A stretch of 64,000 bases of DNA from Kutzneria viridogrisea (GTDB taxonomy: Bacteria; Actinomycetota; Actinomycetes; Mycobacteriales; Pseudonocardiaceae), in NCBI GenBank assembly GCA_014138725.1, contig JACJID010000002.1, positions 1 through 64,000 of the forward strand, in the 5' to 3' direction. Within the stretch, counting starts at the first letter, position 1. Every line of letters starts with the position of its first letter. Of the stretch, positions 1 to 64,000 are shown in pieces. The notes beneath the pieces were generated by a model. The model was not told where the DNA came from, did no database searches, and worked only from the letters and a program-made list of their open reading frames with translations. A program made the position numbers and the translations under genes.

Positions 1-102
1 CTGCTGCGCGAGTGGCAGGCGCACGAGCCGCCCCGCCCGGTGGCCGAGGTCGCCGCCGAACTGCGCGGCCTGATGCTGGCGGCGATCACCCGCCCGGTGT
101 GA
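1..102 (+). CDS. C-terminal fragment of an unidentified protein
   Basis: The first 33 codons of the window are open and end with TGA at 100-102. The codons have the strong third-position GC of the real genes around them. The fragment is helical and rich in Ala, Leu, Arg and Glu, and its ending is compatible with the last helices of a TetR-type regulator. It is too short to identify. The gene starts to the left of the window. A perfect palindrome follows its stop codon at once. Confidence 0.45.
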   Translation: MLREWQAHEPPRPVAEVAAELRGLMLAAITRPV

Positions 103-151
103 CGTGAAGGTGGCTTTCACTGCGCTGAGCGCAGTGAAAGCCACCTTCACG
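103..151. repeat. Perfect 24-bp-stem palindrome at a convergent junction
   Basis: Positions 103-126 are the exact reverse complement of 128-151, with one base between them. The arms contain GTGAAGGTGG and its complement CCACCTTCAC. It sits between a plus-strand stop (102) and a minus-strand stop (168), so it could terminate transcription from both sides. It resembles three other palindromes in the window (17575, 26015, 37484), although the arm sequence here is a different subfamily. Confidence 0.8.
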
Positions 152-167
152 GCGTGAACGGAGCGGG

Positions 168-716
168 TCAGAACACGAAGGTGAGCTCCCGCTGGGCGAG
201 CACGGCCAGCGAGCCGCCCGCGTTGCGCTCGACCTGGGCCGCCTCGGTGGAGTGCGGGGCGGTGGTCTTGCACGAGGTGGGCGAGCTGTGCCCGGACATC
301 AGGTAGTCGCAGCGGCCGTTGCGGTTGTCGGGCAGGCCGAGGATGTGGCCCAGCTCGTGGGCGGCGATCCGCGGCGGGTAGAAGCCCTCGTTCACGGCCT
401 CGCGTCCCATGTAGACGGTGCCGCGGCCGAACCCGTTCTGGTAGGTGCGCGGCCAGCCGTCGTCGGCCAGGATCTTGACGCTGGCCTGCCCGCCGGTCGC
501 GGGCTTGAGCTGCACCTTGTGCACGGCGGCGTTCCAGGCGGCGGCGCCCTCGTCCACGGCGGCCTTGAACTCCTGGGAGCCGCTGGCGTCGTAGTACACG
601 GTGCGCGCGGCCACGGCGGCATCAGCGGTGCCGCCGCCGACCAGGCTCAGCGCGGTGAGCGGGAACAGCAGGGCCAACGCGGTGAGCAGGGCGCGGAAGG
701 TCTTGCCTGAGGTCAT
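168..716 (-). CDS. Snapalysin-type secreted zinc metalloprotease (peptidase M7)
   Basis: The protein is 182 residues and is probably exported. An N-terminal hydrophobic stretch ends in a signal-peptidase-like ADAA site. The mature part has the family's extended zinc motif, seen as HELGHILGLPD, followed by a Met-turn-like YLMSG. Snapalysins are small actinomycete neutral proteases that cut extracellular protein. The start is the ATG at 716; the open frame runs further upstream but overlaps the neighbour. The upstream protease stops at 719, only two bases before this ATG, so the two are probably translated from one message. The size is normal for the family. Confidence 0.88.
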   Translation of the reverse strand: MTSGKTFRALLTALALLFPLTALSLVGGGTADAAVAARTVYYDASGSQEFKAAVDEGAAAWNAAVHKVQLKPATGGQASVKILADDGWPRTYQNGFGRGTVYMGREAVNEGFYPPRIAAHELGHILGLPDNRNGRCDYLMSGHSSPTSCKTTAPHSTEAAQVERNAGGSLAVLAQRELTFVF

Positions 717-718
717 GG

Positions 719-1414
719 TCAGCTCCCGATCTGCTGGTTGATCCAGTCCAGGTACTGGGCGATACCGGTGTAGAGCGTGCTGGTGGCGCACTCCCCACCG
801 TTGTCGCCGGGGCCGTGCGTCTCGCCGACCAGGGTCCAGTTCCCGGAACCGCCGACGATGGCGGGACCGCCGGAGTCGCCGTGGCAGGCGGAGTGCGCCT
901 GGTCCCCGGAGATGCACACGTCACCGGCACCACCGCCGCCCTCGGCGCACTGGCTGCTGTCGAGCACCTGCAGGTCGATCTCCTGCAGGGTGGACGGGGT
1001 CTGGCAGTCCGGCCAGCTGGTGCAGCCCCAGCCGATCAGCCGCGCGCTGGTGCCCGCGCTGGGGTTGGACTGTGCCATGCGCACCGGGGTGGAGCGGGCC
1101 GGGCTGGACAGGTGCATCAGGGTGAGGTCGGTGCCGGGCTTGGTGATCCGCTGGTCGATGCGGCCCACCTCACCGCCGGAGTTGTGGTCGGTGGAACCGA
1201 TCCGACCGGATGAGGCGCTGCCACAGTGGTCCGCGGTGACGATCCACTGTGGAGCGACAAGGCTGCCACCGCAGCCGTTGCTGAGTGCGACCATGAACGA
1301 GTACGTCTCGGTGGCATCACCGCCACCGATGATGGCCGGACCAGCGGTCGCGGGCACGGACAGGGCGAGTGTGGCGGCACACGCTCCGAGCGCGGCCAAA
1401 ACGAGCTTGCGCAT
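719..1414 (-). CDS. Secreted trypsin-like serine protease (S1 family)
   Basis: The protein is 231 residues. It has an N-terminal signal peptide and then a short propeptide ending before IIGG, the usual activation junction of chymotrypsin-fold proteases. The catalytic triad is visible: His in VTADHC, Asp in TDLTLMHL and Ser in GDSGGP. Several Cys residues are placed as for disulphides of the exported enzyme. It leads a two-gene unit with the snapalysin gene downstream, so the pair would be secreted together to degrade protein. The start ATG at 1414 opens directly into the signal peptide. Confidence 0.92.
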   Translation of the reverse strand: MRKLVLAALGACAATLALSVPATAGPAIIGGGDATETYSFMVALSNGCGGSLVAPQWIVTADHCGSASSGRIGSTDHNSGGEVGRIDQRITKPGTDLTLMHLSSPARSTPVRMAQSNPSAGTSARLIGWGCTSWPDCQTPSTLQEIDLQVLDSSQCAEGGGGAGDVCISGDQAHSACHGDSGGPAIVGGSGNWTLVGETHGPGDNGGECATSTLYTGIAQYLDWINQQIGS

Positions 1415-1525
1415 ACGTCTCTCTCCGTTGGCGGCAGGGGCCGCGGGGACAGGGTGTCGCCCAAGGTGCTCGACCGGCTACCGACCGACAACGGCCAGAA
1501 GTAGGGTGGCCTTCACACCGCGATC

Positions 1526-1610
1526 GTTCACAGTCGTTCCGGTTGCGCGGAACAGCGTGTGAACTGGGTGTTCACCGATGACCACGATGCGTGCTGTGAA
1601 CGTTCACAGC
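1526..1610. promoter_or_regulatory. Cluster of GTGAAC/GTTCAC operator-like boxes
   Basis: The divergent region between the protease pair and the halogenase contains a perfect 18-bp palindrome, GCTGTGAACGTTCACAGC, at 1593-1610. It also has an inverted repeat TGTGAAC-N5-GTTCACC at 1558-1576 and a half-site GTTCACAG at 1526-1533. This spacing pattern is typical of binding sites for a dimeric repressor or activator. The best site lies about 95 bases before the halogenase start. Which regulator binds is unknown. Confidence 0.55.
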
Positions 1611-1630
1611 GGCCGGATGCCTGCGCGTCC

Positions 1631-1638
1631 GGCGATAA
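1631..1638 (-). promoter_or_regulatory. TTATCGCC box upstream of the halogenase
   Basis: GGCGATAA here is the reverse complement of TTATCGCC. The same octamer appears three times at 7070, 7142 and 7388, between the adenylation-MT gene and the SARP regulator. It lies about 67 bases before the halogenase start. It could be a site for the local SARP regulator. That is inference from recurrence only. Confidence 0.35.
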
Positions 1639-1662
1639 ATCTTCAATAGGTCCCCGGGATAG

Positions 1663-3237
<1,575 letters not shown>

Positions 3238-3256
3238 CCCCAGGAGGGACGCACCG

Positions 3257-3772
3257 ATGGTCGCCCCACCCGTGTCCAGACATGTGTCCACTATGGACTA
3301 CCGGACCCTGATGAGCGCGTTCCCCAGCGGGGTCAGCGTGATCACAGCGGTGGACGCCGACGGCCACCCGCACGGCCTGACCTGCACCTCGCTGTCCAGC
3401 GTGACGCTGAACCCGCCGACCCTGCTGGCCTGCCTGAACACCCGAAGCCCCGCGCTGGCCGCACTGCGGGCGGTCGGGGAGTTCGCGGTGAACCTGTTGC
3501 ACGCCAAGGGACAGCGGGCGGCCGAGGTGTTCTCCTCGCCGGTGGCCGACCGGTTCTCCCTGCTGCCATGGCGGCGCACCGAGCGCGCCGGTCTGCCCTG
3601 GCTGACCGAGCACGCCTTCGCCGTGGCCGAGTGCGCCGTCTCGCACATCAGGGTGGTCGGCGACCACGCGGTGGTCTTCGGCGAGGTGCACACGGTCACC
3701 CAGGACCAGGACCGGCCGCTGCTGTACGGATTGCGGCGGTTCACCGGTTGGTCGGCGGAAGGCGAGGTGTGA
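3257..3772 (+). CDS. Flavin reductase (HpaC/RebF-like), halogenase partner
   Basis: The protein is 171 residues and has the flavin-reductase-like domain: FPSGVSVITA near the N-terminus, LTCTSLSSVTLNPPT, and NLLHAKG typical of short-chain NAD(P)H:flavin oxidoreductases. It makes the free reduced FAD that the halogenase immediately upstream consumes. The gap to that gene is 19 bases, and a strong AGGAGGG lies eight bases before the ATG at 3257. The frame is open further upstream inside the halogenase gene, but the ribosome site fixes this start. It would act in the cytosol. Confidence 0.9.
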   Translation: MVAPPVSRHVSTMDYRTLMSAFPSGVSVITAVDADGHPHGLTCTSLSSVTLNPPTLLACLNTRSPALAALRAVGEFAVNLLHAKGQRAAEVFSSPVADRFSLLPWRRTERAGLPWLTEHAFAVAECAVSHIRVVGDHAVVFGEVHTVTQDQDRPLLYGLRRFTGWSAEGEV

Positions 3773-3776
3773 GGCC

Positions 3777-5093
3777 GTGGCCGTGGTGAGCCGCAACCGG
3801 CGGCGGACCGGCGCGGGCGTGTTGGTGGGCCTGCTCGTGCTCGGCGGGGTGCTCGCCGGGTTCGGGCCGGGCCTGCTGCACGGCCCCGCACTGGACCCGG
3901 TCGCCGGTTTCCTGTTGGCGGTGGCCGTCATCGTGCTGGTGTGCCACCTGTTCGGCGCCGCGGCCCGGCGACTGGGGCAGCCCGCCGTGATCGGTGAGAT
4001 CCTCGGCGGGCTGCTGCTCGGGCCCTCCGCGCTGGGCGCGCTGTGGCCGCAGGGCTGGCACTGGCTGTTCCCCGCGCAGTCCCTCGGCGCGCTGGGCCTG
4101 GCCGGGCAGATGGGCCTGGTGACGTTCATCTTCCTGCTGGGCAGCGAACTCCGGCTCGACACGCTGGGCGGCAGGGCCCGTCGCGGGACCGCACTGGTCA
4201 CCGCGGGGGCCGTTGGCGTGCCGCTGCTGGTCGGCATGGCCGTGGCGCTGCCCGCGCACGACCTCGTGGCGGGCAGTTCCCCAAACAGCACGGCGTACGT
4301 GGTGTTCTTCGGGCTGGCGATGTCGATCACCGCCCTGCCCGTGCTCGCGCGCATCCTGGTGGACCTGGACCTCCAGCGCTCGCCGACGGGGGTGCTCGCG
4401 CTGACCTGCGCCGCCATCGGGGACGGCACGGCCTGGGCCGCGCTGACGGTGCTGCTGGCCGTGACCGGGGTGGGCGGCACCGGGCGCACGCTGACCACCG
4501 TCGCACTGGCGGTCGGCCTGGTCCTGGTGACGCTGCTGCTCGTGCGGCCACTGCTGGCGGCGCTGGTCGCCCGCGCCGACCGGAACCTGGTGCTGCCGGT
4601 GCTCGCCGCGGGCGCGATCGGCTACGCCGCGACGACCCAGTTCATCGGGCTGCACGCGGTGATCGGCGCCTTCCTGTTCGGCCTGGCCGTGCCGCGCGAC
4701 TCGCCCGCGGTGGACCAGCTGCGCCGTCAGCTGGAGGGCTTCTCCGTGACGCTGCTGCTGCCGCTGTTCTTCGCGGGCATCGGGCTGAGCACCTCGGTCG
4801 GCCTGCTGGGCGGGTCGGCGGCACACTGGGTGCTGTTCGGCGCGGTGCTGCTGGCGGCCAGCGCGAGCAAGTTCCTCGGCACCAGCGGGGCCGCGCGGCT
4901 GGCCGGGCTGCCCACCAGGCAGGCGCTGGGCCTTGGCGCGCTGATGAACTGCCGCGGCGTGACCGAACTCGTGGTCGCCAGCATCGGCTACCAGTACCAC
5001 CTGGTCAACGAGTTCGGCCTGACCGTGCTGGTGCTGCTCGCGCTGATCACCACCGCGCTGACCGGCCCGCTGATGCGGCTGATCAACCGCTGA
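3777..5093 (+). CDS. Cation/proton antiporter (CPA2/Kef type) membrane protein
   Basis: The protein is 438 residues with about a dozen hydrophobic segments. It has the Na+/H+ exchanger core, including GQPAVIGEILGGLLLGPS and a second half with a pore-like stretch around GAFLFGLAVP and NCRGVTELV. The GTG start is four bases after the flavin-reductase stop, so it belongs to the halogenase operon. Antiporters of this kind are common in actinomycete antibiotic clusters, where export or ion balance has been proposed. The substrate here is unknown. The stop codon overlaps the 3' end of the convergent gene by 11 bases. Confidence 0.85.
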   Translation: MAVVSRNRRRTGAGVLVGLLVLGGVLAGFGPGLLHGPALDPVAGFLLAVAVIVLVCHLFGAAARRLGQPAVIGEILGGLLLGPSALGALWPQGWHWLFPAQSLGALGLAGQMGLVTFIFLLGSELRLDTLGGRARRGTALVTAGAVGVPLLVGMAVALPAHDLVAGSSPNSTAYVVFFGLAMSITALPVLARILVDLDLQRSPTGVLALTCAAIGDGTAWAALTVLLAVTGVGGTGRTLTTVALAVGLVLVTLLLVRPLLAALVARADRNLVLPVLAAGAIGYAATTQFIGLHAVIGAFLFGLAVPRDSPAVDQLRRQLEGFSVTLLLPLFFAGIGLSTSVGLLGGSAAHWVLFGAVLLAASASKFLGTSGAARLAGLPTRQALGLGALMNCRGVTELVVASIGYQYHLVNEFGLTVLVLLALITTALTGPLMRLINR

Positions 5094-6999
5094 CCACCAC
5101 CAGCGTCGTGGGCACCATGTACTCCGGGAGCTCACGGCGCAGGTGGGCGCGCACCGAGTCGAGCAGCCTGCCGGTGGGCCGCCAGGGCATCGGGTCGCTG
5201 GTCAGCTCGCGCCCGGAGTGCGGCCCCGGCAGGTACAGGTCGTCGAACACCCCGGGCCCCAGGTGCTCGCGGGCCACCAGCACGGCGTCGAACCGGTCCG
5301 GCCGCGCGGACCAGGTCGTGGCGGCCCAGTACTCCAGGCCCTCGGCCAGTTCGTGCAGCCGCTCGGGGTCGATCCCGTCGTCCACCAGCCTGCGATTGTC
5401 CACTCCGGACAGTCGGACCCTGGCGGGCCGCACCAGTTCCAGGTGTTCGGCCAGCTCACCGAGATCGCTCACGGCCAGCACCGGCACCTCGCGCAGGCTC
5501 ACCGTGTCCACGCCGTGCTTGCGCAGCACCACGTCGTAGCGGCAGCGGGACAGCTCCCCGTGGTGCACGGCGCGCTTGAGCCGCAGGTCCACCGAGTCCA
5601 CGTCCGGGACCTGCTCGCGCAGCGCGGCGAAGAAGTCCGGGTCCACCAGCAGTTCCGGCTGCTCGGCTGGCAGCAGGCGCGGGTTGCGCAGGTCGCCGAC
5701 GAACACCGCGCCACCGGGTGCCAGCAGGGCGACGACCTTGGTCAGCACCGCCGCCAGGTAGGCCCCGCTGGGGAAGCGCTGGGCCACCGCGTTGACGATC
5801 ACGGTGTCGAAGAAACCGGCGGGCAGCCCGTCCACCTCATCGGCGGCCTGCTGCCACAGCTCGACCTTGCTCGCCAGCCGGGAGTCCTCGGCGACGGCGG
5901 CGCGCATCCTCGCGATGGCCTCCGGCGAGACCTCGGTCCCCCAGTACGACTCGCAGTGCGGTGCGACGCGCCCGAGCACCAGACCGCCGTCGAAGCCGAT
6001 CTCCAGCACCCGCCTCGGCCGCAGCGACAGGATGCGCGCCACGGTGGCGTCCTGCCACTCCCAGGTCTGCTCGGGCTCGGTCAGCGGCGGGTCCGCCGCG
6101 AACTCGCCGAGCACCACCTCATTGGGCACCAGGTGGCAGACCGAGCCCAGCACCAGCGCCCTGGTCACCCCGGGGTGGGCCGCCGCCACGGCCGCGACCT
6201 CGTGCGGGTCCACCGGCAGGCCGTGCCCGTCGAGGAACTCCAGCCCGCCCTCCGCGGTGCGCCGCACGAGGTTGCCGGTGCGGTACATGCGCTCGCCGGG
6301 GGCGCCGAACGGGCAGGCCACGAACCGGGCCGCGGTCGCGGCGGGCCGCCCGTGGTAGCCCCTGGCCAGCCCGGTCCCCGAGGCGTACAGCTGCCCCTCG
6401 GTACCTACCGGGACGGGCCGCAGCCGCTCGTCGAGCACGTGCACCCGCGTGTCCGCCCCGGGCAGCACCGGCCAGCCGGTGATCTCCAACTCCTCGGCCC
6501 GCACGGTGTCGCCGCAGGTCAGCGGCCCGTAGATGGGGTGCCCCCTGGCCCAGTGCAGGTGGTCGACCAGCGCGCTGTGCTCCAGGACCACGCCCTCGGG
6601 CGGCACCAGGTAGGCGGCGCTGCGCGGCAGGACCCGCGCGGGCAGGTCGGTGTCCGGGTGGGCCAGCAGCCCGGGGTCGTCCAGCCGCAGCTCGGACAGC
6701 ACGCGGTCGGGCCGCACCTCGGCGGGCTGGTCGGCGGGCGCGACCAGCGAGGCCGCACCGGACTTCAGCACCGCGAGCAGGGCCACGACCAGTTCGACCG
6801 AGCGGGGCAGCGCCAGCACCACCACTCGCTCCGGGCCCAGTCCGCTGGCGAGCAGGTGCCTGGCCAGCTGGTTGGCCCGCGCGTTGAGCTCCGCGTAGCT
6901 GAGCTGGTCCGCGCCGCAGGTGACCGCGGGGGCGTGCGGTGTTCGAGCCGCCTGCTGCTGCACCGCCTGCTGCAGACAGTCCCACCCGTACCGCCCCAT
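5083..6999 (-). CDS. Internally deleted NRPS adenylation domain with embedded methyltransferase
   Basis: The protein is 638 residues. The N-terminus matches an adenylation domain (LSYAELNARANQLARHL). The core that should follow, with the TSGSTGxPKG phosphate loop and the A4-A5 substrate pocket, is gone: GVVLEHSALVDHLHWA runs quickly into the A6-A7 region (GQLYASGTGLARGYHG, MYRTGNLV). A complete-looking SAM methyltransferase follows (VLEIGFDGGLVLG; FDTVIVNAVAQRFP). The end is LPEYMVPTTLVVVSG, stopping before the A10 catalytic lysine. There is no carrier domain. The methyltransferase may be the only working part. The start ATG at 6999 has GAGGAG upstream; an earlier in-frame start at 7026 is weaker. 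It is divergent from the SARP gene. Confidence 0.8.
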   Translation of the reverse strand: MGRYGWDCLQQAVQQQAARTPHAPAVTCGADQLSYAELNARANQLARHLLASGLGPERVVVLALPRSVELVVALLAVLKSGAASLVAPADQPAEVRPDRVLSELRLDDPGLLAHPDTDLPARVLPRSAAYLVPPEGVVLEHSALVDHLHWARGHPIYGPLTCGDTVRAEELEITGWPVLPGADTRVHVLDERLRPVPVGTEGQLYASGTGLARGYHGRPAATAARFVACPFGAPGERMYRTGNLVRRTAEGGLEFLDGHGLPVDPHEVAAVAAAHPGVTRALVLGSVCHLVPNEVVLGEFAADPPLTEPEQTWEWQDATVARILSLRPRRVLEIGFDGGLVLGRVAPHCESYWGTEVSPEAIARMRAAVAEDSRLASKVELWQQAADEVDGLPAGFFDTVIVNAVAQRFPSGAYLAAVLTKVVALLAPGGAVFVGDLRNPRLLPAEQPELLVDPDFFAALREQVPDVDSVDLRLKRAVHHGELSRCRYDVVLRKHGVDTVSLREVPVLAVSDLGELAEHLELVRPARVRLSGVDNRRLVDDGIDPERLHELAEGLEYWAATTWSARPDRFDAVLVAREHLGPGVFDDLYLPGPHSGRELTSDPMPWRPTGRLLDSVRAHLRRELPEYMVPTTLVVVSG

Positions 7000-7413
7000 A
7001 CCTGCGACTCCTCGTGCGTCACGCATTCACCGAATGTGGTGAAACGTACAAGGATGAATTTTCAAGGGCTTATCGCCGCCGCCGTGGCGGCCCCGGGCAG
7101 AAGCGTCCACGGAAAACATACGACAGGCGCTTTTCATCTCGTTATCGCCTGGCTTTTCGAGGCGGGAACGCGCTCTCACCAGCACCGAGGAGCGAAGGCG
7201 TTTCACCTTGACCGCGCCGGGACCGGTCCCGGCGGCGACTGCCACCGTGACTTCAGCTCACGGTCACCGGGCCCGCCTTGTCAACGGGTTGCGCCGTAGA
7301 TAGGGTTTCTCATCGAACACCTGGGTGGGGTGGCTGTGGGGACAGCCATCAGGCGTTCGGCAATTGTTACAACAAGTAAGACCATTTTTATCGCCGTGGA
7401 CTGGGGGGTTCGG
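7000..7413. promoter_or_regulatory. Divergent control region between A-MT and SARP genes
   Basis: This 414-base gap has no supported gene. It holds three same-strand copies of TTATCGCC (7070-7077, 7142-7149, 7388-7395) and an inverted repeat TTCACC-N6-GGTGAA at 7026-7043, just upstream of the A-MT gene start. GCTTTTC also occurs twice, at 7129 and 7152. The region is more AT-rich than its surroundings, as expected for promoters. SARP proteins bind spaced direct repeats, so the octamers are candidate sites, but their spacing (72 and 246 bases) is not the classic 11 or 22. Confidence 0.5.
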
Positions 7414-9243
7414 ATGAGTGGTCGTTTGAGTTTTCACCTGCTCGGCGCGCTGGAGGTGCGCGCCGGAGATCAGCGGGTGGTGATCGGCGGGCCCAGGCAG
7501 CGCACCGTGCTCGCGATGCTGCTGCTGGCGGCGGACCGCGTGGTGTCGGTGGACAGCCTCGTGGAGTCGATGTGGAACGGCCGGCCACCGGCCACCGGCC
7601 GGACCCAGGTGGCGATCTGCGTCGCCGGGCTGCGCAAGACCTTCAAGGCGGCGGGCTGCGCCGAGGACGTGATCGTCACCGCCTCCCCCGGCTACATGCT
7701 GGTGACCGGCAGGCACCGCATCGACGCCGCCGAGTTCACCAGCCAGGCCCTGCGGGCGCACGAGGCCGAGCAGGCCGGGGACCTCACCCAGGCCGCTGAC
7801 CTGCTGGGGGCCGCGCTGAACCTGTGGCGCGGGCCGGCGCTGGCCGGCGTCAGCGGGTATGCCGTGGAGATCGAGGCGGCACGCCTGGAGGAGCAGCGGC
7901 TGACCGCCGTGGAGATGCGCTCGGCGCTGCGGCTGGAACTGGGCCAGCACCGCAGGCTGATCAGCGAGCTGGCCGCGGTGGTGCGCCAGCACCCGCTGCG
8001 CGAGCAGGCGCGGGCGCACCTGATGACCGCGCAGTACCGCGCGGGCAGACGGGCCGAGGCACTGGAGACCTTCCGCGAGGGGCGGGAGCGTTCCATCGAG
8101 GAGATCGGCATGGAGCCGGGTCCCGCGCTGCAACGCCTACAGGACCTGATCCTGCGCGACGACCCCACGCTGATGGGCTGCGCCGCCACCGCCTCCCGCT
8201 ACAGCAGCCCCGTGGTGCCCGCGCAGCTGCCGCCCGACGTACCCGGTTTCCTCGGCCGGGACGCCGAGCTGTCCGCACTGCACGAGCTGCTGGACCAGTC
8301 CCCCGCCACCGGCTTCGTCACCGGGGCCGCCGGGGTCGGCAAGACCGGGCTGGCGCTGCACTGGGCACACCAGGTGGCCGACCGGTTCCCGGACGGGCAG
8401 CTGTTCACCGACCTGCACGGCTACGACCGCGAGGGCGAGCCCACCGATCCCAGCTCCGCGCTGGCCAGCTTCCTGCGCGCCCTGGGCGTGCCCGACGCGC
8501 AGATCCCCGCCGAGCTGCACGACCGCGCCGCGCTGTACCGCAGCATCCTGGACGGCAGGCGAGTCCTGATCATCCTGGACAACGCGCGCAGCTTCGCCCA
8601 GGTGCTGCCCCTGTTGCCCGGCAACGGGAACTGCTGCCTGGTCGTCACCGGCCGCAGGCCGCTGGCCGAGCTGCTCGGCAGCCACGGCGCCACCATGGTG
8701 CACCTGAGCGCCCTGGCCAGCCAGGACGCCGTGGCCCTGCTGGACTCCGTGGTCGGCGACGACCGGATCACCGAGGACCCCGAGGGCGCCGACCGCCTGG
8801 TGCGCCTGTGCGACCGGCTGCCGCTGGCCCTGCGCATCGCCGCCGCCAAGCTCGCCACCAAACCGCACTGGACCGTCGGGCACCTGGTGCGCCGTATGGA
8901 GGACAACGGCTGCCGGCTCGACGAGTTCGACGGGGCCAGCCAGGACCTGCGCGGCAGCTTCGAACCCAGCTACCGCGACCTGAGCCCCGACGCCGCCCGC
9001 CTCTACCGCCGGCTCGGCCTGCTCGACGCCCCCGACTTCCCCGCCTGGGTCGGCGCCGCCCTGCTGGACACCAGCCTCGCCGAGGCCGAGCGGTTGATCG
9101 AGCAGCTCATCGACGCCCAGCTGGTGGAGGTCAGCGCCTCCGGCGGGGAGAACCTGCGCTACCGGCTCAACGACCTGCTGCGCCTGCACGCCAGGGAGCA
9201 CGCCTGGCTGGAGGAGGCCAGGGTGCACGGCTCCGTCGTGTAG
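7414..9243 (+). CDS. SARP-family transcriptional activator with NB-ARC domain (AfsR-like)
   Basis: The protein is 609 residues. It has an OmpR-like winged helix (about 1-95), a bacterial transcriptional activator domain (about 100-245) and an NTPase domain with P-loop GAAGVGKTG. It lacks the long C-terminal TPR region of full AfsR, so it is of intermediate size. Proteins of this type switch on neighbouring antibiotic genes. The start is ATG 7414, after GGGGGG; an upstream in-frame start at 7330 has no ribosome site. It is divergent from the A-MT gene and is probably the local activator of the halogenase locus. Confidence 0.9.
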   Translation: MSGRLSFHLLGALEVRAGDQRVVIGGPRQRTVLAMLLLAADRVVSVDSLVESMWNGRPPATGRTQVAICVAGLRKTFKAAGCAEDVIVTASPGYMLVTGRHRIDAAEFTSQALRAHEAEQAGDLTQAADLLGAALNLWRGPALAGVSGYAVEIEAARLEEQRLTAVEMRSALRLELGQHRRLISELAAVVRQHPLREQARAHLMTAQYRAGRRAEALETFREGRERSIEEIGMEPGPALQRLQDLILRDDPTLMGCAATASRYSSPVVPAQLPPDVPGFLGRDAELSALHELLDQSPATGFVTGAAGVGKTGLALHWAHQVADRFPDGQLFTDLHGYDREGEPTDPSSALASFLRALGVPDAQIPAELHDRAALYRSILDGRRVLIILDNARSFAQVLPLLPGNGNCCLVVTGRRPLAELLGSHGATMVHLSALASQDAVALLDSVVGDDRITEDPEGADRLVRLCDRLPLALRIAAAKLATKPHWTVGHLVRRMEDNGCRLDEFDGASQDLRGSFEPSYRDLSPDAARLYRRLGLLDAPDFPAWVGAALLDTSLAEAERLIEQLIDAQLVEVSASGGENLRYRLNDLLRLHAREHAWLEEARVHGSVV

Positions 9244-9253
9244 CCCTGCGCGT

Positions 9254-9280
9254 GCGGCTGGGCCGGTCCGGCCCAGCCGC
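9254..9280 (+). terminator. Hairpin terminator after the SARP gene
   Basis: An 11-bp perfect stem (GCGGCTGGGCC with GGCCCAGCCGC) and a 5-base loop lie 10 bases after the stop of the SARP gene. There is no U-tract, as is usual in high-GC actinomycetes. Confidence 0.7.
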
Positions 9281-9303
9281 TGAGCAGAACCCGGTCAGGC
9301 AGC

Positions 9304-9420
9304 GGGATTCGCGCTCCCCAGAACGGGACTCGCGCTCCGGACAGCGGGACACGCCGTACCGGAACGTCCGACACACCACACCGGAACGTCCGACACGCGC
9401 TGTCGCGAGCGCCGACACGC
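9304..9420. repeat. Phased 21/22-bp repeat array
   Basis: Three copies of a GGGA(C/T)(T/A)C core start at 9304, 9325 and 9346, exactly 21 bases apart. The array then switches to CCGACAC cores at 9368, 9390 and 9412, exactly 22 bases apart. The spacers vary. It fills the gap between the convergent SARP and oxidoreductase genes. The same cores form arrays at 43227, 57374 and 60690. Confidence 0.8.
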
Positions 9421-9428
9421 GGCCGGGG

Positions 9429-10310
9429 TCAGGCGGCCCGCACGAGGCGCTCGCACAGCTCGTGGGTGCGCAGCGCGTCCTCGGCGTCGAGCAGCGTGCC
9501 CGCGCGCACGGCCTCGAGAAAGGCCAGCACGATCTGCTCGATGCCGCGCTGGCGGGCGACCGGGGTCCAGTCGCCACGGCGGTGCGGCACACCGGAGTCC
9601 ACGACCTCGGCGAGGTTGACCACCCGCCGGGTGCGGTCCCCGCCGGAGACCTCCAGCACCTCCTCGGCCACTCCCCCGCGCCGGTTCATGGTGCCGATCG
9701 CGGTGAAGCCGTCCCCGGACAGGTGCAGCACCGCGTGGTCCAGCAGCCCGTCGCGCACTCGGGTCCGCACGTCCACGTGCTCGACCTCACCGGGTGCCAG
9801 GAAGCGCAGCGTGTCCACCACGTGGATGAAGTCGTCGTAGGCGAACGAGCGCGCCCGCTCGGGCAGGTTGACCCGGTTCTTCCGCAGCAGGATCAGGTCA
9901 CGCGGGTGGTCGAGGCACTGCGCGTAGCCCGGGGCGTACCGCCGGTTGAAACCGACCATCAGGCTGACCCCGCGCCGCTGGGCCAACTGGACGAGCCGCT
10001 CGCAGGCGGCCAGCTCGTCCGACAGCGGCTTGTCCACGTAGGTGGGCACCCCGGCCTCGAGCAGGTGCGTGACGATCTCGGCGTGGGTCGAGGTCGGCGA
10101 GTGCACGAAGGCCGCGTCCAGGCCCGCGCTCAGCAGCGAGTCCAGGGTGGAGTGCCGGTGCAGCTCCGGGATCCGGTGGGTGTCACCGACCCGCCGCACG
10201 GTGGCCGCGGTCCGCGAGTGCAGGTGCGGCTCGACCCCGGCGATCGTGGTCAACACCGGTAGGTACGCCTTCTCCGCGATGTCACCGAGCCCGATGCAAC
10301 CGACCTTCAC
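9429..10310 (-). CDS. Gfo/Idh/MocA-family NAD(P)-dependent oxidoreductase
   Basis: The protein is 293 residues. An N-terminal Rossmann domain has GLGDIAEKAYLP, and YVDKPLS carries the family lysine that is near the active site. The C-terminal part has the usual substrate-binding sheet. These enzymes oxidise or reduce sugars, inositols or related polyols. The substrate cannot be told from sequence. The start is GTG at 10310. It stands alone between a repeat array and an SDR gene on the same strand 143 bases upstream, so operon membership is doubtful. Confidence 0.85.
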   Translation of the reverse strand: MKVGCIGLGDIAEKAYLPVLTTIAGVEPHLHSRTAATVRRVGDTHRIPELHRHSTLDSLLSAGLDAAFVHSPTSTHAEIVTHLLEAGVPTYVDKPLSDELAACERLVQLAQRRGVSLMVGFNRRYAPGYAQCLDHPRDLILLRKNRVNLPERARSFAYDDFIHVVDTLRFLAPGEVEHVDVRTRVRDGLLDHAVLHLSGDGFTAIGTMNRRGGVAEEVLEVSGGDRTRRVVNLAEVVDSGVPHRRGDWTPVARQRGIEQIVLAFLEAVRAGTLLDAEDALRTHELCERLVRAA

Positions 10311-10453
10311 CGACCACTCACCGTCCAGAACTCGTGTGCCCCTCGACCGGGCGAGAACCCCGCCCGACGCACCCTATCCGCCGCCCCGGCGAAACCGCGC
10401 GCGATCTTGCCCGGCTGGTGCGCAGGAACTCACGTGGTCGTCGGGCGGCGGGC

Positions 10454-11401
10454 TCACGAGGACTGCTCGGCCTGTTCCTCCACCGGGAAGTGCAACCGGG
10501 TGAGCTGCTCGGACACCTGCCACAGGCGGGCGGCCAACTGCTCGTCGCGGCCCAGGCGGCTCACCCTGGCCGGGGCGGGCGAGCCGGTCATCTCCAGCGG
10601 GCCGCCGGGGCCGTAGTAGCCGCCGGGTGCCGCGTCCGGGCTGGTCGCGGCGAACAGGCTGGGCAGCGCGCCGCGGGCGGCGGACTGGGCGAGCCAGGGC
10701 AGCCGCTTGAGCCGCCCGACGAAGTCCTCGCGCCGGCTCTCCCGGCCCAGGCTGGGGCCGCTGCTGTGCAGGTTGGTGCGGGTGGATCCGGGGTGCGCGG
10801 CCACACTGCGGATGCCCCAGCCGTTGCGGGTGCTCAACCGCTGCAACTGCTTGGCGAACAACAGGTTCGCCAGCTTGGACGCGCCGTACGCGCGGTTGGG
10901 GCCGTAGGAGCGCTCGCTCTGTAGGTTGTCGAACGCGATGCGGCCGATGCGGTGGGCGAGGCTGCTGACCGTGACGACCCTGGCCTGCCCGGCGGCGCGC
11001 AGCAGCGGCAGCAGCCGCCCGGTGAGCGCGAAGTGGCCCAGGTGGTTGGTGCCGAACTGCAACTCGAAGCCGTCGGAGGTGGTCACCCGCCGGGGTACGG
11101 CCATCACCCCGGCGTTGTTGACCAGCAGGTCGATCGGGCGCCCGAGGTCGAGCAGCTCGCGGGTCATGCGCTCGACCGAACTCAGCTCGGACAGGTCCAG
11201 CTCCACCACCGAGACCGCCGCCCGCGGCAGGCCGCGCAGGATCTCGGACTCGGCCCTGGCCCCCTTGGCCTCGTCCCGCACCGCGAGCACCACCTCGGCC
11301 CCCGCGGCGGCGAGCCCCCGCGCCGTCTCCAGGCCGATCCCGCTGTTGGCCCCGGTCACCACGGCCAGCGCCCCGCTCAGGTCGGACGAGTCAACAGCCA
11401 C
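10454..11401 (-). CDS. Short-chain dehydrogenase/reductase, retinol-dehydrogenase-like
   Basis: The protein is 315 residues. It has the SDR cofactor motif TGANSGIG near residue 16, NNAGV, the catalytic Ser in VTVSSLAHR and YGASK. It resembles the extended WW-oxidoreductase or protochlorophyllide-reductase-like SDRs often found next to a TetR gene. The substrate is unknown. It is divergent from the TetR gene 11470-12045, with only 68 bases between them, and a palindrome in that gap could let the TetR protein repress both genes. Confidence 0.88.
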
Positions 11402-11424
11402 AGGAGCCCCCTCCGGCAGTAAGA

Positions 11425-11438
11425 TGAACGTACCTTCA
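11425..11438. promoter_or_regulatory. Candidate TetR operator
   Basis: TGAACGTACCTTCA is an almost perfect 14-bp dyad (TGAA, GTAC centre, TTCA). It lies in the 68-base gap between the divergent SDR and TetR genes. Its place suggests autoregulation by the TetR protein. Confidence 0.5.
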
Positions 11439-11469
11439 CTTTTATCACGCCGACCGGCCGGGAGTCAGC

Positions 11470-12045
11470 ATGTGCGCCTCACGCCAGCTGCGCGCCGACG
11501 CCGTCCGCAACCGCCAGCGCATCCTCACCGCCGCGCGGGAGCAGGTCAGCAGGCACGGGCCGGAGGTGGCCATCGAGGCCATCGCCGCGGCGGCCGGGGT
11601 CGCCGTCGGCACGCTCTACCGGCACTTCCCCACCAAGACCGACCTGGTGCGCGCGGTCATCCAGGAGCGCGCCGAGGCGATCGTCGCCGACATCGAGGCC
11701 ACCGCGGCCCGTGTCACCTCGGGCGCGCGGGCGATCACCGAACTGCGCACCCTGGCCACGCGCCTGCTCGACACGATCGGTGAGGACCTGGCGGTCAAGG
11801 CCGCCGCCGCGGCCATGGACGCCGCGCTGGCCAGCAGCGAGCAGGGTGAGCTGGCCCGCCGCGCCGAGGCGGCGGGCCTCGTGCTGTTCACCGCCGCGCG
11901 CGCCGACGGGGACCTGCACCCCAGCACCACCGCCGCCGACCTGACGCTGCTGATGATCACCGCGCCCGCGGACCAGCCGCCCGCGGTGCGCGCCCGCTGG
12001 CTGGAGGTGTTCCTCGCCGGGCTGCGCGCCGGGCCGGGCACCTGA
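11470..12045 (+). CDS. TetR-family transcriptional regulator
   Basis: The protein is 191 residues. The N-terminal DNA-binding domain is clear (residues about 12-58), with [13 protein letters not shown] and [17 protein letters not shown]. The C-terminal ligand domain is Ala-rich, as in SbtR-like members. It most likely represses itself and the divergent SDR gene through the dyad at 11425. The ATG start fits the usual short N-terminus of the family. The ligand is unknown. Confidence 0.9.
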
Positions 12046-12101
12046 GCACGCGCTGGGACCGGATCGGGTCGGTCGCTGGCAACGGTTAGCGGCTTGCGCC
12101 C

Positions 12102-13137
12102 GGTCCACAAGTCCTGGCTACCATCGGCGGGTGGCCGGTCGCGAGCTGAGACTGACCGCCGCCGAACGTGCCGAGCTGCACCGGCTCGCCCGCGGCGGCG
12201 GCTCGCGGCAGGCGGTGGCCCTACGCTGCCGGATCGTCCTGGCCTGTGCCGAAGGCGCGGGCAACGCGGAGATCGCCAGGCAGTTGGCGGTGAGCCCGCG
12301 CACGGTGGGCCGGTGGCGGGCGCGCTTCCTGGAGCAGCGCGTCGCGGGCCTGGCCGACCGGCCGCGTTCCGGCGCCCCGCGCCGGATCAGCGGGGCGGAG
12401 GTGGCCAGCGTGGTGAGCGCGACAGTGATCGACCTCAGCCCCACGGGCAGCCGCTGGTCCAAGCGCGCCATGGCCGCGCACAGCGGGGTCTCGGCGAGCA
12501 CGGTGGGCCGGATCTGGCGGTCGTTCGGGCTCAAACCGCACCTGTTCCGCGCCAGCACACCGCTGTCCTCCAGCGACCCGTTTCTCGGCGTGGCCGAACT
12601 CGTGGGGCTGTACTGCGAAGCACCGGAGCGGGTCATCGCGATGTGCGTGGTGCGCGAGGGGGCCCGCACCTCCGCGGGCGCGGCGCGCACGACCGAACGC
12701 GACATCCGCCGGCTGCGCGAGCGCACCTCCGCCGTGCGCAAAACCCTTGACGCACAAGCTGTTCGCGGTGCGAGCCGACCGAGGGTGAGCGCGTTCCTGC
12801 GCGAGCTGCACAGCAAGGTCCCCGCCGGGGTCGGTGTGCATGTCATCTGCGACAACCACGTCATCGAGCAGGCGGTGGCCGCCCGGCGCTGGCAGCTCAC
12901 CCACCCCAGGTTCCACCTGCACTTCACGCCCACGGGCGAGTACTGGGCCAATCTGGTGGAGCTCAAGCTGGTGGAGCTGGCCGTGCGGGACCTGCGTCGC
13001 GGCTACGACAACAGCCTGCGCTCGATCGAGCAGGCGCTGCTGCGACACGAGTCCGCCACGGGGCCGTTCCGCTGGATCCGGCCCGTGGACGAGCTGCTCG
13101 CCGAGCGCGCGGGCGAGGTGCACTGAACTTCTGGACC
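12102..13137 (+). mobile_element. Remnant of an IS630-like element
   Basis: The transposase-like gene is bracketed by GGTCCACAAGT (12102-12112) and ACTTCTGGACC (13127-13137), an 11-bp inverted repeat with one mismatch. The span of 1036 bases is close to normal for IS630-type elements. I see no clear TA target duplication at the ends. The encoded transposase lacks key catalytic residues, so the element should not move on its own. Confidence 0.45.
12131..13126 (+). CDS. Degenerate IS630-family transposase, possibly domesticated
   Basis: The protein is 331 residues. The N-terminal helix-turn-helix (AEIARQLAVSPRTVGRWRARF) and the C-terminal HFTPTGEYWANLVELKLVEL match IS630 transposases. The second Asp (ICDNH) and the final Glu remain. 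The first Asp, in the usual CVDEKSQ, is missing: the protein reads CVVREGAR. The following Asp-Arg-Thr stretch and the HGT..LFAAL block are replaced by an Arg/Ala-rich linker. The frame is nevertheless intact, with normal GC-rich codons. It should be catalytically dead. It could survive as a DNA-binding protein or be a recent casualty. The start is GTG at 12131. Confidence 0.75.
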   Translation: MAGRELRLTAAERAELHRLARGGGSRQAVALRCRIVLACAEGAGNAEIARQLAVSPRTVGRWRARFLEQRVAGLADRPRSGAPRRISGAEVASVVSATVIDLSPTGSRWSKRAMAAHSGVSASTVGRIWRSFGLKPHLFRASTPLSSSDPFLGVAELVGLYCEAPERVIAMCVVREGARTSAGAARTTERDIRRLRERTSAVRKTLDAQAVRGASRPRVSAFLRELHSKVPAGVGVHVICDNHVIEQAVAARRWQLTHPRFHLHFTPTGEYWANLVELKLVELAVRDLRRGYDNSLRSIEQALLRHESATGPFRWIRPVDELLAERAGEVH

Positions 13138-13181
13138 AGTCAGCTCCCCCTGTGGCACGGGCCGTTCCTACCGTCAGCGCC

Positions 13182-13943
13182 ATGACCGAACACGACGAAT
13201 CCCCGCCGTCGACCACCACTCGACGTCGCGTGCTCACCGCCATGGGCGGTATCGGCCTCGGCGCGGCGGCAGCAGGTGTGCTGGGTGGTGCGGCCTCCGC
13301 CGCCCCCGAGACACCGGAACTGCTCCGCTGCTCCACGATCCTGGCCCCCGAGGAGATCGAGGGCCCGTACTACATCCAGGGCGAGCAGCTCCGCAGCGAC
13401 ATCACCGAGGGCAAACCCGGTGTGCCTGTGGAACTGAGCTTCACCCTGGTCGACGTCAAGCGTTGCGTTCCCCTGCCCAACGCCTCGGTGGACGTCTGGC
13501 ACTGCGACGCGCTCGGCTACTACTCCGGGTTCACCGCCAACGACCCCGACTCACCCGCGCTGGCCGGTGACGACGGGGTGCCCACCGACGACCTGACCTT
13601 CTGCCGCGGCGTGCAGGTCAGCGACACCAACGGGTTGGTGGTCTTCCGCACGATCTACCCGGGTTGGTACTACGGGCGGACCATCCACATCCACGTCAAG
13701 GTCTACACCGGTGGCCGCGAGGTGCACACCGGTCAGCTGTACTTCCAGGACCAGTTGACCGCGCAGGTCGCGGCGCTGGACCCGTACCGCACCCACCAGT
13801 TCCGCCGGTGGCGCAACAGCGAGGACTTCATCTACCTGCAGCAGGGCGGGGCGTCCTCGGTGCTGAAGGTCACCCAGGTGCGGCCGGGCTCCGTGGCGGA
13901 CGGGCTGCGGGCGTCGATCTCGCTGGGGCTCAACGTCCGCTGA
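13182..13943 (+). CDS. Tat-exported intradiol ring-cleavage dioxygenase-like protein
   Basis: The protein is 253 residues. A twin-arginine signal (TTRRRVLTAMGG, then a hydrophobic stretch ending in ASA) precedes a domain of the protocatechuate/catechol dioxygenase fold. Iron-ligand residues are visible: Tyr in EGPYYI and a second Tyr and two His in GWYYGRTIHIHVKV. Known intradiol enzymes open catechol rings with Fe(III). The exported actinomycete branch is less well characterised. The start ATG at 13182 sits directly before the Tat signal; the longer open frame upstream lies inside the transposase gene. Confidence 0.87.
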   Translation: MTEHDESPPSTTTRRRVLTAMGGIGLGAAAAGVLGGAASAAPETPELLRCSTILAPEEIEGPYYIQGEQLRSDITEGKPGVPVELSFTLVDVKRCVPLPNASVDVWHCDALGYYSGFTANDPDSPALAGDDGVPTDDLTFCRGVQVSDTNGLVVFRTIYPGWYYGRTIHIHVKVYTGGREVHTGQLYFQDQLTAQVAALDPYRTHQFRRWRNSEDFIYLQQGGASSVLKVTQVRPGSVADGLRASISLGLNVR

Positions 13944-13958
13944 CGGCACCGCCACGGC

Positions 13959-14001
13959 CACCGAGGGGTGCACGGGGTTGGGCGCCGTGGACCCCTCGGT
14001 G
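13959..14001. terminator. Bidirectional hairpin terminator
   Basis: A 17-bp stem with one mismatch (13959-13975 against 13985-14001, arms CACCGAGGGG and CCCCTCGGTG) and a 9-base loop lie between the convergent dioxygenase and LuxR genes. It is unrelated in sequence to the palindrome family at 17575 and 26015. Confidence 0.75.
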
Positions 14002-14049
14002 CGTGCGGCAGGGAGGGGATCGTGGTGGGACCGTTGGGCTTGGGGTGGT

Positions 14050-16599
14050 TCAGACCACCAGGTCGCGCAGCTGCGACCGGGCGGTGACGCCGAGTTTGGG
14101 AAAGCTCCGGTAGAGGTGGGAGCCGACCGTCCTGGGCGAGAGGAACAGCCGCTCGCCGATCTCCCGGTTGGACAGTCCGCTGGCGGCCAGGCGCACGATC
14201 TGTTGCTGCTGCGGGGTCAGCTCGGTCACCGCGTGCGCGGCAGCGGCCGGGGACTCGACACCGGCGGCGCGCAGTTCGGCCTGGGCGCGGGCGATCCACG
14301 GGCGGGCGCCGAGGCGCTGGAAGACCTCCAGGGCCTCGGCGAGGCGGGGGCGGGCGTCCAGGATGCGGCGCTGGCGGCGCAGCCACTCGGCGTGGTCGAG
14401 CAGCACCTGGGCACGTTCGAACGGCCACTGGGTGGTGGCCGGATCTCCCAGTGCCGCAAGGAAGTCCGGTTCCTCGTTGTGCAGAAGGGCGCGGGCACGG
14501 CGGATCAGCGCGTGCATGCGGGGTGAGGTGGCGCCGGCGAACCGCTTCTGCGTGCGGGCGAGGACCTCGGCGGCCTCGTCCTGGTGGCCGGTGCGCACCG
14601 CGGCAGCGGCCAACTCGGCGATGGCCGGTGGCGACATGTGGTAGTGCACGGGATCGCCCGCGGCGGTGAACACCGCGCGGAACTGCTCCCAGGCGGCTTC
14701 GTGGTCCCCGCTGGCGACGGCGGCCATGCCCAGCGCCCAGCGGGCACGGGTCGCGACGGCACGGCTGCGCCCGGGCTGGATCGTGGCCAGGACGTGCTGG
14801 GCGAGGTGCCGGGCCTGGTCCACCTCACCCTGCAGCGCGAGCGCGCCAGCTTGCAGGGATTGCAGTGCGGCACTGAGGTGTCCGAGCTTGGCGTTGGCGG
14901 CCAGGCCTGCCGCGTTGCTCGCGGCGAGCCTGGCCTGGGCCCAGTCCCCGTGGTCGAGGTACGCCCAGCCCGCGGAGCAGTCCAGCACGGTGGGCAGTTC
15001 ACCGCGGGCGCGCCAGCGGTGCAGCGCGTCGTCGAAGATCCGCACGGCCAGCGCGGTCTCGTCCACCATCCACGCCATGGCCCCGACCGCGGTGAGCCGC
15101 TGGGGATCGCCCGCGGCCCGCTCGACCAGTTCCGGCAGCACCGAGGTCAGCTCCTCGCGGTGCGCCAACGGATCGGTGAGGGCACGGGTCCACGGGTCGC
15201 CGCCCGCGGCCAGCTCGTGCACCCGTCTGCGGCGCGGTTCGTCACCGGAGTAGAAGCAGGCGACCGCTGCGGAAGCAAGCGCTTGCTCCGCCACCTCGGG
15301 GCACGCGGCGGCGCGCAGCAGCACGTCCACCGCCGACTCGTGCCGTGAGGTGACGGTCAGCACCTGGCCGAGCCGGAGATCGGCCAGCGCCAACAGGGTC
15401 GGGTCCCCGGTGAGCGTGCCCACCCGCGTGGCCAGCGCCTCGACCCACGGGGCCTGGCCGGTGGCCACCGCGTCCCCGGCGGCGAGCACGAACCGCCTCG
15501 CCCGCTCGTGCGGATCGGGGCTGAGCTCGGCGGCCCGTTCCAGTGCCGTGGCCGCGGCGGCGTGCCCACCCCGTTGGCGGGCACGGGAAGCGGTGTCCTC
15601 CAGGGCCTGTGCCACGGGTTCGTCGGGGCTGACCGCGGCCGAGGCGAGATGCCAGGCGCGGCGATCGGGTTCGGCGGCGAGCAACTCCGCGAGCTCCAGG
15701 TGGGCGCGCCGCCGGGTGTCCAGTGGTGCCGCGTGGTGCACGGCCGAACGGATCAGCGGGTGCCGGAAGCGCAACCGCCCGCCGACCGCGTGCAGCAGCC
15801 CGACCCGCTCGGCGGGGGCCAGCTCGGCGGCGTACCGGGTGGCCACCAGGTCGGCGGTGTCGGTGGCGGCCAGCAGCAGGGCGTGCCTGGTGTGCGCGGG
15901 CAGCGCGGCCAGGTCCGCGGCGAAGATCCGCTCCAGCCGCTCGGGCAGGGGCAGCAGGTCCTCGGCGGAGTCCACGCGGGCCAGCTCGACCAGGGCGAGC
16001 GGGTTGCCCGCGGCCAGCGCCAGCACGCGCAGCCGCTGCCTGCCCACGGGCGGGTTCGGCTGGCGGTCCAGCAGCTCGTTGGCGGCCAGCTCGTCGAGCG
16101 GCCCCAGCGGCAGGGTCGGGAACTCGGCGAACCCGGTCTCCGCGCGGGCGGCCAGCAACAGGGCCAGTGGCTCGTCCTCCACGCGGCGGCCCACGAAGGC
16201 CAGCACCGCGCGGGTGCCCTGGTCCAGCCACTGCACGTCGTCGGCGACCACCAGCAGCGGGCCCAGCTCGGACAGCAGGGCGAGCACCGCGATGCCGATC
16301 AGCAGGCGGTCCGGCCGGTGGTCGGTCAGGCCGAACGCCCCGTGCAGGGCCTCGCGCTGGCGCCGTGGCAGGGCGGCGGTCTCGGCCAGCACCGGGTGCA
16401 GCAGCTGGTGCAGGCCCGCGTAGGGCAGGTCGGCCTCGTCCTGTGTGCCGGTGACGCGCAGCACGCGGCGGCTCGTGTCCCCGGCGGCCAGGTCGAGCAG
16501 GCTGCTCTTGCCCGCGCCCGGCTCGCCGGTCAGCAGCAGTACACCGCTGGTCAACCCCAGCACGGCCGCGCGCTCGCCGTCCCGGCCGATCAGGTCCAC
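14050..16599 (-). CDS. Large ATP-binding LuxR-family regulator (LAL type)
   Basis: The protein is 849 residues. A P-loop (GEPGAGKSS, about residues 25-33) and Walker B-like LLVVADDVQW form the N-terminal ATPase. A long helical-repeat middle follows. The last 65 residues are a LuxR helix-turn-helix (LTPQQQQIVRLAASGLSNRE...SPRTVGSHLYR). Such proteins act as ATP- and ligand-responsive activators in actinomycetes. No operator is apparent. It is divergent from the MBL-fold gene, with 73 bases between the starts, so that gene is a possible target. Confidence 0.9.
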   Translation of the reverse strand: MDLIGRDGERAAVLGLTSGVLLLTGEPGAGKSSLLDLAAGDTSRRVLRVTGTQDEADLPYAGLHQLLHPVLAETAALPRRQREALHGAFGLTDHRPDRLLIGIAVLALLSELGPLLVVADDVQWLDQGTRAVLAFVGRRVEDEPLALLLAARAETGFAEFPTLPLGPLDELAANELLDRQPNPPVGRQRLRVLALAAGNPLALVELARVDSAEDLLPLPERLERIFAADLAALPAHTRHALLLAATDTADLVATRYAAELAPAERVGLLHAVGGRLRFRHPLIRSAVHHAAPLDTRRRAHLELAELLAAEPDRRAWHLASAAVSPDEPVAQALEDTASRARQRGGHAAAATALERAAELSPDPHERARRFVLAAGDAVATGQAPWVEALATRVGTLTGDPTLLALADLRLGQVLTVTSRHESAVDVLLRAAACPEVAEQALASAAVACFYSGDEPRRRRVHELAAGGDPWTRALTDPLAHREELTSVLPELVERAAGDPQRLTAVGAMAWMVDETALAVRIFDDALHRWRARGELPTVLDCSAGWAYLDHGDWAQARLAASNAAGLAANAKLGHLSAALQSLQAGALALQGEVDQARHLAQHVLATIQPGRSRAVATRARWALGMAAVASGDHEAAWEQFRAVFTAAGDPVHYHMSPPAIAELAAAAVRTGHQDEAAEVLARTQKRFAGATSPRMHALIRRARALLHNEEPDFLAALGDPATTQWPFERAQVLLDHAEWLRRQRRILDARPRLAEALEVFQRLGARPWIARAQAELRAAGVESPAAAAHAVTELTPQQQQIVRLAASGLSNREIGERLFLSPRTVGSHLYRSFPKLGVTARSQLRDLVV

Positions 16600-16672
16600 C
16601 AGTCGACTCTAGCCCCAGGTGCAGTCGGCCGTCCGATACCGCCAGGACCGCGGCGGGCGCAGGCTGGTCCGC

Positions 16673-17572
16673 ATGACCGACAGCATGATCCTGGGCGAGG
16701 TCGAGATCACCCGGGTCTTCGAGCAGCGCACCGCGGCCATGCCCCGTGAGTCCGTGTTCCCGGACAGCGCCCAGCACTGGCAGGACAACCGCGACCTGCT
16801 GGTCCCCGACTTCTGGCAGCCCGACACCGACCAGGTGCTGTTCAGCATGCAGACCTGGGTGCTGCGCAGCGGGGGCCGCACGATCCTGGTCGACACCGGG
16901 ATCGGCAACAACAAGGAACGCCCGTACATGCCCCTGTTCGCGCACCTGGACACCGACTACCTGGGCAACCTCGCCCGCGCCGGGGTGCGGCCCGAGGACG
17001 TGGACGTGGTCGTCTGCACCCACGTGCACGGCGACCACGTCGGCTGGAACACCCGGCTGGTCGACCGCGAGTGGGTGCCCACCTTCCCCAACGCCCGGTA
17101 CGTGTTCTCGCGCGCCGACTTCGACTACTGGAACCCCGACAACGCGCGCACCACGCGGTCCGGTCGGCGCATGCAGAACGTGTTCGAGGACAGCGTGGCG
17201 CCCGTGCACCGCGCCGGGCAGACCGTGCTGTGGGAGGAGCAGTACGAGATCGACGGCGCGCTGCGCCTCACGCCCGCGCCCGGCCACACCCCCGGGTCCG
17301 CGGTGCTCACCCTGCGCTCCGGCACCGACCAGGCCGTGTTCGTCGGCGACATGCTGCACAGCCCGGTGCAGCTCGCCGTGCCGGACTGCGGCCCGAGCTT
17401 CGACGAGGCCCCGGCCCAGGCCGCCGACACGCGCCGTCGGGTGCTCGGGTGGGCCGCCGACAACACCGCACTCGTGCTGCCCGCGCACTTCCCCGGCACC
17501 GGGGCCGCCGAGGTCCGACGCGCCGGTACCGGCTTCGCCGTGCAGTCCTGGGCGGGCTTCTCCCCCGCCTGA
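16673..17572 (+). CDS. MBL-fold metallo-hydrolase
   Basis: The protein is 299 residues with the metallo-beta-lactamase metal motif THVHGDHVGW, a second His in APGHTPGS and the Asp in VFVGDML. It most resembles the lactonase-like/quorum-quenching branch of the fold, but the substrate cannot be told. No signal peptide is seen, so it acts in the cytosol. The start is ATG 16673; upstream in-frame codons cross into the promoter gap. It is divergent from the LuxR-type regulator. It ends just before a perfect palindrome. Confidence 0.88.
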   Translation: MTDSMILGEVEITRVFEQRTAAMPRESVFPDSAQHWQDNRDLLVPDFWQPDTDQVLFSMQTWVLRSGGRTILVDTGIGNNKERPYMPLFAHLDTDYLGNLARAGVRPEDVDVVVCTHVHGDHVGWNTRLVDREWVPTFPNARYVFSRADFDYWNPDNARTTRSGRRMQNVFEDSVAPVHRAGQTVLWEEQYEIDGALRLTPAPGHTPGSAVLTLRSGTDQAVFVGDMLHSPVQLAVPDCGPSFDEAPAQAADTRRRVLGWAADNTALVLPAHFPGTGAAEVRRAGTGFAVQSWAGFSPA

Positions 17573-17574
17573 GG

Positions 17575-17629
17575 TGCCATGAAAGTGCCGTTCCTGGCAC
17601 CTGACGCCAGGAACGGCACTTTCATGGCA
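17575..17629. repeat. Perfect 24-bp-stem palindrome at a convergent junction
   Basis: Positions 17575-17598 are the reverse complement of 17606-17629, with a 7-base loop. The arms carry GAAAGTGCCGTTC and GAACGGCACTTTC. It fills the gap between the convergent MBL and LysR genes. The same core recurs at 26015 and 37484. Confidence 0.85.
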
Positions 17630-17630
17630 G

Positions 17631-18584
17631 CTACACCGCCATGCGGCGGGTCAGCCAGCGCTGGTAGACCCGGGCCTTGGCCGCCTCGTCCCAGTAGCCG
17701 CTGCTGGCGGCGGCGAGCAGGTCGGCACCGTGCGCGGCCACCGGGCTGTCCGCCGCGAGGGCGAGCAGGTGGCGCAGTTCGGTGTGCACGTCGGTGATCG
17801 GCAGCACGGCGATGCCCTCCCCGCAGTCGGCGGTGGCCTGCGCGAGCATCACGGCCAGCCCGCGCCGCAACACGTCACGGGCGGTGGAGCCGCCGAGCCG
17901 GTACCCGATGGTGGGCGTGAACCCGACCGACTGGCAGATCCCGTGCAGGTACTCCGAGCACCGCACCTCCAGGTCGTCGGGCAGGATCCAGGACTGCCCG
18001 GCCAGCTCGGCCAGGCGCACCTCACCGCGCCAGGCCAGCGGGTTGCTGGTGGCCATCGCGATGAACAGCGGTTCGGTGACCACCTCGTGCACCAGGACCC
18101 CGGCGGGCCGGGGCAGCGCGAGCCCGGGGTGCTCCAGCAGCAGGGCGGCCTCCAGGGTGCCGGCGGCCAGCAGTTCCAGCGCGTCCCAGCCGCAGCGCTG
18201 CTGGCGCAGCACGACCTGGGTCTCGGGCATCAGCTCGCCAAGGCGCTGCGCGACGGGGGCCGCGAGCGGGGTCGGCTGCGCGGCCATCCGCACCACCTGC
18301 GGCACCGGTGAGCGATCCTCGGTGCGCGACTGGGCCTCGGTGATGAGCTTGTCCAGTGAGGGCAGGAGGGTCTTCGCGTGGTTGAGCACCAGCTCGCCCA
18401 GCGCGGTGGGCCGGGAGCCACGCCGGTCGCGCACGAACAGCGCGCCGCCGAACATGCGCTCCACCCGTTGCAGCTGGTAGGTCAGCGCGGGCTGGGTGAG
18501 ACCGAGCGCGGACGCCGCTCTGGTCATGCTCCCGGCCTTGGCGATCTCGCAGATCATCCGCAGCTGACGCACCTCGACCTCCAT
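17631..18584 (-). CDS. LysR-family transcriptional regulator
   Basis: The protein is 317 residues. The N-terminal winged helix is typical (QLRMICEIAKAGSMTRAASALGLTQPALTYQLQRVERMFG), followed by the effector-binding domain. It is divergent from the isonitrile operon, and LysR proteins commonly control the divergent neighbour. Two dyads in the 149-base gap (18635-18651 and 18656-18669) are likely binding sites. The inducer is unknown. Its stop is two bases after the palindrome at 17575-17629. Confidence 0.9.
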   Translation of the reverse strand: MEVEVRQLRMICEIAKAGSMTRAASALGLTQPALTYQLQRVERMFGGALFVRDRRGSRPTALGELVLNHAKTLLPSLDKLITEAQSRTEDRSPVPQVVRMAAQPTPLAAPVAQRLGELMPETQVVLRQQRCGWDALELLAAGTLEAALLLEHPGLALPRPAGVLVHEVVTEPLFIAMATSNPLAWRGEVRLAELAGQSWILPDDLEVRCSEYLHGICQSVGFTPTIGYRLGGSTARDVLRRGLAVMLAQATADCGEGIAVLPITDVHTELRHLLALAADSPVAAHGADLLAAASSGYWDEAAKARVYQRWLTRRMAV

Positions 18585-18634
18585 GCGGCCGGAGTCTACA
18601 AGCGGATCGTTTGGGCCGAAACCACCTGAGGTTC

Positions 18635-18669
18635 CATCAGCATTCCTGATGACCTTGTCTTATTAGACA
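18635..18669. promoter_or_regulatory. Paired dyads, candidate LysR operator of the isonitrile operon
   Basis: CATCAG-N5-CTGATG (18635-18651) and TGTCT-TATT-AGACA (18656-18669) are two perfect inverted repeats lying side by side in the gap between the LysR gene and isnA. Two adjacent sites of this kind are the usual LysR recall-and-activation layout. Confidence 0.5.
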
Positions 18670-18733
18670 GCGCATTGTGCCCGTTTCATACTTCCGAGTG
18701 ACATTCGGTTCCCGAGCCCACCTTGGACACGCC

Positions 18734-19681
18734 GTGACCACGCAGGAAGAATTCACAGCCAGACGAATACTGTCCATTCTTCTCCAGCACCGGCGCCGCG
18801 CGCGCCACGGCACCGACTGCACCTCACAGCACTGCCCCACCTGCATGAACCCGCACCTGAACCAGGTAGTGCGCTTCGTGCGCAAGGGCCTTCCGGTGGA
18901 ACTCGCACTCCCCGCCTTCCCGGCGAAGTCGCCCAATCTGAACAAGGTTCTCGGCCCACTTCCGGACAAGGCCGAGGAAATCGCGGTGCGATTCCTGAAC
19001 GACCTGTGCGAGCAGATCTCAACCGTCTACGCGCCCGGGGCACGCATCACCATCTGCGCGGATGGACGAGTCTTCGCCGACCTGATCGGTGTACCAGATG
19101 CCCATGTCAGCGGGTACCAGAGTGCAATGGCCCGGCTGGTGGCCCGCGAGGCCCCGGCGGCGCTGCGGCTGTTCACCCTCGACGACGCGGCGGCCGGGCT
19201 GGACCCGGTGGAGCTGCGGCGCAGGCTGGACGAGCACCACGGCGAGAGCGTGGCGCAGCTGCGCGAGGAGATCCGCACGAACTCCGACACCCGGGCGATG
19301 TACCTGGGCATCGTGCGCTTCCTGGTGGAGGACCGGCTGGGCCCGGACTACCAGGGCACCCGTTCGGCGCTACAGCGCAAGAGCCGTGACCGCGCCTACG
19401 GGGTGGTCGCGCGCAGCCGGGCATGGGGTCGCCTGGTCGGCGAGCGCTTCCCGGACTCCGTGCGGCTGTCCATCCACCCGCAGCCCTGCGGCTCGGCCAA
19501 GCTCGGCATCCTGCTCGGCGGCGGAGCCGACAGCTGGCTGACCCCGTGGCACTCGGTGGCCGTGCAGGGCGGCGGGCATTTCCGCCTGATGAAGCGGATC
19601 GAGGCCGAGCGGCTGGGCGCCGTACTGGTACACGACGGCGGGCGCCCCAGCCACTTCGTGCTGTCCAACTCCTGCTCCTGA
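18734..19681 (+). CDS. isnA: Isonitrile synthase, PvcA/IsnA (DIT1_PvcA) family
   Basis: The protein is 315 residues. The family signature is clear: PAFPAKSPN, then VLGPLPDKAEEIA, ITICADGRVFADLIG and a C-terminal SIHPQPCGSAKLGI. IsnA enzymes turn the amino group of L-tyrosine or L-tryptophan into an isonitrile, using a carbon from ribulose 5-phosphate. The start is uncertain: GTG at 18734 gives an N-terminus (TTQEEFTARRILSILLQHRR) like characterised members, while GTG at 18677 would add 19 residues. isnB follows after 12 bases. The amino acid used cannot be told from sequence by eye. Confidence 0.9.
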   Translation: MTTQEEFTARRILSILLQHRRRARHGTDCTSQHCPTCMNPHLNQVVRFVRKGLPVELALPAFPAKSPNLNKVLGPLPDKAEEIAVRFLNDLCEQISTVYAPGARITICADGRVFADLIGVPDAHVSGYQSAMARLVAREAPAALRLFTLDDAAAGLDPVELRRRLDEHHGESVAQLREEIRTNSDTRAMYLGIVRFLVEDRLGPDYQGTRSALQRKSRDRAYGVVARSRAWGRLVGERFPDSVRLSIHPQPCGSAKLGILLGGGADSWLTPWHSVAVQGGGHFRLMKRIEAERLGAVLVHDGGRPSHFVLSNSCS

Positions 19682-19693
19682 GAGAGAAGGCCG

Positions 19694-20485
19694 ATGATCT
19701 ACCTGGAACCGTTCGGCGTGCGGGCCTCCGCCACCGGACTCCGCCACGACCAGCTGCGTGACCTGGCCCGCGAGCACCACCTGCTCGTGCTGGAGGACCT
19801 CCCGGCACCGGGCAGCGCCGAGCAGTTCAGCCAGTGGTGCGAGGGGCTCGGCCAGATCATGATGTGGCCGTTCGGCGCGGTGCTGGAGCTGGTCGAGGCC
19901 GACTCCCCCACCGACCACATCTTCGACCACAGCTACGTGCCCATGCACTGGGACGGCATGTACAAGCCGTTCATCCCGGAGTTCCAGGTGTTCCAGTGCG
20001 TCAGCGAGCCGGGAGCCGGGCACGGTGGCCGCACCACCTTCTGCGACACCACGAAGCTGCTGCGCGAGCTGGACCCGGACCTGCTCGCCGCGTGGCGGGA
20101 GGTCGTTGTGACGTACCGGATCCAGAACGTGGTGCACTACGGGGGCAAGGCCGTGTCCCCGCTGGTGGTGCCGCACCCGAGGACCGGCGAGCCGACCCTG
20201 CGCTACAACGAGCCGCCCATCGAGGACGACGAGTCCTTCCTCAACCGGCCGCTGCACGAGTTCGCCGGTACCGAGGACGTGGTGGTCCTCAAGGAAGAAC
20301 TGCGCAAGGCGCTGTACGACCCGCGCTACTTCTACGCCCACGACTGGCGGGCCGGGGACGTGGTGATCACCGACAACCACGCGCTGCTGCACGGCCGGGA
20401 GACCTTCACCCATCGGGCACCGCGCCACCTGCGCCGGGTGCACGTGCTGGGCGACCCGCAGTTCGCCAACCCGGCAGTGGCCTGA
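19694..20485 (+). CDS. isnB: Fe(II)/2-oxoglutarate dioxygenase, PvcB/IsnB family
   Basis: The protein is 263 residues of the TauD/TfdA fold. The iron ligands are visible as HWD in VPMHWDGMY and the distal His in the C-terminal HGRETFTHRA region. An Arg that binds 2-oxoglutarate lies in APRHLRRVHV. Known partners of IsnA oxidise the amino-acid isonitrile, often with loss of CO2, to a vinyl isonitrile, or form a coumarin. AGAGAGAAGG lies just before the ATG. The stop overlaps the ATG of the next glycosyltransferase (TGATG at 20483-20487), so the two are translationally coupled. Confidence 0.9.
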   Translation: MIYLEPFGVRASATGLRHDQLRDLAREHHLLVLEDLPAPGSAEQFSQWCEGLGQIMMWPFGAVLELVEADSPTDHIFDHSYVPMHWDGMYKPFIPEFQVFQCVSEPGAGHGGRTTFCDTTKLLRELDPDLLAAWREVVVTYRIQNVVHYGGKAVSPLVVPHPRTGEPTLRYNEPPIEDDESFLNRPLHEFAGTEDVVVLKEELRKALYDPRYFYAHDWRAGDVVITDNHALLHGRETFTHRAPRHLRRVHVLGDPQFANPAVA

Positions 20486-22110
20486 TGACCGGACGCAGCC
20501 GCGCCTGGTTCGTGGCTGGGCTCGCCGCGGTCGCGTTCGCGCTGGCCTTCTGGGCGGTCGGCGAGGTCGACCCGCACTACTACTACACGGTCGCCGTGCG
20601 CTCGATGAGCACGAGCTGGCACGATTTCCTTTACGGCGCCTACGATCCCGCCGGATCGATCACCGTGGACAAGATCCCCGGCGCACTGTGGGTGCAGGCG
20701 TTGTTCGTGCGGGTGCTGGGATTCCACCCGTGGGTGGTGCTGCTGCCGCAAGCGCTTGCCCTGGCGGGAACCGTGCCAGTGCTCTACGACGCGGTCCGTC
20801 GCTGGGCCGGGACCCGGGCCGGTCTCATCGCGGCGGTGGCGTTCACGCTGACACCGATCTCCGTTGTGCTGGCACGGGTGAACATCCCCGACACCGTGCT
20901 GGTGCTGCTGCTGGTCTGCGCCGCGAACGCGGCCACCAGGGCCGTCACGGACGGGCGGTGGCGGCCACTGCTGCTGGCCGGGGTCTGGGTCGGCCTGGCG
21001 TTCCAGGTCAAGATGGCGCAAGCATTCCTCGTGCTGCCTGGCCTGTTCGGCGCCTTCCTGCTCAGCGGGCACGGCACCCTGCTCGCCAGGCTCGGCCGCA
21101 CGGCAGTGTCCACTGTGGTCACTCTCGCGGTCAGCGGCACGTGGGTCCTGCTCGTGGCACTGACCCCGGCGAGTGCCCGGCCATACGTGGACGGCAGCAC
21201 CCACAACTCCGTCTGGGAGATGGTGTTCGTCTACAACGGGTTCGGGCGCCTGCTGCACGGGGACGCGCCCAGCGGGCAGCTCGCCAGCATGCTGATGGAC
21301 TTCGACGGTCCGCCAGGACTCGGCCGCGTGTTCGGACCCGAGGTGGGCTGGCTGCTGCCGGTGGCCTTGATCGCCTTGGCGTACGGCCTGGTGCGCAGCG
21401 GTCGCGCGGAACGGCCCGGCTGGGTGCTGTGGGGCAGCTGGCTCGTCCTGCACGCGGCGGCTTTCTGCCTGGCCAGCGGCATTCACCCGTACTACACGGC
21501 GGCGTTGGCGCCCGCGGTGGCGGCGCTGGCCGGTGCGGGCCTGTCCCGGTTGCCGAGCCCACGCTGGGCGGTCGTGGCCACGGTGGTCGTGCTGGCGATC
21601 CCCGGTGGCCTCGCGGTGACGGCCTCCGCGAAGCCGATCACCGGCCTGGACGGCATCAACCCCGTTGTGGGGCAAACGGTTGCGCTGCCCGCGGCGGGCA
21701 TGGCCACCATGCACGGCTTGCCCGCGGACGCCAAGATGCCGCCCGGGCTCGGTGACATGCACATGCTCACGCCCAACCAGCCGCTGCTGGACTACGTGCG
21801 CTCGCACCACGGCTCAGAGCAGTACCTGATGGCGGTGCCCACGGCGAACACGGCATCGCCCTACCTGGCGGCGGGCGAGTCGGTGCTGCCCATGGGCGGT
21901 TTCACCGGCGCGGCCCCGTTCCCGTCCACGGCCGAGCTGGCGTCCCTTGTGGACACTGGTCGGCTGCGCTACGTCATGGTGGGCGGCTTCCACGGCATGA
22001 TGGGCGGTCCGGTGGCACAGGAGCGCGAGCAGTGGGTGACGGCGCACTGCAAGCCCGTGGACTACCCGGCGCCGCCGGGTCCCCCCGAACGACTCTACGA
22101 CTGCGGGTGA
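20485..22110 (+). CDS. GT39/ArnT-like polytopic glycosyltransferase
   Basis: The protein is 541 residues with about ten hydrophobic segments. Near the N-terminus it has the acidic loop expected of GT-C enzymes (GEVDPHYYYTVAVRSM) and DKIPGALWVQAL after it. These enzymes move a sugar from a polyprenyl-phosphate donor at the outer face of the membrane. The C-terminal third is a soluble domain (YLMAVPTANTASPYL...). The start overlaps the stop of isnB by one base, which makes co-translation likely and hints that the isonitrile product, or a lipid handled with it, is glycosylated. The acceptor is unknown. Confidence 0.82.
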   Translation: MTGRSRAWFVAGLAAVAFALAFWAVGEVDPHYYYTVAVRSMSTSWHDFLYGAYDPAGSITVDKIPGALWVQALFVRVLGFHPWVVLLPQALALAGTVPVLYDAVRRWAGTRAGLIAAVAFTLTPISVVLARVNIPDTVLVLLLVCAANAATRAVTDGRWRPLLLAGVWVGLAFQVKMAQAFLVLPGLFGAFLLSGHGTLLARLGRTAVSTVVTLAVSGTWVLLVALTPASARPYVDGSTHNSVWEMVFVYNGFGRLLHGDAPSGQLASMLMDFDGPPGLGRVFGPEVGWLLPVALIALAYGLVRSGRAERPGWVLWGSWLVLHAAAFCLASGIHPYYTAALAPAVAALAGAGLSRLPSPRWAVVATVVVLAIPGGLAVTASAKPITGLDGINPVVGQTVALPAAGMATMHGLPADAKMPPGLGDMHMLTPNQPLLDYVRSHHGSEQYLMAVPTANTASPYLAAGESVLPMGGFTGAAPFPSTAELASLVDTGRLRYVMVGGFHGMMGGPVAQEREQWVTAHCKPVDYPAPPGPPERLYDCG

Positions 22111-22115
22111 GCGGC

Positions 22116-23282
22116 ATGCGCGTGGGATTGGTGGTCGCCGGGTCGCTGCTGCTGGCGGCGATCGTGGCGGTGGTGCACTACCAGGTCACCGGGTACCTGG
22201 TGATGAGCGACTTCATCGACCTGTCGGTCTACCGGGCCGGTGCACAGGCGCTGCTGGCCGGACAGCCCCTCTACGAGGGCAAGATCGCGGGCGGCATGTT
22301 CTCCTTCACCTACCCGCCCTTCGCCGCGATCCTGTTCGCGCCACTCGCGTTGGGACCGGCCCAGTTGTGGCAGGCACTGGTGTTCCTGGCCAACCTCGTG
22401 CTGCTCTACCTCGCCGTGCGCCTCTGCCTGCGCACCGCGAAACCCGCGCAGGTGCTGGCCGCCTCCGCCGTGCTGTTCTGGCTCGAACCCGTGTCCTGGA
22501 CCGTCTACCTGGGACAGATCAACCTGTTGCTGCTGGTTATCCTGTTGTGGGACCTGGGTTCGGACCGGCCAGGCCGGTGGCGTGGCATCGGCGTGGGCAT
22601 CGCGGCTGGCATCAAGCTCACCCCACTGATCTTCGTGGCCTACCTGCTGGTGACCCGCCAGTTCCGCGCCGCCGGGATCGCGCTGGCCACCACCGCCGTG
22701 ACCGTCCTCATCGGACTCGCGTTCGCCCCTGCCGACACGATTGGCTACTGGTCGGGCACGTTCCTGCGGACCGACCGGGTCGGCGAGGTGGCCTCGGCCA
22801 TGAACCAGTCGATCAACGGGACCCTGGCCCGCCTGCTCGGTGTGGCGAACCCGCCGACCGCGCTCTGGCTGGCGATCGCCGTACCCGTTGCCGCACTGGG
22901 ACTGCTCGGTGCCGCGCTGGCGCACCAGCGGGGTGAGCGCCTGCTGGCGATCACGGTGTGCGGGCTGACCGGGGCGGCCGTCTCGCCGATCTCCTGGAGC
23001 CACCACTGGATCTGGTTCGTACCGCTGGCGATCCTGGTGCACCGGCGATCGAAGTGGCTGGCCGCCGCCTTCGTGCTCGTGCTGTTCGCCTGGCCGGTGC
23101 ACTTCCTCACCGGGCACCGCATGGACGTACCGGCGCTGGGCGTGATCGGCCTGCCGCCGTGGCACGGGCTGGACCTGGTGTACGCCAACCTGTACCTGCT
23201 CGTGCTGCTGCTACCACTCGCCCAACATGTAGCGGCGGCTGCACGCGCTCCGGTCCACGGCGCCGCGAGCGGTGCGCGGTAA
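22116..23282 (+). CDS. GT87-family polyprenyl-phosphate-dependent mannosyltransferase-like protein
   Basis: The protein is 388 residues with eight to ten membrane spans and a DUF2029/GT87 pattern: an early DLSVYRAGAQALLAGQPLY loop, TYPPFAAILFAPLA, and a central GQINLLLLVILLW. GT87 proteins such as PimE add mannose from polyprenyl-phosphomannose. The ATG is five bases after the GT39 stop, so it ends the isonitrile operon. Its last 72 bases overlap the 3' end of the convergent acyl-AMP-ligase-like gene, which is a long overlap for two real genes; both reading frames look genuine. Confidence 0.83.
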   Translation: MRVGLVVAGSLLLAAIVAVVHYQVTGYLVMSDFIDLSVYRAGAQALLAGQPLYEGKIAGGMFSFTYPPFAAILFAPLALGPAQLWQALVFLANLVLLYLAVRLCLRTAKPAQVLAASAVLFWLEPVSWTVYLGQINLLLLVILLWDLGSDRPGRWRGIGVGIAAGIKLTPLIFVAYLLVTRQFRAAGIALATTAVTVLIGLAFAPADTIGYWSGTFLRTDRVGEVASAMNQSINGTLARLLGVANPPTALWLAIAVPVAALGLLGAALAHQRGERLLAITVCGLTGAAVSPISWSHHWIWFVPLAILVHRRSKWLAAAFVLVLFAWPVHFLTGHRMDVPALGVIGLPPWHGLDLVYANLYLLVLLLPLAQHVAAAARAPVHGAASGAR

Positions 23283-24914
23283 CGTCCACGGCGGCACCAC
23301 GACGACCTCGCGCGGGCCGATCCCGTGCTCGCAGGCCAGGGCCGCGCGCACCGCCTGCACCACGGGATCGGGCTCGGCGACGGACTCCACCACGACAATC
23401 AGCCCGCGCACGTTCACCGCCGGGATCGGGAACGCGGTGACGGCCTCCGGCCGCACGGCGGGCAGTCCGTCGGCGACCGTGGCCTCCACGTCACTGAGGA
23501 AGTGGCTCTGCCCGCGCAGGTCGACCAGATCGTTCATCGCGCCGACCACGTGCAGCCTGCCTTCGCGCAGCACACCGAGGTCCCCGGTGCGCAGCCACGG
23601 GCCCTCTACGATGCTGAGCACGTCCTCGCCCTGGGTGAAGGCCGGGAACCGGTCGATGGTCCGGTCCGCGTCCGACCAGTAGCCGCGTGCCACGCTCGGC
23701 CCGGCCAGCCACACCTCGCCCACCTGGTTGTCGGCCAGCCTGCGGTGGCTGGCCGGGTCGACCACCACCGCGCGCAGCCCGCGGGCCAGTTCGTAGCCGA
23801 CGAGGTCCACGTTGCGCCCCAGCCGCGAGGTGCTCTGCACGGCGATGCCCTCGGCGAGCAGGTCCCGGTCGAAACCGACCACGGTGCCGCCCGGCGCGGT
23901 CGAGCCGATCGCCACGAACGCCGTGGCCTCGGCCACCCCGTACCAGGCCAGGCAGGCACCCTGGCGCAGCCCCCACCGGCCCAGCACCTGCTCCACGGTC
24001 GGCACGATCTCGCCAAGTCTGTTCTGCCCCAACATGAACAGCGCCGTCACCCGGTCCAGGCGCAGCGCGTGCTGGTCCATGTCGGCGGCGTGCCGCACGC
24101 AGCTGGCCAGCACGGTCGGCGGGGCCGCGGTGATCGCGCGCGGGTACTCCGCCAGCGCCTCCAGCCAGCGCGCGGGCTGCCATCCGGCCAGCTCCGGGTC
24201 GATCAGCACCCCGTGCAGGCCGCCGACCATCGGTACCACGATGTTGAGCAGCAGCGCGGACTCGTCGTAGAGCGGCAGCATGCCCACGGTGTGCCGGGCC
24301 CGGTGTCGAACGGCGGCCAGCAGCTGCCTGGCGTTGGCCACCAGGTTGGCCACGGTCAGCACGACCCCGGCGGGGTTGCGGGCGGAGTCGAAGGCGTAGC
24401 GCAGGCAGGCGATGTCGTCGCGTCTGCTGCGTTCGGGCGGCATGCTGGTCTGCGACTGCCCACGCAACAGGTCCACCGCGATCACCGCCTGCGGGCTGGC
24501 CTGCGGGAAGTCCGCCAGGAAGGTGAACAGCCCCGGCAGCGCCCCGCTGGTGGTCAGCACGCAGTCGGCGCGGCAGTCCGCCAGCACCAGCCCCAGCCGC
24601 CCCGGCTCGTCCACCTGGTCGGGGGCGTAGAGCGGCACAGCGACCAGCCCGGCGCGGACCGTGGCCAGGAATGCCACCACGTAGTCCAGGCCCTGCGGGC
24701 AGACAATCGCGACGCGCTGCCCGGACGCGACAGTTCGGGCCAGGTGCGCGGCGGTTTCTCGCACCCACACGGCCAGCTCCGCCCAGGTCACCGAATCCAA
24801 CTCGGCGCCGGAGAAGGTCAGCGCGGGCCGGTCCGGTTTCTCCGCGGCCCAGCGCTCCAGGTAGTCGGTCAGCGGATCGCCACGATCCTGACGGCCTGCC
24901 AGGGGTTCCAACAC
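23211..24914 (-). CDS. Fatty-acyl-AMP-ligase-like protein with degenerate catalytic motifs
   Basis: The protein is 567 residues. It follows the FAAL/FadD32 branch of AMP-forming enzymes over its length (WYGVAEAT; WLRTGDLGVL; SACSRRYM at the end). The phosphate-binding loop is altered, reading AFDSARNPAGV at 174-184 where TSGSTxxPAGV is usual. The invariant A10 lysine is also replaced, in PRTARGAVDRSA near the C-terminus. It may be unable to adenylate, or may do so poorly. It is convergent with the GT87 gene and overlaps it by 72 bases. The start is GTG 24914 in a GAGGTG context. Confidence 0.78.
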   Translation of the reverse strand: MLEPLAGRQDRGDPLTDYLERWAAEKPDRPALTFSGAELDSVTWAELAVWVRETAAHLARTVASGQRVAIVCPQGLDYVVAFLATVRAGLVAVPLYAPDQVDEPGRLGLVLADCRADCVLTTSGALPGLFTFLADFPQASPQAVIAVDLLRGQSQTSMPPERSRRDDIACLRYAFDSARNPAGVVLTVANLVANARQLLAAVRHRARHTVGMLPLYDESALLLNIVVPMVGGLHGVLIDPELAGWQPARWLEALAEYPRAITAAPPTVLASCVRHAADMDQHALRLDRVTALFMLGQNRLGEIVPTVEQVLGRWGLRQGACLAWYGVAEATAFVAIGSTAPGGTVVGFDRDLLAEGIAVQSTSRLGRNVDLVGYELARGLRAVVVDPASHRRLADNQVGEVWLAGPSVARGYWSDADRTIDRFPAFTQGEDVLSIVEGPWLRTGDLGVLREGRLHVVGAMNDLVDLRGQSHFLSDVEATVADGLPAVRPEAVTAFPIPAVNVRGLIVVVESVAEPDPVVQAVRAALACEHGIGPREVVVVPPWTLPRTARGAVDRSACSRRYMLGEW

Positions 24915-24934
24915 CTCGCCGAGACTAGGAACCG

Positions 24935-24951
24935 TTGACTCACCCGGTCAA
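24935..24951. promoter_or_regulatory. Dyad upstream of the acyl-AMP-ligase-like gene
   Basis: TTGAC-N7-GTCAA is a perfect inverted repeat about 20 bases before the GTG start of the gene on the minus strand. It could be an operator. No regulator can be assigned. Confidence 0.3.
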
Positions 24952-25085
24952 TATCAGCACTACACAAGTTTCCAGCTGGCTGCTGTGCGAGGTGCGCAGG
25001 TTCTGACTAATTCCGTTCCGACCGACAAAAAAGCACATTCCGACGCTATCGTGTGAGTTCCAGGCCACACCACGAACGGCGGAAC

Positions 25086-26009
25086 ATGAGCGTTTCCTCC
25101 CACGAGGTGTTACTCCACACCCATCGAGTTCGATACACCGAATACACACCGGCGAAACAGAATGAACCGGCCGAGGACGTGCTGCTGCTGTTGCACGGCA
25201 TCGCGGGCAGCGCGCGCACCTGGGACCCGCTGCTGGCGGAGTTGGAGCGCTTGGAGTACCCCGGCCGCGTGCTCGCCCCCGACCTGCTCGGGCACGGGGA
25301 GCTGGCCCAGCCGCACGGGGACTACTCCATGGGCGCCTACGCCAGCGACGTGCGCGATCTGTTGGTGCTGCTGGAACTCTGGCACGCCACGGTGATCGGC
25401 CACTCACTGGGCGGCGGCATCGCCATGCAGTTCGCGTACCAGTTCCCGCAGCACTGCGGACGGCTCGTGCTGGTGTCCAGCGGCGGGCTCGGCCGCACGG
25501 TGAGCCCGCTGCTGCGTGCCGCCACCCTGCCCGGGGCCAAGCTCGTGCTGCCGTTGCTGGCCAGCCGGGCGGTGATCGAGGGCGGTCGGCGCATCGGGCA
25601 ACTCGTCGAGCGGTTCGGCGGCGGCCCGCTGTCCCCGGAGCTGACCGAGTTCGGCGCGCACTTCGCCTCACTGGAGCAGGCCGTGCGCCGCGAGGCGTTC
25701 GTGGACACCGCGCGCGGCGTGATCGACGTGCACGGGCAGCGGGTCAGCGGCCGGGACCGGCTCTACCTCGCCGATGCCGCGCCCACCCTGCTCGTCTGGG
25801 GTGAGCAGGACCCGATGATCCCCGTGGAGCACGGCAGGCGCGCCGCCCGCGAGATGCCCGGCAGCAGGCTGGAGGTGTTCGAGGAGTCCGGCCACTTCCC
25901 GCACTGCGCGGAACCCGAGCGCTTCGCCTCCGTACTGCTCGACTTCCTCGCCACGACCAGCCCCGCCCGCCTCGACGTGACCGAACTGGCCCAGAAACTG
26001 GCCGAATAG
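25086..26009 (+). CDS. Alpha/beta-fold hydrolase
   Basis: The protein is 307 residues. The oxyanion HGIAGSARTW, the nucleophile elbow GHSLGGG, an Asp in LLVWGEQDPMIP and a His in SGHFPHCAEP give a complete Ser-Asp-His set. It is of the MhpC/esterase type. Many such proteins cut esters or C-C bonds of lipids or aromatic rings. The true substrate is unknown. The start is ATG 25086; a Met 11 codons upstream lies in a less coding-like stretch. It is divergent from the acyl-AMP-ligase-like gene and ends beside a perfect palindrome. Confidence 0.87.
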   Translation: MSVSSHEVLLHTHRVRYTEYTPAKQNEPAEDVLLLLHGIAGSARTWDPLLAELERLEYPGRVLAPDLLGHGELAQPHGDYSMGAYASDVRDLLVLLELWHATVIGHSLGGGIAMQFAYQFPQHCGRLVLVSSGGLGRTVSPLLRAATLPGAKLVLPLLASRAVIEGGRRIGQLVERFGGGPLSPELTEFGAHFASLEQAVRREAFVDTARGVIDVHGQRVSGRDRLYLADAAPTLLVWGEQDPMIPVEHGRRAAREMPGSRLEVFEESGHFPHCAEPERFASVLLDFLATTSPARLDVTELAQKLAE

Positions 26010-26014
26010 GACAC

Positions 26015-26067
26015 GCCATGAAAGTGCCGTTCGTGGCGTTGAACGCCACGAACGGCACTTTCATGGC
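26015..26067. repeat. Perfect 26-bp-stem palindrome at a convergent junction
   Basis: Positions 26015-26040 are the exact reverse complement of 26042-26067, with one base between. The core GAAAGTGCCGTTC is shared with 17575 and 37484. It separates the convergent hydrolase and acyl-CoA synthetase genes and is the natural terminator of the Mce operon. Confidence 0.85.
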
Positions 26068-26071
26068 ACAC

Positions 26072-27901
26072 TCACACCCGGATCCGGCCGGCGGACACGT
26101 CCTCTGCGTAGCCGGGGTAGGCCTCCACGTAGCCGTCCGCACGACCGGCGAGCACGTAGAGCGGGTCGCTGACGCGGTCGGGGTCGTAGCCCTCCTCGCG
26201 CAGGTTGACCTTGCGGCTCTTGAAGGTGGAGGTCTGCTCCACGGCGTCGACCACGCGCAGGAACAGCGGCACGGCGTAGTGCGGCAGCTTGCCGACCAGG
26301 TGGGCGGCGAGCGCGACCCCGTCGAGAGTGGAGCCCGCGCGGAGCTTGATCGTGGCCATGCCCGCGCGACCGTCGCTGGCGGGTACGGCCACCCCGTACA
26401 CCACGGCCTGCTCCACGCCCTCGAACTCGGCGAGCGCGGCCTCGACCTCGGTGGTGGCGACGTTCTCGCCCTTCCAGCGGAACGTGTCGCCGAGACGGTC
26501 CACAAAGGACACGTGCGACCAGCCCTGGTCGCGCACGAGGTCCCCGGTGTCGAACCAGCAGTCCCCGGAGCGGAACGCGTCGCGCACGAGCTTGCGCTCG
26601 GTGGCCTGCGGATCGGTGTAGCCGTCGAACGGCGCCCGCGAGGTGATCTTCGTGAGCAGCAGGCCCACCTCGCCCGCGCGCACCTTGCTGGCCCTGCCCC
26701 GCTCGTCGCGGGCGGCCCGCCCGGTGCTCGGGTCGTAGCGGACCACGGCGAAGGGCAGCGGGCAGATCCCCGCGGTGCGGTCGAGGTTGAGCGCGTTGAC
26801 GAAGGCGAGATTGCACTCGCTGGCGCCGTAGAACTCGGCGACGCGCGGGATGGCGAACCGCTCGGTGAACTCGGTCCAGATCTCGGGGCGCAGCCCGTTG
26901 CCGACGACCACGCGCACCTGGTGCTGACGCTCGGCGGGGCGCACGGGCTGGTTGAGCAGGTACCGGCACAGCTCGCCGATGTAGCAGAACGCGGTGGCGC
27001 GCATGCCGACCACGTCGTCCCAGAACCGTGAGGCGGAGAACGAGCGGCCCAGCGCCATGCAGGCCCCGGCGGCCAGCACCGAGGACAGCGAGACGGTCAG
27101 CGCGTTGTTGTGGTAGAGCGGCAGACAGCAGTACAGGGTGTCCTGCCCGTTGAGCCGCACGCCCAGCCTGCCCAGCCCGGTCATACCCTTGAGCCAGCGG
27201 AAGTGTGACATGGTGCTGGCCTTGGGCAGGCCGGTGGTGCCGGAGGTGAAGATGTAGAACGCCTTGGTGCTGGCGCGGACCTCGGCGCACTGGGGCGGGT
27301 CGGTCACCGGCGCGTCGGCGGCCTCGGCGTCCAGGTCGGGGTGGCCGGGCAGCGAACCGTCCAAACCGGACAGTCCGAGCACTTCGCCCACGATGTCCAC
27401 ATCGGACAGTGAGTCCAGTGCCTCGGCGCACTCGGCGCCGACCACGAGGACCTTGCTGTCCAGCAGGCGCTGGCTGTGGTCGAGCACCTCGCCGCGCTGG
27501 TTGTGGTTGAGCATGCCCGCGGTGGCGCCGAGTTTGACCACGGCGAGCGCGACGAGCAGGGTCTCCGGCCGGTTCGTGGCGAGCAGGCCCACCACGGAGC
27601 CCTGGCCGACCCCGCGCCCGGCCAGCACCGCGGCGTACCGGTTGACCTGGGCATTGGCCTGGCCATAGCTGAGCTCGCGGCTGCCGAACCGCAGGAAGGG
27701 ACGGTCCGGGTGGCGGTTGGCCAGGCGCTGGAACACGTGCCCGACGGACTCACGCGCGCTCGGCCGCAGGGTCAGCAGACCCAGCGCACCGTGCACCATC
27801 TTGGGCGCGTCCACCGCGAGGCCCGGCAGGGCGCGCACCACGTCGACGAGGCCGACCCGATGGGCCGCCACCTGCTCCGTTGCATCCATCACCCACCACA
27901 T
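26072..27901 (-). CDS. Long-chain fatty-acyl-CoA synthetase, FadD6/FATP-like
   Basis: The protein is 609 residues. The AMP-binding motif is intact (YIFTSGTTGLPKAS), as are YGASE, the DTGDLV loop and FRWKGENVATTEVE. The length and the RSFSASRFWDDV block fit the FATP/FadD6 branch, which activates long or very long fatty acids at the membrane. It is the last gene of the Mce operon, so it would trap fatty acids brought in by the transporter as CoA thioesters. The start may be M1 (27901) or M5 (27889); neither ribosome site is decisive. Confidence 0.9.
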   Translation of the reverse strand: MWWVMDATEQVAAHRVGLVDVVRALPGLAVDAPKMVHGALGLLTLRPSARESVGHVFQRLANRHPDRPFLRFGSRELSYGQANAQVNRYAAVLAGRGVGQGSVVGLLATNRPETLLVALAVVKLGATAGMLNHNQRGEVLDHSQRLLDSKVLVVGAECAEALDSLSDVDIVGEVLGLSGLDGSLPGHPDLDAEAADAPVTDPPQCAEVRASTKAFYIFTSGTTGLPKASTMSHFRWLKGMTGLGRLGVRLNGQDTLYCCLPLYHNNALTVSLSSVLAAGACMALGRSFSASRFWDDVVGMRATAFCYIGELCRYLLNQPVRPAERQHQVRVVVGNGLRPEIWTEFTERFAIPRVAEFYGASECNLAFVNALNLDRTAGICPLPFAVVRYDPSTGRAARDERGRASKVRAGEVGLLLTKITSRAPFDGYTDPQATERKLVRDAFRSGDCWFDTGDLVRDQGWSHVSFVDRLGDTFRWKGENVATTEVEAALAEFEGVEQAVVYGVAVPASDGRAGMATIKLRAGSTLDGVALAAHLVGKLPHYAVPLFLRVVDAVEQTSTFKSRKVNLREEGYDPDRVSDPLYVLAGRADGYVEAYPGYAEDVSAGRIRV

Positions 27902-27946
27902 TACCCACTAGTAGCTTCGGATCGCATAGCCCGTTCCGGGTACTGG

Positions 27947-28501
27947 TCACTGAATCGGTACCAGGGACAGTGACAGCGTGTTGCCAGGTCCGGGGACCGC
28001 GGCGTTCACGAGCACCGTGACCAACTCGCAGCCCTCGAACTCGGGCAGGGCGAAGGTCCCGCTGAGTTCGCCGCCCCGATCCGGGTCGAACCCGGGCGGC
28101 GAACTCAGGTCCACCCGCACCGGCTGCCGCGCGGCACAGCCGGGTGGTGATGCGAGGGTGAACCCCGCTGCGCGGATGTCGGACAACTTCACGGTGGCCG
28201 TCACGCTCAGGTTCACCCGCCCGTCGGCGAATCGCCCCTGAATCGGTTCGGTACCGGCGAAACCCAGGTCGCTGGACACACCGACTGCGCTGAAGGACGC
28301 AGTGCCCTTCGGCGGGTCGGCGGTGAACAGGCCGGTCGCCGGCTCCAGGGTGACCGCCGCGGTGCTCGTGCCCAGGTCGAGGTCCACACCGGCCCGTTGC
28401 AGGTGCACGTGCCCGGTGGCGGTGTACCGGTGGGCCTGGGGCCCGAGCGGCGAGCAGCCCACCAGGGCCAGGCAGGCCACCGCGAACAGCAGCCGCCTCA
28501 C
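27947..28501 (-). CDS. Mce-linked lipoprotein of unknown function
   Basis: The protein is 184 residues. It has a signal peptide with lipobox LVGC, so the mature part is anchored by a lipid at Cys16. The rest is beta-rich, with LDLGTSTAAVTLEPATG and, near the C-terminus, GTFALPEFEGCE...PGPGNTLSLSL. That C-terminal pattern recurs in the first gene of the operon (38582-39277) and in the surface protein at 56073-57314. The start overlaps the stop of the Mce-associated gene upstream (ATGA). No function is known to me; a role in holding lipid for the transporter is a guess. Confidence 0.75.
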   Translation of the reverse strand: MRRLLFAVACLALVGCSPLGPQAHRYTATGHVHLQRAGVDLDLGTSTAAVTLEPATGLFTADPPKGTASFSAVGVSSDLGFAGTEPIQGRFADGRVNLSVTATVKLSDIRAAGFTLASPPGCAARQPVRVDLSSPPGFDPDRGGELSGTFALPEFEGCELVTVLVNAAVPGPGNTLSLSLVPIQ

Positions 28502-29052
28502 CGGGGTTGCAGGCCGGTGATCCGCCAGTGCCCGTCCTGGCGCTGCGCCGTCACGGTCAGCTGGGCCGGGGCCACCGCGGACTGGTTGTTGTCCCCGCGG
28601 GTGGCCGACTGGTCGAGGAACACCAGCAACTGCGCGCGGTCACCATCCAACAGCGACACTCCGGTCAGCACCGCCTTGGTGGTCAGCACGAGCTTCTGCG
28701 CGGGCGCCTGCTTGCGGACCTCCGCGAACAGCTTGTCGTACTGCCCCAGCGCGTCCCCGGCGAGCACCTGCTTGGCCGCCTGCTCGGTCTGCGCGGTGTT
28801 GTCGTAGCGGTAGGAGAAGACCTTGCCCAGCGCGTCGCCGATCTCGCTCGCCACCTGGCTGGTGCCCGAGGGGTCGACCAGCGCCTGGTTCTGCGCCGCG
28901 GGGTCGTCCCACAGAGTCGTTGCCTGCCAATGGAACCAGCCGCCGAGCCCGAGGCAGAGCACGATCAGGCCGATCAACGGCCAGCGCCGCGACGGGCGCT
29001 TCGCGACGGGCACCTCGTCCTCGGTGACGAGCTCTTCCTGTACTGCGGTCAT
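28498..29052 (-). CDS. Mce-associated membrane protein (second)
   Basis: The protein is 184 residues. An acidic N-terminal tail is followed by one membrane span (LIGLIVLCLGLGGWFHW) and an extracytoplasmic domain ending in DGHWRITGLQP. This is the layout of Mce-associated (Mas) proteins, which sit downstream of mceF and are thought to stabilise the transporter. The start is ATG 29052, four bases after the stop of the previous gene, with AGGTGGGG just upstream; a GTG at 29067 lies inside that gene. The fold resembles the NTF2-like domain seen in this family. Confidence 0.82.
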   Translation of the reverse strand: MTAVQEELVTEDEVPVAKRPSRRWPLIGLIVLCLGLGGWFHWQATTLWDDPAAQNQALVDPSGTSQVASEIGDALGKVFSYRYDNTAQTEQAAKQVLAGDALGQYDKLFAEVRKQAPAQKLVLTTKAVLTGVSLLDGDRAQLLVFLDQSATRGDNNQSAVAPAQLTVTAQRQDGHWRITGLQPR

Positions 29053-29056
29053 GCGA

Positions 29057-29569
29057 TCACACCCCACCTGCGGGCACGGCGGCCAGTGCGCTGAGCTTCC
29101 AGCCCTGGTCGGTGCGGGTCAGTTCGGCCTGGAACCGGTTGCGCTTGGTGACCTTGTCCCCGGTCTCGGGGGTCACCTCCACCTCCACGGAGGCGATCAG
29201 CCGGGCGGTGCCCGCGCGCTGGTCCAACGCGGTCACCGCGGAGTCCAGCAGCTTCGCCGAGGTGACGGTCTTGGCCTGCGCCAACTGCTTCTTGCCGTCA
29301 TCGGTGGTCTTCGCCAACTGCTCGTGCAGGGTGCCGGTGGACACGTCCAGCCAGGACTTCATGCCCTCGTCCACCTTGCGGTAGTCCAGGGTGTTCATCC
29401 GCACGAGGTCCTGCTGTGCCGCGTCGACCACCGCCGAGCGGTCCACCGCGAACTGCCGGGACTCGTCGTGCGCAGCCGACCACCAGGACCAGCCCGCCCA
29501 GCCCGCGAAGGCCAGTGCGGCCACCGCCAGCACCACCGGCACGGCCCCTCTGGTGCGCGATTGCTCCAT
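29057..29569 (-). CDS. Mce-associated membrane protein (first)
   Basis: The protein is 170 residues. One N-terminal membrane span (VVLAVAALAFAGWAGWSWW) is followed by a soluble domain ending in DQGWKLSALAAVP. It is a paralogue in layout of the next gene, and together they are the usual pair of Mas proteins after mceF. The start ATG at 29569 has GGAG six bases upstream. The gap to mceF is 14 bases. Confidence 0.82.
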   Translation of the reverse strand: MEQSRTRGAVPVVLAVAALAFAGWAGWSWWSAAHDESRQFAVDRSAVVDAAQQDLVRMNTLDYRKVDEGMKSWLDVSTGTLHEQLAKTTDDGKKQLAQAKTVTSAKLLDSAVTALDQRAGTARLIASVEVEVTPETGDKVTKRNRFQAELTRTDQGWKLSALAAVPAGGV

Positions 29570-29583
29570 GTCCACTCCTCGAT

Positions 29584-30687
29584 TCAGCGCGGTGCGTTCT
29601 GGGCGCCCCGCACCCCGGTGGCGTCACCCGGCCCCAAGGCGCACCGGGCCCCGGTGTTCAGCGGGACGACCGGTCCGGTGTCGAAGCCGTCGCGACGGGT
29701 TGTGCCGCCGTAGCCCGCGGTGCAGGGCGGCGGGTCGAAGAAGGTCAGCGACAGGCCGAACTTGGCCCCGTCCGGCGTGATCACCGAGGAACCCACGGCC
29801 ACCGCCTTCGGCGCGGACACCAGCAACTGCTGGAGCGCGGGCTGCCGGGTGTAGGCCACGGTGGAGGTCGTCAGCAGGTTGGCGATCAGCACGCCCAGGC
29901 TGGGATTGGTGTCCTTGACCAACTGGCCCACCTGGGCCGCCAGCTCGGGGGTCGCGGCGATCAGCTTGCGCAGGTCGGTGTCGGAGTCGGCGAGCTGCTT
30001 GGCCACCAGCTTCGCGTTGTCCCCGAACGAGGTCAGCGCGGCGGCCTCCTCGTTCTGCGTGCGCAGCACGGTGGTCGCGTCGGTGACCAGCTGGGTCGCC
30101 TGCGACACATGCTGGTTCGCCGTCTCGGTGAACTTGTGCGTGGTGTCCAGCAGCACCTGGAAGTCCGGTGCGGCACCCCGGGTGGCGGTGTCGAACTCGT
30201 CGATCAGCGTGTGCAGCGAGTCCGTCGGCACCGAGGACACCATCTTGTCCAAATTGGACAGCAGGGACTCCACCGGCAGCGGGATCTTCGTGTTCGCCTG
30301 GAGGATCACCGAGCCCTGGCCCAGCAGCGGACCGCTCGCGGTGCGCGGCCGAAGGTCCACGTACTGCTCGCCGACCGCGGACCGGTTGGCCACCACCGCC
30401 TCGACGTCGGCCGGGATCGACTCCGCCGACTTGTCGATGTGCAGCTCCACGTTGACGCCCTTGTCGGTCAGGCGCAGCGCGCCCACCCGGCCCACCGGCA
30501 CACCGCGGTAGTCGACCTCGGCGTTGCTGAAGATGCCGCCGGAGTCCGACAGCTGCACGGTGACGGTGTAGCCGCTGGCCCCGATCAGCCGGTCCAGGCC
30601 CACGTAGTTGGCCGCCACGTAGGCGACCGCGGCCAGCCCGAGCAGGAGGAAACCGAAGACCTGCAAGCGAACCCTGCGCGTCAGCAT
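29584..30687 (-). CDS. mceF: MCE-family substrate-binding protein, MceF position
   Basis: The protein is 367 residues. An N-terminal membrane anchor is followed by the MlaD-type MCE domain (GYTVTVQLSDSGGIFSNAEVDYRGVPVGRVG, about 38-120) and a long helical segment that would build the channel. The C-terminal tail is Pro/Gly-rich. In mycobacterial systems six MCE proteins form one lipid-conducting complex across the periplasm. The start ATG overlaps the mceE stop (TGATG). Confidence 0.92.
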   Translation of the reverse strand: MLTRRVRLQVFGFLLLGLAAVAYVAANYVGLDRLIGASGYTVTVQLSDSGGIFSNAEVDYRGVPVGRVGALRLTDKGVNVELHIDKSAESIPADVEAVVANRSAVGEQYVDLRPRTASGPLLGQGSVILQANTKIPLPVESLLSNLDKMVSSVPTDSLHTLIDEFDTATRGAAPDFQVLLDTTHKFTETANQHVSQATQLVTDATTVLRTQNEEAAALTSFGDNAKLVAKQLADSDTDLRKLIAATPELAAQVGQLVKDTNPSLGVLIANLLTTSTVAYTRQPALQQLLVSAPKAVAVGSSVITPDGAKFGLSLTFFDPPPCTAGYGGTTRRDGFDTGPVVPLNTGARCALGPGDATGVRGAQNAPR

Positions 30688-31721
30688 CAGTTGCCACCTC
30701 CCAGCGGCAGCGCGATCCCGCTCTGCGCCGCGGTGTTCACGCCCGGTCCGGCGTCCATCTTCAGGTACACGTTGAGGTAGTCACCCTTGATACCGTCCAG
30801 CACGGCGTCGGTGAACGGGTAGGTCACCAGCACCTGCAACGCGTTGGGCAGCGCGTCGCCCGCGGCGGAGAGCTGTTGCAGGGTCGGCGCCAACGCCCTG
30901 AGGTCGGCCACCAGATCGTCCTTGCTCCTGTTCACGGTGTCCACCGCCACGCTGGACAGCCTGCCCAGCGCGGTGAGCATGCCGGTCAGTGCCTCGCGCT
31001 GCTGGCTGAGCACCTGCACCCCGGGCGTGAGGTCCTTGAGCACCCCGGTGATCTGCTCGCCGCGGCCGTTGAGCGTGGCCGCCAGCTTGTTCAAGCCGTC
31101 CAGCGCCTTGACGATGTCGCCCTTGTGCTTGTCCAGATCGGACACGAGCGTGTCGATCCTGGACAGCAGGTCGCGCACCTCGCCCTCGTTGCCCGACAGC
31201 GCCTTGTTCAGCTCGCGGGTGATCGTCTGCAACTGGCCGATGCCCCCGCCGTTGAGCACCATGGACAGCGCGCCCAGCACCTCCTCGATCTGCGGGTTGC
31301 GGTTGGTGCGCTCCAGCGGGATCACCGCCCCGTCGGCGAGTTGCTTCTGCGAGGTGCTTCCCGGCGGGGCCACCAGTTCCACGTACTTCTCGCCGAGCAG
31401 GCTGGACTGGCGCAGGTTGGCGGTGGCGTCGGCGGGCAGGCGCACCGTGCCGTTGACCACCATGCTCACCTCGGCGCTCCAGCCGCCGGGCGCCACGGAG
31501 ACCTTCTCCACCCGGCCCACCGGCACGTCGTTGACCTTGACCCCGGCCTGCGGCACCAGGTCCAGCACATCCTTGAACCTCGCCGTGACGTGGTAGGGGT
31601 GGTCGCCGATGTCGGCGCCGCCCGGCAGCGGGATCCGGTACGCCCCGGAGAACTCGCCCGCGCCGCACCCCGTTGCCAGCACGGCGATCGCGGCCAGCGC
31701 GAGCAGCACGCGGCGGTTCAC
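30687..31721 (-). CDS. mceE: MCE-family lipoprotein, MceE/LprK position
   Basis: The protein is 344 residues. Its signal peptide ends in lipobox LATGC, which is the mark of the MceE member in Mce operons. The MCE domain (YHVTARFKDVLDLVPQAGVKVNDVPVGRVE) and the helical region follow. It would be lipid-anchored on the outer side of the membrane and complete the hexamer with MceA-D and F. The GTG start overlaps the mceD stop. Confidence 0.93.
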   Translation of the reverse strand: MNRRVLLALAAIAVLATGCGAGEFSGAYRIPLPGGADIGDHPYHVTARFKDVLDLVPQAGVKVNDVPVGRVEKVSVAPGGWSAEVSMVVNGTVRLPADATANLRQSSLLGEKYVELVAPPGSTSQKQLADGAVIPLERTNRNPQIEEVLGALSMVLNGGGIGQLQTITRELNKALSGNEGEVRDLLSRIDTLVSDLDKHKGDIVKALDGLNKLAATLNGRGEQITGVLKDLTPGVQVLSQQREALTGMLTALGRLSSVAVDTVNRSKDDLVADLRALAPTLQQLSAAGDALPNALQVLVTYPFTDAVLDGIKGDYLNVYLKMDAGPGVNTAAQSGIALPLGGGN

Positions 31722-32704
31722 CGGCCCGCTCCGAACGGCAGCACGGGACCGTTCCCGGTGCGGAACTCGTTGAGGTTGCCGCGCCCGTTGAGCGTGCCGG
31801 TCTTCGGGTCGTACGCGTTGAGCACGTTCTGCAACGCCAGCGGGGCCACGTCCAGCGCCTCGGCCAGGGAGTCCCGCTGCTTGGCGAGCACCTTGCTGAT
31901 GTCCGCCAGCTTGTTGACGTTCGAGGTGATCCGGCTCCGGTTGTCCTGGATGAACTGGCGCACCTTGGCCAGCGCGTCGGCGAGACTGTTCAGCGCGGCC
32001 CCCAGGTCGTCCTTGTCCTGGGCCAGGAACCCGGCCACCGAGGACAGCTTCTGCGTGACCTCGTGTACCTGGTTGTCGTTCTGCGCCAACATGGTCGTGA
32101 ACTTCTGGATGTTGTCCACCGTGCCGAACAGGTCGTCCTTGGAGCCGGACAGGGTGCGCGTGGCGTCACCGAGCTGCTTGATCGTGTCGTTGAGCTGCTG
32201 CCCGTTGCCCTTCAGCAGCGCGGAGCCGGTGTCGATCAGCCCGGACAGCGCGCCGCCGGAGTTGGCCCCGTTCGGGCCGAGTGCGGTGGCGAGCTGGTTC
32301 AGGCTGGAGTAGAGCTGGTCCAGCTCCACCGGGGTCGCCGTGCGGTCCATGGTGATCGTCGACCCCGAGGGCAGCTTGGGCCCGCTGGTGTAGGCCGGGG
32401 CCAGTTGCACGTACCGGTCGGCCACCAGGCTCGGCGCCAGCACCACCGCGCGCGCCTCGGCGGGCACGGCGATGTCGGGGTCCAGCGTCATGGTGACCTG
32501 CACCTGTTTGCCCACCGGGCGGACCGTGTCCACGGTGCCGACCTTCACGCCGAGCACCCGCACGTCCGAACCGGGGAACACGCCCACCGCCTCGTCGAAG
32601 AAGGCCGTCAGCGCGGTGGCCCCCGGGCCGCTGAAGATCCACCAGAGGCTCCCGCTGACCGCGACGAGCAGCACGGCGGCCAGCGCGGCGAGTCGCTTGC
32701 CCAT
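31718..32704 (-). CDS. mceD: MCE-family protein, MceD position
   Basis: The protein is 328 residues. It has a membrane anchor, an MCE domain (TALTAFFDEAVGVFPGSDVRVLGVKVGTVD) and a coiled helical region. It carries no lipobox. The start is ATG 32704, which shares a base with the mceC stop; the frame is open further upstream inside mceC but that is a shadow of the overlap. Its role is as part of the lipid channel. Confidence 0.92.
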   Translation of the reverse strand: MGKRLAALAAVLLVAVSGSLWWIFSGPGATALTAFFDEAVGVFPGSDVRVLGVKVGTVDTVRPVGKQVQVTMTLDPDIAVPAEARAVVLAPSLVADRYVQLAPAYTSGPKLPSGSTITMDRTATPVELDQLYSSLNQLATALGPNGANSGGALSGLIDTGSALLKGNGQQLNDTIKQLGDATRTLSGSKDDLFGTVDNIQKFTTMLAQNDNQVHEVTQKLSSVAGFLAQDKDDLGAALNSLADALAKVRQFIQDNRSRITSNVNKLADISKVLAKQRDSLAEALDVAPLALQNVLNAYDPKTGTLNGRGNLNEFRTGNGPVLPFGAGR

Positions 32705-33678
32705 CAGCGGCCGCCTCCCGTGCAGTTGCGGCTGGAGTCGGCGGTCACCAGTCCGCAGATGTAGGTGTCGATCCACCGGCCGTTGCCCAGTGCGTTGTCC
32801 AGCAGCCGGTAGTACGGACCGATCAGCTTCAGGCCCTTGTCCAGGTTGTCCTGGTTGCGTTGCAGCACGTCGGTGACCTTGTCCAGTTGGGTCAGGGTGG
32901 GGCCGAGCTGCGCGCTGTTGTCGGCGACCAGCCCGGCCAGTTGCACGCCCAGCTGGCGGCTGCCCGACAGCAGGGCGCTGATCGCCTCGCGTCGTTTCTG
33001 CACCTCGGTCAGTAGGGCCGAGCCGTCCTTGATCAGCGAGGCGAACTGGTCGTTGCGGTCGGCCACCGTCTGACTGATCTTCTTGGTGTTGCTGAGCAAC
33101 TGGGCCAGCTGCTGGTCCCGCGAGGAGATCGTCCTGGACAGCGTGGCCAGGCCGTCCAAAGTGGACTTGATCTGGGAGGGCGCGTTGCGGAACGTGTCGG
33201 TGATGACCTGGAAGCTCTTGGCCAGCTGCCCGGTGTCGATCTGGCCGACGCTGGTGGCCAGCCCGTTGAGCGCGTCGAGCACGTCGTAGGGCGCGATGGT
33301 GCGGGCGATGGCCTTGCCGGGGTCCTGGGCCGCGCTGCCCTGCGGGTCCAGCTCCAGGTACTTCTGGCCGAGCAGGGTCTTGATCTCGATCGAGGCCGTG
33401 GTGTTGTCCCCGACCCAGGCGTCGCGGACCTGGAAGGTCACGCGCACCCGGTTGCCGACCAGGGCCACGGTGTCCACCTTGCCGACCTTGACCCCGGCCA
33501 CCGAGACCTCGTCGGAGGGCTTGAGCCCGGCCGCCTCGCTGAAGTAGGCGGTGTAGGTGGTGCCGCCGCCGATGAACGGCAGGTCGTTGGCGGAGAAGGC
33601 GATCCCGGCGACGGCGGCGCAGGTCAACACGCCGACCACACCGATGGTGACCGGATTGCGCTCCAGGAAGCTCTTCAT
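32704..33678 (-). CDS. mceC: MCE-family protein, MceC position
   Basis: The protein is 324 residues. MKSFLERNPVTIG followed by a membrane span is the typical N-terminus of MceC. The MCE domain (YTAYFSEAAGLKPSDEVSVAGVKVGKVD) and a long helical region with many Leu, Gln and Asp follow. A C-terminal tail has two Cys that may pair (ICGLV, NCTGG). Start and stop both overlap neighbours by one to three bases, which suggests strict co-translation. Confidence 0.92.
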   Translation of the reverse strand: MKSFLERNPVTIGVVGVLTCAAVAGIAFSANDLPFIGGGTTYTAYFSEAAGLKPSDEVSVAGVKVGKVDTVALVGNRVRVTFQVRDAWVGDNTTASIEIKTLLGQKYLELDPQGSAAQDPGKAIARTIAPYDVLDALNGLATSVGQIDTGQLAKSFQVITDTFRNAPSQIKSTLDGLATLSRTISSRDQQLAQLLSNTKKISQTVADRNDQFASLIKDGSALLTEVQKRREAISALLSGSRQLGVQLAGLVADNSAQLGPTLTQLDKVTDVLQRNQDNLDKGLKLIGPYYRLLDNALGNGRWIDTYICGLVTADSSRNCTGGGR

Positions 33679-34694
33679 CACTTGCACCTCGAGGCGGTCA
33701 CCGGCAGGCCGGGGGGCGATCCGCCCGGCGGGGTCGGCGCGTTCACCGTGGCCGAGCACAGGTAGAAGTTCAGCCACGAGCCGTACGAGGCGATCCGGCC
33801 GATCGCGTCCAGTTTGGACGGCAGCCTGTTCAGGAACTGGTCCACCACCTGGGAGCTGTTCGCCAGGTTGGTGGCCAGGTCGCCGAGCCGGGCCACGTCC
33901 TCCTTGAGCGGCTGGCGGCCAGCCTGCAACAGGCCCGCGGTGCTGGTGGTCAGCGCGGACAGCCCGCTCACCGCGTTGCCGATCGGGTCGTGGTCCCGGG
34001 CCAGGCCGGTGACCAGCTGCTGGGTCGCGGTGACCAGGGTGCCCAGGTCGTCCCCGTGCGAGTTCACCTTGTCCAGCAACGAGTTCAGGTTGTCCACCAC
34101 CTGACCGATGACCTGGTCGCGCTGGGCGAGCGTGGCGGTCAGCGAGGCGGTGTGCGCGAGCAGGCTGTCCACCGTGCCGCCCTCGCCCTGCAACACCTGC
34201 ACGATCTCGTTGGCCAACTGGTTGACGTCCTTGGGATCCAGCGCGCGCAGCAGCGGCCGGAACCCGTTGAGCAACGCGGTCAGGTTCAGCGCGGGGGTGG
34301 TGCGGTTCAACGGGATCTCCCCGCCCGGGGCCAGCACGGCCCCCGGCTGGCCGGTGCCCTGGTCCAGCGCGATGTAGCGCTGGCCGACCAGGTTGCGGTA
34401 CTTGATCGCCGCGGTGACCGAGGCGGGCAGCTGGTAGGCCTTGTCCACGGTGAACCTCACCTGCGCCACCCGGTGGTCCACGATGCCGATCTGCTCCACC
34501 TGGCCCACCCGCACCCCGGCGATGCGCACGTCGTCCCCGACCGCCAGCGCGATCACGCTGCTGAACCGCGCGGAATAGCCCGCGGTGTCGGAGTTGTCCA
34601 CGTTGGCGATGGTCAGCGCCAACACGGTCGTGGCCAGCCCGGTCACCGCGATGAACGCGATTCCCTTGAGCAGCGGCCCGGTGAGGCCCTTCAC
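33678..34694 (-). CDS. mceB: MCE-family protein, MceB position
   Basis: The protein is 338 residues. An N-terminal span (GIAFIAVTGLATTVLALTIA) precedes the MCE domain (YSARFSSVIALAVGDDVRIAGVRVGQVE) and the helical region. The C-terminus is Pro-rich with paired Cys (YLCSA, SRCK). The start is GTG 34694, overlapping the mceA stop as GTGA, with GGAGGTG nine bases upstream. Confidence 0.92.
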   Translation of the reverse strand: MKGLTGPLLKGIAFIAVTGLATTVLALTIANVDNSDTAGYSARFSSVIALAVGDDVRIAGVRVGQVEQIGIVDHRVAQVRFTVDKAYQLPASVTAAIKYRNLVGQRYIALDQGTGQPGAVLAPGGEIPLNRTTPALNLTALLNGFRPLLRALDPKDVNQLANEIVQVLQGEGGTVDSLLAHTASLTATLAQRDQVIGQVVDNLNSLLDKVNSHGDDLGTLVTATQQLVTGLARDHDPIGNAVSGLSALTTSTAGLLQAGRQPLKEDVARLGDLATNLANSSQVVDQFLNRLPSKLDAIGRIASYGSWLNFYLCSATVNAPTPPGGSPPGLPVTASRCK

Positions 34695-35890
34695 CGCACC
34701 GTCACCTCCGTCCCGCGGTAGAGCGAGCCGAGCAGCACACTGCTCCAGCCCGGCAGGTCACTGGGCTGCTCGCCCACGGCCGGTGCCACCAGCTGGCGCA
34801 GGAAGTCGTTCTCCTGCACCGAGTTGGCCAGCCCGAACCCGTTGCCCCCCGGGCTCGGGTAGCAGGCGGGTCCGCCACTGTCCCGATAGGACGGTGTGTC
34901 GCGGCCGGGCACGTACTTGCCCTGCGGCTGCACCACCTGCACCGACACGTGCAGGCCCGGCTGGCCGGTGCCCTTGCCGAGCACCTTGTCCATCAGCGGT
35001 TCGATGGCGGTCAGCGAGCGCAGCAGGCAGGGGTACTCCGGGGAGTAGCGGGCCAGGGTCTGTAGGGTGGGCAGGCTGGTCTGGGACAAGCGAATGATGT
35101 TGCCGCCATTCTTGGCGAAGAAGTCGGCCAGTTCCTGGGAACTGCTGGTCAGGTTGGCGTAGAGCTGGGTGAGCTGGTCGCGCTGGTCCACCACGGTGCG
35201 GCTGGTGGTGGTGAGGTCCGACAGGGTCTGCAGGATCTGCGGCGCGATCTGGTCGTAGTTGTCGGTCAGCTTGGCCAGCTGCTCCATGTCGGTGTCGAAC
35301 TCGGCCAGCTTCGGGTTGAACTGCGCCAGGTCCGCGCTGAGCCACTTCAGCGTCTGGCCCAGGTCCTGCCCGCGCCCCGACAGGACCTGCGCCATGGTGC
35401 TCAGGATGCTGGCCAGCTTCTGCGGCTGCACCGCCTGCAACATCGGCACGAGGTCGCCGAGCACCTTCTCCACCTCGACGGCCGCGCTGCTGCGGTCCTG
35501 GCCGATCACGTCGCCCGCGGCGAGCCTGCGCGGATCGGCGTTGGACGGGGGCACCAGGTTGACGTAGCGCTCGCCGAACAGGGTCTTGGGCAGCAGCCGG
35601 GCCGCCACGTTGCGCGGGATGTCACCGATCATGTCCGGCCGCAGCGCCAGGTCGACCACGGCCCCGTTGCCCTCGGTGCGCACGGCGCGCACCTCGCCGA
35701 CGACCACTCCCCTGACCTTGACCTCGGCGTCGGTGTGCAACTGGTTGCCCACGTGGTCGGTCCGCAGGGTGACCATGGCCACCGGCACGAGGTCCTTGCG
35801 GTACACCGCGACCGCGAACCACACGGCCAGCGCGATGACCAGCAGGTAGACCAGTCCCACCAGCTGCTGGACGAGCTTCGGCGCGTTCAC
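34691..35890 (-). CDS. mceA: MCE-family protein, MceA position
   Basis: The protein is 399 residues. A membrane span (LVGLVYLLVIALAVWFAVAV) is followed by the MCE domain (MVTLRTDHVGNQLHTDAEVKVRGVVVGEVR) and a long helical segment. It is the first MCE gene after the two permease genes, as usual. The start is GTG 35890, overlapping the yrbE4B stop. The open frame continues upstream through the permease genes on the wrong frame, but those stretches read as Arg/Gly-rich noise. Confidence 0.92.
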   Translation of the reverse strand: MNAPKLVQQLVGLVYLLVIALAVWFAVAVYRKDLVPVAMVTLRTDHVGNQLHTDAEVKVRGVVVGEVRAVRTEGNGAVVDLALRPDMIGDIPRNVAARLLPKTLFGERYVNLVPPSNADPRRLAAGDVIGQDRSSAAVEVEKVLGDLVPMLQAVQPQKLASILSTMAQVLSGRGQDLGQTLKWLSADLAQFNPKLAEFDTDMEQLAKLTDNYDQIAPQILQTLSDLTTTSRTVVDQRDQLTQLYANLTSSSQELADFFAKNGGNIIRLSQTSLPTLQTLARYSPEYPCLLRSLTAIEPLMDKVLGKGTGQPGLHVSVQVVQPQGKYVPGRDTPSYRDSGGPACYPSPGGNGFGLANSVQENDFLRQLVAPAVGEQPSDLPGWSSVLLGSLYRGTEVTVR

Positions 35891-36681
35891 CCGGCCACCT
35901 TCACCGTGGTCGAGGCGCCCCAGATCGCCAGGCTGAGGAAGAAGTCCAGCAGGCTGACCGAGACGATCGTGGTGCGCACCGCACGGCCCACCGCGATGCC
36001 CACGCCCGCGGGCCCGCCGCTGGCGCGGTAGCCGAAGTAGCAGTGCACCAGCATGACCACCACGCTGAAGACCAGCACCTTGCCGAAGGAGAACAGCACG
36101 TCGATCGGTGGCAGGAACAGGCCGAAGTAGTGGTCGTAGGTCCCGGCCGACTGCCCGTAGAAGACCACGGTGATCTCGCGCGAGGCCACGTACGAGCAGA
36201 GCAGCCCGATGGCGTAGAGCGGGACCACGGCGAGGAACCCGGCCACGACCCGCGTGCTCACCAGGTAGGGCAGGCTGCGCACCGCGATGACCTCCAGCGC
36301 GTCCACCTCCTCGGCGATGCGCATCGCGCCCAGCTGCGCGGTGAAGCCGGAGCCGACGGTCGCCGACAGGGCCAGGCCAGCCACCAACGGGGCGATCTCC
36401 CGGGTGTTGAAGTAGGCGGACATGAACCCGGCGAAGGCCGCGACACCGATCTGGTTCAGCGCCGAATAGCCTTGCAGGCCAACGACGATGCCGGTGAACA
36501 CGGTCATGCCGACCATCACGCCCACCGTGCCGCCGATCACCGCGAGCGCTCCCGAGCCGAAGCCCACCTCGGCCAGCAGCCGGATGACCTCCTTGAAGTA
36601 CCGGCGGATCGCGTACGGGGCGAGCATCAGCGCCCGCAGGAAGAACAGCAGCTGGTCGCCCAGCCTGGCCAACGCCTCCAC
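35887..36681 (-). CDS. yrbE4B: MlaE/YrbE permease, YrbE4B position
   Basis: The protein is 264 residues with five to six membrane spans and the MlaE motif region (GFTAQLGAMRIAEEVDALEVI). Together with the upstream YrbE4A it forms the permease of the Mce ABC importer. The start is GTG 36681, six bases after the yrbE4A stop (36688-36690). Its stop overlaps the mceA start. Confidence 0.92.
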   Translation of the reverse strand: MEALARLGDQLLFFLRALMLAPYAIRRYFKEVIRLLAEVGFGSGALAVIGGTVGVMVGMTVFTGIVVGLQGYSALNQIGVAAFAGFMSAYFNTREIAPLVAGLALSATVGSGFTAQLGAMRIAEEVDALEVIAVRSLPYLVSTRVVAGFLAVVPLYAIGLLCSYVASREITVVFYGQSAGTYDHYFGLFLPPIDVLFSFGKVLVFSVVVMLVHCYFGYRASGGPAGVGIAVGRAVRTTIVSVSLLDFFLSLAIWGASTTVKVAG

Positions 36682-36687
36682 GGTCGA

Positions 36688-37461
36688 TCACATCCCCTTG
36701 GCGGGCACGAGTTGCAGGTACACCGCGGTGACCACGCCGTTGACGAAGAACAGCAGCAGGAAGGTGATCACCACGGACTGGTTCACCGAGTCGCCGACGC
36801 CCTTGGGGCCGCCGCGTGGGTGCAGGCCGCGGTAGGCCGCGACCACACCGGCCAGGAAACCGAACATCAGCGCCTTGAGCTCGCTGACCCACAGGTCCGG
36901 CAGCTGGGCCAGGGCCGAGAAGCTGGCCAGGTACGCGCCGGGCGTGCCGCCCTGCATGATCACGTTGAAGAAGTAGCCGCCCGCCACGCCCACCACGCTG
37001 ACCATGCCGTTGAGCAGCACGGCGACCAGCATGGCCGCCAGCACGCGTGGCACCACCAGGCGCTGCACCGCGGAGACGCCGAGCACCTCCATGGCGTCGA
37101 TCTCCTCGCGGATCGTGCGCGAGCCCAGGTCCGCGCAGATCGCCGAACCACCGGCGCCCGCGATGATCAGTGTGGTCACGATCGGGCTGGCCTGCTGGAT
37201 CACCGCGAGCACGGAGGCCGCGCCGTTGAAGGACTCCGCGCCGATCTGCGTGGTCAGCGAGCCCAGTTGCAGGCCGATCACCGCGCCGAACGGGATGGAC
37301 ACCAGCGCCGAGGGCAGGATGGACACGCTGGCCACGAACCAGAACTGCTGCACGAGCTCGCGGAACTGGAAGGGGCGCCGCCACATCAGGCGGAACACCT
37401 CAAGGCCGAGCGCGAACAGGCTGCCGACCTGCCGCATGGCCGGTACCGGGGACAGGTTCAT
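36688..37461 (-). CDS. yrbE4A: MlaE/YrbE permease, YrbE4A position
   Basis: The protein is 257 residues. It is polytopic with the EF-loop-like stretch GGSAICADLGSRTIREEIDAMEVLGVSAVQ that contacts the ATPase in MlaE-type permeases. The start is ATG 37461 with GGAGG seven bases upstream; an in-frame ATG at 37509 would begin inside the neighbouring palindrome and is not likely to be used. It starts the core transporter part of the operon. Confidence 0.92.
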   Translation of the reverse strand: MNLSPVPAMRQVGSLFALGLEVFRLMWRRPFQFRELVQQFWFVASVSILPSALVSIPFGAVIGLQLGSLTTQIGAESFNGAASVLAVIQQASPIVTTLIIAGAGGSAICADLGSRTIREEIDAMEVLGVSAVQRLVVPRVLAAMLVAVLLNGMVSVVGVAGGYFFNVIMQGGTPGAYLASFSALAQLPDLWVSELKALMFGFLAGVVAAYRGLHPRGGPKGVGDSVNQSVVITFLLLFFVNGVVTAVYLQLVPAKGM

Positions 37462-37483
37462 GGCCGAACCTCCCCACGCCATG

Positions 37484-37538
37484 TGCCATGAAAGTGCCGT
37501 TCCTTGCACTGAACGCCATGAACGGCACTTTCATGGCA
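37484..37538. repeat. 19-bp-stem palindrome inside the Mce operon
   Basis: Positions 37484-37502 pair perfectly with 37520-37538 around a 17-base loop. The core GAAAGTGCCGTTC is the same as at 17575 and 26015. Unlike those, it lies between two genes on the same strand (the ATPase and yrbE4A), so it could lower read-through from the ATPase gene or protect one end of a processed message. Confidence 0.8.
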
Positions 37539-37549
37539 TGGGCGGCCGT

Positions 37550-38563
37550 TCACAGCACACCTCCAGCGCGGGTCGAGCGGCGCAGCCCGTACCGGGCCAT
37601 CTCGTGCTCGGTGAGGCTGGACAGCACGTTCTGCTGTGCCGCGGGCGCGAGCGTGTGCAGGGACTGCACGAGCCGGTCCTTGCGCCGCCGCACCGCGTCG
37701 CGCACCGGCAGGCCGGGGCTGGGTTCGAGCTGCGGCACGATCTCGGGCAGCTCCGCCCCGTCCCCGTACCGCGCGCGCTCGGCCTCCAGCGTGGCCTGGT
37801 CCTTCTCCTCGCTCATGCCGATCGGCCCGTGGCGCAGGCCGTTGAGGAACTGCGCCACCACGGGTTCGGTGCTGGTCAACAGGATCTCGCGCGGTCCGAA
37901 CAGGACCAGTTCCTTGCGGAAGATCATGCCCAGGTTGTCCGGCACGGTCCTGGCCACGTTGATGTTGTGCGTGACGATCAGGATCGTGGCGTCGATCTGC
38001 GCGTTGAGGTCGATCAGCAGCTGCGAGAGGTAGGCCGTGCGCACCGGGTCCAGGCCGGAGTCGGGCTCGTCGCAGAGGATGATCTCCGGGTCCAGCACGA
38101 GTGCCCTGGCCAGCCCCGCGCGCTTGCGCATGCCGCCGGAGATCTCCCCGGGCAGCTTGTCCTCGGCCCCGGTGAGCCCGACCATCTCCATCTTCTCGAA
38201 GACGATGCGCCGGATCTTGGACTCGCGGTACCTGGTGTGCTCGCGCAGCGGGAAGGCCACGTTGTCGAACAGGGTCATCGAGCCGAACAGCGCCCCGTCC
38301 TGGAACAGCACCCCGAACAGCTTGCGCAGCTCGTAGCGCTGGCGCTCCTTGCAGCCGACCAGGTCCACCCCGTCGATCAGGATGCTGCCGTGCTCCGGCC
38401 GCAGCAGTCCCACCAGGCACTTCAGGAACACGGACTTGCCGGTGCCCGATGGCCCCAGCAGCACGCTGACCTCACCGGGCGGCAGGGTCAGCGAGACGTC
38501 CCGCCAGACCGTCTGCGGGCCGAAGGACTTGCCCAGTCCCTCGACCGCGATCTCGACACCCAT
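37550..38563 (-). CDS. mceG: ABC-transporter ATPase of the Mce system (MceG/Mkl-like)
   Basis: The protein is 337 residues. The ATPase set is complete: Walker A GPSGTGKS near residue 37, signature SGGMRKRAGLARAL, Walker B ILCDEPDSGLDP and a switch His in VTHNIN. About 80 extra C-terminal residues, also seen in mycobacterial MceG, follow. It would drive lipid import through the YrbE permeases. The start is ATG 38563, 18 bases after the stop of the upstream gene. In mycobacteria mceG is unlinked to mce operons; here it is part of one. Confidence 0.92.
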   Translation of the reverse strand: MGVEIAVEGLGKSFGPQTVWRDVSLTLPPGEVSVLLGPSGTGKSVFLKCLVGLLRPEHGSILIDGVDLVGCKERQRYELRKLFGVLFQDGALFGSMTLFDNVAFPLREHTRYRESKIRRIVFEKMEMVGLTGAEDKLPGEISGGMRKRAGLARALVLDPEIILCDEPDSGLDPVRTAYLSQLLIDLNAQIDATILIVTHNINVARTVPDNLGMIFRKELVLFGPREILLTSTEPVVAQFLNGLRHGPIGMSEEKDQATLEAERARYGDGAELPEIVPQLEPSPGLPVRDAVRRRKDRLVQSLHTLAPAAQQNVLSSLTEHEMARYGLRRSTRAGGVL

Positions 38564-38581
38564 CTCGCCGCCTCTCGCCGG

Positions 38582-39277
38582 TCACTGTTTCTGCGGGCAG
38601 CCGGTGGGGCCGCCGCACACGAAGGTCAGGGTGGTCTTCACGGAATTGCCTGGGCCACTCACCAAGCCGGTGAACAGCGGATCCAGGTCCTCGGTGGCCC
38701 CGCAGCCGTGGAATGGCGGAATCGTGTAGGAGCCCGCGATGGAACCGCTCGTCAGCGGTGAGGAGAATGCGCCGCTCTGCGTGATCTCCAACGGCTGCGC
38801 GCTCTCGCAGTGCGTGCCCACGTCGAGCGGGGTGCCGTTGACCTTCACCTCCGACAGCCGCATGCCGAGCTTGATCGTGGTGGTCAGCTTGCCGTCCAGC
38901 AGCACCGCGGTGACCTTGTCGCTGGGGGTCAGCGTCACCGTGGCGGTCACCGGGACGAAGCCGAAGCTGACGAAGTAGCCCCTGCTCGGCGGCAGGGTCA
39001 GCGTGCCGGTGATGTCCACCCGGAAGCTGCCGCCACCTGCGGTGATGACGAAGCTGCCGTCCAGGGTGCCCGGCCCGGCGACCAGGTCGGAGTGCAGCTT
39101 CTTGATCGTGGTGCGCACGTCGACGCGGTAGCGGACCGGGATGGGCGCGTCGGCGGCGGGAGCCGCGGCGGTGGTCTGCGCGGGCTCGGCGGTACGGGCC
39201 GAACTCGGTTGCACACCGAGTGCGACGGCAGCGCACACAAAGCTCCCAACAATGGGAATGAGCCGAGACCTGTTCAT
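38582..39277 (-). CDS. Secreted beta-rich protein leading the Mce operon
   Basis: The protein is 231 residues. It has a signal peptide (LIPIVGSFVCAAVALGVQPSSA) and then a beta-rich domain. The C-terminal half, GSIAGSYTIPPFHGCG...SGPGNSVKTTLTF, matches the pattern in the operon's last lipoprotein (27947-28501) and in the surface protein at 56073-57314. No lipobox is seen, so it may be free outside the membrane. The start is taken as ATG 39277; an in-frame ATG at 39292 is also possible. The function is unknown, but the position suggests a lipid-binding or docking helper. Confidence 0.75.
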   Translation of the reverse strand: MNRSRLIPIVGSFVCAAVALGVQPSSARTAEPAQTTAAAPAADAPIPVRYRVDVRTTIKKLHSDLVAGPGTLDGSFVITAGGGSFRVDITGTLTLPPSRGYFVSFGFVPVTATVTLTPSDKVTAVLLDGKLTTTIKLGMRLSEVKVNGTPLDVGTHCESAQPLEITQSGAFSSPLTSGSIAGSYTIPPFHGCGATEDLDPLFTGLVSGPGNSVKTTLTFVCGGPTGCPQKQ

Positions 39278-39443
39278 GCAGGGAGAACCCATCTGCCGAA
39301 ATCGGGTGGATACTCGCCGGTACGTTACCCACGCGTCACACAGCACACAAGATTGATACGGGAATCAAATTTCCAGCCGATTCTGTTGGACCATCACAAA
39401 AACCGAGAATATTGGCCGATCCGACGAGAGGGCGCGGGCGGTG

Positions 39444-39460
39444 TTGTCAGTTCCTGACAA
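39444..39460. promoter_or_regulatory. Perfect TTGTCAG palindrome, candidate PucR-type operator
   Basis: TTGTCAG-TTC-CTGACAA is a perfect inverted repeat. It contains TGTCAG-N6-ACA, the same spaced motif found upstream of all three PucR-type genes. It lies between the Mce operon (start 39277) and the hydrolase gene (start 39506), so it could control either or both. Confidence 0.55.
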
Positions 39461-39505
39461 GACAGGGCCCTGGGCAGTCAAGCTACCGGCGGGTAGGTTG
39501 GCCTG

Positions 39506-40390
39506 ATGACTCACAGTGTGCGCACCTCGGACGGGGCGGAGCTGGCCGTGCGGGACTCCGGCGGGGACCGGGACACCACCGTGCTGCTGCTGCACGGCTG
39601 GACCAACGACCACACCGTCTGGGACCGGGTCAGCGAACTGCTCGCCCCGCACGCCCGCGTGCTGCGCTACGACCACCGCGGGCACGGGCGCTCCACCCCC
39701 GGCCCGCGCGGCAGCGCGACCCTGGAGCGCGCCGCCGAGGACCTGGCCGAGGTGATCACCAGTCAGGTGCCCACCGGCAGGCTGGTGCTCGTCGGGCACT
39801 CGATGGGCGCCATGACCATGATGGCACTGGCCGAGCTGCGCCCGGACCTGGTCGCGGGCCGGGTCAACGGCGCCGTGTTCGTGTCCACCTCCTCGGGCGG
39901 GCTGCGCGAGGAGACCTTCGGGCTGCCCGCCCCGCTGGTGCGCCTGGCCCGGCGCCGCCGACGCCCCCAGCGCGGCGGACCGAGCACCGGCTCCCGCCGG
40001 ACTCCCAAGCGCCCCAACGCGGTGCGGCGGCTCGGCTCGCTGATCGGCGTGCGGTGGGTCGCGTTCGGCCAGTCGCCCGCGCGCCAGGACGTGCGGGCCG
40101 CGGCGGCCCAGCTCGCCGCCGCGCACAAGGGCAGCCTCGCCGGGTTCCAGCACGCGATGAACCGGCACGAGCGCACGGGCGCGCTCGCCGGGTACGGCTC
40201 GGTGCCGACCGCGGTGCTCGTCGGCCAGCGCGACCGGCTCACCCCGGTGCGGCACGCGCGGGTGATCGCCGCGGAACTGCCGCGCGGGGAGTTCGTGCTC
40301 TACCACCGGGCCGGGCACATGCTGCCCTACGAGCGGGCCACCGAGGTGGCCGCCAGGATCGTCTCCACGATCCGCCGAAGCACGGTGTGA
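39506..40390 (+). CDS. Alpha/beta-fold hydrolase
   Basis: The protein is 294 residues. It has HGWTNDHTVW for the oxyanion, GHSMGAM as nucleophile elbow, an Asp in VGQRDRLTP and a final His in RAGHMLP. A basic loop (LARRRRRPQRGG) interrupts the cap region. It resembles lipid or lactone esterases, without a clear substrate. The gene is divergent from the Mce operon and upstream of a PucR-type gene. A perfect palindrome lies 46 bases before its start. Confidence 0.86.
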   Translation: MTHSVRTSDGAELAVRDSGGDRDTTVLLLHGWTNDHTVWDRVSELLAPHARVLRYDHRGHGRSTPGPRGSATLERAAEDLAEVITSQVPTGRLVLVGHSMGAMTMMALAELRPDLVAGRVNGAVFVSTSSGGLREETFGLPAPLVRLARRRRRPQRGGPSTGSRRTPKRPNAVRRLGSLIGVRWVAFGQSPARQDVRAAAAQLAAAHKGSLAGFQHAMNRHERTGALAGYGSVPTAVLVGQRDRLTPVRHARVIAAELPRGEFVLYHRAGHMLPYERATEVAARIVSTIRRSTV

Positions 40391-40429
40391 CATTACTTAC
40401 CCGCTACCGGGCTAATCCTCCCCGGAAAC

Positions 40430-40444
40430 TGTCAGCCCACCACA
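40430..40444. promoter_or_regulatory. TGTCAG-N6-ACA motif upstream of PucR 1
   Basis: TGTCAGCCCACCACA lies about 155 bases before the start of the PucR-type gene. The same motif and spacing occur ahead of the other two paralogues and at 39445. It is a candidate autoregulatory site. Confidence 0.45.
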
Positions 40445-40598
40445 ACCGCACGGCGCGACACTCATCAGCCCTTGCCACAAAATGCATTCGTGAACGAACA
40501 CGAAAAATGATCGCAATGTAGCGGTTTTTGACACCCAACACCGCATGAACTTATGGTCAGCGCGACAATTACTGGCCAGTAGTTTCGAGGGGCGAGGA

Positions 40599-41783
40599 AT
40601 GCGGGCGGAGTTGGGAATCGACGGCCGGAGCGACTCGGCACGGCTGTGGGCCGCTCTGCCCGAGGACCTGGCCGACCGCTTCCGCCCGCTGGTCGAGGTG
40701 CTGGCCGAGGAGGTGCTGCGCGAGGTCGTGGCCGCCGTGCCCGCCTACCACGGCGCCACCCTCGCGCGCGCCGTGCACAGCGCGATCACGTACTGCCTGG
40801 ACGCGGTGCACGGCAGCCCCAGCCAGGGGCGGGCCGCACAAGTGCGTGAGCTGGGCAAACTGGAGTACTCGGCGGGCCGGACCCTGGACTGCCTGCAGAC
40901 GGCGTACCGGGTCGGCGGGCGGGTCGCGTGGCGGTACGTGGCCGCCTGGGGCAGGGGCGAGGGCCTGCCCGTCCCGGTGTTCCGGCTCGCCGCCGAGGCG
41001 ATCTTCGCCTACGTGGACGAGCTGTCCGTGCTCTCGGTGGAGGGCTACACCAGCGCGCAGGCCCAGGCCGTCGGCCAGGTGGAGCGCTGGCGGCGCAGGC
41101 TGCTGGAGCTGCTGCTCAGCGAGCCGCCCGCGAGTAGGCAGGCCATCGACGAGCTGGCCGTGCTGGCCCGCTGGAAGCTGCCCGAGCTGGTGACCGTCGT
41201 AGCCGTGGAACCGCGCACCGACCAGCCGCCGACGAGCCCCGAGCTGCACGAGGACGTGCTCGTGGACCTGGAGGGCGACAGACCGCGCCTGCTCACCGGG
41301 GACCCCGAGCTGCACCTGCGCGAACTGGGCGAGCAGCTGACCGGGCGCCGCGCCTGCGTGGGCATGGCGGTGCCACCGGAGCGGGCGCACACCTCATGGC
41401 GGCTGGCCAACCGGGCGATGGCCCTGGCCAGCCGGGGCGTCCTGCCCGACCGGCAGGTCATCTGGTGCCGTGACCACATCGCGGCGCTGTGGCTGCTCGC
41501 CGACGAGTTCCTGATGAACCGGCTGATCCAGCGCGCGCTGCTGCCGCTGGCCGGCCTGACCCACAAGCAGCGGAGCCGGATGGTTGACACGCTCCTGGTG
41601 TGGCTGGACACCAGGGGCAGCGCACAGGAAATCGCCACCCGGCTCCGCATCCACCCGCAGACCGTGCGGTACCGGATGCGGCAGGCCGAGCAGCTGTTCG
41701 GCGCCCGGCTGGCCGATCCCGCCGCACGGCTGGAACTGGAGATCGCCCTACAGTCCCAGCGGCTGCTGTGGGGCCGCCGCTGA
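40599..41783 (+). CDS. PucR-type helix-turn-helix regulator 1
   Basis: The protein is 394 residues. The C-terminal PucR helix-turn-helix is clear (EIATRLRIHPQTVRYRMRQAEQLFG). The N-terminal half is a helical sensor region with LQTAYRVGGRVAWR and LAAEAIFAYVDELS, shared almost word for word with the genes at 41936 and 59464. The start is ATG 40599 with GCGAGGA just before it; an upstream ATG (40545) has no ribosome site. The effector is unknown. Three such paralogues in one window suggest a local regulatory set for the lipid genes. Confidence 0.88.
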   Translation: MRAELGIDGRSDSARLWAALPEDLADRFRPLVEVLAEEVLREVVAAVPAYHGATLARAVHSAITYCLDAVHGSPSQGRAAQVRELGKLEYSAGRTLDCLQTAYRVGGRVAWRYVAAWGRGEGLPVPVFRLAAEAIFAYVDELSVLSVEGYTSAQAQAVGQVERWRRRLLELLLSEPPASRQAIDELAVLARWKLPELVTVVAVEPRTDQPPTSPELHEDVLVDLEGDRPRLLTGDPELHLRELGEQLTGRRACVGMAVPPERAHTSWRLANRAMALASRGVLPDRQVIWCRDHIAALWLLADEFLMNRLIQRALLPLAGLTHKQRSRMVDTLLVWLDTRGSAQEIATRLRIHPQTVRYRMRQAEQLFGARLADPAARLELEIALQSQRLLWGRR

Positions 41784-41816
41784 TACTCCTGAAGCACAGG
41801 CGAATGCGAGCCGAAT

Positions 41817-41831
41817 TGTCAGTTGGCCACA
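41817..41831. promoter_or_regulatory. TGTCAG-N6-ACA motif upstream of PucR 2
   Basis: TGTCAGTTGGCCACA lies about 105 bases before the GTG start. It has the same fixed spacing as the sites at 39445, 40430 and 59339. A CCGGAAACTGT string nearby (41858-41868) also occurs near PucR 1 (40422-40432). Confidence 0.45.
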
Positions 41832-41935
41832 ACATTCGCAAGCCCGCTGAGCAGCGTCCGGAAACTGTTCCGAACCGACTGTTCCACCGGTAGGTTCCCT
41901 GGGGTTCGCCAGAGGAAATTCGGGGAGGTCAACCG

Positions 41936-43216
41936 GTGGGCAGAACCCCAGATCACCGGGCGATCGCGTTCGACTCGCTGCTGCACTCCCGCCCGAAATC
42001 GCACACGCCCGAAGGCTCACCACGAATGACCGACCTGTGGTCCCTGCTGCCCACCGAACTGGCCGCGCTGTTCCGGCCCACGGTGGGCGATCTCGCCGAG
42101 GAGATACTCGCCGAGATCCAGAAACGCGTTCCCGCACTGGCCCGCCCCGCCGAGGGCTACTTCGGCCGGACGATCACCGCCGGGATCCAGCAGGGCGTGC
42201 TCCAGTTCGTGGACCGGCTGGCCGACCCCTCCGCGCCCCAGGACGACCGCGCGCAGGTGTTCCGCGAGCTGGGCCTGCACGAGATCATCGACGACGGCAC
42301 CAGCCTGGACGTGTTGCAGACCGCCTACCGGATCGGCGCGCGCGTGGCCTGGCGGCACCTGTCTCGGGTCTGCGAGGAGACCGGGGTCCCGGTGGACACC
42401 CTGTGCCTGCTCGCCGAGGCGATCTTCGCCTACGTGGACGAGCTGTCCGCGCTGTCGGTGGAGGGGCACGCCTCCGCACAGGCCCGCGAGGCCGCCGCGG
42501 TGGAACGGCGCCGCCGCCAGCTGCTGGAGCTCATCCTGTCCACTTCGGACAGTTCGCGGCCCGCGGTCGCGCGCCTGGCCGAGGCCGTGCGCTGGCGGCT
42601 GCCCGCGCGGGTCGTGCTCGTCGCGCTGGACCCGCTCTACGACCGCTACCTGATGGGGCCGCCCACCCTGCACGAAGCCGTGCTGGTCGATCTCGAGGGC
42701 AACCACCCCTGCCTGCTGGTGCCCGAGGACGCCCGGCAGGTCCTCGACACGCTCGAGGCCGACCTGCCCGGCTGGCGGGCCGCCGTCGGGCCAGCCGTCG
42801 CGCTGACCGAGGCCACCGAGTCGCTGCACTGGGCGGGCCGCGCGCTGGAGCTGGTCCGCCAGGGCGTGCTGCCCGACGTGCCGGTCACCTGGTTCGAGCA
42901 CCACATGGCGGTGCTGTGGCTGCTCAACGACCCGTTCCTGGCCGCCGAACTGGCCCGCAGCGTGCTCGCCCCCATGTCCGGGCTGACCAGCAAGCAGCAC
43001 CAGAAGCTCAGTGAGACCTTGCTGATCTGGTTGGAGACCCACGGCCCCGCCGAGGAGATCGCGGGCCTGCTCGGGGTGCATACCCAGACGGTCCGCTACC
43101 GGCTGCGCCAACTGGAACGGCTGTTCGGGGACCGCCTGGCAGCACCCGGTTCGCGGTTCGAGATCGAGGTCGCACTGCGGGCCCAGCGCGCGATGGAGAT
43201 AGCCGGCCTGGTGTGA
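41936..43216 (+). CDS. PucR-type helix-turn-helix regulator 2
   Basis: The protein is 426 residues. It shares the sensor region (LQTAYRIGARVAWRHL; LLAEAIFAYVDELSALSVEG) and the C-terminal helix-turn-helix (GLLGVHTQTVRYRLRQLERLFG) with PucR 1 and 3. The start is GTG 41936, with a strong GGGGAGG seven bases upstream, which gives it about 30 more N-terminal residues than a later Met would. It is in tandem with PucR 1, with 152 bases between them, so each probably has its own promoter. A repeat array follows. Confidence 0.87.
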   Translation: MGRTPDHRAIAFDSLLHSRPKSHTPEGSPRMTDLWSLLPTELAALFRPTVGDLAEEILAEIQKRVPALARPAEGYFGRTITAGIQQGVLQFVDRLADPSAPQDDRAQVFRELGLHEIIDDGTSLDVLQTAYRIGARVAWRHLSRVCEETGVPVDTLCLLAEAIFAYVDELSALSVEGHASAQAREAAAVERRRRQLLELILSTSDSSRPAVARLAEAVRWRLPARVVLVALDPLYDRYLMGPPTLHEAVLVDLEGNHPCLLVPEDARQVLDTLEADLPGWRAAVGPAVALTEATESLHWAGRALELVRQGVLPDVPVTWFEHHMAVLWLLNDPFLAAELARSVLAPMSGLTSKQHQKLSETLLIWLETHGPAEEIAGLLGVHTQTVRYRLRQLERLFGDRLAAPGSRFEIEVALRAQRAMEIAGLV

Positions 43217-43226
43217 AGGCCGCCGC

Positions 43227-43373
43227 GTGTCGGCGGCTCACACAGCGCGTGTCGGACGCTCGCGCACCGCGTGTCGGCGCTTCAGGCACCGCGTGTCGGC
43301 GCTTCCCGTACGGTGTGTCGGCGCAACACGGCGTACCGCTAGCGCCGACACGCCGTACCGGGACGTCCGACAC
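43227..43373. repeat. Phased 22-bp GTGTCGG repeat array with inverted copies
   Basis: GTGTCGG cores begin at 43227, 43249, 43271, 43293 and 43315, exactly 22 bases apart. The unit reads roughly GTGTCGGCGCTTC plus nine variable bases. Two inverted cores (CCGACAC) follow at 43345 and 43367, also 22 apart. The array fills the convergent gap between PucR 2 and the glycosyltransferase. Inverted copies would allow a long hairpin. Confidence 0.85.
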
Positions 43374-43387
43374 GCGCTGCGACTGGG

Positions 43388-44458
43388 TCAGAGCCGTTCC
43401 AGTCGGTCGGCGGCCGTCCGGGCTCCGCCGCCGGCGCGGAACGAGGCGGCGACACGTTGGGCGGCCTCGGCGTAGGACGGCTCGCCGAGCACGGTGTCGA
43501 CGGCCAGCCCGATGTGACTCGCCCCGGCGCGGGTGAAGCGCAGGCGCAGGCCCGCACCGGCCGACACCACCTGGTCGGCGACGATCGGCTGGTCGTCACG
43601 GATCGGCGCCACGACGAGCGGCACGCCCCGGCTGAGCGCCTCGCAGACGGTGTTGTGGCCCGCGTGGCACAGCACCAGGCTGGCATGGTCGAGCACCGCC
43701 AGCTGCGGCGCGCGCGGCAGGACCGTCACGTTGGCGGGCGCGGGGCCGAGCACGCCGCCCGGGTCGAGCACCAGGGCGCGCAGCCAACTGCGATCCCCCA
43801 GCGCGGCGACGCACTCGCCCAGGAAGCGCGCGCCGACGTCCACGTTGGCCGTGCCCAGCGAGACGAACACCAGCGGCGGGCCGGCCGCCAGCGGGAAGTC
43901 CTCTTCGGACGGTCGTTCGATCGGGCCGACGAAGCACACCGGACCGCGCGCGGGACCTGCCAGCTCCTCGGTGGTGCAGCCGATCACCAGGCGCGGGGAG
44001 AAGCGCAGGTCGTGCACGGCACTGGGATCGCCGAACTGCTTGCGCAGCAGGGAGAACAGGTCCGACAGCCACTGCGCGACGTTGGGCAGGGCTGCCAGCG
44101 GGTCGGTGAACTCGGCGGAGGTCGTGGCCAGGGTCGCCCACGGCAGACCTGCCCGTTCGGCGACCAGGGCGCCCGCGAACGCCTGCTGGTCGACCACGAG
44201 CACGTCCGGGCAGAACTGGGCGAGGGCCTTCTCCACCGCGGGCACCATCGCCTCGGCCAGCGGCACGAGGACCTCTTCCCACAGGTACTTCATGGCCGCG
44301 AACGCGCGCAGCTCCGGCGGTCGCGGCGCCAGCTCCGGGGCGCCCTCCGGGCCGACCCAGGCCACCTCGTGACCGCGCCGGACCAGTTCGGCGGCCAGCC
44401 CCTTCGCCGGGTTGACGTGTCCGGTGAAGGGCGGCACCACGAAGAGGAACCTGGTCAC
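43388..44458 (-). CDS. GT1-family glycosyltransferase (MGT/antibiotic type)
   Basis: The protein is 356 residues with the GT-B fold of nucleotide-sugar transferases. The N-terminus FLFVVPPFTGHVNPAKGLAAEL and the donor motif CHAGHNTVCEALSRGVPLVVAPIRDDQP are typical of macrolide and lipid-glycosylating enzymes. It is the last gene of the megasynthase operon, and its start overlaps the hydrolase stop by four bases, so it should decorate the lipid or polyketide product. It is somewhat shorter than usual for the family because of a compact N-domain. The sugar is unknown. Confidence 0.9.
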   Translation of the reverse strand: MTRFLFVVPPFTGHVNPAKGLAAELVRRGHEVAWVGPEGAPELAPRPPELRAFAAMKYLWEEVLVPLAEAMVPAVEKALAQFCPDVLVVDQQAFAGALVAERAGLPWATLATTSAEFTDPLAALPNVAQWLSDLFSLLRKQFGDPSAVHDLRFSPRLVIGCTTEELAGPARGPVCFVGPIERPSEEDFPLAAGPPLVFVSLGTANVDVGARFLGECVAALGDRSWLRALVLDPGGVLGPAPANVTVLPRAPQLAVLDHASLVLCHAGHNTVCEALSRGVPLVVAPIRDDQPIVADQVVSAGAGLRLRFTRAGASHIGLAVDTVLGEPSYAEAAQRVAASFRAGGGARTAADRLERL

Positions 44459-45258
44459 GCGACCCCGACCGGGTCGTGCTGGCGCACCCAGTCCAGCACC
44501 AGCTCGCGCACGTCCCGGTGCCGTTCCACCAGCACCGAGTGGCCGGTGCCCCGCATGATCTCGGTGCGGCAGTCGGGCAGCAGGCCCTCCAGCCCGGTGA
44601 GGTCCTCGCGCTGGAAGCCCTCACTGCCCACAATGGACAGTACGGGGCAGCGGATCGACGCCAGGCCAACGCCGTCCAGCAGCGGGCCGCGCGGCACGTC
44701 CTGCACGATGCTGGTGGCCATGATCAGCGCCCCGGCCGCCCGCGCCAGCCGGGCGTGGTGCGCGCCGAAGGTCTGCTCCACCCAGAGCAGGTTCTCCTCC
44801 TTGTGCATCTCGTCGATGACGTTGCTCAGCGTGCGGCCCATCCGGTCGGCCCAGCCGTCGGTGGCCGGTTCGGCCTCGATCGCGATCACGCTGTGCACCC
44901 GCTCGGGGAAGCGCGCGGCGTAGCTGAACGCGATGGTGCCGCCGAAGCTGTTGCCCATCAGGTGCACCGGCCGGTCCACGCCCAACTGGTCCAGCAGTAC
45001 CCGCAGGTCCTCGACGAAGTCGCTGACCAGGTAGCCGGTGGTTGGCCGCTCGGTGCGGCCGTGCGCGCGCAGGTCGTAGGTGAGCACGTCCACGCCGGCC
45101 GCGGCCAGTGGTGCCGCCACGGTCAGGTAGAAGCTGGCCAGGCTGTCGTACCCCAGACCGTGCACGCACACCAGGACCGGCTCGCGGCCGGTCGGGTCCG
45201 CCTTCGGCGCCATGCGCTCGTAGTGCGTGCGCACCCCGTTCACGGTGATCATTCCCAC
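44455..45258 (-). CDS. Alpha/beta-fold hydrolase, possible product-release enzyme
   Basis: The protein is 267 residues with HGLGYDSLASF, the nucleophile motif GNSFGG, an Asp-containing C-terminal strand and His in GTGHSVLVE. The GNSFGG form fits MhpC-type hydrolases. Placed between the ACP and the glycosyltransferase in a tightly coupled operon, it could release the chain from the carrier protein, because no thioesterase domain is seen in the two megasynthase proteins. The start may be GTG 45258 or ATG 45252. Confidence 0.86.
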   Translation of the reverse strand: MGMITVNGVRTHYERMAPKADPTGREPVLVCVHGLGYDSLASFYLTVAAPLAAAGVDVLTYDLRAHGRTERPTTGYLVSDFVEDLRVLLDQLGVDRPVHLMGNSFGGTIAFSYAARFPERVHSVIAIEAEPATDGWADRMGRTLSNVIDEMHKEENLLWVEQTFGAHHARLARAAGALIMATSIVQDVPRGPLLDGVGLASIRCPVLSIVGSEGFQREDLTGLEGLLPDCRTEIMRGTGHSVLVERHRDVRELVLDWVRQHDPVGVA

Positions 45259-45261
45259 TGG

Positions 45262-45573
45262 TCAGCGCTCCGCGGTCACCGTCGAGGACAGCTGGCTGAG
45301 CACGAAGTCCACCAGCAGGGACACCCGCAACCCGATGATCTCGTCCAGATCCAGGTCGGCGAGGAAGGCCGCCAGGTTGACCGTGTGGCCGTACCGCTCG
45401 GTCAGCATGGAGCCCACGGTCACCAGGTCGATGCTCTCCAGCCCGAGGTCCTCGTGGAAGGTGGTGTCAGCGGTGATCTCCACGTCCTCCAGCCCGTACT
45501 GGTCGAGCACGCGCGACAGCATCGTGCTGATCTCGGCGAGCACCTCGTCGCGCGTGCCGGGTCGTGTGGTCAC
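45262..45573 (-). CDS. Acyl carrier protein
   Basis: The protein is 103 residues. The phosphopantetheine site is visible in DLGLESIDLVTV, with Ser as the attachment residue. The helices around it are acidic, as in free-standing ACPs. The GTG start overlaps the stop of the AT-DH-PPTase gene (GTGA) and has GGAGG upstream. It provides a second carrier besides the one inside the megasynthase. The PPTase domain of the previous gene is the probable activating enzyme. Confidence 0.92.
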   Translation of the reverse strand: MTTRPGTRDEVLAEISTMLSRVLDQYGLEDVEITADTTFHEDLGLESIDLVTVGSMLTERYGHTVNLAAFLADLDLDEIIGLRVSLLVDFVLSQLSSTVTAER

Positions 45574-48335
45574 AGCTCCTCCTTCGGGATGGTCGACGCC
45601 GCGCTGGTGGTCCACGCGACGACGTACTGCCGGGCGGGCAGGCCCTGCGGGCTGCCGACCAGTTCGGTGTGCACCGCGGAGTGGTCGGGCAGCCCGGCCC
45701 GCTCCGCGACCGAGCAGGCCGTGGCGAAGCGGGCCAGCGCCTCGGCCAGGCCGTCCCCGGTCGCCTCGCGGGACCGGTCGAGCAGTTCGGCCTCGGCCGC
45801 GGTGAAGTCCTTGCGCCCCAGGGCCGCCACGGTCACCTCGGCGATCTCGATCACCGGCCGCTGACCGATCACGGCCACCGCCAGCTCGGCGCAGTGCGCC
45901 ACGGCCACGTTCAGCGCGGGCACGGCGGCCCCGTGTCGGCCGTGCACCCGGCCGTCCGGGTCCACGTGCAGTTCGCCCGGGTACAGCGGGCCCGCGCCGC
46001 GGTCCCACAGCCAGCCGCGAACCGCGTCCTTGCAGGCGATCCGCTCCAGCAGCCAGTGCCTGCGCGAGGGCGGGGCGCAGGCCAGGTACTGCTCGTGCTC
46101 GGTGGCGCCGAGGTACTTGTGCAGCACGAACTCCCGCGAGGCCAGGGTCGGCCAGCGCTCGGCGACCAGCCACCACCCCGCGGGCCGCCGCTGTGCGAGC
46201 GTGCTGGTGTCCGGGAAGCGGTGCACGGCACTGATCTCCGGGCCGCTGTCGAAGCGCCGGTCGTCCCAGCCGCTGATCGTGATCGCGGCCTGCCCGCCCC
46301 TGCTGACCACCGCGTCGGCGGTCACCGCGTCCTCGGTGAGGTCGGTGATCCGCACCGCGCAGTCCACAGTGGACCCTATCTCCGGTTCGGCCTGGTGGAA
46401 GCGGATCCGGCGAATCGTGACGGGGAAGGCGATCCAGCGCAGCGGGTGGGTCTCCGCCATCCACTGGCCGATGACCTGCCCCACGTTGTCCAGCAGCGCT
46501 CCCGGCGCGGAGGGCACGGTGATCTCGGCCCGCATGTGCCGCTCGGAGATCGCCACGGACCTGGTGATGCCCTGAAAGCTCGGACCGTGGAACAGCCAGC
46601 GGTCGCGGTAGAGCTGCTCCGCGCTCAGCTCGGGCGTGCGCTCCCCCGCCGGGATCGGCCACGCCGCCGCGGGCTCGTACCGGTCACCGAACACCACCGT
46701 GGCGTCGGCGTAGTCGCCGACCTGCACCGCAACCCTGTTGGCGTCCAACGGCCGCACCTCGATCGGCACGTCCACGGCCGGTGAGGCCACCAGCCAACGC
46801 TTGAGCCGCACGGTGTCCAGGCCAAGCACCAGCCGACCTGGTGCGCTGCGGGCCGCCGCGTCCACCATGTGCTTGATCACCGTGGTGGCCGGGACGACAG
46901 GGCGCAGGTCGTCCTCGTCGGGCCAGTTCGGGCGCTGCGCGGCGAAGCAGTGGTCGAGCAGGTACGGCATGGTGCCGGTGGACACGCGCAGCATGCTGTC
47001 CAGCACCGGTTGTGGCGCGGGTCCGCGCTCCGCGGCGGCGAGCACGGCGGCCACCGAGGACTCGGTCTCCGCGATCAGCGCGTCGAGCTGGGCCAGCACC
47101 GGCAGTCTGCTGCCGAACTCCCGCAGCCTGCCCATGCCCACCGGTTCGGACTGGCGCAGCTTGCCGAAGTCCGGGTTGCCCGCCTCGGCCCACAGCGCGG
47201 TCGCGACCCGCCGCAGCTGGTCAATCCCCTTGCGCTGCGCCGAGTTCGCCGCCACGGTCAGGTGCTCGTGATCGCGGAGCGTGTCGTCGATCAGCGTGCC
47301 CAGTTGGCCGGGGCCGACCTGGACGAAGGCGCGGACGCCCGCCGCGTGCATGCCCAGCACCACCGAGCGGAACCGCACCGGCTCCAGCAGGTGCCGCACG
47401 CAGAGCTGCCGCACGGTGTCCACATCGGACGGGAACGGCTCGCCGGTGGTGGCCGACCAGACCGGTACCCGCGCGGGGTTGATGCGCAGCCCGGGCACAC
47501 CGTCCTCGAAGTGCTTCAGGTACGGCGCGAGCATCGGCGTGTGGAAACCGGAGCGGAACGGCAACAACTGGCAGATCACCGACTGCGCGCGCAGCACCGC
47601 GACCAGTTCGTCCACCTGGTCCGCGGGTCCGCAGACCACCGTCTGGTTGGTGGAGTTCTCGTGCGAGATCACCAGGTCCTCGCGGCCCACCAGTTCGGCG
47701 GCGGCCCGGTCGGCGGGACAGCCCAGCACCGCGAACTCCACCCCGGGCACCTGAAGGGCGTCCAGGTCGGTGCGGGTCAGCATCTCGTCGAAGTCGGCAC
47801 CGGAGAACAGCCCGCCCGCGATCATCGCGGTCCACTCGCCCACGCTGTGCCCGGCCACGGCGTCCGGCTCGATGCCCAGCCGCCGCAGGGCCGCGTCCAG
47901 CACCCGGCCCACGCCGAGCACGGCGGCACCGTGCCTGCCCAGCGTCTGCGTGCCCAGGTCCGGCACTGGCAGGCCCACCAGGTCGGCCACGTCGTCCACC
48001 CGGGGTGCGAACTCCGCCTCCAGCCCGGGGAACACGAAGCCGACCCCGCCGGTGCGGCCCGCCAGCAGCGGCTCGGGGCTGAACCAGATGTCGTTGCGGC
48101 CCCGCATGGCCCGGCCCTTCGGCACGATCTTGCGGGCCATCGCGAGCCGCTTCTCGGTGGGGTCGACCACACCCAGGCGCGGGCCGCGCGCGGCGTGCTC
48201 GTGCTGGGTCCGCGCGAGCAACTCCGCGTCGGCCACGGCGAGCGCGCCGCTCAGTTCGTCCACAGTGGACGCCGACAGGAGCAGGACCCGCTCCGGCTCG
48301 GTCACCGTGACCGGTGTGGTCCTCGCGGTGGTCAC
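45570..48335 (-). CDS. Acyltransferase-dehydratase-phosphopantetheinyl transferase fusion
   Basis: The protein is 921 residues. An N-terminal acyltransferase (GHSVGEW, Ser164) resembles PfaB-type proteins. A hot-dog dehydratase follows (about 450-715), with His462 in YLLDHCF and Asp616 in LLDNVGQV. The C-terminal 200 residues look like an Sfp/PfaE-type phosphopantetheinyl transferase (HKYLGATEHEQYL; LLERIACKDAVRGWLW). It completes the secondary-lipid synthase encoded just upstream by adding dehydration and carrier activation. GTG 48335 is four bases after the previous stop. The Asp-x-Glu metal site of the PPTase is not obvious, so activity needs checking. Confidence 0.86.
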   Translation of the reverse strand: MTTARTTPVTVTEPERVLLLSASTVDELSGALAVADAELLARTQHEHAARGPRLGVVDPTEKRLAMARKIVPKGRAMRGRNDIWFSPEPLLAGRTGGVGFVFPGLEAEFAPRVDDVADLVGLPVPDLGTQTLGRHGAAVLGVGRVLDAALRRLGIEPDAVAGHSVGEWTAMIAGGLFSGADFDEMLTRTDLDALQVPGVEFAVLGCPADRAAAELVGREDLVISHENSTNQTVVCGPADQVDELVAVLRAQSVICQLLPFRSGFHTPMLAPYLKHFEDGVPGLRINPARVPVWSATTGEPFPSDVDTVRQLCVRHLLEPVRFRSVVLGMHAAGVRAFVQVGPGQLGTLIDDTLRDHEHLTVAANSAQRKGIDQLRRVATALWAEAGNPDFGKLRQSEPVGMGRLREFGSRLPVLAQLDALIAETESSVAAVLAAAERGPAPQPVLDSMLRVSTGTMPYLLDHCFAAQRPNWPDEDDLRPVVPATTVIKHMVDAAARSAPGRLVLGLDTVRLKRWLVASPAVDVPIEVRPLDANRVAVQVGDYADATVVFGDRYEPAAAWPIPAGERTPELSAEQLYRDRWLFHGPSFQGITRSVAISERHMRAEITVPSAPGALLDNVGQVIGQWMAETHPLRWIAFPVTIRRIRFHQAEPEIGSTVDCAVRITDLTEDAVTADAVVSRGGQAAITISGWDDRRFDSGPEISAVHRFPDTSTLAQRRPAGWWLVAERWPTLASREFVLHKYLGATEHEQYLACAPPSRRHWLLERIACKDAVRGWLWDRGAGPLYPGELHVDPDGRVHGRHGAAVPALNVAVAHCAELAVAVIGQRPVIEIAEVTVAALGRKDFTAAEAELLDRSREATGDGLAEALARFATACSVAERAGLPDHSAVHTELVGSPQGLPARQYVVAWTTSAASTIPKEEL

Positions 48336-48339
48336 CGGC

Positions 48340-51300
48340 TCACCAGCCCGAGGCCGTGTAGACGACCGAGCGCACGCTGGGCGAGCCCCAGGCCAGTTCG
48401 CGCAGCAGGCTGGCGACGCCCTGCTCGGGGTCGATCATCGAGATGCCCCGCTGCGCGTAGGACCTGCCCAGCTCGGGGGTCACCATGCCGCCGTGCTGGT
48501 CGGTGGGCGCCCACGGTCCCCAGTGGACGGTCAGCGCCCTGGCCCCGGTGCGCAGCGACCACTGACCGGCCAGCGCCTCCAGCGCGTCGTTGGCCGCCGC
48601 GTAGTCGGACTGGCCGCGGTTGCCCAGCGCGGCGGCGATGCTGCCGAACAGGACGGTGAACCGCGTCTTGCCCGGCAGTTCGGCCAGTTCGGCCAGCAGG
48701 GCCGACGCGCCGTCCACCTTGGTGCCGTACACCCGGTCGAAGGACTCGGTGTCCTTGTCCGCGACGAGCCGGTCCTCGATCACCCCCGCGGCGTACACCA
48801 CCCCGTCCACCCGGCCGTGCTCGGCGTGGATTTCCTTGACGAACTGGCGGACCGCGTCGGTGTCGCGCACGTCCAGCGTGTGGTATCGCGCCTGGCTGCC
48901 GTGCGCCCGCAGCTCGCGCAGGGTCGTCTCCACCTCCCGACCGGCCAGCACGGCCCGCGCCCGCCGGTCGATCGTGGCCGGGTCGCCGCCCAGCCGGGCC
49001 AGGACCCCGCGCAGTGCGACCAAGTCCTGCGCCGCGAGCACGTCCGGGTGCTCGCGCTCGTCGGACAGCACCGTGCGGCCCGCCAACTCGATCCGGCACC
49101 CGGTGGCCGCCGCCAGCGCGACCGCGAACCGCGCGGTGATGCCGCGGGCACCGCCGACCAGCACCAGCACCGAGTCCCGGTTCAGGCCCAGCGCGGTGGC
49201 GTCGGGAGCGATCTCGGAGCCCAGGTCCACCGGCACCAGCTCGAAGGTGGACCGCCGGTACTCCGAGCGGATCACCACCGGCTCAGCCGCTTCGATCAAC
49301 AGCTCCTCGGTGAGCATCGTGCCCACCGCCTCCGGCGAGGTCGCGGTGTCCACCTCGACCAGCCGCGCGATCGTGTCCGGGTATTCCCGGTGCAGGGTGC
49401 GGAAGAACCCGCGCAGCCCGGTGACGCCCTGCTGGTCGGCCACGGCGATCACCCAGCGCGGGCGCTTGACCAGCACGGAGCGGAACATGGCGAACCCGGC
49501 GGGCAGCACCGGTTCCTCGCCGGAGCCCAAGCCGTGCAGGGAGATCAGGCCGTCCACCAGTTCGATCTCGTCGAACTCCGGTAGACCGTCCACAACGGAC
49601 ACCATGGCCCCGCGTGCGGACAGCTGACCCGCGACCTCCTCGGCCAGTTCCTCGCTGCCGCCCGCGATGACGATGTTGGCGCCCAGCAGGGACACCGGGT
49701 CCCCGGGTGGCCGCTCGGCCGCCGCCACGAGTTCGAACAGGAACCGTTGCGGGGCCTGGCCACCAGGGGTCTCGGGAGCGTTCCCGGCCAGGAGTGCGGC
49801 CATGCGGCCCGCCGTGCGCGCCTTCACCAGCTCGTCCAGATCGGCCTTCGCCCCGATCCGCGCGGTCAGCTCGCCCGCGATCTCGGTGCGCTTGATCGAG
49901 TCCACGCTCAGGTCCGATTCCAGGTCCAGCTCGGGGTCGATCATCTCGCGCGGGTAGCCGGTGCGCTCGGAGATGATCCCGATGATCGTGCCCAGCACGT
50001 CGGGCTCGTCCCGCACCACCGGCTCCTCCGGCACCGCCACCGCGGGAACCGGCACCGGCACCGCGTCCACCACGACCGGGGCGGCGTTGAGGTAGCTGAG
50101 CAGCACGTCCCGCTGCGCGGCGATCAGCTCACGGCTGTTGCGCAGGTACTCGTTGAGCACGGCGTCCCGGCCGCCCTGGGGGGCCAGCTCCCCGATCAGC
50201 CTGGCCGGGGCGAGCCCGCCGGGCACCGGGTGCCCGTCCTTGGTGCGCACGAGCTGACCGTCCACTGTCCATCCAGGTGTCTCGGCGGGGGTGAGGGAGC
50301 TGACGTCCCGCGCGTCGCGCCCGGCGAACAGCCAGCCGGTGCGCAGGCCGGGGCCGCGGACCGCGAGCTGGGCCAGTGCGTGCAGGAAGCCGGTGAGCCC
50401 GGTCGCGCCGGGCCGTTCGCAGCTGATCACGGTGTGCGGCCGGTCGCCGAGGATCGCCTCGACCAGCCCGCCGAGCACCCGACCTGGTCCGGCCTCCAGG
50501 AAGGTCCTGGCCCCGTCGGCGTACATCGCCTCGATCTGCTCCACGAACCGGACCGGCGCGCCGATCTGGGCGGCCAGCTCGGCGCGGACACCGCCCTCGG
50601 GGTACGGGCTCGCGGTGCGGTTGGACCACACGGGCACCCGCGGCGAGCCGATCTCCTGCTGGGCAAGCGCTTGCGCGAACAGGTCACCGGCCGGGGCCAC
50701 GACCGAGCTGTGGAAGGCGCAGGCCACCGGGATGGACTTGGCCGCGAACCCCTTGGCGCGCAGGGTCTCCATGGCGATCTGCAACTCGGCGGTCGGCCCG
50801 GAGATCACCACCTGGCGCGGCGAGTTGTGGTTGGCGACGACCACGCGACCGTCCACAAGAGACTCGATCTCGGCGCTGGTCGCGGCGACGGCCGCCATGC
50901 CGCCGGGATCATCACCGGCAGCGGCGAGGATCGCCTCGGCGCGCGCCTTGCTGAGCTCCAACAAGGTGCTCGCGTCGTAGGCCCCGGCCGCAGACAGGGC
51001 GACGAGCTCGCCGTAGCTGTGCCCGCCGAGCATGTCGGCGTGCACGCCCGCCCTGCCCAGCAACCAGTTGACCGCCAGCCCGGTGACGCCCAGCGCGGGC
51101 TGCGCGAACCTGGTGTCCCGCAGGCGATCGGGCCGCTCCCCGAAGGTGTCGGCGGGCAGCATCACCTCGGCGGTCCGCCCGGCCAGCTCCAGGAACCGGC
51201 GGATCTCCGGGAAGGCCACGAACAGTTCGGCGAGCATGCCGGGACGCTGGCTGCCCTGGCCGGGGAACAGCACCGCGAGCTTGCCCGGCTCGACCTGGCC

Positions 51301-54300
51301 AGCCCGGTACAGGCCGCGCTCCGGCTCGGTCCGACCGTCCCGCGCGGCACGCAGCAGGTCCACCAGCTCCGCGATATCCCTTGCCACAACGGCAATCCGT
51401 GCCGGTCCGGTGTGCCGGGCCGCCGTGCGGGCCAGGTCCCGCAGGCTCCACGCCCCGGAGCCCGCGAGTTCCAGCAGCCGCTCGACCTGCTTGTCCTCGC
51501 TGAAGGTGAACAGCTCGGCGGGCCACTCGCGCAGGCCGCTGCGGGCGGCGGACCGGTGGCCCTGCACCACGACGTGGAAGTTCGTGCCACCGAAGCCGAA
51601 GGCGCTGACCCCGGCGAGCCGTTCGGCGGGCGGCTGGGTCCACGGCAGGGCCTTGCTGGTGAACGCGAACGGGCTGCTCTCCCCCTGCCAGGCGGGGTTC
51701 GGCTCGGTGACGTGCCGCGTGGGCGGCTTGACCCCGGTGTGCAGGGCCATCGCCGTCTTGATCAGTCCGGCCAGCCCCGCCGCGCACTTGGTGTGCCCGA
51801 TCTGGGACTTCACCGAACCCAGCACGCAGGTGCCCGCCCGCGCACCGTCCGCTGTGAACACCGTGGTCAGCGTCTCCAGCTCGGTCCGGTCACCGACGAC
51901 CGTGCCCGTGCCGTGCGCCTCCACGAGTCCGAGCTGAGCGGGTGAGACCCCAGCGCCGCGGTAAGCCCTTTCCAGTGCACGGCGCTGACCTTCGGCGCGC
52001 GGAGCCGTGAGCCCCAACGCCTTGCCGTCACTGCCGCTGCCCACGCCCTTGATCACGGCGTAGATCCGGTCGCCGTCCCGCTCCGCGTCGGCCAGCCGCT
52101 TGAGCACCACGCAGGCCACGCCCTCACCGAGCGCGATGCCGTCCGCGGTGGAGTCGAAGGTGCGGCACCGGCCGGTGGCCGACAGCGCGCCGACCGAGGA
52201 GAACAGCAGGTAGTCGTCGATCGCGTTGTGCAGGTCCGCGCCGCCGCACAGCACCACGTCGCTGGTAGCGCTCACGAGCTCCTTGCAGGCGACGTCCACC
52301 GCCGCGAGCGAGGAGGCGCAGGCCGCGTCCACGGTGTAGTTGGCGCCGCCGAGGTCCAGCCGGTTGGCGATCCGGCCGGAGATCACGTTGGCCAGCTTGC
52401 CGGGGAACGAGTCCTCGGTCAGCTCGGGCAGCTGCGCCGCGAGCTCCTCGGGGATCTTCTCCAGGTAGGAGGGCAGGGCCATGCGCAGCGAGGTGGCCGT
52501 GGCCAGGTCGCTGCCCGCCTCGGCGCCGAAGACCACGCTCGTGCGCTCGCGGTCGAAACCACCCTGGGCGTAGCCCGCATCCGCCAGTGCGCGCTGGGCG
52601 ACCTCGAGGGCCAGCAGCTGCACGGGTTCCACGGCGGCCAATGTGGACGGTGGGATTCCGTAGCTCAACGGGTCGAACGGGATGCGCGGCAGGAAGCCAC
52701 CCCACTTGGACGGGGTCGTGTCCCCGTTGCTGCGGCCGGTGCTGCCCTCCGCGAAGTACGTGTCGGTGTTCCAGCGCTCTGCGGGCACCTCCGTCACGGA
52801 GTCGGTGTTGGCCACGATGTTGGCCCAGAAGCGATCCAGGTCGCCCGCACCGGGGAACATGCAGGCCATGCCCACGATCGCCACGTCAAGCGGCGCCGGT
52901 GATTCGTCCACTTCGGACGAACTGACCGACACGGCGGCGCGGAACCGGGCCGCCCCGGTGGTCACCGAGTCGTGCAGCGCGGCGATCGTGGTGATCTCCG
53001 AGCGCAGCACCACGACCTGGCCCGCCATGAACAGGCCCTCGGCCAGCTGCTCCCCCTCGTCCACCGCGACGAGCTGGTCACCGTCCCGCTTGGTGCCCTT
53101 GCTGGCCACCCGCAGGCGGCCCACGTTGAGCTGCTCCAGGCGCTGCCAGACCTCCCGCTCCGGCACGCCTTCCGCGGTCAGGCGCGCGCCGAACTCGTGG
53201 AAGGTCTCGGTGAACGGGCTGGGCACGCACCGGGTCACGTGGCCAGGCGCGGTCTCCAGCAACGCCGTGGTCTCGGCCTGGACCACCTGCCGCTGGAACA
53301 GCGGCTGGATGGCGCCGTGCGCCACGGCCTCGGCGGTGAACAGGTAGCCGGTGCCCATCAGCACGCCGATGCGGGCCCCGCGCCTGGTCAGCGGCTCCGC
53401 CAGCGCCGTGATCATCGCGGCGGAACGCTCGTCGTGCACCCCACCGGCGAACAGGATCTGCGGCCGCGCCGACCGGTCGCGGTCCAGGTGGTCGGTGAGC
53501 ACCGCGATCTGGGCTTCCCACAGGGAGAACGCGGAACGCGGGCCGATGTGGCCGCCGCACTCGGAGCCCTCGAACACGAACTTGCGCGCGCCCGCCGCCA
53601 GGAACTGCGCCAGCAGTCCCGGTGAGGGCACGTGCAGGAACGTGGAGATGCCCACGTCCTCCAACGCCTTGGCCTGGTCGGGTCGGCCACCGGCGATCAA
53701 CGCGTGGGTGGGCCGGACCTCGCGGATGACCGCCAACTGCGCGGCGCGCAACTCCTCCGGCGCGAAGCCCAGAACGCCCACGCCCCAGGGCTTGTCGCCC
53801 AGCCGGTCACGGGCCTCCGCCAGCATCACCCTGGTCTGCTCGCCGGTGGCCAGCGCCAGCGCGATGAACGGCAACCCACCCGCGTCGGCCACGGCACCCG
53901 CAAACCCCGCGCGGTCGCTGACGCGGGTCATCGGCCCCTGCGCCACCGGCAGGTCGGTGCCGAACTCCACCGCCAGCGGGGAACCGGGCGCCAGCGCGGC
54001 GCTGTCCGGCACGCGCAGCGCCTCGTCCACGGCGGTGCGGATCGCACTCAGTGAGCGGGCAACGGTGCCGTAGCGCTGCGCGAACTGCTTGGCCAGGAAG
54101 GCGTCCTGGCCGATCGGCAGTTCGCGGTTCTTGGTCAGCGCGCGGTGACCGTCCACAACGGACGTGTTCGTGCCGTCACTGGTGGCGATCGCCGTGCGCA
54201 GGTCCTCGGGCAGCTCCGACTCGGGCAGCAGCGCCAGCTGCACGTCCAGCACGACCCCGGTCGCACCGCCGACCACGGCGGCGGCGGCCGTGTTCGGCCC

Positions 54301-54753
54301 GATCCCGCCACAGGCCCACACGGGCACGCCGATCCGTTCGTCACCAAGGATCTTCTGTACCAGCACGAAGCAACCCAGCTCGCCGACCTGGCCGCCCGCC
54401 TCGTTGCCGCGCGCGATCAGCCCGTCCGCGCCCGCTCGCACGGCCGCCACCGCCTCGGCCACGGAGGTCACCTCGGCCAGGACCAGCCGCCAGCCGTGCA
54501 CCTCCTCGATCCGCCAGGGCGAATTCCGGCCCAGCACAACGGTGTCGACCCGCTCGTCGAGCACGGCGGGGGTCAGCGCGCAGCCCTCGGTCACGCGCAC
54601 CGCGGACCCGGCTTCGAGCAGTTCCAGCTCGTGCGGCTCGGCCGTGCCGAGGTCGAGCACGCCGAGACCGCCCGCCGCGGTGACGGCCGCGCACAACGCG
54701 GCGCTGGGGTGCACACCGAGGACGAGTCTGTGGTGCTCCGCGAGCGATCCCAT
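48340..54753 (-). CDS. PUFA-synthase-like megasynthase: NMO-NMO-KS-AT-ACP-KR
   Basis: The protein is 2137 residues. Two nitronate-monooxygenase/PfaD-like domains lead (about 1-200 and 265-570). The second keeps the His of GSECGGHIG (402), while the first reads GNEAGGQVG with Gln at 122. A KS follows with Cys812 (DAACASS), His947 (EAHGTGT) and His987 (IGHTKC). Then come an AT (GHSYGE, Ser1246), an ACP of PUFA type (LSVDSIKR, Ser1619) and a KR (GGARGIT at 1867; YAAANDALEALA). This set matches secondary lipid synthases that build long acyl chains iteratively. ATG 54753 has GGAGG four bases upstream and fixes the start; the open frame continues through the SDR gene but is a shadow there. Confidence 0.9.
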   Translation of the reverse strand: MGSLAEHHRLVLGVHPSAALCAAVTAAGGLGVLDLGTAEPHELELLEAGSAVRVTEGCALTPAVLDERVDTVVLGRNSPWRIEEVHGWRLVLAEVTSVAEAVAAVRAGADGLIARGNEAGGQVGELGCFVLVQKILGDERIGVPVWACGGIGPNTAAAAVVGGATGVVLDVQLALLPESELPEDLRTAIATSDGTNTSVVDGHRALTKNRELPIGQDAFLAKQFAQRYGTVARSLSAIRTAVDEALRVPDSAALAPGSPLAVEFGTDLPVAQGPMTRVSDRAGFAGAVADAGGLPFIALALATGEQTRVMLAEARDRLGDKPWGVGVLGFAPEELRAAQLAVIREVRPTHALIAGGRPDQAKALEDVGISTFLHVPSPGLLAQFLAAGARKFVFEGSECGGHIGPRSAFSLWEAQIAVLTDHLDRDRSARPQILFAGGVHDERSAAMITALAEPLTRRGARIGVLMGTGYLFTAEAVAHGAIQPLFQRQVVQAETTALLETAPGHVTRCVPSPFTETFHEFGARLTAEGVPEREVWQRLEQLNVGRLRVASKGTKRDGDQLVAVDEGEQLAEGLFMAGQVVVLRSEITTIAALHDSVTTGAARFRAAVSVSSSEVDESPAPLDVAIVGMACMFPGAGDLDRFWANIVANTDSVTEVPAERWNTDTYFAEGSTGRSNGDTTPSKWGGFLPRIPFDPLSYGIPPSTLAAVEPVQLLALEVAQRALADAGYAQGGFDRERTSVVFGAEAGSDLATATSLRMALPSYLEKIPEELAAQLPELTEDSFPGKLANVISGRIANRLDLGGANYTVDAACASSLAAVDVACKELVSATSDVVLCGGADLHNAIDDYLLFSSVGALSATGRCRTFDSTADGIALGEGVACVVLKRLADAERDGDRIYAVIKGVGSGSDGKALGLTAPRAEGQRRALERAYRGAGVSPAQLGLVEAHGTGTVVGDRTELETLTTVFTADGARAGTCVLGSVKSQIGHTKCAAGLAGLIKTAMALHTGVKPPTRHVTEPNPAWQGESSPFAFTSKALPWTQPPAERLAGVSAFGFGGTNFHVVVQGHRSAARSGLREWPAELFTFSEDKQVERLLELAGSGAWSLRDLARTAARHTGPARIAVVARDIAELVDLLRAARDGRTEPERGLYRAGQVEPGKLAVLFPGQGSQRPGMLAELFVAFPEIRRFLELAGRTAEVMLPADTFGERPDRLRDTRFAQPALGVTGLAVNWLLGRAGVHADMLGGHSYGELVALSAAGAYDASTLLELSKARAEAILAAAGDDPGGMAAVAATSAEIESLVDGRVVVANHNSPRQVVISGPTAELQIAMETLRAKGFAAKSIPVACAFHSSVVAPAGDLFAQALAQQEIGSPRVPVWSNRTASPYPEGGVRAELAAQIGAPVRFVEQIEAMYADGARTFLEAGPGRVLGGLVEAILGDRPHTVISCERPGATGLTGFLHALAQLAVRGPGLRTGWLFAGRDARDVSSLTPAETPGWTVDGQLVRTKDGHPVPGGLAPARLIGELAPQGGRDAVLNEYLRNSRELIAAQRDVLLSYLNAAPVVVDAVPVPVPAVAVPEEPVVRDEPDVLGTIIGIISERTGYPREMIDPELDLESDLSVDSIKRTEIAGELTARIGAKADLDELVKARTAGRMAALLAGNAPETPGGQAPQRFLFELVAAAERPPGDPVSLLGANIVIAGGSEELAEEVAGQLSARGAMVSVVDGLPEFDEIELVDGLISLHGLGSGEEPVLPAGFAMFRSVLVKRPRWVIAVADQQGVTGLRGFFRTLHREYPDTIARLVEVDTATSPEAVGTMLTEELLIEAAEPVVIRSEYRRSTFELVPVDLGSEIAPDATALGLNRDSVLVLVGGARGITARFAVALAAATGCRIELAGRTVLSDEREHPDVLAAQDLVALRGVLARLGGDPATIDRRARAVLAGREVETTLRELRAHGSQARYHTLDVRDTDAVRQFVKEIHAEHGRVDGVVYAAGVIEDRLVADKDTESFDRVYGTKVDGASALLAELAELPGKTRFTVLFGSIAAALGNRGQSDYAAANDALEALAGQWSLRTGARALTVHWGPWAPTDQHGGMVTPELGRSYAQRGISMIDPEQGVASLLRELAWGSPSVRSVVYTASGW

Positions 54754-54785
54754 GAGACCTCCGTTGGTCCGCGTGCGCAGCCGGG

Positions 54786-55574
54786 TCACCGGAGCACGCG
54801 CTGCTGGGCCGCGATCCACTTGTCGGGGTCGGCGGCCTTGCGGGCGCTGAGCTCTCCGACCTCCGGGTGCGGCAGGATGAGGAACCTGTGCTCGGCCAGC
54901 CCGCGCACGGTCGCCTCGGCGACCTCGGCCGGCTCCAGGATCGGCGCGGCACCGGCCACGGCGCGCGCCGCCGGGTGTCCAACTTGGACACCGGGCATCA
55001 GCAGTTCGGTGCGAACCCCCCACGGGCACAGCGCGCTCACGCCGACCCCGTGCTGGCCGTAGGTGAAGGCCAGCCACTCGGCCAGCGCCACCGCCGCGTG
55101 CTTGGTCACCGAGTACGGCGCGTCCCCCGGCAACCCGAGCAGGCCCACCGCCGAGGCGGTGATCAGCAGGTAGCCCTCGCGCCTGCGCACGAAGGCGGGC
55201 AGCACGGCCTGGGCCAGGTGCACGTGGGCCATCACGTTGACCGCCCAGGAGTTGGCCCACTGGACCGCACCGGCGTGCACCCCCATGCCGGTGGCCACGC
55301 CCGCGTTGGAACAGACCAGGTCCGGGTCGCCGAACTCGGCCGTCGCGGCGCCGACCAGCTCGCTGACCTCGGCGGGCCTGGTCACGTCGGTGCGCACCCC
55401 GATCGCGGGCACACCCAGCTCGCGGACCTGTGCCGCCACCTGCTGGGCGGCCGGGCCGTCCAGGTCGGCCAGCACCAGGCCGCGCGGCCCCTCGGCGGCG
55501 AACCGCACCGCCATGGCCGCGCCGATACCCCGGCCCGCACCAGTGATGACGACCGCCTTGTCGCGAATTTCCAC
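54786..55574 (-). CDS. Short-chain dehydrogenase/reductase of the lipid operon
   Basis: The protein is 262 residues. TGAGRGIG near the N-terminus, SNAGV, and YSVTKHAAVAL give the SDR cofactor site and catalytic Tyr/Lys. It is the first gene of the megasynthase operon, 32 bases before the next start, so it probably reduces a keto group in the product or precursor. The start is GTG 55574 with GGAGG five bases upstream; in-frame codons further up belong to the promoter. The substrate is inferred from position only. Confidence 0.88.
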   Translation of the reverse strand: MEIRDKAVVITGAGRGIGAAMAVRFAAEGPRGLVLADLDGPAAQQVAAQVRELGVPAIGVRTDVTRPAEVSELVGAATAEFGDPDLVCSNAGVATGMGVHAGAVQWANSWAVNVMAHVHLAQAVLPAFVRRREGYLLITASAVGLLGLPGDAPYSVTKHAAVALAEWLAFTYGQHGVGVSALCPWGVRTELLMPGVQVGHPAARAVAGAAPILEPAEVAEATVRGLAEHRFLILPHPEVGELSARKAADPDKWIAAQQRVLR

Positions 55575-56072
55575 GAGCTCCTCCGCCGCCACGGCACCAG
55601 GGGAACTCCCCTGGTGGAGCGGATATTTCGGGCTTCGACGAGAACGTGCCCAGAACGTAGGGTCGGCCTTCACACAGGGTCAACCGGGCTCGGGAAAGTT
55701 CTTGTACCCGCAGTACCGCCCCGCGGAGCTTTTGTCAGGATGTGAGCACCTGGGGCCTGGTCGCGACACGGCTGACACGCACCTGGCTACAACAACTCAA
55801 CCTGGTGCCAACCTCGGGCTTGACGGCGGCACCGTCGGTGCGCGGATCCCCAAGAACTGTCATTGATCGCCAATTGTGTGGTTGCCGTGACTGTGACGGG
55901 CTGACAAGGGTGCCGCCTGCGCTTGCGCCCCCGAACGGGGCTGGTTAGCTTGTGGGTTACATACCGGTAATTGGCCGGGATGGTGCCAGTACAAACCAGC
56001 CATCGACACGCCTCCCGTCGGGAGGTCCCCTGTCGTGCGCATTTGCATCACTGGCGATGCAAAGGAAGAAGG
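55575..56072. promoter_or_regulatory. Divergent control region of the lipid operon and surface-protein gene
   Basis: This 498-base gap has no supported gene. It holds a weak PucR-like site at 55891-55907 (CTGTGAC-N3-CTGACAA, with TGT and ACA at the same spacing as the sites at 39445, 40430, 41817 and 59339), a half-site TTGTCAG at 55732, a short CCTCCC-GTC-GGGAGG hairpin at 56011-56025, and a second hairpin over the ribosome site. Long leader sequence ahead of the surface-protein gene suggests post-transcriptional control. Confidence 0.4.
56042..56063 (+). promoter_or_regulatory. Leader hairpin next to the ribosome site
   Basis: TTTGCATC pairs perfectly with GATGCAAA across a 6-base loop. 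The 3' arm runs into the AAGGA ribosome site of the surface-protein gene, so folding could hide the site. It does not match a riboswitch class that I recognise. Confidence 0.4.
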
Positions 56073-57314
56073 ATGGTTGTGAATCATCGCAAAGGTTCGA
56101 AGAAGGTGTTCGCGGGAATAGCCGCGGTCGGTGCCGCCGGTCTGGTCACCGCGGGTCTGGTGGTGGGTGCGGGCACCTCGATGGCCGCCCCGGTCACGCT
56201 GACCCAGAACTACACCTGCCCGTTCCCCCTGATCGGCAACCAGACGATCAAGGTGGTCGTCACCTCCGACATCCCGTCGAGCATCCCGGTGGGCCAGGCG
56301 ACCGGCGTGTTCAACATCAAGGCCGTCTCGACGGTGCCGGAGACCGCGACCCAGGGGCTGAACCTGGTCGGCGCTACCTCCATCGAGGGCACTGCCGTCT
56401 CGGGCGATGAGGTGGTGGCTCCCGAGGCGACCCTGCCGGTCAACGTTCCGGTGAACATCGCCAAGACCGACATCCCCGCATCGGGCGCCTTCGACATCGT
56501 GGCCACCGGGCAGACCCCCTCGCTGACCTTCAGCAAGGCGGGCAGCGCGACCATCAACGTCAAGACGCTCAAGCTCACCATGACGCCGAAGAAGGCCGAT
56601 GGCAGCCCGACCGGGCTGGGCACCTTCGACTCGGCGTGCACGCTGAACAGCGGTGAGCCCACGCAGCTCACCAAGTTCGACATCACCGGTGGTGGTGGCA
56701 CGACCACCACCACGCCCGCCCCGCCGACCACGACCACCACCACGGCGCCGCCGACGACCACCACCACGACCACGGTGCCGCCGACGACCACGACCACCAC
56801 GCCCGGTGGTGTGAAGTACAGCTACACCCTGGCGGGCACCTCCGCGCTGAAGAACCTCAACGGCTCGGTCCCGCTGTCCGGCAGCATCAACGCCGACCTG
56901 GACCTGGGCACCAGCAAGTACACCGCGGACCTGGCGTTGGAACCCACCAGCGGCAAGTTCAGCCTGTTCGGCTTCCTGCCCGTGACCTCGCAGGTCGCGT
57001 TCTCCTCGGTGGGCAAGACGACCGGGACGGTGACCGCCGGTGCGCTGGTCTCCAACTCCAAGCTGAACATCAGCCTCCCGCAGGTGACCCTGTTCGGCAT
57101 CCCGATCAGCAACTCGCCCGACTGCCAGACCACGGCCCCCTCGGACATCAACCTGAAGTCCGGCCCGGGGTTCGACCTGCTCAAGGGCGGCAAGCTGGCC
57201 GGTGAGTACTCGATCTCCTCGCTGAAGGGCTGCGGCTCCTTCAACGACTACATCAGCGCCTTCACGGCCAGCTCGGGCAACACCATCGACATGACGCTGA
57301 CCGCCAAGCACTGA
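56073..57314 (+). CDS. Secreted DUF6801-type surface protein with Thr/Pro-rich linker
   Basis: The protein is 413 residues. A signal peptide (VFAGIAAVGAAGLVTAGLVVG, ending SMAA) leads to an N-terminal beta domain (TLTQNYTCPFPLIGNQ...) that I recognise as DUF6801-like. A linker of Thr and Pro runs over about 40 residues (encoded at 56693-56812). The C-terminal domain (LDLGTSKYTADLALEPTSGKF...GGKLAGEYSISSLKGCG...SGNTIDMTL) is the same type as in the two Mce-linked proteins. No anchor is seen. ATG 56073 follows AAGGA by six bases. The linker DNA is repetitive because of its codons, not as a mobile repeat. Confidence 0.82.
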   Translation: MVVNHRKGSKKVFAGIAAVGAAGLVTAGLVVGAGTSMAAPVTLTQNYTCPFPLIGNQTIKVVVTSDIPSSIPVGQATGVFNIKAVSTVPETATQGLNLVGATSIEGTAVSGDEVVAPEATLPVNVPVNIAKTDIPASGAFDIVATGQTPSLTFSKAGSATINVKTLKLTMTPKKADGSPTGLGTFDSACTLNSGEPTQLTKFDITGGGGTTTTTPAPPTTTTTTAPPTTTTTTTVPPTTTTTTPGGVKYSYTLAGTSALKNLNGSVPLSGSINADLDLGTSKYTADLALEPTSGKFSLFGFLPVTSQVAFSSVGKTTGTVTAGALVSNSKLNISLPQVTLFGIPISNSPDCQTTAPSDINLKSGPGFDLLKGGKLAGEYSISSLKGCGSFNDYISAFTASSGNTIDMTLTAKH

Positions 57315-58021
57315 CCCGCCCCACCCCGGTGCCCCTGTCGCCCCCCGCGACAGGGGCACCGCCATGCCCCCACGAGTCCCGCCCCGCGGGGCGCGAGTCC
57401 CGGCCACCGAGGCACGAGTCCCGCTTTGAGGCCCGCGAATCCCGCTGACCTGCACGTGAGTCCCGGCCAGGAGGGCCGTCCCGCCGAGTCAGCGCCGCCT
57501 CGCCATGTCGCGTGCCGTTCAGGACGTTCAATGTCCCAAGGGGCACCTTTGGGACGTGCTGGGGTGGGGTGCCGGCTCAGCACTGGGTGCCGTGAAGGTG
57601 CCCCTTGGGACGCTCAGTGTCGCGAAGGGCACCTTTGGGACGTGGGCGCATGGCCCGTGTGACGTGGGCGCGTGGCCCGGCGAGCCTGTTCTGGGCCCGT
57701 GCCGCCGTGTCGCGGGCCGTTCGGGACGTTTACCGTCGCGAAGGGCACCTTCCTGGCACCGCAGAGGCGCGCTGCGAAAGGACCTTTCGCTGCGTTCAGC
57801 GCAGTGAAAGCCACCTTCGCGGCGGTCGTGGCAGGCGCACACCATCGCCAAAGGCACCTTCGGGGCGGGTCCGTCCCGCCGAGTCAGCGCCGCCTCGCCA
57901 TGTCGCGTGCCGTTCAGGACATCCAACGCCGCGAACGGCACGCGACACGGCGGGAGCGAGGTGGCGCACGCACACAAAAGCGCCCCGCACCGGAGTGCGG
58001 GGCGCCTGCGGGGCGGCCAGG
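57315..58021. repeat. 707-base repeat cluster between convergent genes
   Basis: No gene is supported here. Five inverted GAGTCCC cores begin at 57374, 57395, 57416, 57437 and 57458, exactly 21 bases apart. A 50-bp sequence at 57476-57525 is repeated without change at 57871-57920. Hairpins include AAGGTGCCC (57595-57603) with GGGCACCTT (57627-57635) and an imperfect stem at 57773-57820 whose 3' arm matches the palindrome at 103-151. Open frames that run through the region are Arg/Ser/Gly-rich and share the repeat period, so they are not coding. Confidence 0.8.
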
Positions 58022-59218
58022 TCAGCAGTTCGACGTGGCGGGGGTCCCGGCGATCCGGTCCTTGAGGAACTGGAGGACGTCGGCGTTACCGGTGTAGACC
58101 AGGGTGATGTGGTCGGTCTGGTAGGTCTTCCACGTGATGTTGGCGCCCGCCTTGCAGTACGTGGCGTGCAGCGCGGCGGCCTGCGAGTAGTCGACGAGGT
58201 CGTCGCCGGTGGCGTGGTACTCGAACACGGGGACCTTGGGCGGGGTGCCGCCGAGCTTGTTCTCGCCGACCCGCGCGAGCCATGGCGGGGTCAGCACGGG
58301 GCTGCTGGTGGTGTAGTCCTGCAGCTTCTTGTCCTTGTAGTTGAGCAGGAGCTCCAGGGTGCACGAGGTCTGCTGGAGCTTGGCGAACTCGGTCCGGCCG
58401 GTGTCGGTCAGGTACGAGTCGAGCTTGAGGTCGGGGTAGGCGTTGTCCAGGCCGATCAGCGAGTACGCGAGCAGCCCGAAGCCCTTGTGGCCGTCCAGGG
58501 ACAGCGCGACCTGCACCAGGTCGGCGGGCACGCCGCCGGCGGCGATGCCGACCAGGTTCAGCTCGGGGGCGTAGGTCGGCTGCTGCTGACCGGCCCACAT
58601 CGCGGCGCCGCCGCCCTGCGAGTAGCCGCGGAACACGACCTTGGCCTTGTCGGACAGGCCGGTCTCGGTCAGTCGGCTGGCCGCACGCACCACGTCGATC
58701 ACGGCGTGCCCCTCGGACTGGCCGGTCACGTAGGTGGTGCGCGAGGTGGGCCGGTAGCCCTCGTAGTCGGTGAGCGCCACGGCGAAACCGCTGTTGAGCA
58801 GGTCGTTCACACCCGGTTGCTCGTACAGGGCACCGATGGCGATCATGTTGGACGGGGCGCAGCGGAAGGCGGGGCCCTCGGTGCCCGCGGCGAAGCTGGC
58901 GATCGGGGCCTTGGCCGGGTCGGCGCCCTGCGGCACCATGACGGTCCCGGTGACCACGTCGGGCTGGCCAAGCGCGTCGGTGGACAGGTACATCACCTGC
59001 CACGCCTTCACCGCGGGACGGGGAAATCCGACGTTGATCTGGCGCCAGCGCACCACATCGCCGGGAGAACCGTTGGGCAGCGGTGAGGGCGGCACGTAGA
59101 AAGCGTCACCGGGTGGGGAGGGCGGGGTTGTTTCCGCCGTGGCGGTGCCCACGGTGAACACCGTGGTCAGCGCCAGGATCACGGGCAGGAGCACCCGATA
59201 TCGCGAACGAGTGCGCAA
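58022..59218 (-). CDS. Secreted lipase (LIP family)
   Basis: The protein is 398 residues. A signal peptide (VLLPVILALTTVFTVGTATA) leads to an alpha/beta hydrolase of the secretory lipase type, with nucleophile GYSQGGG, an Asp in ATGDDLVDY and a His in QTDHITLVY. Cys residues (FRCAP, TSCTLE, ATYCK, final Cys) suggest disulphides. It would release fatty acids outside the cell, which the Mce system could then import. The start is uncertain: TTG 59218 has GGAGG at a good distance, while GTG 59227 overlaps that site. It is divergent from PucR 3. Confidence 0.88.
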   Translation of the reverse strand: MRTRSRYRVLLPVILALTTVFTVGTATAETTPPSPPGDAFYVPPSPLPNGSPGDVVRWRQINVGFPRPAVKAWQVMYLSTDALGQPDVVTGTVMVPQGADPAKAPIASFAAGTEGPAFRCAPSNMIAIGALYEQPGVNDLLNSGFAVALTDYEGYRPTSRTTYVTGQSEGHAVIDVVRAASRLTETGLSDKAKVVFRGYSQGGGAAMWAGQQQPTYAPELNLVGIAAGGVPADLVQVALSLDGHKGFGLLAYSLIGLDNAYPDLKLDSYLTDTGRTEFAKLQQTSCTLELLLNYKDKKLQDYTTSSPVLTPPWLARVGENKLGGTPPKVPVFEYHATGDDLVDYSQAAALHATYCKAGANITWKTYQTDHITLVYTGNADVLQFLKDRIAGTPATSNC

Positions 59219-59338
59219 GGGTCGCACCTCCAGAAGGGAGAAACACGAAGTGCATTCACGAGTCGGGCACACACAAAGAGCCCAGAATGCGGTGAACAAT
59301 GTTACCGCCAAGTAGCCGGTGAATCAACGGGACAACTT

Positions 59339-59353
59339 TGTCAGCGCTCAACA
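59339..59353. promoter_or_regulatory. TGTCAG-N6-ACA motif upstream of PucR 3
   Basis: TGTCAGCGCTCAACA lies 111 bases before the start of PucR 3 and about 120 bases before the divergent lipase gene. A wider inverted repeat, GACAACTT (59331-59338) with AAGTTGTC (59367-59374), frames it. It could control both genes. Confidence 0.5.
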
Positions 59354-59463
59354 GTTATCCGGAACGAAGTTGTCGAGCGGACACAAGCACCATCCTTATT
59401 TGACAGGGCACCGTTCCCACTCCTAACGTCAGTGTACGCGATTCCCTGCCCAGCGAGGTGGCG

Positions 59464-60687
59464 ATGATCAGGGCTGATCTCACCATTGCGGAAAACAACG
59501 AGCGCATCGACGACGCCCGCCAGTTGTGGGCGAGGGTGTCGGCGCAACAAGCCGACATGCTCAGGCCGTACGCCAACTCACTGGCCAGGGACATCATCGC
59601 CGAGATCCAGCGCGGTGTGCCCGCCTACGCCCAGCCGCTGCGCGGCAAGTTCGGCCAGGTGCTGGTCGGCGGGGTGGAGCGGGCGATCCTGCAGTGCTTC
59701 GAGAGCAGCGGCAACCCGGAGGCCTCCACCGACGAGTGGGCGGCCTGGTTCCGCTACTCGGGGCGGGTGGAGTTCACCGAGGGCCGCACCATGGACGCGT
59801 TGCAGACGGCGGTGCGCATCGGGGCGCGGGTGGCCTGGCGCCACCTGGCCGCGATCGGCCGCTCGCTGGGCATGTCCACGGAGAACCTGCTCATGATGGC
59901 GGAGGCGATCTTCGCCTACGTGGACGAACTGTCCGCGGTGGCCATCGAGGGCTACACCGAGGCGCAGGCCCAGGCCGCGGGCACCTTCGAGCGGCGGCGC
60001 AGGCAGTTGCTCAAGCTGGTGCTGGCCGAACCCACGTCCTCGGCCAAGGCCGTGCGGGAACTGGCCGCCGCGACGCAGTGGCCGGTGCCCACGCACGTGG
60101 CCGCGGTGGCCTTCGAGTACCGGGAGGACCAGTTCGACCTGTCCGGTCTGGAGCCGGGCGGCACCGCGCTGGTCGACTTCGAGAGCGACAGCCCGTGCAT
60201 GGTCACCTCGGCCCCGGAACAGGACCTGCGGGGGCACTGGGGTGATCGCCGGGTCGCGGTGGGGCCGACCGTGCCGCTGGCACAGGCCGCGCGCTCACTG
60301 CACTACGCGCAACGGGCCATCCTGTTGGCACAGCGCGGGATCATCCAGGTCGATGGGCCGATCTGGTGCCACGACCACCTGTCCAAGCTGATGCTGTTCA
60401 CCGACGAGTTCCTGCTCACCCACCTGACCCGGCGCAGCCTGCACCCCTTCGAGGGCCTGACGGTCAAGCAGCGCGAGCGGCTCTCGGCCACCCTGCTGGC
60501 CTGGCTGGACACGCACGGCGGGGTCAACGAGATCGCTGCCCGGCTGGACATCCACCCGCAGACCGTGCGATACCGCATGCACCAGATCGAGGAACTGGTC
60601 GGGCCCCAGCTGTCGATCCCCGAGGAACGGCTCAAGCTGGAGATCGCCCTGCGCGCCGAGCAACTGCTCGCCGAAACCGACCGCTGA
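59464..60687 (+). CDS. PucR-type helix-turn-helix regulator 3
   Basis: The protein is 407 residues. It is clearly a paralogue of the genes at 40599 and 41936: LQTAVRIGARVAWRHL, MMAEAIFAYVDELSAVAIEGYTEAQAQA and the C-terminal helix-turn-helix ARLDIHPQTVRYRMHQIEELVG. The start is ATG 59464 with GAGGTG just upstream. It is divergent from the secreted lipase and convergent with the GH92 gene. A copy of the family's common motif lies in its promoter. The effector is unknown; a fatty acid or lipid fragment would suit the context. Confidence 0.88.
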   Translation: MIRADLTIAENNERIDDARQLWARVSAQQADMLRPYANSLARDIIAEIQRGVPAYAQPLRGKFGQVLVGGVERAILQCFESSGNPEASTDEWAAWFRYSGRVEFTEGRTMDALQTAVRIGARVAWRHLAAIGRSLGMSTENLLMMAEAIFAYVDELSAVAIEGYTEAQAQAAGTFERRRRQLLKLVLAEPTSSAKAVRELAAATQWPVPTHVAAVAFEYREDQFDLSGLEPGGTALVDFESDSPCMVTSAPEQDLRGHWGDRRVAVGPTVPLAQAARSLHYAQRAILLAQRGIIQVDGPIWCHDHLSKLMLFTDEFLLTHLTRRSLHPFEGLTVKQRERLSATLLAWLDTHGGVNEIAARLDIHPQTVRYRMHQIEELVGPQLSIPEERLKLEIALRAEQLLAETDR

Positions 60688-60689
60688 GC

Positions 60690-60856
60690 GGGACTCGCTG
60701 CCCTCAGAACGGGACTCGCGCACCTGTAGACGGGACTCGCGGTCCTGCGGCCGGGACTCGCGGTCCTGAGAGCGGGACTCACGCACGCCAGAACGGGACT
60801 CGCGCGCCTGTGGGCGGGACTCGCGGTTTTCACACACCGCGAGTCCCGCCCACAGG
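60690..60856. repeat. Phased 21-bp GGGACTCGCG array ending in a 21-bp-stem hairpin
   Basis: GGGACTC cores begin at 60690, 60711, 60732, 60753, 60774, 60795 and 60816, each exactly 21 bases apart. The usual unit is GGGACTCGCG plus 11 bases that often contain CCTG. The last copy (60807-60827) is matched by a perfect inverted copy at 60836-60856 across an 8-base loop. The period is a multiple of three, so both strands show open frames with seven-residue repeats (such as ESRPQDR). It sits between convergent PucR 3 and GH92 genes. Confidence 0.88.
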
Positions 60857-60864
60857 TCAGGGGG

Positions 60865-63800
60865 TCAGTGCACGAGCAGTGGGCCGTCGATCGTGGCGCT
60901 GCCCACCTCCACCTCGGTCCTGGCACCGGTGATCGCCACCGGCCCGGACACGTGCGTACCCAGCAGCACCACCGAGTCGGCGCCGGTCGCGGCGAGCGGG
61001 CCACTGATCGTGCCGCCGCTGGCGTACAGGGCGGCGCCCTGTTCGACCACCACCGGGCCGTTGATCTCCGCGTCGCGCAGGCAGGTCACCCCGGAGATCC
61101 GAAGTGGACCGTCGTGCCTGCCGGTGATCGTCGTGGTGCAGGCCGGGTCCGGCTTGGCCAGGAACTCCACTTCGGACAGTGCGAGGTTGCCGCCGCTGCT
61201 CGCGGTGACCTCCAGCCGGTAGTAGCTGTACCGCCCCGGCTTGTCGATCGCGAACGGCCGGGTCTGCTGGCGTGCGGCGAAGCTCTGGCCGGACCGCTGG
61301 TCGATCGTGGTCCAGGTCTTGCCGTCGTAGGAACCCTTGAGCTGCCAGGCAGTCGGGTCGGCGCCCTGCGCGGCCGAGGTCAGCGTGTAGTAGCTGATCC
61401 GCTCCTTGCCACCGGTGGGCTGGAACTGCACCCACGGCGTGGCGCTGTCGAAGCCCACCTGGGTCCTGGATGTGTTGTCGAACAACGCCTTCACGTCCAC
61501 CGGGCCGGTCGCGGTGCCCGCCGTGTCGCGCAGCGGACGCGGCACGTCACTGCCCTGGGTGAGCGAGGGCGGGGCGTCCTGCGCGCCGGTGCCCCAGCGC
61601 GAGGGGTTGGGCCCCATGTCGAAGTCCAGCGTGCCGCCCTTGGCGATCAGCTCGTGCGGCAGGTACGTCTTGTCGTAGGACTTGCCGTTCAGGCGCAGGC
61701 CCTGCACGTACACGTTGCGCTGGCTGTTCTTCGGTGCGTTGATCACCAGGTCGTGGCCGCCCTCCAGGTGCACGGTGGCCTTGGTGAACAGGGGCGAGCC
61801 GATGGCGTAGTTCCCGCTGCCCATCTGCAACGGGTAGAAGCCCAGCGCGCCGAAGACCTGCCACGCGGACATCTCGCCGTTGTCCTCGTCACCGGGGTAG
61901 CCCTGGCCGATCTCGCTGCCCAGGTACAGCCGGGACTCGATCTCGCGCACCTTCTCCTGGGTCTTCCACGGCTGGCCCGCGTAGTCGTACATGTACGCGA
62001 TGTGGTGCGAGGGCTGGTTGCTGTGCCCGTACTGGCCCATCCGCACGTCCCTGGCCTCGATCATCTCGTGGATGGTCCCGCCGTAGGAGCCGGGGAACTT
62101 GGCCGTTTCCGGAGTGCTGAAGAACTTGTCCAGCTTGGCGGCCAGCTTGTCCTTGCCCCCGTACAGGTTGGCCAGACCCTGGCCGTCCTGCGGCACGGAG
62201 AAGGCCATGTTCCAGCCGTCGGTCTCGGTGTAGTCCCCGCCCCACTCGCGCGGGTCGTAGTCCTTGGCCGCCGAACGCCAGCTGCCGTCGGGGTTGCGGC
62301 CCTGGAAGAAGCCGATCGACGGGTCGAACAGGTTCACGTAGTTCTGCGCGCGGTTGCGGAAGTACTCGTAGTTGTCCTGGTACTCCTTGCGGCGCGGATC
62401 GTTCGGCTTGGCCTTGTCCAGCAGCGCCTTGGACATCATGGCGATGCCGTAGTCGTTGACGTAGCCCTCCATCGCCCAGGACATGCCCTCGTCGGTGGAG
62501 GTGGGCGTGTAGCCGAGGAAGATCGAGCTGTCCAGCCCCTTGCGGCCGACGTTGGCGTTGGGCGGGGCCACGGTGGCGTTCTTGACCGCGGCGTCATAGG
62601 CCGCCTGCACGTCGAACCCGGGAACGCCCTTGACGAACGCGTCGGCGAAGGCCACGTCGGAGCTGGTGCCGGTCATCAGGTTCGCGTAACCGGGCGAGGA
62701 CCAGCGGGAGACCCAGCCCCCGTCCTTGTACTGCTGCACGAACCCGTTGATCATCTCACCGGCCTTGCTCGGGGTGAGCAGGTCGTAGGCGGGCCAGGTG
62801 GTGCGGTAGGTGTCCCAGAACCCGTTGTTGACGAACACCTTGCCGTCCACGATCTTCGCCCCGGTGCTGGTCGGCGTGTTCTGGCCGACCGCGGGCGAGA
62901 CGGGGCTGGCGTAGCGGTACACCGGCTTGTTCCCGGTACCGGTGTTCTCGTAACCCGAGTTGGGGTACAGGAAGAGCCGGTACAGGTTGGAGTACAGCGT
63001 CACCCGCTGGTCCTCGCTGGCACCCTGCACCTCGATCACGTGCAGCGCGTCGTCCCAGGCCTTCTGCGCGCGGGCCCGGACCGTGTCGAAGGTGTCGGCG
63101 TCCGAGACCTCCTGCTCCAGGTTGAGCTTGGCCTGTTCGGTGCTCAGCAGCGAGGTCGCGATGCGCATCGTGACGGTCTTGCTCGCCGAGGTGTCGAACC
63201 CCACGTAGCCGGTGACGTTGTCCCTGCCGGTGCCGGTGAGCTTGGCGCCCGCCTTGACCGGCTTGTCGAACACGGCGTACACGAACAACCGAGTGGCCCC
63301 TGTGGACAGTCCACTCTTGACATCGGAGTAGCCGGTGACCGTGCCGCTGGCCGGGTCCAGGGTCAGCCCGCCGTTGTTGTTCGCGTTGTCGAACACCAGG
63401 TTCGAGCTGTCCCCGGTGAAGGTGAACCGGAACAGGGCGGCGTGGTCGGTGGGCGTGATCTCGGTGCGCATGCCGTTGTCGAAGTTCACGCCGTAGTAGT
63501 CGGGCTGCGCGGTCTCGTTCTCGTGGCGGAACGGCAGCGCCCTGGCCACCCGGTCGGCACTGGGCGTGCCGCCGGTGGGCATCACCTGGAAGGTCTGCCG
63601 GTCCCCCATCCACGGGCTGGGCTCGTGGCTGACGGTGAACGCCTGCACGGTGGGCAGGTTCTGCGCGTTGTTGCCCTTGGCGTATTCGTAGAGCCAACTG
63701 CCCGAGGAGGCGTTGGTCATCGGGGTCCAGAAGTTGAACCCGTGCGGCACGGCCGTGGCCGGGAAGTTGTTGCCGCGGGAGAAACTGCCGCTGGCATTGG

Positions 63801-63999
63801 TGCCTCGGGTGGTGCTGACGTACTCGGACAGGTGCGTGCGCGCCTTGTCCACCGGGTTGCCGGTGATCGTGATGTCGTCGACCCAGCCGCTGAAGTCCCC
63901 CGGCCCGGTCGGCTTGTCGTAGCCGATCAGGATGCGCTTGACCCGCTTGCCCGCGGCGACGGCGCCGATCGTGGACTGCAGGTGGTTCCACTGGTTGGT
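60865..63999 (-). CDS. GH92 alpha-mannosidase with discoidin-like and repeat C-terminus (partial)
   Basis: At least 1044 residues lie in the window and the frame is open to the right edge, so the start and any signal peptide are outside. The GH92 core is clear: FWDTYRTTWPAYDLL, GGDYTETDGWN, and GYPGDEDNGEMSAWQVFGALGFYP with its acidic residues. These calcium-dependent exo-enzymes remove alpha-1,2/1,3/1,6-linked mannose. A short ligand-binding module precedes the core (edge region), and a discoidin-like module follows it. The last ~85 residues are a repeated beta pattern (GPLRISGVTC, GPVVVEQGA, GPLAATGAD, GPVAITGAR). It is probably secreted. Confidence 0.9.
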   Translation of the reverse strand, partial: TNQWNHLQSTIGAVAAGKRVKRILIGYDKPTGPGDFSGWVDDITITGNPVDKARTHLSEYVSTTRGTNASGSFSRGNNFPATAVPHGFNFWTPMTNASSGSWLYEYAKGNNAQNLPTVQAFTVSHEPSPWMGDRQTFQVMPTGGTPSADRVARALPFRHENETAQPDYYGVNFDNGMRTEITPTDHAALFRFTFTGDSSNLVFDNANNNGGLTLDPASGTVTGYSDVKSGLSTGATRLFVYAVFDKPVKAGAKLTGTGRDNVTGYVGFDTSASKTVTMRIATSLLSTEQAKLNLEQEVSDADTFDTVRARAQKAWDDALHVIEVQGASEDQRVTLYSNLYRLFLYPNSGYENTGTGNKPVYRYASPVSPAVGQNTPTSTGAKIVDGKVFVNNGFWDTYRTTWPAYDLLTPSKAGEMINGFVQQYKDGGWVSRWSSPGYANLMTGTSSDVAFADAFVKGVPGFDVQAAYDAAVKNATVAPPNANVGRKGLDSSIFLGYTPTSTDEGMSWAMEGYVNDYGIAMMSKALLDKAKPNDPRRKEYQDNYEYFRNRAQNYVNLFDPSIGFFQGRNPDGSWRSAAKDYDPREWGGDYTETDGWNMAFSVPQDGQGLANLYGGKDKLAAKLDKFFSTPETAKFPGSYGGTIHEMIEARDVRMGQYGHSNQPSHHIAYMYDYAGQPWKTQEKVREIESRLYLGSEIGQGYPGDEDNGEMSAWQVFGALGFYPLQMGSGNYAIGSPLFTKATVHLEGGHDLVINAPKNSQRNVYVQGLRLNGKSYDKTYLPHELIAKGGTLDFDMGPNPSRWGTGAQDAPPSLTQGSDVPRPLRDTAGTATGPVDVKALFDNTSRTQVGFDSATPWVQFQPTGGKERISYYTLTSAAQGADPTAWQLKGSYDGKTWTTIDQRSGQSFAARQQTRPFAIDKPGRYSYYRLEVTASSGGNLALSEVEFLAKPDPACTTTITGRHDGPLRISGVTCLRDAEINGPVVVEQGAALYASGGTISGPLAATGADSVVLLGTHVSGPVAITGARTEVEVGSATIDGPLLVH

Positions 64000-64000
64000 G

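Follow-up and report, generated by a model that had tools for sequence, protein, structure and literature searches.

Tandem arrays with a two-turn helical period behind genes of Kutzneria viridogrisea: possible iteron-like binding sites for a putative DNA-binding protein

Phased arrays at four gene junctions

The window considered here, the first 64,000 nucleotides of contig JACJID010000002.1 of Kutzneria viridogrisea, contains four intergenic arrays in which a short core recurs every 21 or 22 bp. They and their associated hairpins are as follows.

9304..9418, minus strand: array of six units, adjoining a SARP-like regulator gene (plus strand, end 9243) and an oxidoreductase gene (minus strand, end 9429)
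43227..43373, no strand assigned: array of five GTGTCGG units on the plus strand, spaced 22 bp, with two inverted units after them, flanked by a PucR-type regulator gene (plus strand, end 43216) and a glycosyltransferase gene (minus strand, end 43388)
57327..57361, no strand assigned: separate terminator-like hairpin, from sequence reading, that follows the stop codon at 57314 and precedes the array at 57374
57374..57464, plus strand: array of five units, GAGTCCC or GAATCCC, spaced 21 bp in a single orientation (GGGACTC on the minus strand), between a DUF6801 gene (plus strand, end 57314) and a lipase gene (minus strand, end 58022)
60690..60847, minus strand: array of seven GGGACTC units spaced 21 bp with a single inverted unit, flanked by a PucR-type regulator gene (plus strand, end 60687) and a GH92 gene (minus strand, end 60865)
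60807..60856, no strand assigned: perfect 22-bp stem formed by the last unit of the 60690 array and its inverted copy, filler included, a candidate bidirectional terminator

The initial annotation had described phased arrays at these four sites, and both their coordinates and their exact phasing are borne out by the sequence. That all four lie between facing genes likewise stands, since all eight flanking genes (8/8) carry Pfam domains in their called directions. The reported shift of period in the 9304 array is real: its spacings read 21, 21, 22, 22 and 22 bp, and its cores pass from GGGATTC (9304), GGGACTC (9325) and GGGACAC (9346) to CCGACAC (9368, 9390 and 9412), such that GGGAYTC/GGGACAC units continue in phase as CCGACAC units. 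The 60690 array fills its gap almost wall to wall. This array and the one at 43227 had been said to end in inverted copies able to form long hairpins, and they do, with stems of 22 bp and of 16 bp (at most one mismatch), respectively. Lone heptamers of the two cores show no enrichment over the whole window (20 versus 15.1 expected, and 29 versus 24.6 expected).

The repeated unit and its abundance

Both cores pair at 21 or 22 bp throughout the genome (10.25 Mb), with 1081 exact pairs of GGGACTC and 236 of GTGTCGG against 0 for reversed-pattern controls; it is this pairing, not the single heptamers, that lies far from chance. The period also emerges when no core is specified. In a core-free scan of the gaps in 1.26 Mb, lags 21 and 22 scored 1365 and 520 and their doubles, 42 and 44, scored 1177 and 304, against 5-92 (median 28) at the remaining 49 lags between 8 and 60, and the peaks are the same when counted by gaps. 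The period of the four window arrays thus holds beyond them. Spacings within the sampled arrays (378 at 21 bp, 104 at 22 bp, 29 other) agree partly by construction, because 21/22 bp was the step by which arrays were seeded and then lengthened. The sample comprises 52 gaps with arrays and 594 copies, including about five double calls in which one position was called as both core types; extrapolation gives approximately 2,900 copies in the genome, and scaling the 52 gaps by exact pairs gives some 250 junctions with arrays.

The units are asymmetric rather than palindromic, with a core of 7-8 bp, and GACTC types outnumber the others among the sampled copies (466 versus 128). As seeding by exact cores inflates apparent core conservation, conservation is better read from hold-out third units, which avoid this bias. 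In 50 of 67 GGGACTC runs the third unit matches the core at six or more of its 7 bases, while filler identity (6.99/14) is close to that expected from composition (6.68), and only 3 of 404 adjacent GGGACTC fillers are identical. For GTGTCGG runs the third unit keeps at least 6/7 core bases in 9/32, and 13 of the 32 arrays have two copies only. Blocks of four units repeat at C1:400756-401182. The two cores belong to one family and stand in phase within arrays; two unrelated families were considered and rejected because the 9304 array passes from GGGACTC through GGGACAC to CCGACAC in phase, and because 6 of 8 GTGTCGG-type units followed by a GGGACTC-type neighbour keep 21/22 bp. Among the 14 neighbours in the opposite order, one lies at 22 bp, five are double calls and eight lie at other distances.

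Position relative to genes

In a contiguous 860 kb (C2:1-860000), arrays occupy 20 of 58 convergent gaps (34%), 19 of 183 codirectional gaps (10%) and 0 of 106 divergent gaps (0%), genes being those of a codon-usage caller used without annotation, and gaps with N (5000 N in this sample) being left out. The pieces of C1 alone give 3/15, 8/66 and 2/43; they were chosen where matches were listed and are array-rich, and rates are therefore quoted from C2 where possible. The preference for convergent junctions noted in the window is consequently present well beyond it. The claim that arrays are restricted to such junctions, by contrast, fails, as 19 of the 39 array gaps in this stretch are codirectional: convergent ends are preferred, not exclusive.

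Across 27 codirectional gaps, arrays lie a median of 14 nt from the stop upstream and 171 nt from the start downstream, and these distances together with the counts by gap class indicate that arrays mark the 3' ends of genes. Of 94 single-family arrays, not one has its centre inside a called gene. The proposal of a growing repeat tolerated only at 3' ends is accordingly supported insofar as coding sequence restrains growth, though one array extends 51 nt into a gene end. Strict sense polarity was also entertained and dropped: the 259 sense against 82 antisense copies first counted owe much to the array-rich C1 pieces, and per gap the difference is not significant, with 9 codirectional array gaps of the contiguous 860 kb mostly sense and 7 mostly antisense.

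Arrays in related genomes

Congeners have 0-8 exact pairs, and as sister species carry few or no arrays, the genus can evidently do without them. Behind uvrA, a stem of 10-22 bp lies at most 20 nt from the stop in 5/5 congeners; in the present genome an array occupies this position, and its first inverted pair forms an 11-bp stem. In samples of 40-60 kb from seven further genomes of the family that bear arrays, the 21/22 lags stand out in three (G147, G178 and G212), one of which carries the core GGGGACAC; the peak is absent from the other 4/7 samples, though over their full length these genomes contain 111-166 exact pairs. G343 shows the 21/22 lags as well. In another family of the class they stand out in 6/6 genomes, in regions chosen around matches, with cores such as GTGACTC and GCCGACTC; of 20 array gaps among those listed, 12 are convergent, seven codirectional and one divergent. 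In some other genera, and in a second family of the class, the core letters thus differ at a constant 21/22-bp spacing. Amycolatopsis thermalba and A. taiwanensis are among the species with arrays.

One junction, at the 3' end of a P450 gene, can be followed between genera. Thirty genomes were searched and 21 were readable (21 of 23 loci read, with L335-L341 outside the survey); seven of these, from three genera and with proteins 78-100% identical to the query, have an array there. Its orientation is common to all seven, five of the seven end as TGACCCGCGAG at the facing stop, and copy number differs between genomes. A homogenised array of seven near-identical units occurs in G342. In all, 46 loci were classified, picked by actinobacterial name among the matches listed; inspected matches outside Actinobacteria, again among those listed, were mostly 7-bp microsatellites or near-exact tandem repeats and were set aside.

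Binding arrays, satellites or terminators

A tentative explanation, which we hold at somewhat less than an even chance, is that these are iteron-like tandem binding arrays for a putative sequence-specific DNA-binding protein at gene ends. Each unit, one every two helical turns, would be a binding site for this protein, and the arrays, lying directly behind stop codons, would most likely serve when bound as a block or insulator at the end of the gene, halting or buffering RNA polymerase that leaves one gene for the next. Such a block would matter most where two genes face each other, and inverted pairs of units could additionally fold in the RNA as ordinary hairpin terminators. Arrays would grow by duplication of units or of blocks of units, after which selection would keep the core and allow the filler to drift. 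Binding along one face of the helix, as originally suggested, fits a strict two-turn period shared by different cores and a core that is kept while the filler varies; changing letters at a fixed spacing hint at protein binding where genes end. From these sequence patterns we infer protein binding, cooperativity and an effect on transcription. Against this reading stand the weak polarity, the dispensability of arrays within the genus, the four family samples lacking a 21/22 peak, the frequent lack of stems in one-orientation array gaps and the ordinary hairpins kept in some array gaps.

It is also possible, if rather unlikely, that the arrays are functionless satellites, grown by slippage or gene conversion and surviving only behind stop codons, where neither promoters nor coding sequence would be harmed. 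The absence of arrays centred in genes or in the divergent gaps of the contiguous 860 kb, their rarity in congeners, the variable copy number at one orthologous junction, the homogenised array of G342 and the four-unit block repeats on C1 are all what such growth would leave behind. Slippage, however, copies the whole unit, filler as well as core, yet here fillers are almost independent and the core persists; nor would it readily account for a 21/22 period common to different cores in two families, or for arrays at one junction in three genera.

That the arrays are intrinsic terminators acting at the RNA level, the inverted-unit hairpins ending both facing transcripts and the direct units being debris of hairpin turnover, is improbable. 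Windows spanning an inversion do fold strongly (mean z -5.16, 20 windows), as at 43227 (z = -5.03) and at 60690 with its inverted unit (60710-60858, plus strand, z = -5.82), where the perfect 22-bp stem lies. Stems of at least 11 bp occur in 10 of 15 convergent array gaps with both orientations, all ten consisting by eye of unit sequence, and long, terminator-like hairpins come from inverted copies. Single-orientation runs, however, fold as shuffled sequences do (mean z 0.00 for 56 runs) and no stem-like covariation was seen in them; within the window, the arrays at 9304 (z = -0.29) and 57374 (z = 0.27) and the direct units of 60690 alone (60684-60822, minus strand, z = -0.08) are of this kind. 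Eight of the 23 convergent array gaps have one orientation only, and five of these eight lack an 11-bp stem, so that possibly nothing terminates there; the 3/8 with such a stem compare with 50 of 67 convergent gaps without arrays (p 0.04, small n). RNA hairpins, moreover, do not explain a helical period.

Several related ideas were abandoned. An RNA element in single-orientation arrays finds no structure beyond shuffles, and Rfam gave 0 gathering-score matches in the window. Mimicry of a tRNA T-arm by GAGTCCC, which we take to resemble a T-loop, was dropped because no stem forms in single-orientation runs. That arrays replace hairpins as a rule was suggested by a count with shorter loops (a stem of 10 bp or more lying outside the array in 5/23 array gaps versus 28/50 gaps without arrays); when longer loops were allowed over the whole gap, the difference persisted only in one-orientation gaps. 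Some array gaps also retain an ordinary hairpin, such as that at 57327-57361.

Less probable still are topology sites binding gyrase or a nucleoid protein to relieve positive supercoils where genes converge, a role proposed for the BIME-2 arrays of E. coli, for although convergent gaps are preferred and the phasing is two-turn, codirectional gaps make up about half of those with arrays, and cores differ between species while gyrase is conserved between them.

Relation to known systems

The favoured protein-binding arrays resemble the iterons of plasmid origins, direct repeats near two helical turns apart whose conserved core is recognised by a protein. The present arrays are also direct repeats at whole helical turns with a conserved core, but at many gene ends (52 gaps in 1.26 Mb) instead of one origin. 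SARP/PhoP-type heptamer repeats, spaced 11/22 bp, are a lead as to relationship. Neisserial DNA uptake sequences are a short motif whose inverted pairs behind genes act as terminators; they are not known to form tandem phased arrays, and the arrays here have no link to uptake. CRISPR arrays comprise long identical repeats and unique spacers at one or few loci, as opposed to a 7-8 bp core with constrained filler dispersed over those 52 gaps.

The WhiA sites of Streptomyces are an asymmetric GACAC bound by monomeric WhiA, described upstream of target genes and not as phased arrays (PMC3781837). GACAC, a lead towards WhiA, is the centre of CCGACAC units and is also found in GGGACAC units; most units here are of the GACTC type. 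The TAACTGA heptamers of Beggiatoaceae form numerous sets of intergenic direct repeats with a patchy spread over phyla, and lie mostly just upstream of start codons, unlike the present arrays (PMC4679880). REP/BIME elements are found in numerous copies between genes, chiefly downstream of coding regions and where the neighbouring genes converge or run in one direction (PMC3733652). The present arrays also sit behind genes and not in promoters, but a REP is a palindrome of 20-40 bp associated with RAYT transposases, whereas units here are direct, helically phased and non-palindromic. Mobility through a RAYT was rejected, as Y1_Tnp (PF01797, RAYT) has no match in this genome; it matches in 2 of 14 array-bearing genomes searched (G178, partial, and G209) and 6 of 28 overall. 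The description of the family as unnamed agrees with searches aimed at it, which gave no named match among the open papers listed, most subscription papers being outside their scope.

Concluding remarks

The broadest form of the hypothesis, which we regard as doubtful, is that Actinobacteria carry gene-end satellites in which geometry and not sequence is invariant: a fast-evolving family of DNA-binding proteins would assemble behind stop codons at intervals of 21-22 bp, on a core word peculiar to each species, replacing or supplementing hairpin terminators as a protein-based barrier. Even if functionless, the arrays would show selection or conversion acting on the core and sparing the filler, a process that simple slippage does not predict. 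If the protein-binding explanation is true, some 250 junctions in one bacterium would end at protein-bound arrays and not at hairpins alone; no precedent for protein-bound arrays that end or insulate bacterial genes was found among the open papers searched. The constant period, combined with changing core words, would provide a handle for finding the putative protein, and the patchy spread among species would supply natural pairs, with and without arrays, for asking how converging genes avoid collisions.

Arrays and Their Period

The four arrays of the window, at 9304, 43227, 57374 and 60690, are present as first described on re-reading of the sequence, and the period of 21 or 22 bp holds outside them, genome-wide for exact core pairs and over a 1.26-Mb sample in a scan free of any core word. 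Within the window, neither GGGACTC nor GTGTCGG is enriched as a lone word; what is enriched is pairs of either core spaced by 21 or 22 bp. Genome-wide, exact pairs at these spacings number 580 + 501 for GGGACTC and 121 + 115 for GTGTCGG, and the reversed control patterns of both cores give none. In the core-free scan, repeated 7-mers were tallied for every lag between 8 and 60 within gaps across that sample (positions 1-860000 of contig C2, which the window begins, plus pieces of contig C1 picked where hits were listed), yielding 1365 at lag 21, 520 at lag 22, 1177 at lag 42 and 304 at lag 44, with 5-92 at each of the remaining 49 lags (median 28). Lags 21 and 22 again stand out at lags 15-35 when gaps rather than 7-mers are tallied.

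At C2:507587-507751 an array of GGGACTC units alternates in orientation (eleven calls, spacings 19 and 2). C1 at about 20000-425000 holds long arrays of mixed type whose filler (the bases between cores) and GTGTCGG subtype are peculiar to them, including four-unit blocks repeated four to five times at 401 kb (400756-401182); this part of C1 may be a chromosome arm or have been acquired. From 421 kb to 1.3 Mb of C1, the GGGACTC pair is absent among the matches listed.

Position Relative to Genes

Genes were called by codon usage, and the eight adjoining the window arrays all carry Pfam domains, with direction as called. Not one of the 94 single-family arrays has its centre inside a called gene, and one array intrudes 51 nt into a gene end; the 1.26-Mb sample has 52 array-holding gaps. 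The initial annotation had placed all four arrays of the window at convergent junctions. The contiguous stretch C2:1-860000, not picked for hits except for the window at its start, has arrays in 20 of 58 convergent gaps, 19 of 183 codirectional gaps and none of 106 divergent ones (counting gaps of 60 bp or more), so that the preference stands and the exclusivity does not. Across 27 codirectional gaps, medians are 14 nt between array edge and upstream stop, and 171 nt between array edge and downstream start; many arrays reach almost from stop to stop across a convergent gap, and certain stop codons lie within an array's first unit. Given these distances and the gap counts, the right statement is that arrays mark gene 3' ends, with convergent ends preferred. 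Any bias in array orientation with respect to the gene is weak at most (sense 9 versus antisense 7, per gap in C2).

Unit Anatomy

The core of the 21-bp unit comprises eight positions, CGGGACTC, each of 1.4-1.7 bits (remaining positions 0.03-1.15), and that of the 22-bp unit is GTGTCGG. The two are one family, because GTGTCGG reads CCGACAC on the opposite strand and the array at 9304 passes between both in phase, from GGGATTC and GGGACTC through GGGACAC to CCGACAC, a passage that also accounts for its shift from a 21- to a 22-bp period. Where GTGTCGG units precede GGGACTC units in the sample, 21 or 22 bp is kept in 6 of 8 neighbours; boundaries in the other direction are mostly out of phase or double calls. 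Adjacent fillers are identical in 3 of 404 pairs for GGGACTC and in 3 of 96 for GTGTCGG. Since arrays were seeded by exact cores, conservation was tested on third units, never used in detection and scored for core and filler. Of 67 such GGGACTC units, 50 retain six or all seven core bases, and their filler agrees with that of the unit before at 6.99 of 14 positions (6.68 expected from composition); for GTGTCGG the core is kept to the same degree in 9 of 32, 13 of those 32 arrays having two copies only. A tolerated satellite, that is, a repeat without function, is the main rival account of the arrays; it accommodates their place and patchiness, but leaves unexplained the contrast between core and filler and the period common to different cores.

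RNA Structure

Folding of 56 single-orientation runs is no better than that of shuffles (mean z 0.00, 9% below -2), and no stem-like covariation was found among pairs of unit positions. Mean z is -5.16 for 20 windows spanning an inversion and -3.35 for 50 array-free convergent gaps. When loops of up to 20 nt are allowed, 50 of 67 convergent gaps that lack arrays contain a stem of 11 bp or more, as do 10 of 15 array gaps carrying both orientations and 3 of 8 carrying a single one; judged by eye, the stems of the ten both-orientation gaps consist of unit sequence, the clearest being a perfect 22-bp stem at 60807-60856. From these z values and stem counts, convergent genes in this genome normally end in hairpins, which inverted units can supply and single-orientation arrays usually do not. 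RNA hairpins account for inverted-unit arrays but leave those of single orientation unexplained.

Relatives and Orthologous Junctions

One or more GGGACTC pairs occur in 131 of 390 family genomes, and 20 or more in 21 of these, over ten genera; six congeners have 0-8 versus 1081 here, and the 21/22 peak is absent in four congeners (100 kb each). In small samples of seven other pair-rich family genomes, the peak is present in G147, G178 and G212 and absent in G260, G283, G309 and G342; G343, sampled around hits, has it. Carriers among the matches listed are Amycolatopsis, Prauserella, Pseudonocardia, Herbihabitans and Lentzea, and 40 listed matches in their loci are convergent (17), codirectional (15) or at locus ends (8), none being divergent or genic. 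A class-wide search of 394 genomes matched 76, mostly with just a few each; a second family (f29; at a guess, Nocardioidaceae) stands out, with 83 triple matches in G635 and 71 in G675. In six f29 genomes, the regions picked around hits show a peak at lag 21 or 22, the cores including GTGACTC and GCCGACTC, and of at least 20 array gaps the 20 listed are convergent (12), codirectional (7) and divergent (1). Nocardioides jejuensis has an array at one locus. Locus L344 of G635 holds a second array type, its 21-bp unit lacking GACTC (about GGGAGCCGCGCGTCAGCGGAC), which suggests that core words beyond those searched exist.

For a conserved P450 gene, 30 genomes were searched and 23 loci examined, 21 being readable. 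Seven genomes of three genera (G342, G343; G328, G329; G260, G261, G262) have 3' arrays of common orientation and 2 to about 11 units, five finishing as TGACCCGCGAG at the facing stop. Of the other 14 junctions, eight have gene ends that overlap or are almost in contact, one has a hairpin (G116), and five, including that of this genome, have an array-free gap. Behind uvrA, all five congeners (protein identity 92-94%) have a 10-22 bp stem at most 20 nt from the stop, and in this genome about 22 units make up an array there, with an 11-bp stem at its first inverted pair; the change is not a clean swap, since the facing gene appears to differ among genomes. No array of the GGGACTC/GTGTCGG family lies behind uvrA in 20 relatives compared; G263 has a G-rich stretch there with some 21-bp repetition. 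On the 3' side of a DUF349 gene, a long hairpin lies nearby in congeners G222, G223 and G225 and further down in G221 and G224, and this genome has a 21-bp stem of inverted units amid other units. In two relatives, terminator-like stems behind uvrA (L373) and DUF349 genes (L395, L397) reuse one stem word, around GTGAAGGCCACCTTCACTGC, perhaps another gene-end repeat.

Known Systems and a Predicted Role

REP/BIME elements occupy the same place as these arrays, but the units here lack their symmetry and this genome has no RAYT match. Iterons have the geometry in common, but their place differs. SARP proteins bind heptamer direct repeats at 11/22 bp, and a SARP-like regulator (BTAD, NB-ARC; 7426-9243) adjoins the first array, probably by coincidence. 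Three PucR-type HTH_30 genes lie within 40599-60687 of the window, and a related gene lies at 84-85 kb of C2, near glycosyltransferase genes. The initial annotation had recognised no named family, and searches of the open-access literature agree, with nothing on this repeat among the matches listed. The WhiA site GACAC, as given in PMC3781837, forms the centre of one unit type and is a lead.

Given that the two-turn period spans different core words, that the core is kept and the filler drifts, and that RNA structure is absent, protein read-out of the DNA best explains the arrays. The earlier proposal of a protein along one helix face gains from the period and the core/filler contrast, the binding itself staying a prediction. 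Such a putative array-bound protein would read a core every two helical turns, and the place of the arrays behind genes suggests that they may serve to end or insulate transcription.
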